This document shows, piece after piece, positions 1 through 64,000 of a DNA stretch of 64,000 nucleotides. Position numbers and translations under genes: made by a program. The stretch's first letter is position 1. Every line of letters begins with the position of its first letter. The notes beneath the pieces were generated by a model. The model was not told the DNA's origin. It worked only from the letters and a program-made list of their open reading frames with translations, and ran no database searches. This stretch comes from Odiellus spinosus (taxonomy: Eukaryota > Arthropoda > Arachnida > Opiliones > Phalangiidae). The DNA is taken from NCBI GenBank assembly GCA_963920705.1, contig OY987239.1:9081504-9145503 (forward strand), in the 5' to 3' direction.

Positions 1-26
1 ATAAAAATTATACGAATTCCGAGCTC
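1..26. mobile_element. Family E element, terminal remnant
   Basis: The window opens inside the end of a family E element. The terminal inverted repeat ends in CCGAGCTC and is followed by TA, the family's usual target dinucleotide. The rest lies outside the window. Confidence 0.6.
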
Positions 27-178
27 TATTGATGCCTTAAACCTTGTTCGTTTAAATTAATTTAAACAACAAAAACGTGGCTAAAAATTGTAAGAAAAAT
101 CTAGAATACTTTTAATGGCACATATGGTAATTCGTAAAATAAATTCAAAAGCCCCAGATTTTCCATTCATATTCATAA

Positions 179-718
179 AGCTCGGAATTCGTATAATTTT
201 TATTAATTGTTTAAAATCTAAATTCTGACGTATATTATTTGTTCGATTAAAATTAGACTATTTTTCATTCGAGTTAACTTATTCGAAGATAAACTGTAAA
301 AAAACGTAATCCATATCCGTTTTTATCCAAAAATGGCCTTATCTTAGAGTATTATCCGCGTTATACGTTCGGATAAAAAACATTCAAAATTTATTTTCGT
401 GAAAAATAACGAATAAAAAGATGATTTAAAATCTTAGTTTCGTCGTTTTATTTATATTCTTCGAATTAAAAGTCAATTTGAAATATTTTTCTAATATTTT
501 AGACTAATTCTGGAAACGCGAATGTTTCTTATCCATCGTTATACGTTTGAATACGAGTAATTTGTTCGTAGATAAAGCGCGAAACTCTTATCTTCGTGTA
601 AACCTTTTAACAATTATACGAATGTAGAAATTTCATTGTTTTAGTTACAAATAATTTATCTGAAAATATCTCAAAATATTCGAATAACAGAAAATAATGG
701 ATATCCGATTCCGAGCTC
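179..718. mobile_element. Family E non-autonomous DNA transposon (TA target), full copy
   Basis: About 540 bp with ends GCTCGGAATTCGTATAA and GGATATCCGATTCCGAGC. Related copies lie at 13763-14083, 16508-17044, 17730-18321, 22264-22797, 35650-36184 and 38300-38869. Most ends abut a TA dinucleotide, which suggests Tc1/mariner-type target choice. No transposase ORF is present. The interior is AT-rich with short degenerate palindromes. Confidence 0.7.
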
Positions 719-725
719 AACTTAC

Positions 726-857
726 CTCAATCAGGGACTAGGACTATGATTTTAGGCACCCTTTAGCCGTCGTCTCATCTTCACTTGCTGTAAGTATTAA
801 AGTGAAGCCAGTTTGAGTATCCGTTATTATTCCCACGGCTCGATAATCCGTAATTAG
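726..857 (-). pseudogene. Exon-like 5' segment (W0) of a receptor unit left of the window
   Basis: Read on the minus strand, the segment starts after an acceptor-like ..GGCAG and ends at GAG|GTAAGTTGAG. It encodes a peptide containing TDYRAVGIITDTQ, with stops near its 3' end. The same segment recurs at about 7360-7600 and 15904-16400, each time upstream of a minus-strand receptor unit. It is therefore probably a 5' exon or 5' flank of the duplicated unit, and this copy would belong to a further unit outside the window. Its protein role is not recognised. The splice phase to the next known exon does not fit directly, so an intermediate exon would be needed. Confidence 0.35.
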
Positions 858-1024
858 CTGCCTTTCTATGCCTAGTAGGCGTTGCGGGTAATTATGATAA
901 TTACTTTGTTTGCGTCATTGACCGTGAGCCAAGCCATATTTATAGATAGATTAAACATTTGTTTTAAAAACCCAATATTCTGAGGCTAATGCGGCTATAA
1001 TATAGTCGAGTGTATTCGTGCAAT

Positions 1025-1316
1025 CAAGAAGGATCAGATAAGGAGTGGAAAAGTGGGGCTGCGTTGAGTTAGAGAGAGAAGAGCCAACCTCCCACTCGGG
1101 TGGAAAGGGGGGATAGGAAATTCTCGAGGTAAACTGTTGTCACGTGGTCGCTAGCTAGCGCGTCTCATAAAGGATTCGTTTTACCCACGTGACAACAATT
1201 TACCACGAAGCATCTCTACCCCCGTCTGTCCCCCGTTCTCCCAGAGTGGGAGTTTAGGCCGACGCAGTAGGAGCCGCGCCGTTCCCACCTTTCCTCTCCT
1301 TATCTGATCCTTCTTG
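1025..1316. mobile_element. MITE family C, copy 1
   Basis: A 292-bp element with perfect ends CAAGAAGGATCAG / CTGATCCTTCTTG, flanked by the 7-bp duplication GTGCAAT (1018-1024 and 1317-1323). It has no coding capacity. The second copy, 2699-2989, is in the opposite orientation. Confidence 0.85.
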
Positions 1317-1520
1317 GTGCAATCAATTGATTAATGACTAGAATATAGAAGAGCTATACCTTTGTACGCGCGCTAGTTACAATATTTATATTAGAAAACC
1401 AATTAAAAACATTTAAAATTAAATTTTTTTTATTCATTACTTTCGTCAATTGGTAACTCGGAACCCATTGATTTAGGATAAGAGGTGTAGCTATTTATGT
1501 AATTGAGTTAAACAAGGCCT

Positions 1521-1960
1521 TTAAAGGGAGAATGCAACCTAATTACAAGTGATTTTTTATCGATTCCTTATCGTTTAAATAGGCCTAATCCATCGATAAA
1601 AAGTTTACAATACAAATATTAAACTAGAAATAAATTTAAAACTTACCCTGAAAATAGGCTTAGCGGGATTCATGGAGATCCTGAATCGCGTCCGTGTCAG
1701 GTCTAGCGACCAATGAGCAAAGGCCCGTCGTTCACGCGAGATCTCCGCGAGACTTACGTCGCGCGCGATTGGTCGCTAGACCTGACACGCGAGGAAAACA
1801 GGACCTCCATGAATCCCACTAAGCCTATTTTCAGGGTAAGTTTTAAATTTATTTCTAGTTTAATATTTGTTTGTAAATATTTTCAGTAGTGGATTAAGCC
1901 TATTTAAACAATAAGGAATCGATAAAAAATCACTTGTTGTTAGGTTGCATTCTCCCTTAA
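1521..1960. mobile_element. Family F long-inverted-repeat element (TTAA target), copy 1
   Basis: About 440 bp, nearly palindromic, with ~200-bp arms. The ends AGGGAGAATGCAACC / GGTTGCATTCTCCC lie inside TTAA, as expected for piggyBac-type non-autonomous elements. A second partial right end (GGTTGCATTCTCCCTTTAA) follows at 1974-2001, so the right terminus is duplicated. Other copies: 14903-15341, 26849-27290, 49008-49446. Confidence 0.8.
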
Positions 1961-2084
1961 AAATGCAGTTTCTTGTTAGGTTGCATTCTCCCTTTAAAAT
2001 GCAGTTTCATAGTTAGAAATTACTCACCAAAACCATAAATTTTATTCAATTAGTATTTTATTAATAGACGAATTGAAGAGGTAC

Positions 2085-2290
2085 TTGCAGGGGCAACGCG
2101 CCATTGGAGTTCATCCAGTTTTAATGATGAACCAACTAGGCGGTACCTCCTCCCATCTCGCTTCGAGACTCGACGCGTTTCCCATAGCAACAGGTGTAAT
2201 ACAAGAGCGAGAGCTAGAGTGGAAAGCGCGCCATCTATTGTGATAATTCATCATTATATTTGTACCCCAATGGCCGTATCCCCTGGATCA
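2085..2290. repeat. Interspersed repeat Q, copy 1
   Basis: Shares blocks with 35190-35470 (opposite orientation) and, more weakly, 5890-6150. Shared words include GGGAAACGCGTCGAGTCTCG, the reverse complement of part of this copy, and GTACCCCAATGGCC near one end. It is probably an old MITE; target duplications were not resolved. Confidence 0.5.
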
Positions 2291-2698
2291 GATAGTTTAT
2301 TAGTAGGGAAATTTCGATTTTATGAATTGTACAAATACACGATCCATATAAATGGCGCAAAAGCGATCGCGATTGAATAACCAATAAAAAGGATGACCAA
2401 AGTTGATTTGAACTCGTTCCAGTTTAGTACAAATTCCTGTTGATCCAATGACGGCCTGAACAAGTGGTTATCCAAGAAAAAACCTACTTCCTTAATTTCG
2501 GTATCGAGTAATTTCATTTCTTGAACTTTAATAAACCTAAAAATAACTTAGATTAAGAGACTATTCGCGGCGCCTTAAATTGAAGGTCGTCATCTTAAAC
2601 TAAAGACTGCTTGGTAACCATGCACTCGGGAAGTGTTTTTGACGAAGTAGGTACTATTCCTACTGTTAGGGTTAAAACTACTATAGATAGAGTTTCGG

Positions 2699-2989
2699 CA
2701 AGAAGGATCAGATAAGGAGAGGAAAAGTGGGAACGGCGCGGCTCCTACTGCGTCGGCCTAAACTCCCACTCTGGGAGAACGGGGGACAGACGGGGGTAGA
2801 GATGCTTCGAGGTAAATTGTTGTCACGTGGGTAAAACGAATCCTTTATGAGACGCGCTAGCTAACGACCACGTGACAACAGTTTACCTCGAGAATTTCCT
2901 ATCCCCCCCTTTCCACCCGAGTGGGAGGTTGGCTCTTCTCTCTAACTCAACGCAGCCCCACTTTTCCTCTCCTTATCTGATCCTTCTTG
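2699..2989. mobile_element. MITE family C, copy 2
   Basis: A 291-bp copy, inverted relative to 1025-1316, in the intron between exons F and G of M1. Target duplication GTTTCGG at 2692-2698 and 2990-2996. Confidence 0.87.
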
Positions 2990-3520
2990 GTTTCGGCAAC
3001 TATATAGTTTGTGTTGTGGGAACTAGAGGCTTCTAGGGGAGTGAGGTAGATTATGATACTGACTTTCTGTTCAATTGTTCCTTGCAAGCGTTCGTTATAT
3101 TTGGTCCGTGTACCGGAGCCACGTTAACTGTTTGGAGTGGTCCTCCTTGAAAAACTTGGTCGCTGTCTTTCAATCCTAGCAACTCAGTGCCAATTATGTT
3201 TACTGCGGTCTTGGTTGTGAAGAAGGCGTAATGTGGTTCATCCGTAAGAATATCGATGATCTTCAGTACGTCTTTGTGGTACACAAACTTATTCGTCTCG
3301 TTCAAATACTTCCATAGAGTAGGACCCGCCTCATCCTTAGAATTCTTCGAAACGTTATAAAAAAATTAGCGACCTTAAGTATCCATTGTCAATCGTAGAG
3401 CTTTCAAAGATAGAATATGAAAGCAGTGCAATCTTCTTTGGTAATTTTTGGCCTGTTCTTATAACCCTGTGTCTTATAATAGATATCTTGCTTATAGACC
3501 AAGTAAATTCATGGGAGTGC

Positions 3521-3773
3521 AATGTCCAATATGTTGTTTCCAATGAATGTTGCCAGGTGACACTTAGTAAGTCGATTGTCATATAGCGTAGGTAACGCTT
3601 TATCATACGTTTCGCTATAATCAAGCATAAATTTCACTATATTATAATTTTTAAGCAGACGCCGTCGTTCAGTTCAGTTCAGTTCAGTTCAGTTCGTATT
3701 CCACTCAGTCGCTTGAGTCGGCTTGACCTTAATGCCACCTGGCAACGTTCATTGGAAACAACATATTGGATAT
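3521..3773. repeat. Fold-back repeat with internal (TTCAG)n
   Basis: Inverted arms of ~41 bp (3521-3562 and 3733-3773, core ATGTTGTTTCCAATGAA) enclose ~170 bp that contains a short TTCAG pentanucleotide run at about 3667-3698. It lies in the F-E intron of M1 and resembles a small MITE. No other full copy was seen. Confidence 0.6.
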
Positions 3774-4923
3774 TAGTTTGAAATTCCCGCCGTAATTACA
3801 ATATAAACCGCCATCTAGCAATTGTCAACAGAATTTTGAAGATGGCTGCGCGCTAGGTAACTTCCGGCTGACGTCAGAATCTGTCTAACCTGTCTCTTTA
3901 CTAACCTTGGTTTGACCACTTGCAAAGACCTCGTAAAATATTTTTACCACTAAGTATTCTCCGATGAAACTGTCCCTGAAGACGATTGGGTAGACTTTTG
4001 GTAGGTGGTTCACGACATCAGATACCACGTCCATAACAACGAACTGACTGTTTACAAACTCGCAATTCAAATAAGTCTGAGTGGTAGCCGATATTAGAAA
4101 CGCCCCTAATAGCCACGTGCCGAAAAGTACACGGTATGGTAACGTCTTCCTGCGCTTGATATCTCCTTTAAGACCATTAGAAAAACAATTACCTCATTCG
4201 GAGCCAAAATTTCGCTTTAAATTTGCGATGTAATTAGTAAACTAACTAGACGACATACCTTGACGCACTAAGACGACGGCCATGTTGGCAAATTCATTAA
4301 CGTGAGATTCAGTCAAGTCCCGACATCGTTTGAATCTGTATTTGGTCATGGTTAAAACGCATGACGCCAGAACCATGATTAACAACAAGCAGATATACAC
4401 CTGAAATATCGAATTTATTTCATAAACAGCGTTCATACTAGACACTGTCTTCTTTAGAAATGTGGGCGAACTCTATTTACTTACGTTGAAGTTGATTGGG
4501 AAAAGATTCTGAATTGAATCTTTGTTAATTTTTAATGGATTTTTGCTGAATATGAACATGGAGCTTGTATCCATGGGGAAGAACATTCCTACTATCGAAA
4601 ACCATTTTGAACTGACAGTGTACATGTCCATCATGATATCCACCGTCTAATCAGTATCGAGTTATAAATTATAAAACAGTAATTGATATAAATTAAACAT
4701 CTTTTATATTGAACAATAACATAACGGTTTGTCCTGGTTCAATTAAAATCCCTTTGTAAGATCAACAAAATTGAACTCAATGATGGCAAGTATCTCTTAA
4801 ACTCTCGACATACGCTGCTTTGATGTCGTTGGTACTTGAAAAATCTTTCTAATAAACAGGACTAGTTATTCTGACATATACAGTCCTCGAGTCAAAATTG
4901 GTGTGCCTATGTACCTCTGACGT

Positions 4924-5239
4924 CAAGAATCCATTCAGGTTCCATAAGAATATGGGAGCATAGCTTTAGCCTCTGGTACCATCTTCCCAAACTTTGTAAC
5001 AAAAGTTCGTCCGCAATTTTCGCAACATTTGTACGCTTAGATCTTTTTTCGGTTGGCTTCATTTTTATTACCCAAAATATTATGTCAAGGTCGTTAGTGG
5101 CGCGGGTTAATAATAGATTTCAGGAGCGATTTACTTGAAAAATCGATTCGAAGCGGACGAACTTTTGCTACAAAGTTTGGGAGGATGGTTATTGAATCGC
5201 GGCCCTCCCATATTCTTATGGAACCTGAATGAATTCTTG
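4924..5239. mobile_element. MITE family B, copy 1
   Basis: A 316-bp element with ends CAAGAATCCATTCAGG / CCTGAATGAATTCTTG and a subterminal word GTTCGTCCGC repeated in inverted orientation. Target duplication CTGACGT (4917-4923 and 5240-5246). It sits in the B-C intron of M1. Confidence 0.87.
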
Positions 5240-5889
5240 CTGACGTCATTTCTATTCAGGCCACCGGATTCGCTACTTTTCATATGCCAGGAAATGAATA
5301 CTTACGACGCCTTTGTTCGTAATTGTAAGTTGATCATCCGCTACCATTCCCGATTCGAAAATGACTTGTTCCACGCTAATACAATTATTAAGATTAGTTA
5401 AAGTTCTAAGCAACGAAATCACTCTACTAATCTCCTCAGCGCCATCTCTCTATCAACATATTTTTTAAATTATACTTGGCTAGTTAATCCTTCGAACTAG
5501 CTTTAAAATGTACAGGACAAATTTTCATTAATCTGTTTTATTTGTTGGTTTGATCATTTGTTAACTTTTATTTTCTTTCAATTGAACTTACTCGAGTTGA
5601 CAACATCTGTTGACCCAGCTTGTTACGTAGTTTATACATTTTTCATAGCTTGGTACATAATCCAAATATGTCTGCCAAAAATATAACTTCATTATTTTTA
5701 ATGTGATAATTCAAAAGATTGATCTAAAGTTAGGCTGTCACTCCTTTTTTCGAAGGATTTTGTATGGTAGATTTCTTGATAATGTTATATAATCAAGTGT
5801 AAGCTCTATAATATACGTGATTATTGTAAATCGTTTGCACCCAGCCCGCTGAGCCTACTCCGACTATTGGCGCAATTATAGACGAATAA

Positions 5890-6150
5890 GGAATTGAAGA
5901 TAATTTCCATTGGCTGCGCGTCATTGGTGTACATTATTATGGCCGGATCTGATATGAGGTGGCTCTTTCGTAGTTCCCATTCTGATTGGCTAAGCTATGA
6001 CGAGAGAGACAAACTTCTCCTTGAGCTATCTTACCTGTCAAAGGCACTAGTTTCCCAAAGTAACGGGTGTTTAAGTAATCTGGTATTTTCATTATATACC
6101 GAGAGAACTAGGCGCAGGCGCGCCATCTATTCATCATTCTATGTGACATT
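5890..6150. repeat. Interspersed repeat Q-like segment
   Basis: Shares CCATTGG and GCGCCATCTAT-type words with repeat Q, and GATTGGCTAAGC-type words with 14770-14790 and 35370. It lies in the 5' part of M1. The ORF across it (MAGSDMRWLF...) has no counterpart in the sister units and is treated as chance. Confidence 0.35.
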
Positions 6151-6245
6151 TTAATTTAAACCTTTGATAAGTTTAAATATTTTTTATCGTTTACAGCAAA
6201 TACCACATTTCTTATGCAAATTATTGTTAACTTTTTGAATATGGT

Positions 6246-6564
6246 CAGAAGCCGATGAAACCCTCCTTTGAAGTCTATTACTCCCTGGTCTTGTCTACCA
6301 CTCTCTGTATGGGTTAGTTTCAAAAAACGCGATTCGTACGCCTCCTAACGGTAGATATTTTCGGAGCGGGAGTTCGTCGAGCGAATATCTCTAGCAGCCT
6401 CGGAGTTCGTCAAAAAAACGTCGTCGTTTGTGGAGAGAGAGAATTTCCAATTTTCCGTAGACAGGGGGGTATGAAGTAGGATTGGGAATTTTACCCATAC
6501 AGAGAGGAGCGCTATATCGAACATTAGAGTAGTAGACTTCAAAGGAGGGTTTCATCTACTTCTG
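6246..6564. mobile_element. MITE family A, copy 1
   Basis: Ends CAGAAGCCGATGAAACC and, slightly mutated, CATCTACTTCTG. Target duplication ATATGGT (6239-6245, 6565-6571). Family A is a ~337-bp element whose interior includes ACAAACGACGACGTTTT and CCTAACGGTAGA. It reads open in several frames but encodes nothing recognisable. Confidence 0.87.
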
Positions 6565-7349
6565 ATATGGTGCTTTATATGATATAACTAAAAATATAAT
6601 TCGTAGGTTTTCGAATAACGTGGTGTCAAGTAGTGTTGTCCAAAGTCCTAGCCTACACTAAAACGTATAATTTTACTTTAAGAACTTGACCTACTTGTGA
6701 CACTGCCATTTTCAGAGTAGAATTGTACATTTTCACCAAAATTCGTCTATTTCAAAATAACCTATCTCTGTAATAACTCGAACTCGCTAGACTGACAACG
6801 ATTTTGGGGCGGGTATATGGTATTTAACATTACGGCTTTTGATGAAATTCGAGGCCAGGAAAGATATACAACCTATTGTTGTATAATGAAAAGCGCGCGT
6901 AATGAAATGGTCAATAACGGAGAAAATACGAGCTCTAATTTCTGGTAAAAACATTGTCAAAAGGAACAGTGAAAAGGAATCAGTCGCCCATTAATTTCAT
7001 TCTGACGAGTTAACTAATTTCCCAGTTTCGTAAAGCTCAAATCGTAGAGTGGCTGCCCTGTATGCGTAAAAGTGTAGCAGGTACAAATCCCACCCGAGAT
7101 CCAACATACATTACACTGTTCTTATGTGTTACTAGAACTAGGAATGAGTGACTTTGGCTACGAAACTAAATGTTTACCAGTAACTGTCAAAGTCAAATCC
7201 TGTTACGCTTCTCGGAGTTATAAGCGTTCGACCAGGACACGGCCCAATTTGTTTCAAGGACAGCGCCGAGTCATCTACCAACGTAATTTTATTAAACCCT
7301 CCTTTGAAGTCTAATGTTCACATGTACAGTCCTGGCCGATTGATGAAAT

Positions 7350-7640
7350 CTCAACTCACCTTTGGGATTATATTTTAAGCACCCTTATCTCTCGTGTCAT
7401 CGTCGCTTGCGGTAGGAATTAAGGCGAGGCAATTTTGAGTATCTGTTATTATTCCCACGGCTCGGTAATCCATAATTAGGCTCGTAACAGCTCGAAGAAA
7501 AACGCCTTTGTATGTCTAGTAAGCCGATACTTGAATAAGGCGTTGCCAGGGATTATAATAATTACTTTGTTTTCGTCTTAGTAAGCCACACTCGTGACGT
7601 CATTGACCACGAGCCAAGCCACATTGATATATTGATCAAA
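7350..7640 (-). other. Duplicated upstream segment W1 of M1
   Basis: A diverged copy of the 720-955 segment upstream of M1. On the minus strand it contains an ATG-initiated stretch (MDYRAVGIITDTQNC...) and ends AAAG|GTGAGTTGAG with the donor at 7359. A one-base difference from the 15.9-kb copy puts a stop before the donor. It may be a decayed 5' exon or a promoter-proximal flank. A 20-bp shred resembling a family A terminus lies just outside it at 7294-7313. Confidence 0.35.
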
Positions 7641-7730
7641 CAAACTTAATATTTAAATATTGAGATACCAATATAACAACTTTTTTCACTATTTTTAATT
7701 GACAAGCTATGACGTTATACTGTATCTTTG

Positions 7731-8061
7731 CTGATGAAACCCTCCTTTGAAGTCTACTACTCCAATGTTCGATATAGCGCTCCTCTCTGTATGGGTAAAA
7801 TTCCCAATTTTACGAGTTAGAAGGGGTCCTACTTCATCCCCCCTGTCTACGGAAAATTGGAAATTCTCTCTCTCCACAAACGACGACGTTTTTTGGACGA
7901 ACTCCAAGGCTGCTAGAGATATTCGCTCGACGAGCTCCCGCTCCGAAAACATCTACCGTTAGGAGGCGTATGAATCACGCCTTTTGAGAATAACCCATAC
8001 AGAGAGGGGTAGACAAGACCCGGGAGTAATAGACTTCAAAGGAGGGTTTCATCGGCTTCTG
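7731..8061. mobile_element. MITE family A, copy 2
   Basis: The left end has lost about five terminal bases (starts CTGATGAAACCC); the right end is CATCGGCTTCTG. No clear target duplication, consistent with the damaged end. It lies in the spacer between M1 and M2. Confidence 0.82.
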
Positions 8062-8384
8062 GTACTATTAAGCTACTGGGCGTTGTAATAGACTTTGGTT
8101 ATACTGATGGAAACATAGGTATATCTTGTGGAAAAGACGAAAAACAAGTTGTCTTCTATGATTACTTAAAAAACGCCAAAAAAGCTCTTAATTTTGAAAA
8201 TTCGAATAAGGGAATGTGTCAAAGGATAGGTGTGTTTCTCTATACTTCGTGTGTTAATTTGTTACTTAACAAAGACGCCACTCTTTATTCATTACTTTAA
8301 TTACTTTTAACCCCAACTAGTAGTTTACAACCATAAGGTGTAGCTATTCCTTGGGCTTGACCATCTTGTTACTTATAACGAGTC

Positions 8385-8640
8385 AATTTTCAAAGTAATA
8401 CCATAAGCCTATTATTTCACCCGTAAGTTAGAAACGAGGGTCGTTTAAGCGTTAAGCTAATGACTGACCAATCTCGCGACTCAAATCCATCTAGCGGTGG
8501 TTGCTTGAAACTCTCCCAATGCATGCTGGGACATTCCGTTTCCTGTCAAGAGGAATGACGCGGGGTAGGGGTTTAAACTAGGTTTTTCCGCGAGGTGGCG
8601 TCTCTCCTGTTTAGTGCCGAACACGAAGGGCTCTATGGGG
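8385..8640. repeat. Interspersed repeat O, copy 1
   Basis: Contains CTCCCAATGCATGCTGGGA and a later CGAACACGAAGGGCTC. Related segments lie at 40180-40340 and 48440-48600. No coding potential; family unknown. Confidence 0.5.
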
Positions 8641-8791
8641 AACTCAAACTTACGGGTAAAGAATTAATAAGCTTATGGTAATATGCAGATTCTTCAAATT
8701 TCTGTAATTGAGCTAAACAAGGCTTGTCAATTGTAGTTTCATAGTTAGAAATTATCACCAAAATCATCAGTTTTATTCGTTTGCTATTTTA

Positions 8792-11700
8792 TTAATTGCA
8801 GAAATAAGCGATCCAAATAGTTGGCGAGAAAGTGATAGCGATTGAATAACCAATAATAAGTATGACCAAAGTTGATTTGAACTCGTTCCAATTTAATACA
8901 AATTCCTGTTGATCCAATGACGGCCTGAACAAGTGTTTATCCAAGAAAAAGCCTACTTCCTTAACCTCGGTATCGAGTAATTTCATTTCTTGTATTTTAA
9001 CAAACCTTTAAATGAATTAGATTAATATATCGTCAGCTAAAGATATTGCCTACGAGGAAGCTCATAATTTCAATTTTTAGCTACATGGACGATGGCGTAT
9101 TACATTGGATAATAGAGTAATGGCGTCAATATAGTTCCGTCCCCCAACTAAGCGGAGTATTGGACCACTGCCTTCTCTAATACTAGCAGAGGTATATAAT
9201 AACCCCCTTCGGGGGGAAGTATGAAAGCCCCTAGACTACCAATGCTAAAAATCACGAACAACAAGAGCCCGCTGCTGACTATCTAGGCCACTAGCTCGCG
9301 CTGGACTTCTCAATGTCGCTACTCTAGTAAATGGTCTTTGTATAACCAAGACAGCTCGATTTGTGTTTAGAACTTCCTGTCTCAGGAGTCAGGCTGTCTG
9401 ATAAAATGGAGTCGAAGGTTGACTTCAGCTCGCGAGTTCCGGAAGTGTGCGTAGGGAAATTTTAGTGAGGTTCAAAATGGTGTATGTATTTTTTGGGAGT
9501 AAAGCGGTGTGTCGATCCGCCGCGATTTACGCCGGGCACTTGTCGTTCGTCGATTTTGTCTATCTTTCATACTTCTCCCCGAAGGGGGTTATTATATACC
9601 TCTGATACTAGGCATATCCTTATCAAAAAACGGAGGGTGGAGGAACCAATTTCAAAAATATCGTTAGATGTCGCTTTCTTGAGGATAGAAAAAGGCGGGA
9701 AATTCATGTTAGGACCGAGAATACACATTTGTAAGAATTAATTGGGATTTATTTTAAGTGACAAATAATTAAACAGTGATTTTAAAATATTTATATTTAA
9801 AATTTACAATTTCTAAATCAAGATCTCTATATTGTAGTCTAGATGTTGCTAGGGGTTCTACGATCTTACTTCGATAGAGCCTAATTTAATCGGCTCTTGG
9901 CGACGCGAGACTCGCGATTGGTTATTCATTACGTAATCCCCAGCAAGATTCCTCAGGAAAGTGACATCTATCTCGGACAACTTGCAAATTGAAAATGACC
10001 AAAATAAAACCTTGTAACTGGTATTTCGAGGCCTACTCTTAGAGAAGACACTGAAAGAGGCATATCTCTATAGCGCAGCTTTGTAAGATAGATTATGATA
10101 CTGACTTTCTGTTCATTTGTTCCTTGCAAGCGTGTGTTAGATTTGGTCCGTGTACGGCAGCCACGCTAAGTATCTCGAGGGGTCTTCCCTGAAATAATCG
10201 GTCGGTGTCCTCCACACCTAGGAACCCAGTGCCAATTATGTTTATTACGGACCTGGTGGTGAAGAAGGCGTAGTGTTTTTCTTCCGCAAGTATGTCGATG
10301 ACCTTCACTATGTCTGTTATGTACACAAACTTATTCGTCTCGTTCAAATACTTCCAAAGAAGATAACCCGCCTCTTCCAAATACTTTTGCGAAACGAGAT
10401 TAAAAATTAATTAAAAATATTGGTATCCATTGACAATCGTAGAACGTTCAAAGATAGAATGAAAAAGCAGTGCAGCGATTAACTGGCTCTTTGAGGCCAT
10501 TTAGATTTTTTCTCTGGTTTCCCACCTTTTCGAGATTGAGGACCAACGAAATAGAATTGGATTCACTATATGTTGGATCACGCAGGGTGACCATTTTTCC
10601 TATATTTCCTATTTTCTCCTATATTTTCACCTCCTTCCTATATTCTCCTATAATTTAATGGCAATTCCTATAATCTCCTATATTTCTATTCAAAATCTCT
10701 AGTTAAGGGTAAAGTCATAAATCATACTGTCAGCTGTGGCTGTATAAGATTATTTTAGCTTAACTGTACATTTTCCAGTTAAAATAGTCTGTAAAATTCC
10801 ATACTTTTTAAGCAATTGTATCATATTAATACCATGTTTAAACCGGTGGCGAGAGTTGTGATGCAATAATAAACTTGGTTCCTACTTTTAATTATTTTCC
10901 TATTTTATCATATATTTTACACTTATTTCTTCCTATTTTATCGTATATTTTACATAAAATTCTTCCTATATTTTCCTATATTTCGCAAAGAAATTTCCTA
11001 TATAGGATTTTCAAATTTTCAGTGGTCACCCTGATCACGTCATTTCCTCGCCAATTTCATTACAATTTAAAGCACGGCAACTCTGCACGTGACAATTCAG
11101 TGTTAGATAACTGTATGAATGAGACATTTGAGTGTCGAAGTCACCCAATCATCTTCGATAGTCATTCACCTAATTGTCGTATTGACGCAATTGTCTGACA
11201 CAGAATTTAAGTAGTAACAAGAATTCATTCAGGTTCCATAAGAATATGGGAGGGCCGCGATTCAATAACCATCCTCCCAAACTTTGTAGCAAAAGTTCGT
11301 CCGCTTCGAATCGATTTTTCAAGTAAATCGCTCCTGACATTATATTATTAACCCGCGCCACTAACGACCTTGACATAATATTTTGGGTAATAAAAATGGA
11401 GCCGACCGAAAAAAGATCTAAGCGTACAAATGTTGCGAAAATTGCGGACGAACTTTTGTTACAAAGTTTGGGAGGATGGTACCAGAGGCTAAAGCTATAC
11501 TCCCATATTCTTATGGAACCTGAATGGATTCTTGGTAGTAAACCATTTGTATTTTACCCAATTGCAGCGCACCGTGCTGTTATTCATCCAATTTTTGTGA
11601 GCCCTATTTATCCCAACCTATGCTACCCTTCTGAAAAAATTTCAAATTTTGTAATACCCCTAAATTTTCTCCATAGTAACTGTCTCCAAACACGATTGGG

Positions 11701-14641
11701 TAGACTTTTTCCAGGTTGTCCACGACGTCAGATACCTCGTCCATGACAACGTATTGACTGTTTGCAAACTCGCAATTCAAATAAGTCTGAATGGTTGTCG
11801 ATATCAGAAAAGCCCCTAATAGCCACGAGCCGAAAAGTACGCGGTACGGTAACGTCTTCCTTCGCTTGATATCTCCTTTAAGACCATTAGAAAAACAATT
11901 ACCTCATTCGGAGCCAAAAATTTCGCGCTAAATTTGCGATGTAATTAGTAAACTAATAAGACGACAGACCTTGACGCACTAAGACGACGGCCATGTTGGC
12001 AAATTCATTAACGTGAGTTTTAGGCAAGTCCCGACATCGTTTGAATCTGTATTTAGTCATGGTTAAAACGCATGACACCAGAACCATGATCAACAACAAG
12101 CAGATATACACCTGAAATATCAAATTTATTTTTAAGTAGCGTTCAAACTATGTTCTGAATCAGTTTTCAACCCTTTCGAAAAGGTTAAATCACCGAAAAG
12201 GGTCATTTGTCGTACCAGAAGCCGATGAAACCCTCATTTGAAGTCTATTACTCCCGGGTCTTGTCTACCCCTCTCTGTATGGGTTATTATTATTCTAACT
12301 CGTAAAATTGGGAATTTTACCCATACAGAGAGGAGCGCTATATGGAACATTGGAGTAGTAGACTTCAAAGGAGGTTTTCATCGGCTTCTGTTATTAATGA
12401 ACAATAATTATATAGTTATTTAAGAAGTAGGTTTCCCGGTCTCGAAAATGGCGGCCACAATTGTAACAAGCTACTTGAAATTGAAGTTGTATCTATTTCC
12501 TTACGTTGACATTGATTGGGATTAGATTCTGGATCGCGTCTTTGTTAATTTTCAATGGATTTTTGCTGAGTATTGAGAAGGAGCTCGTATCCATGGGGAA
12601 AAACATGCCCACTATCGAAAACCACTTTGAAGTGACAGGGTACAAGTCCATCATGATATCCATCGTCTAATCAATATCGAGATCCAAGTTACAAAACAAA
12701 ATGCTTTTAACAAAATTCCGCTGCTTTTGATATGTCAAGAAACGAATACTTACAACACCTTTGTCCGTAATTGTAAGTCGATCATCGGCTACCATATCAG
12801 CTTCGAAAATGACTTGTTCCACGCTAATACAATTATCAAAATTATTTGTTCTAGACAACGATAAACATTCCTGAATGCAACGACTAATCTCCTCAGCGCT
12901 CTCTTTCAACGTATTTATTTAAATTAGGTTAGGCTAGTTAATCTTTCGAACTAGCAGAAGCCGATGAAACCCTCCTTTGAAGTCTACTACTCTAATGTTC
13001 CATATAGCGCTCCTCTCTGTATGGGTAAAATTAACGATTTTATGAGATCAGAGGGGGTCCTACTTCATACCCCCTGTCTACCGAAAATTGGAAATTCTCT
13101 CTCTCCACATACGACGACGTTTGGTTGACGAACTCCAAGGTTGCAGGAGATATTTGCTGGACGAACTCCCGCTCCGCAAATATCTACCGTTAGGAGGCGT
13201 ACGAATCGCGCTTTTTGAAACTAACCCATACAGAGAGGGGTTGACAAGACCCGGGAGTAATAGACTTCAAAGGAGGGTTTTATCGGCTTCTGGTTAGGTT
13301 AGTTGATCACTATGCGCCAATATCGGTATTATATTTCGTGCAAAAGGAATGATTAGGCTTAACTTTAGCTGGTTTAGTTTAAACGGTAGTATTAAGATTA
13401 CCTCAAACATACTCGATCGTTTGTCAAAGTTTAGGTCTAAATCAAGGACCTTAACTAATTAGTCTCTTGTATAATCTATAAATTTATCGTTTATATTGAA
13501 TTAATTTTTAATTAATTAATATTATTAATTAAATTAGACCCGAATCAGATAAAATATAAATAACCCTTTTAAATTAAGTGTGCGGCGCAACCTCTCTTTT
13601 TTTTTTAACTCTTCGCAAATTTAGATTAATTAAAATTAATTTTAATTTGAATATTTTCCTTAAATTAAACTTACTCGAGTTTACAGCATCTATTGATCCA
13701 GCTGGTTCCGAGTTTTACATATTTTTGATAGCTTGGTATAAAATCCAAATATGCCTGCCAAAAATATAAGAAAAATATTAAAAATTGATTTTTAATTCGA
13801 AGAATATAAATAAAACGACGAAACTAAGATTTTAAATCATCTTTTTATTCGTTATTTTTCACAAAAATAAATTTAGAATTTTTTTATCCGAACGTATAAC
13901 TCGGATAATATTCTAAGATAAGGCCATTTTTGGATAAAAACGGATATGGATTAGGTTTTTTTGCTTTATCTACGAATAAGTTAACTGAAATGAAAAATAG
14001 TCTATTTTTAATCAAACAGATAATATACATTAGAATTTAGTAGATTTTATCCAATTAATAAAAATTATACGAATACCGAGCTCTACGTATTGCTGCCCTA
14101 TAATTATACTTTAAAAATTTGACCTACTTGTGATACTCCCATTTTAAGAGTGGAATTGTACATCTTAACCAAAAATTCGTCTATATCAAAATAGTCTTTG
14201 TATGTAATCAAGAATTCATTCAAGTTCCATAAGAATATGGGAGGGCCGCGATTCAATAACCATCCTCCCAAACTTTGTAGCAAAAGTTCGTCCGCTTCGA
14301 ATCGATTTTTCAAGTAAATCGCTCCTGACATCTATTATTAACCCGCGCCACTAACGACCTTGACATAATATTTTGGGTAATAAAAATGGAGCCGACGTAA
14401 AAAAGATCTAAGCGTACAAATGTTGCGAAAATTGCGGACGAACTTTTGTTACAAAGTTTGGGAGGATGGTACCAGAGGCTAAAGCTATGCTCCCATATTC
14501 TTATGGAACCTGAATGGATTCTTGATGTAATAATTCGAATTTAGTGGACTGACGACGATTTTGGGGCGGGTATTTGGGATTTAACATTACGGTGTCTGAT
14601 GAAATTATAGACAAAGAAAGATACAGCCTATTGTTAAAGCT
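8792..14641 (-). CDS. M2: divergent ionotropic receptor-like gene, open through nine exons
   Basis: Exons in coding order: Y 14554-14641, Z 14128-14195, A 13675-13754, B 12754-12898, C 12505-12666, D 11970-12111, E 11658-11875, F 10106-10383, G 8792-9005. They sum to 1395 bp (464 codons plus stop) with matching phases. Y-Z-A-B-C would form the S1 side of the ligand lobe. C ends before TM1 (D, ending VVLVRQG). E gives TM3 (YRVLFGSWLLGAFLIS) and the start of S2 (NCEFANSQYVVMDEVSDVV). F is the rest of S2 and G is TM4 (LVILIIGYSIAITFSPTIW). The likely role is a chemosensory-type cation channel subunit in the plasma membrane; no ligand can be inferred. No signal peptide is seen in Y, so further 5' exons are expected, possibly W2. 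The E donor lies inside transposon-derived sequence. Introns hold MITEs A3, A4, B2, B3 and D1 and element I1. Confidence 0.7.
9187..9604. mobile_element. MITE family D, copy 1
   Basis: A 418-bp element with ends CAGAGGTATATAATAACC / GGTTATTATATACCTCTG and 7-bp target duplication ATACTAG (9180-9186, 9605-9611). It lies in the F-G intron of M2. The only other copy, 21069-21488, is about 95% alike by eye. Confidence 0.88.
9612..9885. repeat. Interspersed repeat N, copy 1
   Basis: Contains AAATATCGTTAGATGTCGC and a TTCTACGATCTTACTTCG end. The inverted counterpart is at 56085-56380. AT-rich interior, no coding potential, family unknown. Confidence 0.5.
10583..11033. mobile_element. Family I hAT-like non-autonomous element, copy 1
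   Basis: A 451-bp element with ends CAGGGTGACCA / TGGTCACCCTG, typical of hAT-like termini. The interior is built from CCTATATTTTCCTAT-like runs near both ends. The flanks (GATCACG left, ATCACGT right) suggest a short target duplication, but its length is not certain. Related copies start at 38916 and 52056. Confidence 0.7.
11034..11668. repeat. Block X, element-derived segment fused to M2 exon E
   Basis: About 330 bp, excluding the nested MITE B2. It recurs at 39347-39662, again directly after a family I element, so I plus X behaves as a compound unit. Its right edge, GTAATACCCCTAAATTTT, runs into the last bases of M2 exon E and supplies the only plausible donor there (GGG|GTATTAC). Confidence 0.6.
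11218..11534. mobile_element. MITE family B, copy 2
   Basis: A 317-bp copy nested in block X. Target duplication GTAGTAA (11211-11217, 11535-11541). The paralogous block at 39.5 kb has the uninterrupted sequence TTTAAGTAGTAAACCATT, an empty site. Confidence 0.9.
12216..12390. mobile_element. MITE family A, copy 3 (internally deleted)
   Basis: Both ends are present, but only 175 bp remain. The middle of the element is missing, joining the two sub-terminal regions. It lies in the C-D intron of M2. Confidence 0.82.
12955..13292. mobile_element. MITE family A, copy 4
   Basis: A 338-bp copy with ends CAGAAGCCG / CGGCTTCTG in the A-B intron of M2, just upstream of exon B. The left flank matches the M1 intron (TTCGAACTAG); the right flank does not, so DNA to its right was rearranged or replaced. 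Confidence 0.85.
13763..14083. mobile_element. Family E element, truncated copy
   Basis: Right-hand ~320 bp of the family, ending CCGAGCTC before TA. Its truncated side stops about 9 bp upstream of exon A of M2, so it lies in the Z-A intron next to the acceptor. Confidence 0.65.
14209..14524. mobile_element. MITE family B, copy 3
   Basis: A 316-bp copy with target duplication ATGTAAT (14202-14208, 14525-14531). It fills the Y-Z intron of M2; in M1 the equivalent interval is only a few tens of bases. Confidence 0.88.
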
Positions 14642-14902
14642 CTATTCGTGACTTCTAAGCCCTGCCTGGAAAGCGAGCGTGATAAAGTGGTCAGTAACGG
14701 ACATAATTCGATCTGTAATTTCAAATTCTGGAAACAAAACATTGGCAAAAGGAACGGTGAAAAGGAAACATTCTGATTGGCTAAGCCCATGGAAGTTGCC
14801 CTTACGAAAAAAAAGTCCTTAAGAGGTCTTGGGAAAGTCTTTCGGGTGTCTTATGTAGTCTTGGGGAAGTCTTTCATTGTGTCAAGAAGTCTCGGGGAAG
14901 TT

Positions 14903-15341
14903 TTAAAGGGAGAATGCAATCTAATTACAAGTGATTTTTTATCGATTCCTTATCGTTTAAATAGGCCTAATCCATCGATAAAAAGTTTACAATACAAATA
15001 TTAAACTAGAAATAAATTTAAAACTTACCCTGAAAATAGGCTTAGCGGGATTCATGGAGATCCTGAATCGCGTCCGTGTCAGGTCTAGCGACCAATGAGC
15101 AAAGGCCCGTCGTTCGCGCGAGATCTCCACGAGACTTCCGTCGCGCGATTGGTCGCTAGACCTTACACGCGAGGAAAACAGGACCTCCATGAATCCGACT
15201 AAGCCTATTTTCAGGGTAAGTTTTAAATTTATTTCTAGTTTAATATTTGTTTGTAAAAATTTTCAGTAGTGGATTAGGCCTATTTAAACAATAAGGAATC
15301 GATAAAAAATCACTTGTTGTTAGGTTGCATTCTCCCTTTAA
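14903..15341. mobile_element. Family F element (TTAA), copy 2
   Basis: A 439-bp copy, counted with TTAA at both ends. The long arms include GGATTCATGGAGATCCTGA. It lies upstream of M2. Confidence 0.82.
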
Positions 15342-15903
15342 AGACTTCCCTAATACTTTTATAGTGTTCTTGAGGACCTCTTCAGATCAGACTAACATTT
15401 TTCGGTAAGGGTGGTTTATGAGACCTTATCTGGTTTCAGATTTTAGTTCATTTCACATCCAAGATGACCCAACCCAAACTCGTCCTAACCAAATTGAGAT
15501 TGTAATTGTAGTAAAATGGTTATTTAGTACGGTGAAAAGTCACTAGATGGCACTAATTTTCATAATAGGGGTCGTAATTGTTTGGAAATGATTTATTTCC
15601 CCGGCTACTGAACTCTCTCTCTTACCTCTTTCCCCAGTTTCCTTTCTATCGAGGTGTGTGGGCACGCTATAGGCCAGACGGTAACGGGTCTCGGATAATA
15701 GGCTCTATTGTGGCGACATCTTCGAGTTTACTCGTAAAACACGTTACAATATACATTAATTATTATAACTAGAGAAAAATTAAACGTAAACTAGTCAAAT
15801 TCCACCTCGAAATTCGTCTGATTTTACGCTTTGTCAGAAATAAAGTTGAAAAATCAAGCGATATTAGAAGCCACCAGGGTCTATTGATAAAATCTCAACT
15901 CAC

Positions 15904-16400
15904 CTGAATCGGGTGTTTTGATTTTAGCAGAATCCGATGAAACCCTCCTTTGAAGTCTACTACTCTAATGTTCCATATAGCGTTCCTCTCTGTATGGGTA
16001 AAATCCACAATTTTACGAGATCAGAGGGATCCTACTTCATACCCCTCTGTCTACGCAAAATTGGAAATTCTCTCTCTCCACAAACGACGACGTTTTTTTG
16101 ACGAACTCCAAGGCTGCTAGAGATATTCGCTCGACGAACTCCCGCTCCGAAAATATCTACCGTTAGGAGGCGTACGAATCGCGCTTTTTGAAACTAACCC
16201 ATACAGAGAGGGGTAGACAAGACCCGGGAGTAATAGACTTCAAAGGAGGGGATCATCGGCTTCTGGTTTTAGGCACCCTTTAGCCGTCGTGTCATCGTCC
16301 CTTGCGGTAAAAAATAATGCTAGGCAAATTTGAATATCTGCTATTATTCCCACGGCTCGGTAATCCATAATTGGCCTCCTTTCTATGCCTAGTAGTCCGA
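15904..16400 (-). other. Exon-like upstream segment W2, split by a MITE
   Basis: Best-preserved copy of segment W. On the minus strand it reads MDYRAVGIIADIQICLALFF then TARDDDTTAKGCLKSK and ends at CAG|GTGAGTTGAG (donor at 15903). The hydrophobic IIADIQICLALFFTA run could be part of a signal peptide or first strand of the receptor. The frame is open only when MITE A5 (15928-16265), which lies inside it, is discounted. As it stands the exon would be disrupted. The splice phase does not fit exon Y directly. Confidence 0.35.
15928..16265. mobile_element. MITE family A, copy 5
   Basis: Inserted in segment W2. The flanks ATTTTAG / GTTTTAG are near-identical 7-mers, and the other W copies lack the insertion. 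Confidence 0.87.
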
Positions 16401-16507
16401 AACTCGAATAACCAGTTGCGGAGAATTATGATAATTTTACTTGGTTTTTCCTCTTAAAAAAATACACATCTGACGTCATTGATCGCGAGCCAAGCCACAT
16501 TTATATA

Positions 16508-17044
16508 GAGCTCGGAATCTATCCATTATCTTCCGTTATTCGTATATTTTCAGATATTTTATTTTCGGATAAATTGTTTGTAACTAAAACAATTAAATTT
16601 CTATATTCGTATAATTGTTAAATGCATACGTTTTACGCGAAGATAATCGTTTGGCGCTTTATCTACCTACAAATTATTCGTATTCAAACGTATAACGATG
16701 GATAAGAAAATTCACATTTCCAGAATTAGTCTAAAATATAAGAAAAATATTTCAAATTGACTTAATTCGAAGAATATAAATAAAACGACGAAATTAAGAT
16801 TTTAAATCATCTTTTTATTCGTTATTTTTCGCGAAAATCAATTTTGAATGTTTTTATCCGAACGTATAACGCGGATAATATTCTAAGATAAGTTGCCATT
16901 TTTGGATAAAAACGGATATGGATTACGTTTTTTTACTTTATCTTCGAATAAGTTAACTCGAATTAAAAATAGTCTATTTTTAATCAAACAGATAATTTAC
17001 CTCAGAATTTCGTCGATTTCATCCAATTAATAAAAATTATACGA
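16508..17044. mobile_element. Family E element
   Basis: About 537 bp, starting GAGCTCGGAAT after TATA. The far end runs AATAAAAATTATACGA and lacks the last bases of the terminal repeat. Confidence 0.68.
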
Positions 17045-17337
17045 TTATAACTGTGGCAATTCCACAGTTTCGAGTCGTGAGACGCCGAAAAGTTATACCA
17101 ATGAGATCACGGGTATATCATGTACAATAGACGAAAAACAAATAGGCGCGTATGATATATAATTAAAAATAGTGTTTATTTGTTACTTAACGAGGACGCC
17201 ACTCTTTTTTATTCATTACTTGGTAACCAATTGACTTTTATAGAGCCGTAAGAGGTGGTGTACCTATTTCTATTGGTTTGACTATCTTGTTTCTTATTGC
17301 CAGGCTACAGTTTTCAAAGTAATACGCTGATTCCACA

Positions 17338-17338
<1 letters not shown>

Positions 17339-17371
<33 letters not shown>

Positions 17372-17376
17372 GCTGA
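17339..17376. repeat. (GGCT)n microsatellite
   Basis: About nine tandem GGCT units, with one GGCC variant near the end, in the 3' flank of M3. Confidence 0.8.
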
Positions 17377-17729
17377 CAGTTTCCTGTAATTGAGCTACAC
17401 AAAGCCTTTAAAATAAAGTTCCGTAGTTAGAAATTAACAACAAAATCAATTTTAAATATTATTATTCGTTTATTGTTTTATGAATTGTACAAATACACGA
17501 TCCATATAATTGGCGCACAAGCGACCGCGATTGAATAACCAATAAAAAGGATCACCAAAGTTGATTTGAATTCGCTCCAGTTTAATTCAAATTCCTGTTG
17601 ATCCAATGTCGGCCTGAACAATTGTTTATCCAAGAAAAAACCTACTTCCTTCACCTCGGCATCGACCAATTTCATTTCTTGAACTTTAACAAACCTTTAA
17701 ATAAATTAGATTAATAAATCGTTAGCTGT

Positions 17730-18321
17730 AGCTCGGAATTCGTATAATTTTATTAGTTGGATAAAAGCTACTAAATTCTGATGTATATTATCTGTTTGAT
17801 TAAAAATAGACTATTTTCATTAGAGTTAACTTATTCGAAGATAAACAGTAAAAAAAAAAACCAGAAGCCGATGAAACCCTCCTTTGAAGACTACTACTCC
17901 AATGTTCCATATAGCGCTCCTCCCTGTATGGGTATAATTCCCAATTTTACGAGTTAGAAGGGGTCCTACTTCATCCCCCTGTCTACGGAAAATTGGAAAT
18001 TCTCTCTCTTCACAAAAGACGACGTTTTTTGGACGAACTCCAAGGCTGCTAGAGATATTCGCTCGACGAGCTCTCGCTCCGAAAATATCTACCGTTAGGA
18101 GGCGTACGAATCGCGCCTTTTCAGAATAACCCATACAGAGAGGGGTAGACAAGACCCGGGAGTAATAGACATCAAAGGAGGGTTTCATCGGCTTCTGAAA
18201 AAACGTAATCCATATCCGTTTTTATTCAAAAATGGCAACTTATCTTAGAATATTATCCGCGTTATACGTTCGGATAAAAAACATTCAAAATTTATTTTCG
18301 TAACTAATAACGAATAAAAAG
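17730..18321. mobile_element. Family E element interrupted by MITE A6 and truncated
   Basis: Starts GCTCGGAATTCGTATAA about 35 bp upstream of exon G of M3. It is split by family A copy 6 and ends without a right terminus near AATAACGAATAAAAAGA. Confidence 0.68.
17862..18197. mobile_element. MITE family A, copy 6
   Basis: Nested in a family E element; target duplication AAAAAAC (17855-17861, 18198-18204). This orders the insertions: E first, A later. Confidence 0.88.
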
Positions 18322-20185
18322 ACATCAGGTGCTTAGGTAAGGCCGGGCAGTGTATTTCGGGTTCTTACGCTTCTTATACTCGTTGTATGATAGATTATGA
18401 TACTGACTTTCTGTTCAGTTGTTCCTTGCAAGCGGGCGTTATATTTGGTCCGTGTACCGCGGCCATGCTAACTATCTCGAGGGGTCTGCCCTGAAATACT
18501 CTGTCGGGGTCATCCACACCTAGCAACCCAGTGCCAATTATGTTTATTTGGGACTTGGTTGTGAAGAAGGCGTAGTGTGTTTTTTCCGAAAGCATGTTGA
18601 TGACATTCACTAGGTCTGTCATGTACACAAACTTATCCGTCTCGTTCAAATGCTTCCAAAGAGTTGGACCCTCCTCCTCCATAGAATTCTGCGAATGGAG
18701 ATAAAAAATAAACCACCATTTTCAAAGCGTAAATGTACAATTAAAATGAAAATTACTTCAGACCATTTGGTAAGGCATCCCAAATATTTCTCTAAGAGAC
18801 GACTGTACCTTTAAATATTCTCCGATGTTAGAGTCCCTGAATACGATTGGGTAGACTTTTTGCAGGTTGTTCACGACGTCAGATACCACGTCCATGACAA
18901 CGAACTGACTGTTGGCAAACTCGCAATTCAAATAAGTCTGTGTGGTAGCCGATATTAGAAAAGCCCCTAATAGCCACGTGCCGAAAAGAACACGGTACGG
19001 TAACGTCTTCCTGCGCTTGATATCCCCTTTAAGACATTAGAAAAACAAACGCGTCATTCGTAGCAAAACATTTCGCTTTAAATTAGCGATATAGTTATTA
19101 AACTAATAATACGACATACCTTGACGCACTAAGACGACGGCCATGTTGGCAAATTCATTAGCGTGAGATTCAGGCAAGTCCCAAAATCGTTTGAATCTGT
19201 ATTTTGTCAAGGTTAAAACGCATGACGCTAGAACCATGATCGACAACATGCAGATATACACCTGAAATATCGAACTAGCGTTCACTCTAGAGATACTGAA
19301 ACAGTTTTCAACAGAGATCTTACAATCCAGCACCCTAAATGTCGTCGACAAACCTCGGGTTGATTGTAACGCCATCTATGAGTCGGAGACAATACGTGTC
19401 TTTGACACACTTCCACCCTTTCAACCCAACTTCTAGACTAGACGTCACGTGTGACGCGTGGCAATTTGGTTTCTTAAAATATACGAATTGTTCTATTTTC
19501 CTTTTACATATTTGAAAAACGCGCGAATTTGAAAGCTCTACCCATTTCCGTAGATGGCGCCAGCTTTTCGAATAATTGACGTCAGAGAACCTTATTTATG
19601 TTGGGCATGAGCAAATTATATTGTAGAGAGACCTACAACAATATTTTGCTGGGGAAAGAAAATTCCCGGCATTTTTTTAGTTTGCTGTAGGGTGCGTAAT
19701 AGATGGCGCGAAGGTCGCGGTATGTTTACACAGGAAATTCCGGGAATTTTAGCGCTGTCGCTTAACATTCCATGTACAGTATACTTGGTCCATATTCTGT
19801 GTCTCTCCACCATTTATCCCTGATGACGCCACCCGTCTCTAGATGTCACATTATCTCTATATTGCACCGATGTAAGATCTCTGGTTTCCATCCCTTCCCC
19901 CCCCCGTTTCCCCGTCTTTTTAAACGAATAGGCGTCCAACTGTAAAAAAGGTACTAGAAAGAGAGGCTGTACATATTTTCTTACATTGACGTTGATGGGG
20001 AAAAGGTTCTGGATTGAGTCTTTCTCAATTTTTAATGGATTTTTGCTAAATATGAAGAAGGAGCTCGTATCCATGGGGAAGAACATTCCCACTATCGAAA
20101 ACCATTTCGAATTGACGGTGTACATGTCCATCATCATATCCATCGTCTAATCAGTATATAAATTATAAAACACTAAAGCTACGGT

Positions 20186-20522
20186 CAGAAGCCGATGAAA
20201 CCCTCCTTTGAAGTCTATTACTCCCGGGTCTTGTCTACCCCTCTCTGTATGGGTTATTCTCAAAAGGAGCGATTCGTACGCCTCCTAACGGTAGTTGTTT
20301 TCGGAGCGGGAGCTCGTCGAGCGAATATCTCTAACAGCCTTGGAGTTCGTCCAGAAAACGTCGTCGTTTGTGGAGAGAGAGAATTTCCAATTTTCCGTAG
20401 ACAGGGGGGATGAAGTAGGACCCCTTCTAACTCGTAAAATTGGGAATTTTACCCATACAGAGAGGAGCGCTATATGGAACATTGGAGTAGTAGACTTCAA
20501 AGGAGGCTTTCATCGGCTTCTG
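20186..20522. mobile_element. MITE family A, copy 7
   Basis: A 337-bp copy with target duplication CTACGGT (20179-20185, 20523-20529) in the B-C intron of M3. Confidence 0.9.
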
Positions 20523-21068
20523 CTACGGTCTTAATCGATTTGAAATGGTAAAATCAAACCGATATTCAACAGAAGGACTAGAAATTTCAGGACATCCTGT
20601 CCGCTAGTCAAAATTGGTGTGTTTCGTTTTCCGCGTTGGCTGAATGGCTATGTACCTTTGACATCCTAAAAATTACTTGGCTAATACGTTTCGGTGGTGC
20701 GCTCTTCCTTCCCACCTTCTCTACCGCTAACGCGCCTGCGCAGCTACGATAATTCGCTTGATGACCGCTAGAGGCGCCAGCGAACTGCCCCACCAAGAGA
20801 TAGCTGCACGTCGCGTATCCATGGTGAAACCCTTTCTCAGGCGGAACATGAATCAATGAATTACTAGTGCTTCTGTTTATGGTCTATTGTTCACAAATCC
20901 GGGAAGTCTAATTCTGATATGTCAGGGAATGAATACTTACAACGCCTTTGTCCGTAATTGTAAGTTGATCATCCGCTACCATCCCTGATTCGAAAATGAC
21001 TTGTTCCACGCTTTATTAAAATTATCAAGATTAAATAGACAACAGACATTAAATTAAATAAATATTAC

Positions 21069-21488
21069 CAGAGGTATATAATAAACCCCCTTCGGGAGGA
21101 AGTATGAAAGCCCTATACTACCAATGCTAAAAATCACGAACAACAAGAGCCCGCTGCTGACTATCTAGGCCACTAGCTCGCGCTGGACTTCTCAATGTCG
21201 CTACTCTAGTAAATGGTCTTTGTATAAACAAGACGGCTTGATTTGTGTTTAGAACTTCCTGTCTCGGGAGTCAGGCTGTCTGTTAAAATGGAGTCGAAGG
21301 TTGACTTCAGCTCGCGAGTTCCGGAAGTGCGCGTAGGGAAAATTTAGTGAGGTTCAAAATGGTGTAACTATTTTTTGGGAGTAAAGCGGTGTGTCGATCC
21401 GCCACGATTTACGCCGGGCACTTGTTGTTCGTCGATTTTGCCTACCTTTCATACTTCCCCCCCCGAAGGGGGTTATTATATACCTGTG
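21069..21488. mobile_element. MITE family D, copy 2, inside exon B of M3
   Basis: A 420-bp element with ends CAGAGGTATATAATAA / TTATATACCTGTG and target duplication ATATTAC (21062-21068, 21489-21495). The surrounding bases align to exon B of M1 and M2, so this is an exonic insertion. Confidence 0.88.
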
Positions 21489-22263
21489 ATATTACTGAAT
21501 GCAATGACTAAACTCATCAGCGCCATCTCACGTTTAACACAATAACAATTACCACTTTTGGTAAGATTTCAATATATATACCCTATGCCATAATTCATAT
21601 TTGAACCTGGATTTTTGAGCTCCAAGGAAGTCCAAGCATCATAATTTAGTGTGCAAAATTAGTTTTTGGCATGGGGTAAATAAACTTGCCTCAGTAACAC
21701 CATTTTGTTGCCAAAAAACATACCATTTTAGTGAAAACTAGGCGAGGAGTTGAATATTAGTACAAAATTGCCGTTGTTAGATTTTAAAAGTCATTTCTCA
21801 TCTTTAAATATTTTAAATGCTGAAATTTTCATATTCTGAACAAATATTTTATCCTTAATTTCCAAGTCACAAATACTGTTTTAACTTTTTCTCTATTAAA
21901 AACACGCCGGCTGTTGGGTTTTATTTATAGGTGTCTCACAATTACATCAACCCTTGCCTATATGCAGTTTTTAGAAGTACGAAGCCAAACATTTTTTTTT
22001 TAATTTTCCTTATATTTTCAACTTACTCGAGTTGACAACATCTGTTGACCCAGCTTGTTAAGTAGTTTATACATTTTTCGTAGCTTGGTACAAAATCCAA
22101 ATATGTCTGTCAATAAAATATAACGCCATTTTCATTTAAATTAACGTACACTTAAAAGATATAATTATATTTTAAAAAATAATTTCCTTACTTGTGACAC
22201 TCCCAATTTCAAACTAGAATTGTACATCTTCATCAAAGACCAATTTTAAGTAGTAGTCTAGAC

Positions 22264-22797
22264 GTATACTTTTTATTAATTGGATAAAATCCACTAAATT
22301 CTGATGTATATTATCTGTTTGATTAAAAATAGACTATTTTTCATTCGAGTCAACTTATTCCGAGATAAAGTAACAAAACATAATCCACATCCGTTTTTAT
22401 CCAAAAATGCCCTTATTTTAGAATATTATCCGCGTTATACGTTCGGATAAAAAACATTCAAAATTTATTTTCGTGAAAAATAACGAATTAAAATATGATT
22501 TAAAATCTTGGTTTCGTCGTTTTATTTATATTCTTCGAATTAAAAGTCAATTTGAAATTTTTTCTTATATTTTAGACTAATTCTGGCTGGAAACGTGAAT
22601 TTCTTATCCATCGTTATACGTTTGAAAACGAGTAATTTGTAGATAGATAAAGCGGCGAAGGCTTATCTTCAGGTAAACCTTTTAACAATTATACGAATAT
22701 ACAAATTACATTTTTTAATTACAAACAAATTATCCGAAAATAAAATATCAGAAAATATACGAAAAATTGAAGATAATGGATATCCTATTCCAAGCTC
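22264..22797. mobile_element. Family E element
   Basis: About 534 bp. The left end is slightly degraded (TTTTTATTAATTGGATAA); the right end is CCAAGCTC followed by TA. It truncates the Z exon remnant of M3. Confidence 0.68.
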
Positions 22798-22925
22798 TAT
22801 AGTTGGAAGGTCAATATATTATTTACGTATAAATAATCTTTTTTAAAAGCGTTAAGCAGAACTAGTTTTCATTTTTATTTGCATGCTGGATTGATATATC
22901 TTGATCAACGAGGTTTAAATAAAAT

Positions 22926-23262
22926 CAGAAGCCGATGAAACCCTCCTTTGAAGTCTAATACTCTAATGTTCGATATCGGGCTCCTCTCTGTATGGGTAAA
23001 ATTCCCAATTTTACGAGATCGGAGGGGTCCTACTTCATACCCCCCTGTCTACGGAAAATTGGAAATTCTCTCTCTCCACAAACGACGACGTTTTTTGACG
23101 AACTCCAAGGCTGCTAGAGATATTCGCTGGACGAACTCCCGCTCCGAAAATATCTACCGTTAGGAGGCGTACGAATCGCGCTTTTTGAAACTAACCCATA
23201 CAGAGAGGGGTAGACAAGACCCGGGAGTAATAGACTTCAAAGGAGGGTTTCATCGGCTTCTG
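22926..23262. mobile_element. MITE family A, copy 8
   Basis: A 337-bp complete copy upstream of M3. The flanks ATAAAAT / ATTTATG do not give a clean duplication. Confidence 0.85.
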
Positions 23263-23635
23263 ATTTATGCAATAACAAACCTGCTTCTTTTAGTTATTCC
23301 TCGATCTCAGGATAATTCGCATATTTTTGCATTCATTAACTATCAAAATGCTAGGCTAGTGGAATTTTCGTAACCGCTCACAATTTTGATCGTTGACACT
23401 GCCACATATAACGGTTCTTTCCCAAAAATACATTTGATACAAAACCCCCTATTAAATTGCTCATTATACCAACACGCGATTTCTTTCGTTTAATATTTAT
23501 GACCTCAATGGTGAAATCATTTAATAAATTGTATGGTACCTATATTATATTTATAGCGAGAGAAATAATTACATTTTGTTCAGCTTATTAAAGGGAAAAC
23601 AACACAAAAATGGAGTATTATTAGTAGTATCAGAA
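23263..23635. other. AT-rich stretch without recognised features
   Basis: About 370 bp between MITE A8 and the satellite. No splice-bounded ORF or repeat shared with the rest of the window was found. Confidence 0.4.
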
Positions 23636-23639
23636 GCGA

Positions 23640-26600
23640 ATGGAATCTATAAGTCCCCGACTTTGGCTGTAGACAAAATGACCCCTATCTTGAAATGGCC
23701 GTAACTTTTTTATTTTAACACCTAGGCATAAATCGATTGCACCATTAGAAAGAAGGTATTTCCTAGATTAATATAAAATAATAAAATTAACATGAGCCAC
23801 TCGTTAAAGACTATTCCGCCACTGATGGAAATCTAGCAAAAATCCAAAAATGACCCCTATCTTTAAATGGCCGTAACTTTTTTATTTTAACACCTAGGCA
23901 TAAATCGATTGCACCATTAGAAAGAAGGTATTTCCTAGATTAATATAAAATAATAAAATTAACATGAGCCACTCGTTAAAGACTATTCCGCCACTGATGA
24001 AAATCTAGCAAAAATCCAAAAATGACCCCTATCTTGAAATGGCCGTAACTTTTTTATTTTAACACCTAGGCATAAATCGATTGCACCATTAGAAAGAAGG
24101 TATTTCCTAGATTAATATAAAATAATAAAATTAACATGAGCCACTCGTTAAAGACTATTACGCCACTGATGGAAATCTAGCAAAAATCCAAAAATAACTC
24201 CTATCTTGAAATGGCCGTAACTTTTTTATTTTAACACCTAGGCATAAATCGATTGCACCATTAGAAAGAAGGTATTTCCTAGATTAATATAAAATAATAA
24301 AATTAACATGAGCCACTCGTTAAAGACTATTCCGCCACTGATGGAAATCTAGCAAAAATCCAAACATGACCCCTATCTTGAAATGGCCGTAACTTTTTTT
24401 ATTTTAACACCTAGGCATAAACCGATTGCACCATTAGAAAGAAGGTATTTCCTAGATTAATATAAAATAATAAAATTCACATGAGCCACTCGTTAAAGAC
24501 TATTCCGCCACTGATGGAAATCTAGCAAAAATCCAAAAATGACCCCTATCTTGAAATGGCCGTAACTTTTTTATTTTAACACCTAGGCATAAACCGATTG
24601 CACCATTAGAAAGAAGGTATTTCCTAGATTAATATAAAATAATAAAATTAACATGAGCCACTCGTTAAAGACTATTCCGCCACTGATGGAAATCTAGCAA
24701 AAATCCAAAAATGACACCTATTTTGAAATGGCCGTAACTTTTTTATTTTAACACCTAGGCATAAACCGATTGCACCATTAGAAAGAAGGTATTTCCTAGA
24801 TTAATATAAAATAATAAAATTAACATGAGCCACTCGTTAAAGACTATTACGCCACTGATGGAAATCTAGCAAAAATCCAAACATGACCCCTATCTTGAAA
24901 TGGCCGTAACTTTTTTATTTTAACACCTAGGCATAAACCGATTGCACCATTAGAAAGAAGGTATTTCCTAGATTAATATAAAATAATAAAATTAACATGA
25001 GCCACTCGTTAAAGACTATTCCGCCACTGATGGAAATCTAGCAAAAATCCAAACATGACCCCTATCTTGAAATGGCCGTAACTTTTTTTATTTTAACACC
25101 TAGGCATAAACCGATTGCACCATTAGAAAGAAGGTATTTCCTAGATTAATATAAAATAATAAAATTCACATGAGCCACTCGTTAAAGACTATTCCGCCAC
25201 TGATGGAAATCTAGCAAAAATCCAAAAATGACCCCTATCTTGAAATGGCCGTAACTTTTTTATTTTAACACCTAGGCATAAACCGATTGCACCATTAGAA
25301 AGAAGGTATTTCCTAGATTAATATAAAATAATAAAATTAACATGAGCCACTCGTTAAAGACTATTCCGCCACTGATGGAAATCTAGCAAAAATCCAAAAA
25401 TGACCCCTATTTTGAAATGGCCGTAACTTTTTTATTTTAACACCTAGGCATAAATTGATTGCACCATTAGAAAGAAGGTATTTCCTAGATTAATATAAAA
25501 TAATAAAATTAACATGAGCCACTCGTTAAAGACTATTACGCCACTGATGGAAATCTAGCAAAAATCCAAACATGACCCCTATCTTGAAATGGCCGTAACT
25601 TTTTTATTTTAACACCTAGGCATAAACCGATTGCACCATTAGAAAGAAGGTATTTCCTAGATTAATATAAAATAATAAAATTAACATGAGCCACTCGTTA
25701 AAGACTATTCCGCCACTGATGGAAATCTAGCAAAAATCCAAACATGACCCCTATCTTGAAATGGCCGTAACTTTTTTTATTTTAACACCTAGGCATAAAC
25801 CGATTGCACCATTAGAAAGAAGGTATTTCCTAGATTAATATAAAATAATAAAATTCACATGAGCCACTCGTTAAAGACTATTCCGCCACTGATGGAAATC
25901 TAGCAAAAATCCAAAAATGACCCCTATCTTGAAATGGCCGTAACTTTTTTATTTTAACACCTAGGCATAAACCGATTGCACCATTAGAAAGAAGGTATTT
26001 CCTAGATTAATATAAAATAATAAAATTAACATGAGCCACTCGTTAAAGACTATTCCGCCACTGATGGAAATCTAGCAAAAATCCAAAAATGACACCTATT
26101 TTGAAATGGCCGTAACTTTTTTATTTTAACACCTAGGCATAAACCGATTGCACCATTAGAAAGAAGGTATTTCCTAGATTAATATAAAATAATAAAATTA
26201 ACATGAGCCACTCGTTAAAGACTATTCCGCCACTGATGGAAATCTAGCAAAAATCCAAAAATGACCCCTATTTTGAAATGGCCGTAACTTTTTTATTTTA
26301 ACACCTAGGCATAAATTGATTGCACCATTAGAAAGAAGGTATTTCCTAGATTAATATAAAAGAATCAAATTAACATGAGCCACTCGTTAAAGACTATTTC
26401 GCCACTGATGGAAATCTAGCAAAAATCCAAAAATGACCCCTATCTTGAAATGGCCGTAACTTTTTTATTTTAACACCTAGGCATAAATCGATTACACCAT
26501 TAGAAAGAAGGTATTTCCTAGATTAATATAAAATAATCAAATTAACGTGAGCCACTCGTTAAAGACTATTCCGCCACTGATGGAAATCTAGCAAAAATCC

Positions 26601-26745
26601 AAAAATGACCCCTATTTTGAAATGGCCGTAACTTTTTTATTTTAACACCTAGGCATAAACCGATTGCACCATTAGAAAGAAGGTATTTCCTAGATTAATT
26701 TAAAATAATGAAATTAACACGAGCCACTCGTTAAAATGGTCCAAA
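23640..26745. repeat. Satellite array, ~172-bp monomer, four-monomer higher-order period
   Basis: About 18 head-to-tail monomers, each with TGACCCCTATCTTGAAATGG, CACCTAGGCATAAA, GAAAGAAGGTATTTCC and GAGCCACTCGTTAAAGAC. Variant monomers recur at a fixed 689-bp spacing. A longer T run lies at about 24391, 25080 and 25769, and AAATTCACATGAG replaces AAATTAACATGAG in the same monomers. This indicates amplification of four-monomer blocks. The edge monomers are more diverged. No coding potential. Confidence 0.93.
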
Positions 26746-26848
26746 ATAATCTATCATTGTATCTGTGTTTAACTGTCTTTTTGCAAATTACTCTATTAAT
26801 TTCTTTTTCTTTAAGGGTTTTGACCCGAATCAGATAAAGATCCCATTT

Positions 26849-27290
26849 TTAAAGGGAGGATGCAACCTAACAACAAGTGATTTTTTATCGATTCCTTATT
26901 GTTTAAATAGGCCTAATCCACTAGCGAAAAAATTTACAAACAAATATTAAACTAGAAATAAATTTAAAACTTACCCTGAAAAAATGCTTAGTGGGATTCA
27001 TGGAGATCCTGATTTCCTCGCGTGTAAGGTCTAGCGACCAATCGCGCGCGACGTAAGTCTCGTGGAGATCTCGGGTGAACGAGGGGCCTTTGCTCATTGG
27101 TCGCTAGACCTTACACGAACGCGATTCAGGATCTCCATGAATCCCGCTAAGCCTATTTTCAGGGTAAGTTTTAAATTTATTTCTAGTTTAATATTTGCAT
27201 TGTAAACTTTTTATCGGTGGATTAGGCCTATTTAAACGATAATGAATCGATAAAAAAATCACTTGTAATTAGGTTGCATTCTCCCTTTAA
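26849..27290. mobile_element. Family F element (TTAA), copy 3
   Basis: About 442 bp with TTAA at both ends and long inverted arms around the centre near 27065. It lies immediately right of the satellite. Confidence 0.82.
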
Positions 27291-27553
27291 GGGTGCTAAG
27301 CAAACCTCATTTTTGTAATAATAGAAATTGCTAAAGCTATTTGGGTAACGATGTTTGCCTTGGTTTTTAATTAAAAAAACTCCATTATAGATGTTTTGTA
27401 ATTAAGATCCTCGCTATATTTGATGAAGGTTGGTGTCCCCAATCAAATTATAGTTTCTAAAGGTCTCATGAAAAGTTAGTTCTCATTTTTGATTGAGAAG
27501 ACATGCAGTGATCAAAGCAAAGAGATTGTTTCGAAAGCGTTCTTTACTTTTAT

Positions 27554-27889
27554 CAGAAGCCGATGAAACCCTCCTTTGAAGTCTACTACTCTAATGTTCC
27601 ATATAGCGCTCCTCTCTGTATGGGTAAAATTCACAATTTTACGAGTTAGAAGGGGTCCTACTTCATCCCCCTGTCTACGGAAAATTGGAAATTCTCTCTC
27701 TCCACAAACGACGACGTTTTTTGGACGAACTCCAAGGCTGCTAGAGATATTCGCTCGACGAGCTCCAGCTCCGAAAATATCTACCGTTAGGAGGCGTACG
27801 AATCGCGCCTTTTGAGACTAACCCATACAGAGAGGGGTAGACAAGACCCGGGAGTAATAGACTTCAAAGGAGGGTTTCATCGGCTTCTG
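27554..27889. mobile_element. MITE family A, copy 9
   Basis: A 336-bp copy about 30 bp from the 3' end of M4. No clean target duplication was seen. Confidence 0.87.
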
Positions 27890-27921
27890 GTATTTCAAAA
27901 AAAGGTTTTATTTATTAGTTT

Positions 27922-30900
27922 TTAAGTTTTAATTAATTGCAAAAATACACGAAACATATTAATCGCGAAAAATGCAGTCGCCGTTGAGTAACCAACAAAG
28001 AGAATGACTACCGTTGATTTGAATTCGTTGAAATTCAAGACAAATTCTTGTTGATCCAAAGACGGTCTGAACAAATAATTATCCAAGGCAAAGCCTACTT
28101 CCTTACGATCAGCCTCGATCAGTTTCGATTCTTCAACTTTAATAAACCTTAAAATAAATTAAATTAGTTCTTGACATCGCTGGTAACAAAGTCAAAACCA
28201 ATTTAGACAAAAACAAGCTATGTTGTAATGTATTCATTCAGAAGCCGATGAAACCCTCCTTTGAAGTCTATTACTCCCGGGTCTTGTCTACCCCTCTCTG
28301 TATGGGTTAGTTTCTAAAAGAGCGATTCGTACGCCTCCTAACGGTAGATATTTTCGGAGCGGGAGTTCGTCGAGCGAATATCTCTAGCAGCCTCGGAGTT
28401 CGTCAAAAAAACGTCGTCGTTTGTGGAGAGAGAGAATTTCCAATTTTCCGTAGACAGGGGGGATGAAGCAGGACCCCTTCTAACTCGTAAAATTGTGAAT
28501 TTTACCCATACAGAGATTAGCGCTATATGGAACATTGGAGTAGTAGACTTCAAAGGAGGGTTTCATCTACTTCTGTTAATATCTTTGCCAAAATAGATAG
28601 GTTTAAATTTTTAATACTTAACACACTGATAATCCCTCCATCCCAAAATCTTCCCGCTTGGCTTAAATTGTGGTATAAGGGTGTAAGAGTTATGTTTTCA
28701 GTGTCACTAACGCTCTAAGCCTGTAGTCAATGGGCAACTCACCAAAAAGGGTCATTTGCCAAAGCTGGCCCAGATTCTTCGGACTCCCACGCTTTTGATA
28801 CTTACTTTCTGTTGAGCTGTTCCTTGCAGGCGGATGTGACATTTATTCCGTGTATCGCGGCCAAACTAACGATATCAAGGGGTCTTCCTTCGAATACTCG
28901 ATCGTTTTTATCCAAGCCTAACAATTCAGTGCCCATCATGTAGATTCCAGACTTGGTTATGAAGAAGGCGAAGTGTTTTGCTTCTGAAAGTTTGTCGATG
29001 ACATCCGTGATTTCGCTAATGTTCAGAAATTTATTCTTTTCTTTCAAATACTGCCAAAGTACAGGTCCCGACTTCTCATGGGAATGCTGCTTTCCCAGAA
29101 TAAAAAAATTAAGGCCATGTTGATGTTTTTACAAATACTTTATTCCAAAAACCGATGTAGTCTACTACTCTAATGTTCCTCTCTGTATGGGTAAAATTCC
29201 CAATTTTACGAGATCGGAGGGGTCCTACTTCATACCCCCCTGTCTACGGAAAATTGGAAATTCTCTCTCTCCACATACGACGACGTTTGGTTGACGAACT
29301 CCAAGGTTGCTAGAGATATTCGCTGGACGAACTCCCGCTCCGAAAATATCTACCGTTAGGAGGCGTACGAATCGCCGTTTTTGAGACTAACCCATACAGA
29401 GAGGGGTAGACAAGACCCGGGAGTAATAGACTTCAAAGGAGGGTTTCATCGGCTTCTGTTTATTCCAATGAAAAGAAGACCGTACCTTTAAATATTCTTC
29501 GATAGAAGTGTTGCCGAAGACGAATGGTTCGACTCTTTGCAAGTTGTCTACGACGTCAGATACCTCGTCCATGACAACGAACTGACTATTGGCAAATTCG
29601 CAATTCAAATAAGTTTGCGTGGCAGTTGATAAGAGAAAGGCTGCAAGTAGCCACGAGCCGAAAAGTACACGGTACGGTAAAGTTTTTGAGCGATTTATTT
29701 TTCCTATAAGGCCGTTACAAAAATAAATACTTTCTTCGGAAAAAATAATTTAGCTTTATGACGGACCTTGACGCACTAAAACGACTGCCATGTTGGCCAA
29801 TTCCTTCGTGTTACTTTCAGTCAAGTCCCGAAATCTTCTGAATCTGTATTTGGTCAAAGTCAAAACGAACGAGCCTAGAATCAACATCGACAACAGACAG
29901 AGATACACCTGTAAAATCCAAATTGCGAATAAGACCAGGGTAATAGAGGGTTTTCTCTGGCCAAACATCGTCAATGCTAGGGATGGCACTAATCGCACTG
30001 TGTCGAAGGTTAGCCTAATTAGGGGTGCCAAGGATTGGTGGAGACAAGTGCCGACGTTAGTTCTTTGAGAGGTTATTAAAAAAACGTCGAATTATAAGTC
30101 TCTCTTATAAAGTGGTTTGCAAAACGACAAATTTGGCGGGAAAAGTGTGGGTGTTTTCCTTTCTTAAGACCAGAAGCCGATGAAACCCTCATTTGAAGTC
30201 TATTACTCCCGGGTCTTGTCTACCCCTCTCTGTATGGGTTATTCTCAAAAGGCGCGATTCGTACGCCTCCTAACGGTAGATGTTTTCGGAGCGGGAGCTC
30301 GTCGAGCGAATATCTCTAGCAGCCTTGGAGTTCGTCCAAAAAACGTCGTCGTTTGTGGAGAGAGAAAATTTCCAATTTTCCGTAGACAAGGGGGATGAAG
30401 TAGGACCCGTTCTAACTCGTAAAATTGGGAATTTTACCCATACAGAGAGGAGCGCTTTATGGAACATTGGAGTAGTAGACTTCAAAGGAGGGTTTCATCG
30501 GCTTCTGTTAAGACACATGTGCCAGATGACTAAAGTTGAACAGTCTGCACACGTCTTTAACACTACTAAGACTGAAACAAATCCTAATGAAAAAAATATA
30601 CTTGGAAGAGCGATTTTTAATTTTTTCTTACGTTCTTGTTGATCGGGAGAAAATTTTGGAATGAATCTTTATTAATTTTAAATGGATTTTTGCTGAATAT
30701 GAACATGGAGCTTGTTTCCAGGGGGAAGAACATGCCCACTCTCGAAAACCATTTAGAATTGACCGTGTATAAGTCCATCATAATATCCACCGTCTAATCA
30801 AAATCGAGATACAAGTATTAACACAGAAGATCCTTTGAAATAAAGTTACGTTCACACTAACGTATCCCAATTAATTTTAATCAAATCGATATTTAAATCG

Positions 30901-31577
30901 CTCAGAATCGTTTGAAGCGCCACCTGTTAGCGTATCATCTTTATTTTCATCCGCAGATTGTTGAAACCGAATCGTTTTTTTTAAACTGGTTCCCGAAGCA
31001 GTTACGAGAAATATATTTCTTAATCGATTTTAAACGGTAAAATTAAACCAATATTCCAATCATCAGGTATCGTTCCTTTATAAATCGATCTATTGTAGCT
31101 TCATCTATCAGTTGTTGAAACCGAATCGGTATGGAACTGGTTCCCGAAGCAGTTTCGACAAATCGTATCAAATCGATTGAAGAAAAGACGGTTTCCTGTT
31201 CTCAGGACTAAAGCGAAACGTTATCAAAGGGTTTAAATCGATTCCAAGATCTAGTCTAAACGCAGCTAAAAATTAATCAGGTTTTGAAGATGATTCCTCA
31301 ACAGATGGCGCTTACACGATTTCGAACGATTTAAATATATTGCCAGGGAGTTTGCGTTACATTGAATTTCTCCAGATTAAGATGCATGATTACTCTAGCT
31401 TATTCAACTTTGATATGTCTTAAATATAACGCTTACCACGCCTTTGTCCGTAATTGTAAGTTGATCGTAAGCTACGTTCGATGATTCGTATATCACTTGT
31501 TCCACGCTAATACAATAAACAAGATTACATAATGATAAACATAACGAAAAACAAACCAGAGCCAGTGGGGGTGCCAT
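27922..31577 (-). CDS. M4: divergent ionotropic receptor-like gene with a signal-peptide-like start
   Basis: Exons in coding order: B 31437-31577, C 30632-30793, D 29767-29908, E 29486-29703, F 28806-29086, G 27922-28147. They total 1170 bp (389 codons plus stop), all open and in phase. The chosen start, ATG at 31577, gives MAPPLALVCFSLCLSLC, which looks like a signal peptide, and then ISVEQVIYESS as in the sister units. TM1 is YLCLLSMLILGSFVLTLTKY and the pore side ends VVLVRQG. TM3 follows PYRVLF, S2 has FAFFITKSGIYMMGTELLG, and TM4 is VVILFVGYSTATAFFAINMF. At 389 residues it is short for an IR. Exons A and Z of this unit survive at 35.0-35.6 kb but do not join in frame, so M4 may use a shortened N-terminus. 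It is the most diverged M unit and its coding frame looks maintained. Confidence 0.7.
28239..28575. mobile_element. MITE family A, copy 10
   Basis: A 337-bp copy in the F-G intron of M4. The right end is altered (CATCTACTTCTG), as in copy 1, suggesting that these two are closely related. Confidence 0.86.
29146..29458. mobile_element. MITE family A, copy 11
   Basis: A 313-bp copy with short deletions near the left end, in the E-F intron of M4. Target duplication TTTATTC (29139-29145, 29459-29465). Confidence 0.86.
30171..30507. mobile_element. MITE family A, copy 12
   Basis: A 337-bp copy in the C-D intron of M4; target duplication TTAAGAC on both sides. Confidence 0.9.
30845..31266. mobile_element. 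Family H element (Harbinger-like), copy 1
   Basis: About 420 bp with ends resembling GTTACGTTCACACTA / TAGTCTAAACGCAGC. The interior shares AAACCGAATCG and CTGGTTCCCGAAGCAG with copies at 34621-34905 and 46505-46939. It lies in the B-C intron of M4. Confidence 0.6.
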
Positions 31578-31636
31578 GATTTTTTCATGCGTAGGCTGAA
31601 AAGTTTTAGAGGTGATCCCAAGCTGCTGGTTGACAG

Positions 31637-31969
31637 CAGAAGCCGATGAAACCCTCCTTTGAAGTCTATTACTCCCGGGTCTTGTCTACCCCTGTATGAG
31701 TTATTCTCAAAAGGCGCGATTCGTACGCCTCCTAACGGTAGATATTTTCGGAGCTGGAGTTCGTCAAGCGAATATCTCTAGCAGCCTCGGAGTTCGTCCA
31801 AAAAACGTCGTCGTTTGTGGAGAGAGAGAATTTCCAATTTTCCGTAGACAGGGGGGATGAAGTAGGACCCCTTCTAACTCGTAAAATTGGGAATTTTACC
31901 CATATAGAGAGGAGCGCTATATGGAACATTGGAGTAGTAGACTTCAAAGGAGGGTTTCATCGGCTTCTG
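31637..31969. mobile_element. MITE family A, copy 13
   Basis: A 333-bp copy with target duplication TTGACAG on both sides, about 60 bp upstream of the ATG proposed for M4, so it lies in its promoter or 5' leader. Confidence 0.9.
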
Positions 31970-33690
31970 TTGACAGTAATTAGAGGCCCGTTTTGAGAGA
32001 ATTTGGAGGCCCATTCGAGTTTATTTGGGGAGTCCTATTCCTATAGCCTATTCAGCCCACCACTGGCGCCGCCACTGGATTTTGAAGAAATTTTTACACA
32101 TTTTTACAGTATAAATTGATTTAATCAGCTAATTACTAGAATTAAGTATACCGTTATAATACTAATGGTTAAACTAAGCCACCATTGCCGACAAAATAAT
32201 TGAAAAATTTGTCAGACGAGACTCAAATGATACGAAAATTATTTTGGAAAGACTACGCGTTTTAAATAGTGAATGATAATGATTCATTACTCAAGTTTTC
32301 AGTGAAAGAAACCTCCGAATTTATCAACAGGTCAGGGAATTTTAATATTGTCCGTTAGACACCATTTTACGTGGGTTGGAACTTTCGAGATATTTAGAGG
32401 TCGTAATCTAAAACTATTCACCAATTTAAATCCGTCACGAGTCCGGCTACACAATTCTGCTAGTTTGAGTCGTCTTCTTATTCTAGAAAGTTCGGTCAAC
32501 GTGTAGTCCGGTTTTCTAGACGATTTTCCCGGTGTTAAAGTTTAATTTTACGATAATCGGTAATATTTAGCGTAAGTTGCGTCTAATTATTACAGTTTTG
32601 GTCCTAATATTGGCTGGAATATCGCGAAATGATCGAATTATATGTGAAACGAATCTAGGCGTTTTTGATGAGGCATTGAATTGGCGGTTTCCCCCAATTG
32701 CTCTCGTGACGGATTTAAGTGTTATGGAATTTTGAAAAGGTACCTATGTCCATAGTCCTATTTGGTGAGTGAATTTTAATTTAATCATTTTACATTCGAT
32801 TTTCGAATAACTAGCATTATCAATTTCAATTGTTTAAATTAGTTGAAAAGTAGGCTTAACAAGTATCCGTAGAGATCGTGTGATTTGATAGCTATTCGTT
32901 TTCTACGGCAAACGCTTTTATAAGTGTTGGATTCTATACCCAGGCCTATATTTTTCTACACGTTAGTTTTATTAAGGGCGCAATGTAGAAAATTAGCATA
33001 CATCTAGAAGGGGTGATGACGTAATACGACCTCTATCAAAATAAAACATTAAACTCCCACCTTTGTAACTTCAACGACTTCAATATCTCTTATCTATTGT
33101 TGGCTTAACTATTTTATTAACATTTGCTACATTAAACAGCGATTAGTTATGTTTTTTATCACCCTAAAATTACGAAACCTATTTTAATTGCACATGGCTT
33201 TTAAAAATCGTTAGAGCTGCGTATAATGGTGCAATCCTTCGATTTGTATCAGTTCCTTTCCCCCGCCCCCTTCTTGAGACGCGATTAAGTTTTGGGGGAG
33301 TTTTTATTCATCTTGAGAATTCATTTATTTGCAATTTTAGACCTCTGACAACCTGAATAATAAGGCATTGTTTTTTAATTTTTCATAGGTAAACGAACGC
33401 TGACTCATCCAGCGTCGACCTGAAAAGCCCGCGAATGGCGGACGCTGATGGAAATAGGTCAAACGCGTCTGAAAGGCCATTGGCGTAAAAATATTCAACA
33501 TCTACAGAGGATAGAAGATCCGGAAATGGAAGAGCGGCCACGCTTTATAACTCGTGTCGTTTATTGCCTCTAAAACTGTGTTTTGCCCTTGGATTCCTCG
33601 TTTTTCCCCCATTTGGCCAGACACTTTAACTGACGCGAGTTTTTTGTTTTTGGCGGACTCAAAACCAGCCAAGAAAACGCGAAGAAGGCG
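31970..33690. other. Unique AT-rich spacer
   Basis: About 1.7 kb with no receptor exon, recognised transposon end or convincing ORF. It is less repetitive than its surroundings. Confidence 0.4.
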
Positions 33691-34053
33691 ACTAGAATTT
33701 AACCTGCTGTAATTTGACCCGCTGATACAAACATCACGTGACTACGCGCCAAAAATGCGCAGTTAACATCTTTGATTCGACCGAGAGAGTGAGAGACAGA
33801 CGATGACAATGCTACGGAAGCGATTCGCCTATTCTATCGGCCGTTGAAAGTAGGACACGATTAACCAACGAGCTCTAGGCGTAGTATTCGTGCCAAGGCC
33901 CAAGGAATGTGTTGATTCGCGTTTTGTGAAATTTTCGTCTTGTGCGCGGGTATTATTTCCGCGACAAATTCAGGAGGCTATGACCTTTCCTGACCTACGC
34001 TCTATTTTGGATATATTAAACTCAAACAGGATTCATCGTAGACTTTCAAAATG
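33691..34053 (+). promoter_or_regulatory. CpG-rich island with a possible first exon ending ATG|GTAAGT
   Basis: The stretch is richer in CG dinucleotides than its surroundings and includes a CACGTG box near 33735. It ends TTTCAAAATG followed at 34054 by the strong donor GTAAGTTTAC. A start codon sitting exactly at a donor is a layout known for some housekeeping genes, such as ribosomal protein genes. No matching second exon was recognised downstream. The acceptor at 36402 (TTAATAG|GATATTGG) opens only a short frame. Treat this as a candidate promoter with a 5' UTR, perhaps a stranded fragment. Confidence 0.3.
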
Positions 34054-34321
34054 GTAAGTTTACTGTTTTTAAATAATTTCCATCTTTGATTTTTTTTTTT
34101 GTGTGTGGATTGAGTGTAATATAAATAATTTCTGGGGTCCATTCTACCCTTCGCGAAAATTTATCTAGTTTATTGCAATTAATCCGAAGTTATAATATAA
34201 TATATTTCAATCTAAAATTTATTTTAGCCTAATTTCATGACGTCATTTGATATTAAATTTGAAAAACTAATTCCATGTTGGTGTAGAGAGCCAACGTGTT
34301 CTGACACAAGTGCGTAGATTG

Positions 34322-34620
34322 TACAGGGTGTTTCGAAAATGGTGGTAGGACCGCGTTACAATGGGTATTATAGGTCATTTTAAGACGAAAATGTTCTAAG
34401 ACGTTTTGTCGTACGGGGCGCCGTTTAAGAGTTACGAAATGAATCATGTGTGGATGACCCCTTAACGTACATTAATAAACGTATACTTAAAGATAAAATC
34501 AATTTTTTATCAAGCAAGTACTTTTAACAAATCAGGTAAATAATTAATGTTAATGTACGTTAAGGGGTCATCCATACATGATTCATTTCGTAACTCTTAA
34601 ACGGCGCCCCGTACGACAAA
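34322..34620. mobile_element. Family G fold-back element, partial copy
   Basis: Starts TACAGGGTGTTTCGAAAATGG-type sequence. Inverted blocks around 34390-34460 and 34550-34620 (GGGGTCATCC, CGTAACTCTTAAACGGC) form a long hairpin. The right end is cut off by a family H element. A fuller copy is at 48948-49592. Confidence 0.6.
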
Positions 34621-34905
34621 CCCACGTTCAGACTAGCGGTTTGAAACGGTAAAATCAAATCGATATTCAAATCGCCAGTTATCGTTTTAAGCGTCTGTTC
34701 ACGCATTATCTTTATAAATCGATTTATCGTAGCTTCATCTATCGGTTGTTGAAACTTCCGAATCGGTACGAAACTGGTTCCCGAAGCAGATACGAGAAGT
34801 CGGATCAGATCGATTTGAGAAAAGACGGGTTTCCCGTTCACACCATTCTAGCGAGACGTTTTGAAACGGTTTAAAATCGATTTCAAAGCCTAGTATGAAC
34901 GTGGC
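34621..34905. mobile_element. Family H element (Harbinger-like), copy 2
   Basis: About 285 bp, ends CCACGTTCAGACTAG / CTAGTATGAACGTGG, inserted at the edge of the family G copy. Interior words are shared with copy 1 (GAAACTGGTTCCCGAAGC). Confidence 0.65.
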
Positions 34906-35022
34906 TAACAACAAATCTCAAATTCTAATCAAATTTAAGATTTTTTTCCATCTCAAGCATATTTTTTTCGATTAAATTTAACGTCCATTTTAATTTTAAG
35001 ATGTTCTTTTAATTCAACTTAC

Positions 35023-35558
35023 TTTAGTTGACAATGGGTGTTAATCCAATTTGTTACGTAGGAAATATAGACTATGTAGCTTGGTAAATAATCCAAATAT
35101 GTCTGCCAAAAATAAATTATGCCATCATTATTAATGGGACAATACAAAAGCTATGGTCTAAAATATCCATACTGATAAACCAACTTTTCCAGGGGCTACG
35201 GCCATTGGGGTACAAATACAATGATGAATTATCGCTATAGATGGCCTCACTCTATCTCTCGCTCTCGTAGTACATATCCACGTATTACACCCGTTGCTAT
35301 GGGAAACGCGTCGAGTCTCGAAGCGTGAGCAGAGGGGTTACCGCCTAGTTTGTCTCTCGTCATAGCTTAACCAATCAGATTAGGATCAGAATGGAAACTA
35401 CGATAGCGACATCTTTAAAAACAGATCAGCACGTATAGAGTGTACCCCAATAGCGCTGCCTCTACAAGTTCCTCTTGAATTTCGATGTGAGCGTATAACT
35501 TAAAATTTACTTACTTGTGACACTCCCATTTTCAAAGATGAATTGTACATCTTCACCA
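35023..35558 (-). pseudogene. Stranded exons A and Z of the M4 receptor unit
   Basis: Exon A (35023-35102, 80 bp as in M1-M3) reads TYLDYLPSYIVYISYVTNW and ends at a GTAAGTT donor after an acceptor GGCAG. Exon Z keeps only about 44 bp (35515-35558, VKMYNSSLKMGVSQ) before a repeat resembling the end of family J cuts it off. The exons lie 3.4 kb upstream of exon B of M4, beyond the CpG island. The A-to-B phase does not fit, so they are probably no longer used. Confidence 0.6.
35190..35470. repeat. Interspersed repeat Q, copy 2
   Basis: Between exons A and Z of the stranded M4 unit. Ends contain GGCCATTGGGGTAC and GTACCCCAATAGCG, an imperfect inverted pair. It is opposite in orientation to the 2.1-kb copy. 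Confidence 0.5.
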
Positions 35559-35649
35559 GGGTTGTCACCTACCTGGAAAAATCAGGGAATTTCAAAATTA
35601 GGAATTAAAACGTTTCAAACTGTTTGTATTTATTTTCCCAGTGAATATA

Positions 35650-36184
35650 GAGCTCGGAATCGGATATCCATTATTTTCCGTTAGTCGTATATTTTCAAAT
35701 AAATTGTAACTAAAAAAATTAAAATTGTATATTCGTATAATTGTTAAAAGTATAAGGTTTACCCGAAGATAAGCCTTCGCCGCTTTATCTACCTACAAAT
35801 TACTCGTATTCAAACGTATAACGATGGATAAGAAACATTCACGTTTCCAGAATTAGTCTAAAATATAAGAAAAATATTTCAAATTGACTTTTAATTCGAA
35901 GAATATAAATAAAACGACGAAACTAAGATTTTAAATCATCTTTTTATTCTTTATTTTTCACGAAAATAAATTTTGAATGTTTTTATCCGAACGTATAACG
36001 CGGATAATATTCTAAGATAAGTTGCCATTTTTGGATAAAAACGGATATGGATTACGTTTTTTTACTTTATCTACGAGTAAGTTAACTCGAATGAAAAATA
36101 ATCTATTTTTAATCAAACAGGTAATATACATCAGAATTAAGTAGATTTTATCCAATTAATAAAAATTAATCGAATTCCGAGCTC
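35650..36184. mobile_element. Family E element
   Basis: A 535-bp copy with both ends: GAGCTCGGAATCGGATATC and AATTCCGAGCTC. TA precedes it; the right flank is TT. Confidence 0.72.
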
Positions 36185-36714
36185 TTAACATTGAATTGGC
36201 CCTGTTTTAAAAGCCACAATCTAAAGTGCGTGATATTTTTCGAGACGTTTTTGTTTTCACGCAACTTGAGTCAATCGATAAAAGAATCACTTGTTACTAG
36301 ACTTCATTTTCCCTTTAATTAAAAACCTTATTTTTAAAGTGAAGATGAAATGTCTTCATTTATGAAATATACTAATTATATTTTTTTATTCTAATTAATA
36401 GGATATTGGATTTATCGAATCAACAGACAAGTGGATATCATAAATTCCATTTTACTTCGTCTGATCTTCTCAAAATTGGATATCTCGGATTATATTCTTC
36501 GTAATAATCGTGTGAGTACCATGACAATTTTCTTGCCATTGTAGCATGGCTCTTTTTTTGTGTTTGGTGTATTATTGATATTGCGTCGCGTTCGTGTCGC
36601 GAAAAATAATTAACGGGAAATAACGGTTGAAAGTGCAATCTTGAAAGAACCAATATCCAATCAAACGAACGTTCAATCCCGAAAAGAACAAGTAACTTGG
36701 CAAAAAACATTTCG

Positions 36715-37200
36715 TAACCATGTCGTCGAACGCGTAACCGCAAAAGAAGTTTTTATAACCATTCCGTCGAGCGCGTAACCTCGAAAGAAGTTCTCATAAC
36801 CATTCCGTCGAGCGCGTAACCGCAAAAGAAGTTCTCATAACCATTCCGTCGAGCGCGTAACCGCGAAAGAAGTTCTCATATCCATTTCGTCGAACGCGTA
36901 ACCTCGAAAGAAATTTTCATAACCATTCCGTCGAACGCGTAACCTCGAAAGAAGTTCTCATATCCATTCCGTCGAGCGCGTAACCTCGAAAGAAATTTTC
37001 ATAACCATTCCGTCGAACGCGTAACCTCGAAAGAAGTTCTCATAACCATTCCTTCGAGCGCGTAACCGCGAAAGAAGTTCTCTTAACCATTCCGTCGAAC
37101 GCGTAACCGCGAAAGAAGTTCTCATAACCATTCCATCGAACGCGTACCTCGAAAGAAATTTTCATAACCATTTCGTCGAAAGCGTAACCTGGCCAAAACT
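36715..37200. repeat. 41-bp minisatellite
   Basis: About 12 tandem units of CCATTCCGTCGAGCGCGTAA plus CCTCGAAAGAAGTTCTCATAA-type sequence. Units alternate GAGCGCG/GAACGCG and CCTCG/CCGCG. The CpG-rich units contrast with the AT-rich surroundings. Confidence 0.88.
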
Positions 37201-37249
37201 TTTTATAACCTCGAAAGAACTATAACTATTCGTACGAAAATGCAATCGG

Positions 37250-38299
37250 AAAAGCGGTACAAGATCTACAATCGCGATTCGGTCAACAAATACTAACCTA
37301 ATCAATGCCTATACTTTCCCTACTCCTACTTTTATACGTATAGTTAATGGCCTTATGCCAACACTCTCTTAATTACCAAACCCAACTTATCGGGGTCAAA
37401 CGAGCGCTACGAATCGATACGGGGTTAAAAGTCGCGACATTTTCACACATTTCGCTCTTTTGACCCTGATAATTATATTTTGCCTACAACCCTTCAGTGT
37501 TTCCAGCAGTATTCATTTATTTTAATCTAATTAACGCGCGCCTACATTACGAGCGCGGAGTTCTTAGTCACGTTTGGGAGAGAACGTAGGCCATTCGGAA
37601 AGTTAGGCACTTGTGACCGACTCGAGCGTATCTCTCCCGGTCGTAGGACCTTTGACCCTTAGAGAAATGTGGCCATTAACTCTGCCGGGTCATCAAGGAC
37701 CCCGTAAAATTTTGCGATGCGCTGGGGCGTCCGTTTCTGGGTTGGAGTTCGCGAAGAGTCACTTAGGGACTGTTAGGACCTGTGGGAATGGATTTTAGGT
37801 TAAGAATCCTACTTCGCGTTGCTGTTTTTGTGATTTTCAGCTACTTGGATGTCTTGTTCCTGGAAAGAAGAACTTTGCTGTCTTGATACTTCGCGTCTTT
37901 TTAATTTGCTCATCATGTAATTTAGATTAATTGCGTTTAAAATTATTATTTGTATCATAAGTATTCGGGAGTGGGATGATAAGGATTCGCGAATTTAAAT
38001 ATTGATTGTAAAGCATTTACGATTTACCCAGTTTCAATTCTACAGATTTTAGTGATTTTCCTGATAATCTAATCTTCAATATCTATCTTCATATTTGCCC
38101 TATTGATAAAGACCCATTTTTATTAACGTATGCTTTCTCACATTCTAACAAGATTTGTTTCCAGGGATAGTTTTTGGGGGCTCTTGATTATATTAAGTAA
38201 GATCAAATTTAAGTGGCTTTTGCTCGTATTCATTATAAAAAAGCACTGCTTTTTACGCTAGAAATTGACGTAGTGACACTGACAAGAGAATTAACTAGG
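37250..38299. other. Unique spacer downstream of the 41-bp minisatellite
   Basis: About 1 kb, relatively CpG-rich to 37800 and then AT-rich. The 61-codon plus-strand ORF at 37613 has no splice context or recognisable motif and was not called. No repeat relationship inside the window was found. Confidence 0.4.
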
Positions 38300-38869
38300 G
38301 CTCGGAATTCTTATATCTTTTATTAATTGAATAAGACCATCGTGAATGTTAATCAGACTAACTAATTGATACGTGTTAGTTATTCATTCGTTGATAAGAA
38401 ACATTTGAAACTCAAGTTTCTTCGCCGATTTTAACTCAAATTGAGATCTTAAGCTCTAGAATAAATACATTTAGTCGGTTTCTTTCAATTATATTAAAAT
38501 ATAATTAAGTAGTAAAGTACGCACCCGTTAAGCAAAAATTCATCCCCCTTTCCAGCCCCAGCCTGCTAGAGCCCCTCCCAAGGTTTGGGAGAACTTGTTT
38601 TTGACATCACCAACTTAATTATTATATTTCATTCTACACGCATTACGAGAAACATCATATTTTTATCTACGCATTATCCGTTTAAATAAACGCGTATTTC
38701 TTTATTAAATCAAGCTTAAAATTTTCTTTGGATAATTCGTAACCATTTGCATAATTTATGGTTTTATATTAATAAGCCATTTATCTGAGATTAAAATATC
38801 AAACCAAACAGATAATATACATCAGAATTTAGATTTTATCCATTTAATAAAAATTATACAAATTCCGGG
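38300..38869. mobile_element. Family E element, old diverged copy
   Basis: Ends GGCTCGGAATTCTTATATC and AATAAAAATTATACAAATTCC. The interior is strongly diverged from the other copies, implying greater age. Confidence 0.55.
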
Positions 38870-38915
38870 GAATAATTATTTTAAAAATTTTGAAAAAGCT
38901 TTTGTAAAATACTAA

Positions 38916-39786
38916 CAGGGTGACCACTTTTCCTATATTTTCCTATATTTTCACCTCCTTCCTATTTTCTCCTATAATTAAATGACAATTCCTATAATCT
39001 CCTCTATTTCTATTCAAAATCTCTAGTTAAGGGTAAAGTTCTAAATCATACTGTCAGCTGTGGCTGTATAAGATTATTTTAGTTTAACTGTACATTTTCC
39101 AGTTAAAATAGTCTGTAAAATTCCATACTATTTATGCGATTGGATCATATTAATACCGTGTTTAAACCGGTGGCGAGAGTTGTGACGCGATAATAAACAT
39201 GGTTCCTACTTTTAATTATTTTCCTATTTTATCCTATATTTTACACTTATTTCTTCCTATTTTATCCTATATTTTATCTAAAATTCTTCCTATATTTCCC
39301 TATATTTTGCAAAGAAATTTCCTATATAGGATTTTCAAATTTTCAGTGATCACGTCATTTCCCCGCCAATTTGATTACAATTTAAAGCACGGCAACTCTG
39401 CACGTGACAATTCAGTGTTAGATAACTGTATGAATGAGACATTTGAGTGTCGAAGTCACCCAATCATCTTCGATAGTCATTCACCTAATTGTCGTATTGA
39501 CGCAAAATTTGTCTGCCACAGAATTTAAGTAGTAAACCATTTGTATTTTACCCAATTGCAGCGCACCGTGCTGTTATTCATCCAATTTTTGTGAGCCCTA
39601 TTTATCCCCACCTATGCTACCCTTCTGAAAAAATTTCAAATTTTGTAATACCCCTAAATTTTAATTATTTTCCTATTTTATCATTTATTTTACACTTATT
39701 TCTTCCTATTTTATCCTATATTTTACATAAAATTCTTCCTATATTTTCCTATATTTCGCAAAGAAATTTCCTATATAGGATTTTCA
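38916..39786. mobile_element. Family I element with block X and a duplicated right half
   Basis: Starts CAGGGTGACCAC. After TTTTCAGTG it runs into block X (39347-39662), as at 11 kb. A second copy of the element's right half then follows, with TTCCTATATAGGATTTTCA at about 39330 and again at 39770. It looks like an element-X-element' dimer. The final end is CACCCT-like but damaged. Confidence 0.65.
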
Positions 39787-39789
39787 CCC

Positions 39790-40350
39790 TTTACTAATTT
39801 CTGACGTATAAATATATAGATTTTGCAACCTTTTTTAACAAAAATTCTACTCATGAAAAATTATTTAAATATTCAAATAACTCCATAATATATTATTTAC
39901 CTTTAAGGTTTAACCCGTCCTTTTCATGTCCTTATTATTATTGTCATGGAGCTGCTTCTAGTAAGATATAGTGTTTGGAAATAGTGTTTTGCTTCGAATG
40001 ATATCATTGTTTGCTTTCATATAAACATTTACCTCTAGTATAATTATTTTTTGAGCTTACAAGAAAGAGGTTGAATTATCCTGTACAGAAGGAGAGCTTG
40101 CGTGTTGGTTGAAATAAAAACACTCTTATCTATTACTCGTTAAAGACAATCCAATTTGAGGTAAATATTGAAATGTTTGCAGCATAAGCCTATTAATTGA
40201 CCCGTAAGTTATACACGAAGGTTGTTTTGCGTTAAGCTAATGACTGGCCCATCTAGTGATGGTAGCTTGAAACTCTCCTAATGCGTGTTAGGACATATGT
40301 TTCCTGTCAAGACGAATGAGATGGTGTAGGGAGAATTAACAAGGTTTACA
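39790..40350. other. AT-rich spacer with repeat O copy 2
   Basis: No gene. The right part (40180-40340) matches repeat O at 8385-8640 (GTTAAGCTAATGACTG, GAAACTCTCC). Confidence 0.5.
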
Positions 40351-40356
40351 CCATGG

Positions 40357-40682
40357 CAGAAGCCGATGAAACCCTCCTTTGAAGTCTATTACTCCCGGGT
40401 CTTGTGTATGGGTTAGTTTCAAAAAGCGCGATTCGTACGCCTCCTAACGGCAGATATTTTCGGAGCGGAAGTTCGTCGAGCTAATATCTCTAGCAGCCTT
40501 GGAGTTCGTCAAAAAAACGTCGTATTTTGTGGAGAGAGAGAATTTCCTATTTTCCGTAGACAGGGGGGTATGAAGTAGGACCCCTCCGATCTCGTAAAAT
40601 TGAGAATTTTACCCATACAGAGAGGAACGCTATATGGAACATTAGAGTATTAGACTTCAAAGGAGGGTTTCATCGGCTTCTG
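40357..40682. mobile_element. MITE family A, copy 14
   Basis: A 326-bp copy with a short internal deletion; flanks ACCATGG / ACCATGA form a 7-bp duplication with one change. Confidence 0.88.
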
Positions 40683-40810
40683 ACCATGACTATAATATCA
40701 TTTTAATTGATAACAGCATTTGTGGTCACCTAGGAGTATCTTTAAGCCTAGAGGGGCTAGCAGTGGGGCTAAACCTTTTGTTTCCGTCGGTGTACAAGCC
40801 TACACATCTC

Positions 40811-43630
40811 CAGGGTTGCCACAGGTCAGGGAAAAGTCAGGGAATTTGAAAATGAACCAAAAAAGTCGGGGAATTTAAAGATCTTTCAAGAAGCCAGGAA
40901 ATTACAATTTTCTGCAGAAAAGATTTGAAGCTGACCGTGTCAGTTTTATAGATTAGAACAAAGATACGCGTGCAAAAAGTTTGGCAAACGCGATTATATG
41001 AAAAATAAAAGGTTAAAAATTGGGTAGTATTAGCTGAAACGGTCAGGGAAAATCGCTGGAAAAGGTCAGGAAAAAACCTGGAAAAGGTCATGAAAAAACC
41101 CCGAAAAGGTTAGGGAAAAACCTGAAAGTGGTTAGGGAAAAACCTGGAAAAATGTTAGGGAAAAAACCTGGAAAAATGTTAGAGAAAAAGCTGGAAAAAG
41201 GTTAGGGAAAAACCTGGAAAAAGGTTAGGGAAAAACCTGGAAAAAGGTTAGGGAAAAACCTGGAAAAAGGTTAGGGAAAAACCTGGAAAAAGGTTAGGGA
41301 AAAACCTGGAAAAAGGTTAGGGAAAAACCTGGAAAAAGGTTAGGGAAAAACCTGGAAAAAGGTTAGGGAAAAACCTAGAAAAAGGTTAGGGAAAAACCTG
41401 GAAAAAGGTTAGGGAAAAACCTGGAAAAAATGTTAGGGAAAAACCTGGAAAAAATGTTAGGGAAAAACCTGGAAAAATGTTAGGGAAAAACCTGGAAAAA
41501 TGTTAGGGAAAAACCTGGAAAAAGGTTAGAAAAAACCTGGAAAAAGGTTAGAAAAAAACCTGGAAAAAGGTTAGAAAAAAACCTGGAAAAAGGTTAGAAA
41601 AAAACCTGGAAAAAGGTTAGGAAAAAACCTGGAAAAAGGTTAGGAAAAAACCTGGAAAAAGGTTAGGAAAAAAACCTGGAAAAAGGTTAGGGAAAAAAAC
41701 CTGGAAAAAGGTTAGGGAAAAAACCTGGAAAAAGGTTAGGAAAAAATCTGGAAAAAGGTTAGGGAAAAAACCTGGAAAAAGGTTAAGGAAAAACCTGGAA
41801 AAAGGTTAGGGAAAAACCTGGAAAAAGGTTAGGAAAAAACCTGGAAAAAGGTTAGGGAAAAAACGTGGAAAAAGGTTAGGGAAAAAACGTGGAAAAAGGT
41901 TAGGGAAAAAACGTGGAAAAAGGTTGGGGAAAAAACGTGGAAGTGGTTAGGGAAAAAAACCTGGAAAAAGGTTAAGGAAAAACCTGGAAAAAGGTTAAGG
42001 AAAAACCTGGAAAAAGGTTAAGGAAAGAACCTGGAAAAAGGTTAAGGAAAGAACCTGGAAAAAGGTTAAGGAAAGAACCTGGAAAAAGGTTAAGGAAAGA
42101 ACCTGGAAAAAGGTTAGGGAAAAAACGTGGAAAAAGGTTAGGGAAAAAACGTGGAAAAAGGTTAGGGAAAAAACGTGGAAAAAGGTTAGGGAAAAAACGT
42201 GGAAAAAGGTTAGGGAAAAAACGTGGAAAAAGGTTAGGGAAAAAACGTGGAAAAAGGTTAGGGAAAAAACGTGGAAAAAGGTTAGGGAAAAAACCTGGAA
42301 AAAGGTTAGGGAAAAAACCTGGAAAAAGGTTAGGGGAAAAAACCTGGAAAAAGGTTAGGGAAAAAAACCTGGAAAAAGGTTAGGGAAAAAAACCTGGAAA
42401 AAGGTTAGGGAAAAAACCCGGAAAAAGGTTAGGGAAAAAACGTGGAAAAAGGTTAGGGAAAAACGTGGAAAAAGGTTAGGGAAAAAAACGTGGAAAAAGG
42501 TTAGGGAAAAAAACGTGGAAAAAGGTTAGGGAAAAAAACGTGGAAAAAGGTTAGGGAAAAAACCTGGAAAAAGGTTAGGGAAAAAACCTGGAAAAGGTTA
42601 GGGAAAAAACCTGGAAAAAGGTTAGGAAAAAAACCTGGAAAAAGGTTAGGGAAAAAACCTAGAAAAAGGTTAGGGAAAAAACCTGGAAAAAGGTTAGGGA
42701 AAAAACCTGGAAAAAGGTTAGGGAAAAAACCTGGAAAAAGGTTAGGGAAAAAACCTGGAAAAAGGTTAGGGAAAAAACCTGGAAAAGGTTAGGGAAAAAA
42801 CCTGGAAAAAGGTTAGGGAAAAAACTTAGAAAAAGGTTAGGGAAAAAACCTGGAAAAAGGTTAGGGAAAAAACCTGGAAAAAGGTTAGGAAAAAAACCTG
42901 GAAAAAGGTTAGGAAAAAAACCTGGAAAAAGGTTAGGAAAAAAACCTGGAAAAGGTTAGGGAAAAAACCTGGAAAAAGGTTAGGGAAAAAACTTAGAAAA
43001 AGGTTAGGGAAAAAACCTGGAAAAAGGTTAGGGAAAAAACCTGGAAAAAGGTTAGGAAAAAAACCTGGAAAAAGGTTAGGAAAAAAACCTGGAAAAGGTT
43101 AGGAAAAAAACCTGGAAAAGGTTAGGGAAAAAAACCTGGAAAAAGGTTAGGGAAAAAAACCTGGAAAAAGGTTAGGGAAAAAACCTGGAAAAAGGTTAGG
43201 GAAAAAACCTGGAAAAAGGTTAGGGAAAAAACCTGGAAAAAGGTTAGGGAAAAAACCTGGAAAAAGGTTAGGGAAAAAACCTGGAAAAAGGTTAGGGAAA
43301 AAACCTGGAAAAAGGTTAGGGAAAAAAAACCTGGAAAAAGGTTAGGGAAAAAAACCTGGAAAAAGGTTAGGGAAAAAAACCTGGAAAAAGGTTAGGGAAA
43401 AAAAACCTGGAAAAAGGTTAGGGAAAAAAAACCTGGAAAAAGGTTAGGGAAAAAAAACCTGGAAAAAGGTTAGGGAAAAAAACGTGGAAAAAGGTTAGGG
43501 AAAAAAACGTGGAAAAAGGTTAGGGAAAAAAACGTGGAAAAAGGTTAGGGAAAAAAACGTGGAAAAAGGTTAGGGAAAAAAACCTGCAAAAGTCGGGGAA
43601 TTTGAATCTGAAAAAACTTTGACAACCCTG
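40811..43630. mobile_element. Family J hAT-like element with an expanded internal minisatellite
   Basis: Outer ends CAGGGTTGCCACAGG / TTTGACAACCCTG are hAT-like, with ATCTC repeated on both flanks. The interior is almost entirely (40.0x: about 41040-43590) a 20-24-bp tandem repeat of the form GGTTAGGGAAAAAACCTGGAAAAA, roughly 115 units. Variant blocks (AACGTGG, AAGGAAAGAACC, GTTAGAAAAAAACC) cluster as runs. The sub-terminal sequence GTCAGGGAATTTGAAAATG resembles the repeat unit, so the array likely grew from the element's own subterminal motif. A related end occurs near 35560. Confidence 0.75.
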
Positions 43631-43639
43631 ATCTCTCAT

Positions 43640-44220
43640 GAAATATATGAAAACGTAATTTATAATATTGTTTACAAGCTCTGTCAACGGATAAAATATA
43701 AAAATAGTAAACTAGGCCTATATAAGGTTTATATTATTTTAGGCAAAACGGAAGTGAAAGTTAGTTTCGAGTCTGACGTTTGATCATTATTCTGAATACA
43801 AACGTCGCCTTTATTACATTTTGAAAGTTAGTTTTAACACGGGAAAATTTAAAACACGCTATTTGCGTAGTTATCAAGAGAAGAGATTCTGTTCTTATAC
43901 ACGCCCATGTAATTACATTGTAAATATATCTGAAAACAATGAACAATTGCCAAAGTCGTTGAAATTATTTAATGTTTGTCCTGGCATTTATATTTTAATG
44001 GTTATAGGCATTTGAAAATAGTTAATGTGCTAAATTTATCGTATCAAACAGGCGTTGAATGTTATCTCGACGCATTTCGACAAATCTTAGCGTTGGATTC
44101 GATCAGTATTCGAAGTGGTTCAAGTTTGTAAACTTTTAGTATTTGGATAAGATATATTTTACGCGTTTACTAATTTTCTTAAAATTAGACTATTATATAT
44201 CGAAATATGGCCTTATCCAA
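43640..44220 (+). other. 3'-flank remnant of a lost plus-array unit (P0)
   Basis: This ~580-bp segment matches sequence that follows the TM4 exon of P1 (51030-51850) and P2 (59250-59840). Shared words are GTTTCGAGTCTGA, GTTTGATCATTATTCT and AAACGTCG. Here no TM4 exon precedes it; family J abuts it. It therefore marks a former receptor unit. A short ORF (MKVSFNTGKF...) in it is not conserved in the other copies. Confidence 0.55.
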
Positions 44221-44225
44221 TAGAT

Positions 44226-44565
44226 CAGAAGCCGATGAAACCCTCCTTTGAAGTCTACTATTCCAATGTTTCATATAGCGCTCCTCTCTGTATGGGTAAA
44301 ATTCCCAAATTTACGAGATCGGAGGGGTCCTACTTCATACCCCCCTGTCTACGGAAAATTGGTAATTCTCTCTCTCCACAAACGACGACGTTTTTTGGAC
44401 GAACTCCAAGGCTGCTAGAGATATTCGCTCGACGAACTCCCGCTCCGAAAATATCTACCGTTAGGAGGCGTACGAATCGCGATTTTTTTGAGAATAACCC
44501 ATACAGAGAGGGGTAGACAAGACCCGGGAGTAATAGACTTCAAAGGAGGGTTTCATCGGCTTCTG
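44226..44565. mobile_element. MITE family A, copy 15
   Basis: A 340-bp copy with target duplication AATAGAT (44219-44225, 44566-44572), in the flank upstream of P1. Confidence 0.9.
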
Positions 44566-44884
44566 AATAGATCTATAAGAATACTCAATTAGAAAAACAA
44601 AATTAAGAAAAAAATAATCACAATTTTATTGTTTAATTTTATTGTAAATATTTTATAATTTTATTATTTCGAGATAATCAAGTTTTTGTTAAATTACAAA
44701 TAATAACACTAGGTTTCTTTTGGGCAATTTTCTACGCAGATATGGTGTTTCTTGATAGAAATTCTAATTGATTTAATGATTTTTAAAGATATAGGATCTA
44801 TAATATGTCGACAGAAAAATTTGAGTTTCGTTTTAGTGTAAGCTTAATTCATTTGATTGATTTTTATGGAATCCATTATCCGTA

Positions 44885-45225
44885 TCACTTTATTATTCCA
44901 TAAAAACAAACAACGCTTCGTATCTTAATACTGTCAGCGATGGTTCCGGTAAAGGTACCGCCAGATTGATTCGAGACACTCTAGCGGTCGGAGTCCGCCG
45001 TGTAAATAGTGAATCCGGAAGCGCCACTCTTTGGTGAAATTCCGGAGTTGTGAGGGAAACAATATAGAAATGGGGGCCCCGCCGAAATTCCGTAACTCTC
45101 TCCTGACTTGAAATATCGAGCTGAAGAGTCCAAACAACTCGAGCCAAACTTTCGCCTAATTTTAAATGATGGGCTTTTGCTGATAATGTTAAGCTATGGG
45201 GTGTTGTTTACTTTTGTGGAATAAA
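44885..45225. repeat. Repeat L, copy 1 (upstream of P1)
   Basis: Contains GAAGCGCCACTCTTTGGTG and GAAACAATATAGAAATGGGG. Minus-strand ORFs across it (MARVVWTLQLDISSQE...) recur only because the repeat recurs. Copies lie at equivalent places before the first exon of P2 and P3, and diverged ones before their TM4 exons, so it predates the tandem duplication. Confidence 0.65.
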
Positions 45226-45583
45226 GTCATAGACCTTTGATACCATAAGTGATTTAATAATTTTTATAGATATAGCATCTATAATATGGCGACAGAAAAA
45301 TTTGTGTTTCGCTTTAGCGTAAGTTGATTTTGTGGAATCCATATCCGTAGTGAATGATCATGATAATTATTTTAAAACAGTCTTTGGGATATTACACTCA
45401 AAAACGGATTGATAAACTCTTGAGTGGAAAATTTACAAATAGTGATGTGCATTCCTATTCGCAATATATCCTAATGAATCTAGAAAATGCTAGGTACGTT
45501 CACATGTTTTTTATTTATATATGTTGCTATCATAAAAGAGGAGGGGCTTACGTCATAGCTTGTAAAACTCATATCGCTCGTAA

Positions 45584-45920
45584 CAGAAGACGATGAAACC
45601 CTCCTTTGAAGTCTATTACTCCTTGGTCTTGTCTACCCCTCTCTGTATGGGTTATTCTCAAAAGGCGCGATTCGTACGCCTCCTAACGGTAGATGTTTTT
45701 GGAGCGGGAGTTCGTCGAGCGAATATCTCTAGCAGCCTTGGAGTTCGTCGAAAAAACGTCGTCGTTTGTGGAGAGAGAGAATTTCCAATTTTCCGTAGAC
45801 AGGGGTGATGAAGTAGGACCCCTAGGATCTCGGAACATTGGGAATTTTCCCCATACATTGAGGAGCGCTATATGGAACATTGGAGTAGTAGACTTCAAAG
45901 GAGGGTTTCATCGGCTTCTG
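45584..45920. mobile_element. MITE family A, copy 16
   Basis: A 337-bp copy with target duplication CTCGTAA in the exon 2-3 intron of P1. P3 has the uninterrupted site GACGCTCGTGAGCACC near 61300. Confidence 0.9.
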
Positions 45921-46504
45921 CTCGTAAGCACCGAGTACTTAAGCTTTTTTTTCCTACATCCGTTCACCTCTATCCTGAGTGACGTAGTTGGCAACATTCA
46001 AACAATTTTGTTCTGCTCAGAATGTTACACTTTTGTGACGTCACTCTTGTCAGTGCATGGTGAAAAGCTATTGAACCACAGTTGTTGTTAAGATTTTCGT
46101 GTGTCTGTTCATCGCGTTTGTAATATCCTTGCCTCATAGCAAACAATAATTTCCAGTAGCCCTTATGATCTTAGTAAGGTAGATCTTACCCTGACAGCGA
46201 TACCTCTCATTGTATTGGGGGTTGTAGACTAAGTGAGTTCCACTCTGTAAGTAATGTTTTATTAATTACTGTTTTAGCGTTGTTTATGTATCACCGCAAT
46301 CATATAAATATCCAGGAAGTGCTTTGATTAAGGGAGTAAGTATTGAAATTTAATTATCTCAGAAATTTAGCTGACAATACGGAGGAAATATACAAAGGGA
46401 GAGCTAGACGTAGTCAAATAGATAAGAAAGCTATTGCTCGACGCGCGTTTAATCTACTAGGGGTCCATTCGATCGACAAAAATGAACCAACGGGTTGTCT
46501 TTTA

Positions 46505-46939
46505 AGCCTCGTTCATACATAGGCCTAAATGCGGTTCGATTTCTATAACTGGTTATCAAACCAACGTGAGAAATCAGTTCGTGTACGGTGTTGGTTCGGG
46601 AAGCAGCTTGTCCAAGTCACTTCGGTTCAATCCGCTTTGAAAATAACGAGGCGGGGAGACAAATTTGCTGATAAATCTTAAAATAACGCGATTAAAATTA
46701 TACTTTCTGTCAAAAATTATTAACCAACGAGTTACAAACACGATTTACTAATTAGTTTGAGATAACTATTTAAAAATTTTAAATTCTGGGCATTTTTTTT
46801 AAAACGACGCTAAGCCTTGGCTTAGGTCGGACTAGGGTGAACGGCCGCGAACCGTCTTGTCAGCGTGTGGACCAGGGAAAACGGAAAACGCTTCGAACTG
46901 GTTTTGGAACCGATTTTGCCTTCAAGTGTGAACGAGGCT
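46505..46939. mobile_element. Family H element (PIF/Harbinger-like, TTA target), copy 3
   Basis: A 435-bp element with ends AGCCTCGTTCATAC / GTGTGAACGAGGCT, flanked by TTA on both sides. P2 has the empty site GTCCTTTAGTGTTG near 54347. It lies in the exon 3-4 intron of P1. Confidence 0.82.
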
Positions 46940-47705
46940 TTAGTGTTGTTTAAGTCACTAGGGTTTAAGAAGCTGAAGCATTAAGATATTTAATTTCTTC
47001 ATTTCCTGACCGGAATCTCTACTCAAAACCACTTGTCCCATGGAGCAAAAAATAATAACGTTAAGACGACTATTTTTGGATGAAATGTAAACTATAGTAG
47101 AAATGAGAACATTCCCTTGTCCTTTTTTTCTGTGACGTCACTCCAAACGTGGACATGCCCGAATTAACACAATAAAATCCTGTATTTTGTAGGGCTTTCA
47201 TATGTTCATGCAAAATTCTGTGCCAGCTAATACCGAAGAGTTCAATATGTCTCCAGTTTTTATGATTACAGAGTCTAGAATATTTACTGCCATAAATCCG
47301 ACAAGTTTCGGTGGAACGGCAAGATTCTCACTGGCAGGATTTGAAGATATAATTTGGATATTAACTGCGATATCTATCATTGTTTTGTCTATCGCTTCTT
47401 TGCTTTTCAAGTATTTTATCCAGCGACACTCTCGTCAACGTAATTTCTTGTGTTTTGAATACATCTTCTTCTATGTGGCGTCGCTTTTGCTAAACCGTTA
47501 AGTATTGATTTTAAAAATACGAATGTATCCGGGGGAATTCCCCTGAAAGTACCATCGCTAATCACGTCTTAGGACATGCTAGAGAAAAGGTGTCCTTCAT
47601 CCAAGTATGTTTACCCAGGGTTCGTACGCAACCTAAAAAAGTCATGGAAACACCCTTAAAATAGGCTTAGATGGATTCATGGAGACCCTGAATTACTAAT
47701 TCGAC

Positions 47706-48042
47706 CACTAGCCGATGAAACCCTCCTTTGAAGTCTACTACTCCAATGTTCCATATAGCGCTCCTCTCTGTATGGGTATAATTCCCAATTTTACGAGTTA
47801 GAAGGAATCCTACTTCATCCCCCCTGTCTACGGAAAATTGGAAATTCTCTCTCTCCACAAACGACGACGTTTTTTTTACGAACTCCAAGGCTGCTAGAGA
47901 TATTCGCTCGACGAACTCCCGCTCCGAAAATATCTAACGTTAGGAGGCGTACGAATCGCGCCTTTTGAGAATAACCCATACAGAGAGGGGTAAACAAGAC
48001 CCGGGAGTAATAGACTTCAAAGGAGGGTTTCATCGGCTTCTT
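47706..48042. mobile_element. MITE family A, copy 17
   Basis: A 337-bp copy with target duplication ATTCGAC (47699-47705, 48043-48049). P3 keeps the empty site CTAATTTGACCAATGAGC near 63880. It is inserted in a decayed family F remnant in the exon 4-5 intron of P1. Confidence 0.92.
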
Positions 48043-48439
48043 ATTCGACCAATGAGCAAAGGCCCGTCGTTAAGACGAAATCGCCATGAGATAAAACCTA
48101 TTTTTATGAACGCAAATCATTTACTCCCATCTTAATTTACGAACAGAACCCGATGTTTTCATTCGACAAAATTCTATCAAATATCTATTGGCTGGATGGT
48201 TGCTGGCCATGTTTGTTCTGGCAAAGTCGTATTCGGGTATTTTGAAAAGCAAATTGACAGTCTCGAAATTTTCTCGGATCAACACGCTGCAAGATATTGA
48301 ACGTAGTCCGGGAACTAAACCACTTCTTAGTTACCCATCTGGCTTTGAGGATTATTTGACAAAGGTAACAAATACTGTATTTGAAGACAAACAGTCGGCT
48401 TTGAACAAACCTGGAAATATGACGATATTAGAATGGTCA

Positions 48440-48600
48440 TAAAAAACTCTCCCAATGCATGCTAGGACATCCTGTTTCCTGACAAGGGAACAAGGCGGCG
48501 TAGGGGGTAGGGAGAATTAACAAAGTTTTTCCGCCAGGTGGCGGAGGTCTTCAAGTTTCTGTCTCTCTCCTGTGGAGTCCTGAATACGAAGGGCTCCAAC
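48440..48600. repeat. Interspersed repeat O, copy 3
   Basis: Matches 8500-8640, including CTCCCAATGCATGCTAGGA and CGAAGGGCTC, in the exon 5-6 intron of P1. P2 lacks it at the equivalent place. Confidence 0.5.
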
Positions 48601-48947
48601 ATATGTCTAACAAATTAAGCATTCGCCTATAACAATTAAAGTCTGATACGTTAACTTTCCTAGTTTTCCATCAAAGATCCTAACAATAAGGAAATGATCA
48701 AATTGAACTCTGACGCTCATCGTTATAAAGGGTTCTTGACACCATCTTACTTAGAAACATTTCCTAATGGAACTGTCAAATACGCGTGGATAAATTCTGT
48801 ATCAAACGTACAGAATGAGTTAAGAAGCTGTCATTCCATTTAGCAAAACAGTACCACTACGAATCATGGAAAACGTCTATTACTTGTGAGTTTTAATGAT
48901 TACTTACACGCGAAAGAAGACGTAGCTGGTCCTTTAGTTCGGCATAT

Positions 48948-49592
48948 ATAGGGTGTCTCAGAGCTACAGTGGGTTCTATGGGTCATTTTTGTCGTACAGG
49001 GCGTTGTTTAAAGGGAGAATGCAACCTAACAAGTGATTTTTTATCGATTCCTTATTGTTTAAATAGGCCTAATCCACTATTTAAAAAATTTACAAACAAA
49101 TATTAAAATGGAAATAAATTTAAAACTTACCCGGAAAATAGGCTTAGTGGGATTCATGGAGCTCCTGATTTCCTCGCGTGTAAGGTCTAGCGACCAATCG
49201 CGCGCGACGTAAGTCTCGTGGAAATCTCGCGTGAACGACGGGCCTTTGCTCATTGGTCGCTAGACCTGACACGGACGCGATTCAGGATCTCCATGAATCC
49301 CGCTAAGCCTATTTTCCGGGTAAGTTTTAAATTTATTTCTAGTTTAATATTTGTATTGTAAACTTTTTATCGGTGGATTAGGCCTATTTAAACGATAAGG
49401 AATCGATGAAAAAATCACTTGAAATTAGGTTGCATTCTCCTTTTAAGAGTTACGAAAGGAATCATGCGCGGGTGACCCCTTAAACCTTAATCGGCTCCTC
49501 GTACGACAAAACGTCATAGAACATTTTCGTCTTAAAATGACCCATAGAACCCACAATAGATTGGTCTTACCACCATTTTCGAAACACGCTGT
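48948..49592. mobile_element. Family G fold-back element carrying a nested family F element
   Basis: Outer ends ATAGGGTGTCTCAGAG and TTTTCGAAACACGCTGTAT. The inverted interior includes GTCGTAC and GGGTGACCCCTTAA. A family F copy (49008-49446) sits inside it. A short relic of the same left end is present in P2 near 57918-57975, so G entered before the P1/P2 split and F came later. Confidence 0.65.
49008..49446. mobile_element. Family F element (TTAA), copy 4
   Basis: A 439-bp copy flanked by TTAA at both ends and nested in family G. Confidence 0.82.
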
Positions 49593-49639
49593 ATATTTTA
49601 GCAAAAGTTGATCAATTTATTCCATAGAAGTAATCAACG

Positions 49640-49860
49640 CCATGTAGCTTAATACCATCAAGAAACGTCCTGGTAAATGTAGCAGCATGATTTTGATTCT
49701 GTCGGTGTAAATAATGAAGGGAGCTCCCCTTTTTAGAGAAATTCCGGAGAGGGGGGGGGAGATAGTATATAGCCAAGCGCGGCCTGCCTAAATTCAGACA
49801 CTCTCCCGACTCTAAGTATTGTGGAAGAGTCCAAATTAGTCAAGCCAGACAGGGGTGATG
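49640..49860. repeat. Repeat L, diverged copy in the exon 6-7 intron of P1
   Basis: Aligned by AAATTCCGGAG and the AGACAGTAT/ACAATATAG stretch. The equivalent copy in P2 is at 58080-58255, so it was present before that duplication. Confidence 0.5.
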
Positions 49861-49932
49861 ACTTTTTGGACTTTTAAGTGATGACGTAAAATTGGATAGT
49901 ATTAGTATCCATTGCATGTTTTTAATATATAT

Positions 49933-50239
49933 CAGAAGCCGATGAAACCCTTCTTTGAAGTCTGTATGGGTTAGCTTCAAAAAGCGCGATTCGTACGCCT
50001 CCTAACGGTAGATATTTTCGGAGCGGGAGTTCGTCGAGCGAATATCTCTAGCAGCCTTGGAGTTCGTCAAAAAAACGTCGTCGTTTGTGGAGAGATAGAA
50101 TTTCCAATTTTCCGTAGACAGGGGGTATGAAGTAGGACCCCTCTGATCTCGTAAAATTGTGAATTTTACCCATACAGAGAGAAGCGCTATATGGAACATT
50201 AGAGTAGTAGACTTCAAAGGATGGTTTCATCGGCTTCTG
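49933..50239. mobile_element. MITE family A, copy 18
   Basis: A 307-bp copy, shortened near the left end, with target duplication TATATAT. P2 has the uninterrupted AATATATATGGCCAACC at 58780. Confidence 0.88.
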
Positions 50240-50678
50240 TATATATGGGCAACCAAAAATCAAATAAATATTTTTAATTGAGATGATAGTGCCTTAAAAC
50301 TACAAAAAAGAAATGAAATGATTTTTGGGAACCCTGCTGGTCTTGTATTTTATAATTTTATATAGAAAACCCTAGCTACGTTAAAATGTATTCGATATAT
50401 CAGTATCGGTAGCGTAATTGTGTATATTTGTGCAGGGGTCATAGGTATGTGGAAACCGATCAGGGCACCCGAAACAATCGATTCTGGGATCGTGAATACG
50501 GTGACTGCTGGGCGCCTGAAAAATTAACCAGTTTGAATTTGGAGAGAGTCATGACAGTTGCGGAATTAATTGTTGTATTTCAAGCTTGGTTGTACGGCAT
50601 CTCCATCTCTCTGGCAATATTGCTACTCGAACTGCTTGTCTATTATTTTCATTAAACAAGCCTGCACATCTCTTATAT

Positions 50679-51012
50679 CAGAAGCCGATGAAACCCTCCT
50701 TTAAAGTCGATTATTCCCGGGTCTTGTCTACCCCTCTATATGGGTTATTCTCAAAAGGCGCGATTTGTACGCCTCCTAACGGTAGATGTTTTCGGAGCGG
50801 GTGCTCGTCGAGCGAATATCTCTAGCAGCCTTGGAGTTCGTCCAAAAACGTCGTCGTTTGTGGAGAGAGAGAATTTCCAATTTTCCGCTGACAGGGGGGA
50901 TGAAGTAGGACCCCTTCTAACTCGTAAAATTGTGAATTTTACCCATACAGAGAGGAGCGCTATATGGAACATTGGAGTAGTAGACTTCAAAGGAGGGTTT
51001 CATCGGCTTCTA
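50679..51012. mobile_element. MITE family A, copy 19
   Basis: A 334-bp copy 23 bp after the stop codon of P1; target duplication CTTATAT. P2 has the empty site TCTCTTATATTGAAC at 59240. Confidence 0.9.
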
Positions 51013-51029
51013 CTTATATTGAACATCCC

Positions 51030-51850
51030 ATCGATCCAATGAAAATGAAAAACGTAATTATAATATTGTTTACAAGCTCGGTCAACGAAACGGAATAGGA
51101 AGTTTGTTTCGAGTCTGAAGTTTGATCATTATTCTCAATACAAACGTCGGCTTTATTACATTTCGAAACTTATTTTAGTTTTAACGCGGGAAAATGTAAA
51201 ACACCATATTTGCGAAGTTAGCAAGAGCTCAAATTTAATGCTTTGTTTTCTAAATAGAGCTTTTTTTCTGATACACGGCCATGTAAATATATCCGAATAT
51301 TACGAACATTTGTCAAAGTCGTTAAAAATATTTAATGATTGTGCTGCCATTAATATTATATTTTAATGGTTATAATCATTAATGTTCTAAAATCAAATAT
51401 AAAGTTTATTTCGAGGCTGAAGTTTGATCAGTGTTTAAAATATGAACCTATGCATAGTCTTTATTACATTTATAATGGTATTTTAGTTTAAACATGCGAA
51501 AATTCTGAAGCACTATGCCTATATTGGCGAAGTTTTCATATTTTGTTTTAAAACAGAACTTTTTTTTCTGATACACGAACTTGTGTCTTGAAAATATTTA
51601 ATGTTTGTGCTGGCATTGATATTATATTTTAATGGTTAGAAATATTATAGAATAGTTAATGTTCTAAATTTAACGTTTAAAACACGCGTATAATGTTATC
51701 TTGGCGCATTCGGACAGATCTTAGCGTTGGATTCGATCAGCATTCGAAGAGCTCGAAGTTTGTAAAACTTTTAGTATTTGTATGAGATCTGATTTATAAA
51801 AATATTTTATCCGTATACTAATTTGCTTAAAATTAGACTATTATATCCAG
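51030..51850 (+). other. Duplicated 3' flank of P1, itself partly doubled
   Basis: Matches 43640-44220 and 59250-59840. A second, more diverged round of the same motif (GAAGTTTGATCAGTG, TTTTTTCTGATACACG) occurs at about 51400-51700, so the flank was duplicated in tandem in this unit only. No splice-bounded ORF is conserved across the copies. Confidence 0.5.
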
Positions 51851-52055
51851 ACATGTAGATCTATAAGAATTCTCAATTATAAAAACAAAATTTAGATAAT
51901 AATCCTAAAGGCTTCATTTAATTTAGTTAATTTTCTTCAAATTTTAAGTGAAAATTTTTTACTTTTATTATTTCGACAGAACTGAATTTTCTTTTAAAGA
52001 CTAATATTTTCGAAATCCAGATAATCTAGTTTTTGTTTAATTCACTTGACGGAAA

Positions 52056-52462
52056 CAGTGTGACCACTTTTCTTATATTTCCTATTTTTCCTATATTTTC
52101 ACCTCCTTCCTATAATTTAATGTCAATTCCTATAATCTCCTATATTTCTACTCAAAATCTCTAGTTAAGGGTAAAGTTCTAAATCATGCTGTCAGCTGTG
52201 GCTGTATAAGATTATTTTAGCTTCACTGTACATTTTCCAGTTAAAATAGTCTGTAAAAGTCCATACTATTTAAGCAATTGGATCATATTAATACCGTGTT
52301 TAAACCGGTGGCGAGAGTTTTGAAGCAATAATAAACAAGCTTCTTTTAATTAATTATTTTCATATTTTATCATATATTTTGCATAAAAGTCTTCCTATAT
52401 TTTCCTATATTTCGCAAAGAAATTTCCTATGTATGATTTTCAAATTTTCAGTGGTCACCCTG
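52056..52462. mobile_element. Family I hAT-like element, copy 3
   Basis: A 407-bp copy with ends CAGTGTGACCAC / GTGGTCACCCTG, without block X. It lies between P1 and P2. Confidence 0.68.
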
Positions 52463-52659
52463 CTAACGAAATTTCTTGAAGTTCGGCTCTCACCATTTGT
52501 TTAGAATGGCTAAGGATTAATTTTTAGATTACTCATTCAGTATTCAGGATCATAAATATTAACTCTTCTAGTACAGACAGGGGTTTTTCAAAATTTGCTT
52601 CGATTACTATTTTAAATATAATTAAAAATCTATTTGAACCACCCTGTGTAAGATATCAC

Positions 52660-52930
52660 TTTATTATTCCATGAAAACAAACAACGCCTCGTATATTAAT
52701 ACTATCAGCAAAGGTCCAGATAAATGTACCGCCAAATTCTGATTTTAGACACTCTAGCGGTCGGAGTCGCCGTGTAAATAGTGAATCCGGAAGCGCCACT
52801 CTTTGGTGAAATTCCGGAGTTGTGAGGGAAACAATATAGAAATGGGGGCCCCGCCGAAATTCTGTAACTCTCTCCTGACTTGAAATTTTAAATGATGGGC
52901 TTTTGCTGATAATGTTAAGCTATGGGGTGC
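52660..52930. repeat. Repeat L, copy upstream of P2
   Basis: Near-identical to the 44.9-kb copy over GAATCCGGAAGCGCCACTC. A short deletion removes the segment after CCTGACTTGAAAT. Confidence 0.62.
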
Positions 52931-52995
52931 TGTTTACTTTTGTGGAATAAAGTCATAGACTTTTGATACCATAAGTGATTTAATAATTTTTATAG

Positions 52996-55900
52996 ATATA
53001 GCATCTATAATATGGCGACAGAAAAATTTGAGTTTCGCTTTAGCGTAAGTTGATTTTGTGGAATCCATATCCGTAGTGAGTGATCATGATAATTATTTTA
53101 AAACAGTCTTTGACACAATACTCTCAAACATTGATCGATAAAATCTTGAGTGGAGTATTTACAGAGCTGAGCGTGCATTCCTACTCGCAATATATCTTAA
53201 CGAGTCTAGCAAATGTTAGGTATTCACATCTCAAAATATTTTGTCACCTTTATTCGTTTTATGTTTCTGGCTATCAATTTCTTTAAAAGGAGCTAGATAG
53301 TACCCCATGATTTCTATTTGTTTTGTATGTAGAGCTCGGAGCTCGTTTAACTTTTGATGTGTGTGTATATTTGTTGTTAAGATTTCCGCGTTTGTAATTT
53401 TCTTGCAACGTGCAAATAATAATTTCCAGTAGCCCTTAGATCACTCGGGATGATCTTGGTAGTGCCAAGAATCCATTCAGGTTCCATAAGAATATGGGAG
53501 CATAGCTTTAGCCTCTGGTACCATCCTCCCAAACTTTGTAACAAAAGTTCGTCCGCAATTTTCGCAACATTTGTACGCTTAGATCTTTTTTCGGTCGGCT
53601 CCATTTTTATTACCCAAAATATTACGTCAAGGTCGTTAGTGGCGCGGGTTAATAATAAATGTCAGGAGCGATTTACTTGAAAAATCGATTCGAAGCGGAC
53701 GAACTTTTGCTTCAAAGTTTGGGAGGATGGTTATAGAATCGCGGCCCTCCCATATTCTTATGGAACCAGAATGGATTCTTGGGTAGTGTAGATCTTACCC
53801 TGACAAAGATACCTCTCATTGTAAACTAAGAAAACTTGTTACCAATTTGTAAAGGACAAGCCTTTTCTGGTTTTTCAGTAAACTGTATTGGGGGTGGTAG
53901 ACAAAGTGAGTTCCACCCTGTATAATTCTAATACGAGTGAAAATTAACCTTTTATATATTTGTTTTATTTATCGTTGGTTGCTTTCTCTGTAAGTAATGT
54001 TTTATTAACTGTTATAGCGTTGTTTATGTATCACCGCGATCATATAAATATCCAGGAAATGCTTTGATTAAGGGAGTAAGTATTGAAATTTAATTATCTC
54101 AGAAAACTAGATGACAAACGGAGGAAATACACAAAGGGAGAGAAAGACGTAGCGAAATGTGAAGGAACATTTTTGTCTTACGCAAATTATCGACCGGCAA
54201 TTTTGGGTTTATACATTTATGCAGGTCGGTATGTCGTGTAGAGTTATGTCATCGACAATGGGTTAATTTGAGATACATTTCATAGATAGGAAGCGACTAT
54301 AAGGGTCCATTTGATCGACAAAAACGAGCCAGCGGGTTGTCCTTTAGTGTTGTTTAAGTCATTTTGTCAGAGCACTAGGGTTTAAGAAGCTGAAACATTA
54401 AGATATTTAATTTCTTCATTTGCTGACCGGAATCTCTGCTGCTGAACTTGTTCAGTAATCTGACACTTATCTTTAAAGCCAGTGTTTGGTAAAATACTAA
54501 ATACCTACTCCTACGATAAAGTATTTAAAATACTTAAAGTATTTTAAAATAATAAATACTTAAAATAGTGTAATTTTATCCTAAATCTGAACGCTTCTGT
54601 TTCAGAACACTTTCATTTAAAAATGCGTAATTTAACTTCGGTCTATTTAAAGATTCCTAAATTTGCTAAAGGAACCACTTCGGCACCTCGAATCGAGAAA
54701 TAGGTGCCACCAATGGTTTCCCCGGCCGAATTTACTTAGGGAAAGGCGGAATAAGCTAGCTCGACCCAGTTTGCGAAGTTATCGACGATTTCCTTTGAAA
54801 TGAAGATTATTTTATGGTTTCTATACACAAGCAATGCCAAATTTTTAAATCGTCGAAAACTTCGCAAATACTGGCTTGATAGCGCTAATTCTGCCTTTTC
54901 CTCGGTAAATTGGGCCAAGAAATCCATTGTTGATGCTCATTTCACGATTCGAGCTGCGCAAGTGGTTCCTTTTTCAAATTTTGGGATTTTTTTTTTTATT
55001 ATAGGCTATAAGATAGTTCAGAAGCAGGGGGTGTTCAGAATTAGAGTCGTTCGTTCAGAAATAGAAGCCGCTACTGCGGTCTTCAAAACCGCCTCCGCGT
55101 CAAATGTACGCGTCATGGAACTATTCAAACTTGGTCGCTAACAATTCCATGGCAATAGAGATCTCGGATTTCTTAAAAAGCGTTCAGAGATAGTCAACCC
55201 TACCCTACCGGCGATAGCCGGAATTTTGCAAGCGTGTTTCTTCCGCTTGCATCTTGATGGTGGTTTTTCACGGACCATTTGACTCTTTGATAAATACAGT
55301 ATTTTCGCTAATAATATTCAGTTTTTTTTAAATACTAGAAAAAATGTATTTAAAATAAAATACTGAATACATTTATTTAAAAAGTGTTTAAAATACTACC
55401 CAACACTGTTCAAAACCACTTTTCCCATGGGGTAAAAAATAATAACGTTAAAAGGACTCGTTTTGGGAGAAATAGGACGCCACGTTTTTGGGAGAACTCA
55501 GAACTGCTAACTATAGTTGAAATGAGAACACTCCCTTGTCCTTTTTCTCTGTGTCGTCACTCCAAACGTGGGCATGCGCTAATTAAAACAATAAAATCCT
55601 GTATTTTGTAGGTCTTTCATATGTTGATGCAAAATTCTGTGCCAAGTAGTAGCACAGAGTTACATTTTTCTCCAGTTTTTACGATTTCTGAAGCTAGAAT
55701 ATTTACTGCCATAAATCCGACAAGTTTCGGTGGAACGGCAAGATTCTCACTGGCAGGATTTCAAGACATAATTTGGATATTAATGGCGATTTTCATCATT
55801 ATTTTGTCTATGACTTCTTTGCTTTTCAAGTATTTTATCCAGCGACACTCTTATAAACGTAGTTGCTTGTGTTTTGAATACATCTTCTTCTTTGTGGCGT

Positions 55901-58900
55901 CGCTTTTGCAAAACCGTTAAGTATATTTTATAGTTTTGCCCCAGACAGTACTATCGCTATAAATCACATCTGTACGTTCGCTTACGTAGGACATGCTTGC
56001 GAAAAGGTGTCTTTTATACAAGTATGTTTACTCAGGGAAATTGAAATGGACCCAAAAGGTCAGGGAAATAATTTTTTTGGCGAAAGTTAGTTATTATTTA
56101 TCGAAGTAAGATCGTAGAGCCCCTAGCGACATCTAGGTAATAATAATATAGAGATCACGAGTTAAATTTATGATATATTGTTAATTTTAAATTATTAAAA
56201 TTATTTGACACTTAAAATAAATCCTAATTAATTTATACAAAATGTATTCTCGGTTATTAACCTAACATTTATGAATTTTCCGCCTACATTTGAATATCCC
56301 GCCCTTTTTACCCTCAAGAAAGCGACATCTAACGATATTTTTGAAATCAGTACCCCCGCCCCTTTTATTTATTTATTCTAAGGATAGATAAGGCAGTGGC
56401 TAGGTAATTTGTCGAAAAGGATGATACGTAAAACTCGTGGATGGTGTCAGTAATACGTCTATACAAAGCGAAATAATTTCATAGGCACTTTTATTTTTAA
56501 CATGGACCCGTAAAATAGGCTTAGTTGGATTCATTGAGTTCCTGAATTTTTTCATAATGGTCAGCGACCAATAGCGAAGGCCCGTCGTTAAGGCGAGATC
56601 TCCATGAGACAAAACCTCTTTTATGAAGGCAAATCTTTTACTCCCCTCTTAATTTACGAACAGAACCCAATGTTTTCATTCGACAAAATTCTATCAAATA
56701 CCTATTGGCTGGATGGTTACTGGCCATATCTGTTCTGACCAAGTCATATTCGGGTGTTTTGAAAAGCAAATTGACTGTCTCGAAATTTTCTCGGATCAAC
56801 ACGCTACAAGATATTGAACTTAGTCCGGGAACTAAACCGCTTCTTAGTAGCAAATCTGCTTTTCATGATTATTTGACAAAGGTAACAAATACTACATCTG
56901 AAGGCATCGAACAAAAATGGAAATATCACGTTATTAGAATGCTCATAAAAAACAAGAACAAATCACGTGAACTAGTACAGGGTATTTATTGAACTAAATA
57001 CGCGCGAGCGGAAAGTTTTAGATTCGACTGGAGTCGTGGTCCTAAATGATTTAAACATGCCTTATCCACAATTAAAAAATAACAAAGAAATATTAAACTA
57101 GAAATAAATTTAAAACTTATACCAAAATTAGTCTTAGCTGGATTTATGGAGATTAGCTGAATTTTTTCAGCGACCAATCAGCAAAGGCGAAATCTTCGTG
57201 AGACTTTCGATAATATTCGATTGGTTGCTGACCTTTCGATAAGAAATTCAGGATTTCCATCAATCCAGGTTCGCTTATTTTCCTGGTTAGTTTTAAATTA
57301 TTTATTCGTAGTTTGGTATTTGTATTTTTTTACAAACACCACAAGGAATCGATAAAAACCTCGCTATTCTTTAGGCTGCATTGTCCCTTTAAGCGATAGA
57401 TTTTACGAAAATTGAGTAAGATTGGGTTTCCAAATGTTGTTTGTATAAAACCATAGAAAAATCAATTATTAAAATTAATTTAAAAGAACTTGAAAGATTA
57501 TCAAGTCGTTTTATACTAATTGATCCAACATATGACTAACAAATCTTTCGTAGTTTTTCATCAAAGATCCTAACAATAAGGAAATGATTAAATTGAACTC
57601 TGAAGCTCATCGTAACCCTGGGTTCTTGAAACCATCTCACTTAGAAGCATTTCCTAATGGAACTGTCAAATACGCGTGGATAAATTCTGTATCAAGCGTA
57701 CAGAATGAGTTAAGAAGCATCGCTTTGATAGATCATCTCAAAAATCACCAGAAAAAAATCTACGTTGGCAATAAAGTTTACTTATCGAGCATGGGTTTGA
57801 TTCCATTTAGCAAAACAGTACCACCACGAATCATGGAAAACGTCTATTACTTGTGAGTTTTAATGAATACTTACTTACACGCGAAAGGAGACTTATCTAG
57901 TCCTCTAGTTCATCATATACAGGGTGTTTCCGAGATACAGTGGGTTCTATGGGTCTATGTTCGTGTGTCGTACAATATAAGGTGGTTCGCTGCTTCGTGA
58001 CGATAGTGTGATGATGGGGGAGGTGGGATTAAAAATTGGACTTTTTCGCGTGACATAATTTATGGACAATCCCTTATTCTATAAAAGAAAACAACGCCCC
58101 TTATCCTAATACTATCAACAAACGTCCTGGTAAATGTGCCGGCTGATTCTGGTTCGGCCACTGATGTCGGTGTAAATAGTGAACGGAGAAAGAGCCACTC
58201 TTGGAGAAATTCCGGAGTTGGGGGGAGACAATATAGCCAAGCGCGGCACGCCTAAATTTTTGGTCTCGAGACAATTCGGTCTCGAGACAGTTTGGGCTCG
58301 AGACAGTTTGGTCTCGGGTCAGTTTGTTGTTTAATTCGTTTTTTAACTTACACCCGAAAATAAAAATGTGTTGAAGAATGGTTAAATGTTTAGAATTTTT
58401 GTTATTAATGGTATATATTGCTAAAACCTAGCGACTTTCGGCTCTAAACCTCGAAATGGAAGACGCGCTTAAGACGGAGAGAGGGAAAAAGAAAACGACG
58501 AAACTGTCTCGAGACCAAATTGTCTCGAGACCAATTTGTCTCGAGACCAAACCGCTCCAAGACCAAATCGGCAAGACCAAACTGCCCAAAGACCGAAGGG
58601 TCTCGAGACCAAATAGGCAAGACCAAACTGTCTCGAGACCAAAGCGGTTAGACCAAAGCGGTTAGACCAAATCGGCTAGACCAAATCGGCGAGACCAAAT
58701 TGACCTGTCCCGGGGTCTTTAAGTTCCGATAATTTTCCTCTTCCAAGATTTATTTGCGGATTTCCGTTTGCATGTTTTTAATATATATGGCCAACCAAAA
58801 ATGCAATAAATATTTTTAATTATGATGACAGTGCCTTAAAACTACAAAAAAGAAGTGAAATTATTTTTGGGAATTTGGCTCAAGTGTCCTCTTCTTCACT

Positions 58901-59226
58901 TTTTAGATTTAAAATGACACAACTTCATATTTGAAAGCTATATAATAATGTTCTTGTCTTGTCATATATATCAGGGTTTCTAGCGTAATTGTGTCTATTT
59001 GTACAGGGGTCATAGGTATGTGGAAACCGATCAGGGCACCCGAATTAAACGATTCTCTGATCGTAAATACGGAGAGTGCTGGGCGAGTGAAAAATTAACC
59101 AGTTTGAATTTGGAGAGAGTCATGACAGTTCAGGAATTAATTGTTGTATTTGAAGCTTGGTTGTACGGTATCTCCATCTCTCTGGCAATATTGCTACTCG
59201 AACTGCTTGTCTATTATTTTCATTAA
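52996..59226 (+). CDS. P2: ionotropic receptor-like gene, open through seven exons
   Basis: Exons: 1 52996-53044, 2 53107-53219, 3 54018-54075, 4 55612-55915, 5 56664-56881, 6 57554-57852, 7 59007-59226. From ATG at 53012 (MATEKFEFRFS) the joined frame is 1245 bp, 414 codons plus stop. Exon 4 has the S1 end (LHFSPVFTISEARIFTA) and TM1 (IIWILMAIFIIILSMTSLLF). Exon 5 has TM3 and the post-TM3 motif SYSGVLKSKLTVSKFSRI, and exon 6 the S2 lobe. Exon 7 has a Cys (GECWASEKL) and TM4. All are hallmarks of arthropod-type IRs. An acceptor-like TTTTTATAG just before exon 1 suggests that more 5' exons, including a signal peptide, may exist upstream. It is likely a plasma-membrane chemosensory channel subunit; the ligand is unknown. 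This is the best-preserved plus-array copy. Confidence 0.76.
53466..53781. mobile_element. MITE family B, copy 4
   Basis: A 316-bp copy in the exon 2-3 intron of P2; flanks GGTAGTGC / GGTAGTGT. Confidence 0.87.
54480..55410. repeat. AT-rich insertion-like segment in the exon 3-4 intron of P2
   Basis: About 930 bp absent from P1 and P3 at this place. Its edges share TATTTAAAATAC / AAAATACT-type words (GGTAAAATACTAAATAC left, TTTAAAATACTACCCAAC right), suggesting an inverted-ended element. It holds an ORF (54800-55141) and an antisense one with no recognisable domain. Confidence 0.5.
56085..56380. repeat. Interspersed repeat N, copy 2
   Basis: Inverted counterpart of 9612-9885 (GAAGTAAGATCGTAGA end, GCGACATCTAACGATATTT end) in the exon 4-5 intron of P2. 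It is absent from P1 and P3. Confidence 0.5.
56505..56615. mobile_element. Decayed family F remnant before the TM3 exon of P2
   Basis: Contains AAAATAGGCTTAGTTGGATTC and a GACCAAT..GGCCCGTCGTTAAG stretch. The same remnant precedes exon 5 in P1 (47650-48110, split by MITE A17) and P3 (63840-63930), so it predates the duplication. Confidence 0.6.
57059..57392. mobile_element. Diverged family F-like element in the exon 5-6 intron of P2
   Basis: Shows the family's arms (AACTAGAAATAAATTTAAAAC; GGATTTATGGAGATTAGCTG) and a terminal TGCATTGTCCCTTTAA, but at much lower identity than the four intact copies. Confidence 0.55.
58080..58255. repeat. Repeat L, diverged copy in the exon 6-7 intron of P2
   Basis: Counterpart of 49640-49860; includes AGAAATTCCGGAGTTG and GACAATATAGCCAAGCGCGG. 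Confidence 0.5.
58260..58712. repeat. Fold-back repeat with TCTCGAGACCAAA-type arms
   Basis: The left arm (58260-58325) carries four GGTCTCGAGACAGTTTG-like units. The right arm (58497-58712) carries about 12 inverted, degenerating GAGACCAAATTG-like units. About 170 bp of single-copy DNA lies between them. P1 lacks it, so the insertion is specific to P2. Confidence 0.75.
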
Positions 59227-59249
59227 ACAAGCCTACACATCTCTTATAT

Positions 59250-59840
59250 TGAACATCCCATCGATCCAATGAAAACGAAAAACGTAATTATAATATTGTT
59301 TACGAGCTCGGTCAACGAAACGGAATAGGAAGTTTGTTTCGAGTCTGAAGTTTGATCATTATTCTCAATACAAACGTCGGCTTTATTACATTTCGAAACT
59401 TATTTTAGATTTAACACTGGAAAATGTAAAACACCATATTTGCGAAGTCATCAAGAATTCAAATTTAATGCTTTGTTTTCTAATAGAGCTTATTTCTGAT
59501 ACACGCCCATGTAATTACATTGTAAATATATCCGAATACAATGAACATTTGCCAAAGTCGTTGAAATTATTTAATGTTTGCGCTGCCATTAATATTATAT
59601 TTTAATGGTTAGAAGCATTTGTGAATAGTTATTGTTCTAAATTTAACATAACACACCGTATAATAACACGCGTTTAATGATATCTGGACGCATTCAGACA
59701 GATCAGTAGCGTTAGATTCGATCACCATTCGAAGGGTTCCAAGTCTGTAAAATTTTCAGTATTTGAATAAGATCTTCTGATTTATAAAAATATTTAATTC
59801 GTCTTCTTATTTTCTTAAAATTAGACTATTATTGTTTTCG
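59250..59840 (+). other. Duplicated 3' flank of P2
   Basis: Follows the P2 stop directly and is closely alike to 51030-51400. It marks the border between the P2 and P3 units. No gene is seen from here to exon 1 of P3 except repeats. Confidence 0.5.
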
Positions 59841-60107
59841 AGTCTTGCGAAAACAGTAGCTAGCTATTTGTGATAGTGCCAAATAAGCTGGGATATTTTC
59901 TCTCTTAGAAACTGAGAAATTTTTTAGATCTATCATACTATAAAATACAGTATTCAAAATTTTTTAACTCTGGGTTGACGAGTTCTTATGACGTAGTTTA
60001 TTTGTGGAAGGTAATTAACGATAATTAACAATAGGACTTTCTGGATTAAGTAATTTTAGGAAAAAAGATCATTGGAAAGCGACCTTGTCACTGGTGCCAG
60101 AATGCTC

Positions 60108-60110
<3 letters not shown>

Positions 60111-60140
<30 letters not shown>
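60111..60140. repeat. Poly-T run
   Basis: About 30 consecutive T in the spacer before P3. No target duplication or SINE/LINE body was recognised next to it. Confidence 0.8.
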
Positions 60141-60288
60141 GATCGGGACGATGAATATTTACTCTTTTACTACAGACAGGAGTTTTTCAAAATTTCCTTC
60201 CATTACTAGGCATACTTTAAATACCATTTAAAGTCTATTTGAATCACCCTGTATAAGATATCAAAAGTCTCACTTTATTACATAAGAG

Positions 60289-60603
60289 CAAGAATTCATT
60301 CAGGTTCCATAAGAATATGGGAGGGCCGCGATTCAATAACCATCCTCCCAAACTTTGTAGCAAAAGTTCGTCCGCATCGAATCGATTTTTCAAGTAAGTC
60401 GCTCCTGACATCTATTATTAACCCGCGCCACTAACGACCTTGACATAATATTTTGGGTAATAAAAATGGAGCCGACCGAACAAGATCTAACCGTACAAAT
60501 GTTGCGAAAATTGCGGACGAACTTTTGTTACAAAGTTTGGGAGGATGGTACCAGAGGCTAAAGCTATGCTCCCATATTCTTATGGAACCTGAATGGATTC
60601 TTG
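60289..60603. mobile_element. MITE family B, copy 5
   Basis: A 315-bp copy; flanks ATAAGAG / ATACGAG are a 7-bp duplication with one change. It sits at the left edge of repeat L upstream of P3. Confidence 0.87.
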
Positions 60604-60604
60604 A

Positions 60605-60895
60605 TACGAGTAAACAACGCCCCTTATATTAATACTATCAGCAAAGGTCCAGATAAATTTACCGGCAGATTCTGATTCGAGACACTCTAGCGGTCGGAGT
60701 CGCCGTGTAAATAGTGAATCCGGAAGCGCCACTCTTTGGTGAAATTCCGGAGTTGTGAGGGAAACAATATAGAAATGGGGGCCCCGCCGAAATTCCGTAA
60801 CTCTCTCCTGACTTGAAATATCGAGCTGAAGAGTCCAAACAACTCGAGCCAAACTTTTGCCTTATTTTAAATGATGGGCTTTTGCTGATAATGTG
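60605..60895. repeat. Repeat L, copy upstream of P3
   Basis: Same relation to exon 1 as in P1 and P2, with GGAATCCATATCCGTAGTG-type gene sequence following. Confidence 0.62.
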
Positions 60896-60961
60896 TTGTT
60901 TACTTTTAAGGAATAAAGTTATAGACCTTTGATACCATAAGTGATTTAATAATTTTTATAG

Positions 60962-63900
60962 ATATAGCATCTATAATATGGCGACAGAAAAATTTGAATT
61001 TCGCTTTAGCGTAAGTTGATTTTGTGGAATCCATATCCGTAGTGAGTGATCATGATAATTATTTTAAAACAGTCTTTGGGACATTACACTCAAAAACGGA
61101 TTGAAAAAATCTTGAGTGGAGAATTTGCAGATAAGGACGTGCATTCATTTTCGCAATATATATTAATGAATTTAGCAAATGTTAGGTAAGGATCAAATAT
61201 ATGTATAACTTTTGTTAGTAGTAACTACCATACAAGAGGAGGAGCTTACTTAGGGAATGGGGCCATCGACGTCATCAACTACGTAATAGCTTGTAAAGTT
61301 CATGACGCTCGTGAGCACCGAGTATTTAAGCTTATTTTTTCTATATCCGTGTCAGCTCTCAAGGTCGGGTCTCTCCCGAGTGACTTCTGACCTGTCTGAC
61401 CCCTAGCGTTTTATGACAACAGAAATAACTGCCCTGTAGAGCCTAACGCCAGGCGATTTCGTGACGTAGTTAGCAACCCTGTATAATTCTAATTTTTGGT
61501 TTTTATACGAGTGAAAATGAACCTTAAATATATTTGTTTTATTTGTCGTTTCTCGTTTTCTCTGTAAGTAATGTTTTATTAACTGTTATAGCGTTGTTTA
61601 TATATCACCGCGGTCATTTAAACATGCAGGAAGTGCTTTGTATAATGGAGTAAGTATTGAAATATAATTATCTCAGAAAACTAGACAAACGGAGGAAAAT
61701 ACACAAAGGGAGAGAAAGATGTAGCGAAAAGGGAAGGAGCATTTTTGTCATACGCAAATTATCGACAGGCAATTTTGGGTTTATACATTTATGCAGGTCG
61801 GTAGGTCATCGACAATGGGTTCATTCAGGAGCCGATGAAACCCTCCTTTGAAGTCTATTACTCCCGGGTCTTGTCTACCCCCTCTCTATATGGGTTAGTT
61901 TCAAAAAGCGTGATTCGTACGCCTCCTAACGGAAGATAGTTTCGGAGCGGGATTTCGTCGAGCGAATATCTCTAGTAGCCTTGGAGTTCGTCCAAAAAAA
62001 CGTCGTCGTTTGTGGAGAGAGAGAATTTCCAATTTTCCGTAGACAGGACCCCTCCGATCTCGTAAAATTGAGAATTTTACCCATACAGAGAGGAGCGCTA
62101 TATGGAACATTAGAGTAGTAGACTTCAAAGGAGGGTTTCATCGGCTTCTATTTCATTTGATAGAAGATACATTTTATAGATGAGGAAGCGTTTTTCTATA
62201 GTGTTGTTTGTCATTTTGTCAGAGAACTAGGGCTTAAGAAGCTGAAGCATTAAGATATTTAATTTTTTTCATTTGCTGACCCTCGCACTTTTAAATACGT
62301 AACTGTTTTATCTTCAAAACCGCTTGTCCCATGGGGCAAAAAAAAAAGTCAAGATGAGTGGTAGAAGTTTTAACTTTAGTAGAAATGAGAACATTAATCC
62401 CTTGTCCTTTTTCTCTGTGTCGTCACTCCAAATTTAAACAATAGAAACCTGTATTTTGTAGGTCTTTCATATGTACATGCAAAGTTCTGTGCCAGCTAGC
62501 ACCGAAGCCTTCCATATTTCTCCAGTTTTTATGATCTCAGAAACTAGAATATTTACTGCCATAAATCCGACAAGTTTCGGTGGAACGGCAAGATTCTCAC
62601 TGGCAGGATTTCAAGACATAATTTGGATATTAATGGCGATTTTCATCATTGTTTTGTCTATCACTTCTTTGCTTTTCAAGTATTTTATCCAGCGACACTC
62701 TCGTCAACGTAATTTCTTGTGTTTTGAATACCTCTTCTTCTATGTGTCTTCGTTATTGCAAAACCGTTAAGTATTGATTTTAAAAATACGAATGCCCCTG
62801 AAAGTACCATCGCATAGGACTTGCTCAGGCCCGTCGTCAGGGGGGGGGGGGGGCGGGTGGGCTTGACCCTACCTACAATTTTTCCAAAAATCTTCAAATA
62901 TCTTTATGGCCCTACCTGTCATTTCGATGGCCCTACCTGTCATTTCGATGGCCCTACCTGTCATTTCGATGGCCCTACCTGTCATTTCGATGGCCCTACC
63001 TGTCATTTCGATGGCCCTACCTGTCATTTCGATGGCCCTACGTCTCATTTCGATGGCCCTACGTCTCATTTCGATGGCCCTACCTGTCATTTCGATGGCC
63101 CTACCTGTCATTTCGATGGCCCTACCTGTCATTTCGATGGCCCTACCTGTCATCTCGATGGCCCTACCTGTCATTTCGATGGCCCTACCTGTCATTTCGA
63201 TGGCCCTACCTGTCATTTCGATGGCCCTACCTGTCATTTCGATGGCCCTACCTGTCATTTCGATGGCCCTACCTGTCATTTCGATGGCCCTACCTGTCAT
63301 TTCGATGGCCCTACCTGTCATTTCGATGGCCCTACCAGGCTACGTATAAATTCTCTCTAGTTAAAAGATAGAGAAAATATGTTACCCAGCTATAAAAACA
63401 ACGTTTTTGCTGACCTTCCGTAGACGCCAATGCAGAAGTCTCTGAATGTCTAGAGCCTAGAAAATCATATCATTATCCATCATAGCTGCCCAAATACAGG
63501 CCCTCGGGTCGGCTCGGGACCCAAAGTGACCCGCCAACGCATTTAAATTTACCCGGCAACAGCAGCGATCGGCTGCCGCAGTTCCGCCACGCCATTGTGT
63601 CGTGCTGCCAATACCGGCAGCTGCGGGCAGCCGCCACGTTATTGGTTTTAAATAAATAGTACCAAATTTGAAAATTTCTTGTGGTAATACTATTTCGTCC
63701 GAAAATGTGCCCTACCACGGCCCTACCTAAAATTTTAACCTGGCGACGGCCCTGGACTTGCTAGAGAAAAGGTGTCCTTTATCCAAGTATATTTACCCAG
63801 GGTTCGTACACCACCTAAAAAAGTCAGGGAAACTTGCCCTTAAAATAGGCTTAGCTGGATTCATGGAGATCCTGAGTTACTAATTTGACCAATGAGCAAA

Positions 63901-64000
63901 GGCCCGTCGTTAAGACGAAATCGCCATGAGATAAAACCTATTTTTATGAACGAAAATCATTTACTCCCCTCTTAATTTACGAACAGAACCCGATGTTTTC
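60962..64000 (+). CDS. P3: ionotropic receptor-like gene, 5' part (continues beyond the window)
   Basis: Exons: 1 60962-61010, 2 61073-61185, 3 61592-61649, 4 62462-62765, and the start of exon 5 at 63987, cut by the window end. Exon lengths (49, 113, 58, 304) equal those of P1 and P2, and all read open. Exon 2 has the S1 piece SGEFADKDVHSFSQYILMNL. Exon 4 has FHISPVFMISETRIFTA and TM1 (IIWILMAIFIIVLSITSLLF). Exon 5 begins after GAACAG with the conserved PDVF codons. The S2 and TM4 exons are outside, so intactness cannot be judged. Its introns carry MITE A20 and the hAT-like element K. Confidence 0.72.
61826..62150. mobile_element. MITE family A, copy 20
   Basis: A 325-bp copy; flanks GTTCATT / TTTCATT. 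P2 shows an uninterrupted GACAATGGGTTAATTTGA near 54255. It lies in the exon 3-4 intron of P3. Confidence 0.88.
62826..63754. mobile_element. Family K hAT-like element with an internal 21-bp minisatellite
   Basis: A 929-bp element with ends CAGGCCCGTCGTCAGG / CCTGGCGACGGCCCTG and an 8-bp target duplication GACTTGCT (62818-62825, 63755-63762), the hAT pattern. Sub-terminal G-run. The array at 62905-63340 has ~21 units of ATGGCCCTACCTGTCATTTCG. Because 21 is a multiple of 3, long ORFs appear in several frames; these are not genes. Empty sites: TAGGACATGCTAGAG (47573, P1) and TAGGACATGCTTGCG (55984, P2). Confidence 0.88.

Follow-up and report, generated by a model that had tools for sequence, protein, structure and literature searches.

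Four MITE families with 7-bp target duplications in Odiellus spinosus and their suggested membership of the P superfamily

MITE families A to D in the window

The window, the whole 64,000-nt stretch of Odiellus spinosus DNA analysed here, carries the end sequences of four MITE families, A to D, whose copies run from CA to TG and whose consensus matches cover 9,446 of its 64,000 bases. The original prediction had delineated the ends of these families and named the duplications TTAAGAC, GTAGTAA, GTTTCGG and ATACTAG beside them, all of which are present in the window exactly. Family A contributes 22 consensus matches, corresponding to 20 elements of which two are split, and families B, C and D contribute 5, 2 and 2 matches. 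The elements and their target duplications (TSDs) are as follows:

6246..6564, minus strand, family A MITE, exact 7-bp TSD ATATGGT
7730..8061, plus strand, family A MITE, left end degraded, flanks do not match
12216..12390, minus strand, family A MITE, internal deletion
12955..13292, plus strand, family A MITE, flanks do not match
15928..16265, plus strand, family A MITE, 7-bp TSD with 1 mismatch
17862..18197, plus strand, family A MITE, exact 7-bp TSD AAAAAAC
20186..20522, minus strand, family A MITE, exact 7-bp TSD CTACGGT
22926..23262, plus strand, family A MITE, flanks do not match
27554..27889, plus strand, family A MITE, flanks do not match
28239..28575, minus strand, family A MITE, flanks do not match
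29156..29458, plus strand, family A MITE, left end truncated
30171..30507, minus strand, family A MITE, exact 7-bp TSD TTAAGAC
31637..31969, minus strand, family A MITE, exact 7-bp TSD TTGACAG
40357..40682, minus strand, family A MITE, 7-bp TSD with 1 mismatch
44226..44565, plus strand, family A MITE, exact 7-bp TSD AATAGAT
45584..45920, minus strand, family A MITE, exact 7-bp TSD CTCGTAA
47706..48042, plus strand, family A MITE, exact 7-bp TSD ATTCGAC
49933..50239, minus strand, family A MITE, left part rearranged, exact 7-bp TSD TATATAT
50679..51012, minus strand, family A MITE, last base changed, exact 7-bp TSD CTTATAT
61826..62150, minus strand, family A MITE, 7-bp TSD with 1 mismatch (GTTCATT/TTTCATT)
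4924..5239, minus strand, family B MITE, exact 7-bp TSD CTGACGT
11218..11534, plus strand, family B MITE, exact 7-bp TSD GTAGTAA
14209..14524, plus strand, family B MITE, exact 7-bp TSD ATGTAAT
53466..53781, minus strand, family B MITE, GGTAGTG in each flank with a one-base shift on the left
60289..60603, plus strand, family B MITE, 7-bp TSD with 1 mismatch
1025..1316, plus strand, family C MITE, exact 7-bp TSD GTGCAAT
2699..2989, minus strand, family C MITE, exact 7-bp TSD GTTTCGG
9187..9604, plus strand, family D MITE, exact 7-bp TSD ATACTAG
21069..21488, plus strand, family D MITE, exact 7-bp TSD ATATTAC

Genome-wide searches with the end sequences returned, in forward and reverse orientation, 13,129 and 13,150 matches for family A (32 bp, up to 3 mismatches), 2,864 and 2,873 for B (35 bp, up to 3 mismatches), 4,195 and 4,187 for C (21 bp, up to 2 mismatches) and 2,241 and 2,204 for D (27 bp, up to 2 mismatches), and reversed-pattern controls gave no match anywhere in the genome. 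These end counts correspond to roughly 22,000 A–D elements. Each family has nearly perfect terminal inverted repeats (TIRs) of 33–41 bp. The families had been described as unrelated, which holds for their interiors, where the sole similarity between consensuses in a short-word BLAST was 10-bp matches linking A and C, but not for their ends, which share CA followed by four purines. Subterminal inverted repeats lie at positions 58–72 from the ends in A, 51–87 in B and 65–87 in C, and were equalled by 0, 0 and 2 shuffles per 2,000, respectively; in family D the subterminal repeat is within chance, as 1,996 of 2,000 shuffles equalled the real sequence. Across the window and the 98 genome loci examined below, longer copies of family B share an insert of ~400 bp.

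Duplication length and target site

TSDs were scored in 122 two-ended A–D elements drawn from the window and 98 genome loci. An exact 7-bp TSD flanks 82 of the 122 (A 27/43, B 13/28, C 19/24, D 23/27) and a 7-bp TSD with at most one mismatch flanks 103, counts that bear out the originally noted duplication length but do not amount to a genome-wide statistic of TSD length, the 98 loci having been picked by zero-mismatch ends and all lying on contig 1. According to the original prediction, a modal 8-bp duplication would have made these ordinary hAT MITEs; exact 8-bp TSDs were found at none of the 122 elements from the window and the 98 contig 1 loci, and at one element the longest exact flank match was 6 bp. 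Shuffling the flanks 2,000 times gave a mean of 0.78 exact 7-bp matches and a maximum of 6, and the 7-bp duplication made by A–D is confirmed as real.

All four families prefer a palindromic target, T-nnn-T-nnn-A-nnn-A, whose inner bases, T2 and A6 of the TSD, are present at 157 of 206 positions. That the 7-bp duplication and the target motif are both common to A–D supports a shared mechanism. A target of the T2/A6 type is not diagnostic alone, and the hAT motif is similar.

P elements and other transposon families of the genome

P-superfamily transposases are numerous in this genome. One P family, with a product of 801 aa, is present in 7 copies (at locus L102 and six further places) that have a common 5′ boundary in a DNA search and are delimited by a 31-bp TIR, with 7 forward and 7 reverse occurrences, all perfect, and none elsewhere in the genome within 3 mismatches. 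A THAP domain and the RNase-H domain PF21787 are found at all 7 copies and the GTP-binding domain PF21788 at at least 4, and the frame is open over 798–801 aa in 4 copies and broken by stops in 3. Every copy is flanked by an exact 7-bp TSD and none by an 8-bp TSD, which lends support to the P-like affinity hinted at in the original prediction. T2/A6 are present at 12 of 14 positions in these TSDs (p 4e-5); the outer motif, T-2/A10, is present at 7 of 14 and is not significant (p 0.12). This family resembles A–D in its 7-bp TSD and T2/A6 motif, with a perfect 31-bp TIR of its own that is similar in length to their TIRs of 33–41 bp, but differs in having 7 copies only and in its ends, CGG..CCG as opposed to CA..TG. 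The ends of the Drosophila P element are CA..TG.

Two further CA-ended families, E (CAACGCCTCC) and G (CATAGAG), also make 7-bp TSDs, and both point to the P superfamily. Among 100 exact E ends listed, one convergent pair 1.5–15 kb apart was found (C8:9641238-9653614), and it encloses P RNase-H and GTP-binding domains; a P match occurs in 0.6% of random 12.35-kb intervals of C8, the chance is ~4% once the seven convergent pairs examined are allowed for, and a shift control for E ends gave 4.4%. A G end at C14:18764132 has a P transposase 2.5 kb inward on the same strand, a proximity that is not significant in the shift control (16%), and a P gene also lies 2.6 kb outward of one G end. At the loci sampled for A–D, the CAAGGTTAGTAA group, in which 30 of 30 end bases match, makes 8-bp TSDs, so a long TIR is not diagnostic of 7 bp. 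Three other kinds of end at these loci are putatively hAT from their appearance: CAGGGTGACCA, whose TSDs measure 6 bp in 3 of 4 copies, and CAGGGACGGA and CAGTGGCG, with 8-bp TSDs in 3 of 4 and 1 of 1 and matches at 18–20 of 30 end bases. Since a hAT-looking group makes 6 bp, a superfamily cannot be assigned from the length of the TSD by itself.

The autonomous element sharing A–D ends that had been anticipated was not found among the ends and domains listed for contig 1: of the 210 A–D ends listed there without a listed partner, none faces a listed P domain at up to 8 kb inward, and 3 face a listed hAT domain (one A end at 4.1 kb and two B ends at 7.7 and 7.9 kb). Near these two B ends are five hAT matches in a row, spaced ~25 kb from one another, which seem to form a single tandem array. 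Across the window and the 98 loci, ends with no partner within 560 bp yielded 31 segments for comparison, many of them very short, and inspection of the loci by eye revealed no transposase-like ORFs of at least 130 aa. A pair of exact D ends 3.5 kb apart (C1:17192963-17196504), taken as a candidate autonomous element, resolved into two separate MITEs with small probes. A search of viral contigs gave 0 matches to A–D ends, and a 21-bp match to A in a Solirubrobacterales MAG was attributed to chance, as it lies in 66–68% GC DNA with no other similarity.

The transposase behind families A to D

Families A–D appear to add a large number of new members to a known transposon group, and are probably non-autonomous P-superfamily MITEs moved in trans by P transposases of the 7-bp type. 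P membership is suggested rather than proven because the lists contained no autonomous partner with A–D ends and the P family described above begins with CGG instead of CA, and our confidence is slightly lowered by the absence of a subterminal repeat in D and by the 8-bp group with a long TIR. A P-type transposase, in which a THAP DNA-binding domain would be joined to an RNase-H core with a GTP-binding insertion, would come from autonomous P elements at other positions in the genome, bind near both MITE ends, where the subterminal inverted repeats of A, B and C are putative THAP-binding sites, and excise the element at CA..TG. To insert it, the transposase would then cut an AT-rich, loosely palindromic target, T-nnn-T-nnn-A-nnn-A, with a 7-bp stagger, and gap filling would produce the 7-bp duplication. 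Because their TIRs differ, the four families may have different P partners, which would mean several related transposases rather than one.

Excerpts of published work describe comparable systems. The P-superfamily element 1360 of Drosophila melanogaster has 7-bp TSDs at 274 of 279 insertions and a GTTNAAC target, with an earlier consensus of KTNBWAB (PMC3276498); it resembles A–D in TSD length and in T2 and A6, but the P-group motif given in that work is ANAGT..ACTNT, whereas A–D prefer T at −2 and, unlike 1360, carry no transposase. Galileo of Drosophila, also of the P superfamily, has the TSD GTANTAC, mostly 7 bp with a few of 8 bp, in a palindromic 15-bp target (PMC4168063), and thus shares a 7-bp TSD and a palindromic target with A–D but differs in its long foldback-like TIRs, its AANGT..ACNTT motif and its higher site preference. 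THAP sites lie 41–63 bp from the ends in P and ~70 bp in Galileo (PMC3688188), near the 51–87 bp of the A–C subterminal repeats. In Anopheles gambiae, P elements, with TIRs of 27–31 bp, and P-MITEs make 8-bp TSDs (PMC1562414); the P-MITEs are related to P elements, as A–D would be, but have a different TSD length. TSDs of Tm1 (Mutator/Foldback) are mostly 9 bp, and those of an uncharacterised inverted-repeat element nested in Tm1 are 7 bp. A partial search of the literature found no families like A–D.

That A–D are instead hAT MITEs from a lineage duplicating 7 bp rather than 8 bp seems unlikely. The ends of hAT elements likewise begin with CA, the genome holds 220 candidate hAT domains, of which 150 were scored, the 6-bp TSDs of the CAGGGTGACCA group suggest that hAT-like TSD length may vary here, and three lone A or B ends have a hAT domain 4–8 kb inward. 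The target preference of the hAT element hobo, NTNNNNAN in earlier studies (PMC3276498 Table 4), resembles NTNNNAN plus one base. However, the other hAT-looking ends at the same loci, CAGGGACGGA and CAGTGGCG, give 8 bp in 4 of 5 copies and match less extensively than the A–D TIRs, and the 8-bp TSD expected of hAT elements is missing from the A–D sample. Because the hAT domain is C-terminal, moreover, A and B ends 4–8 kb from one are unlikely to be that element's own. It is also rather improbable that one transposase, from a clade not yet recognised, cuts strictly 7 bp apart at T-nnn-T-nnn-A-nnn-A targets and moves at least four and perhaps seven MITE families with more than 20,000 copies. The TIRs of those families share little beyond CA and a purine-rich start.

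An undescribed transposase superfamily making 7-bp staggered cuts would be consistent with ends and interiors that differ from family to family, and with partial searches that found no autonomous partner for any of the four, but we regard it as very unlikely, since a known superfamily with the same TSD length and inner motif is present in the genome. The one undescribed or poorly described transposase that had been proposed is likewise unneeded, 7-bp TSDs being published for 1360 and Galileo (PMC3276498, PMC4168063). The Dada-like affinity also suggested has next to no chance of being correct: Dada elements overlap with A–D in TSD length range alone (6–7 bp), and excerpts of their description present Dada-U6 and Dada-U1 as lacking TIRs, against 33–41 bp in A–D, and indicate that small RNA genes are where Dada elements of defined boundaries sit (PMC3706591), which fits poorly with tens of thousands of A–D ends and by an Rfam scan of the window in which no RNA family reached the gathering score. 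Of the original interpretation, the common mechanism and the P-like affinity are retained, but not the Dada-like affinity or the need for an undescribed transposase.

The 7-bp duplication of A–D points to a known superfamily as the probable source of a repeat class that covers ~15% of the window, and the genome adds an example of P-type 7-bp cutting beyond the Drosophila cases 1360 and Galileo in the published excerpts. With its many P families, this genome is one in which the basis of 7-bp versus 8-bp duplication could be compared.

Duplication length in families A–D

The window corresponds to G000:C17:9081504-9145503 in a genome of 443 Mb. All four end sequences that the original prediction assigned to the MITE families A–D, with their CA..TG ends, are found in it, and each of the four duplications quoted there is present exactly. 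Matches to the family consensuses span 9,446 of 64,000 window bases, and the ends found genome-wide sum to 44,843, equivalent to ~22,000 elements at two ends per element, with no genome-wide matches for reversed-pattern controls.

Properties of MITE families A–D. Columns: consensus matches in the window; genome-wide end patterns, forward/reverse; mean pairwise identity of sampled copies (n), which understates true divergence because copies were chosen by perfect ends and length-filtered; exact 7-bp duplications; T2/A6; T-2/A10; length of the nearly perfect TIR in bp; inner inverted repeat (shuffles of 2,000 reaching it)
A: 22 (20 elements); 13,129/13,150; 94% (36); 27/43; 50/68; 50/68; 38; 58-72 (0)
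B: 5; 2,864/2,873; 97% (26); 13/28; 35/44; 21/44 (p 0.018); 35; 51-87 (0)
C: 2; 4,195/4,187; 96% (14); 19/24; 25/42; 30/42; 33; 65-87 (2)
D: 2; 2,241/2,204; 97% (26); 23/27; 47/52; 43/52; 41; none beyond chance (1,996)

Exact A ends listed at G000:C1:170420-1403959 occupy 52 places, on the + strand without exception, which looks like an artefact of the place listing, most of eight fetched loci being two-ended. The window also contains ionotropic receptor ion channel-like fragments (Lig_chan) at 48110-48439 (E 0.0004) and 56627-56989 (E 0.001), both below the Pfam curated cut-off and at most a hint of invertebrate DNA, and four tandem arrays:
23675-26735, 172-bp unit, 17.8 copies
36715-37190, 41-bp unit
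41037-43591, 24-bp purine-rich unit, 107 copies, with strong strand asymmetry
62906-63336, 21-bp unit

Among 122 distinct two-ended A–D elements, drawn from the window and 98 loci all on contig 1, 82 carry an exact 7-bp duplication and 103 one with at most one mismatch, compared with 0.78 exact matches on average and never more than 6 in 2,000 shuffles of the right flanks. An exact 8-bp duplication occurs in none of the 122, so the modal length of 8 bp, which the original prediction named as the mark of ordinary hAT MITEs, was not encountered in these contig-1 loci or the window. The flanks of the other 19 differ by more than one mismatch, as expected of old or recombined copies or of wrongly paired ends. 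One C copy (L039:891-1521) has its left part tandemly repeated every 170 bp within a single 7-bp duplication. Two sampled loci (L030, L033) hold composite B elements with the same ~400-bp insert at an identical place; the composite itself seems to transpose, and two listed B-end pairs on C1, ~707 and ~735 bp apart, may be further composites.

Other ends in the same loci, first picked by a scan requiring a duplication of 5–10 bp, gave 8 bp at CAGGGACGGA (3/4), CAGTGGCG (1/1) and CAAGGTTAGTAA (2/3) and 6 bp at CAGGGTGACCA (3/4), so the method detects lengths besides 7. Five more CA-ended copies, likewise of families picked by that scan, have 7 bp (CAACGCCTCC 2/2, CAGAAATAG 1/1, CATAGAG types 2/2), and A–D are thus not the sole 7-bp families. 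In the CAAGGTTAGTAA group the end bases match at 30/30 positions, yet the duplication is 8 bp (L023:541-1009; L074:2348-2863), showing that a long TIR alone does not imply 7 bp. CAGGG and CAGTGG ends we take to be hAT-looking, and 6 bp at the CAGGGTGACCA ends is an unusual length for hAT-looking ends.
window 10583-11033, L020:1887-2291 and L035:1546-2008, CAGGGTGACCA-ended elements with duplications ATCACG, ATCGTA and CATTAG
L024, L068, L077, L060 and L002, further CA-ended inverted-repeat 7-bp families (CAACGCCTCC, CAGAAATAG, CATAGAG)

In the insertion data given for D. melanogaster (PMC3276498), duplications are 7 bp at 274/279 insertions of 1360, a member of the P superfamily, 8 bp at 1,207/1,226 of the P element and 8 bp at 1,196/1,198 of hobo (hAT). 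Galileo is described with mostly 7-bp duplications, GTANTAC, and a 15-bp palindrome (PMC4168063), Anopheles P elements and their MITEs with 8 bp (PMC1562414), and Dada with 6–7 bp, small RNA genes as targets and, in Dada-U6 and -U1, no TIRs (PMC3706591). From 1360 and Galileo, 7 bp is already a known P-superfamily value.

Target motif and inner repeats

Empty sites rebuilt from the flanks form a palindrome with T at -2, T2 and A6 within the duplication, and A at 10. Across the 103 A–D elements with at most one mismatch, T2/A6 is present at 157/206 positions and T-2/A10 at 144/206, against an expectation of ~31.5% for each. This common motif argues more strongly than any other observation for A–D being moved by a single transposase or by closely related ones. 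Published target motifs are GTTNAAC, earlier KTNBWAB, for 1360, GTCCGGAC for the P element and GTNCGNAC, earlier NTNNNNAN, for hobo (all as given in PMC3276498). The inner inverted repeats of A, B and C are putative transposase-binding sites; THAP-binding sites are placed 53–63 and 41–51 bp from the two ends of P and near 70 bp from the end of Galileo (as described in PMC3688188).

P transposases and the assignment of A–D

As first-look candidates, the genome has 386 P RNase-H domains (150 scored, best E 1.9e-39), 164 P GTP-binding domains (144 matches), 638 THAP domains and 220 hAT dimerisation domains (150 scored of each of the last two). At one P gene (L102), for which 1,301 upstream bases were read, the THAP ORF starts 294 bases inside an element whose DNA search returned seven copies on five contigs, which share their 5′ boundary and carry its 31 bp again, inverted, at the opposite end. 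This 31-bp TIR occurs genome-wide 7 times forward and 7 times reverse, always perfect. Each of the seven copies has a listed THAP and a listed RNase-H domain; four have open frames of 798–801 aa and three have stops. Short flank reads gave an exact 7-bp duplication in 7/7 and 8 bp in 0/7:
GTAAAAC (two separate loci)
ATTAAAC
GATTGAC
GTATAAT
CTTCAAA
ATACAGA
T2/A6 is present at 12/14 positions (p 4e-5) and T-2/A10 at 7/14 (p 0.12). A true P element in this genome therefore makes cuts staggered by 7 bp, and its inner target motif is that of A–D; its ends are CGG..CCG rather than CA..TG. Fixed short THAP ORFs are also dispersed here, of 186 aa in 19 listed places and of 160, 127 and 123 aa (e.g. 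C11:13937373, C17:6347862, C1:19231165); no listed P RNase-H domain lies within 20 kb of the 19, and they are possibly elements encoding a DNA-binding domain only.

No transposase was found between A–D ends among those listed (100 ends per family, 150 domains), a weak test in either direction. A 3.5-kb pair of D ends considered as one autonomous element proved to be two MITEs. On contig 1, 210 of 400 listed exact A–D ends lack a listed partner within 900 bp, and no listed P domain lies within 8 kb inward of them. A listed hAT domain does so for three, an A end at 4.1 kb and B ends at 7.7 and 7.9 kb, which touches the main rival, that A–D come from a hAT lineage making 7-bp duplications. Because the hAT domain is C-terminal in its protein, an end at a distance of 4–8 kb probably does not belong to it, and both B ends are next to a series of hAT hits spaced by ~25 kb, which looks like a tandem array. 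We consider this origin improbable.

The sister CA-ended 7-bp families lean towards P. Ends of the CAACGCCTCC family (E) number 593/585 genome-wide, and the one convergent exact pair at 1.5–15 kb among 100 listed, 12.35 kb apart at G000:C8:9641238-9653614, encloses P RNase-H and GTP-binding domains (C8:9647046-9647747) and is a candidate autonomous element. A random 12.35-kb stretch of C8 contains a P hit in 0.6% of cases; corrected for the seven convergent lone pairs examined in A–E (B 4, D 2, E 1), the chance is ~4%, and a shift control on E ends gave 4.4%. In the CATAGAG-ended family (G; 146/145 ends genome-wide), the end at C14:18764132 has a P gene on the same strand 2.5 kb inward (shift control 16%), but a second G end has one 2.6 kb outward. 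Within 8 kb of the listed E and G ends there is no listed hAT domain.

The original prediction had raised a single undescribed or poorly described transposase; an unrecognised superfamily is not needed for A–D, and we think it very improbable. The lengths of the duplication and of the TIRs fit P, as does the inner target motif, none being diagnostic singly; the defining feature would be a transposase between the ends. Families A–D are probably P-superfamily MITEs, moved in trans by P transposases of the 7-bp type.
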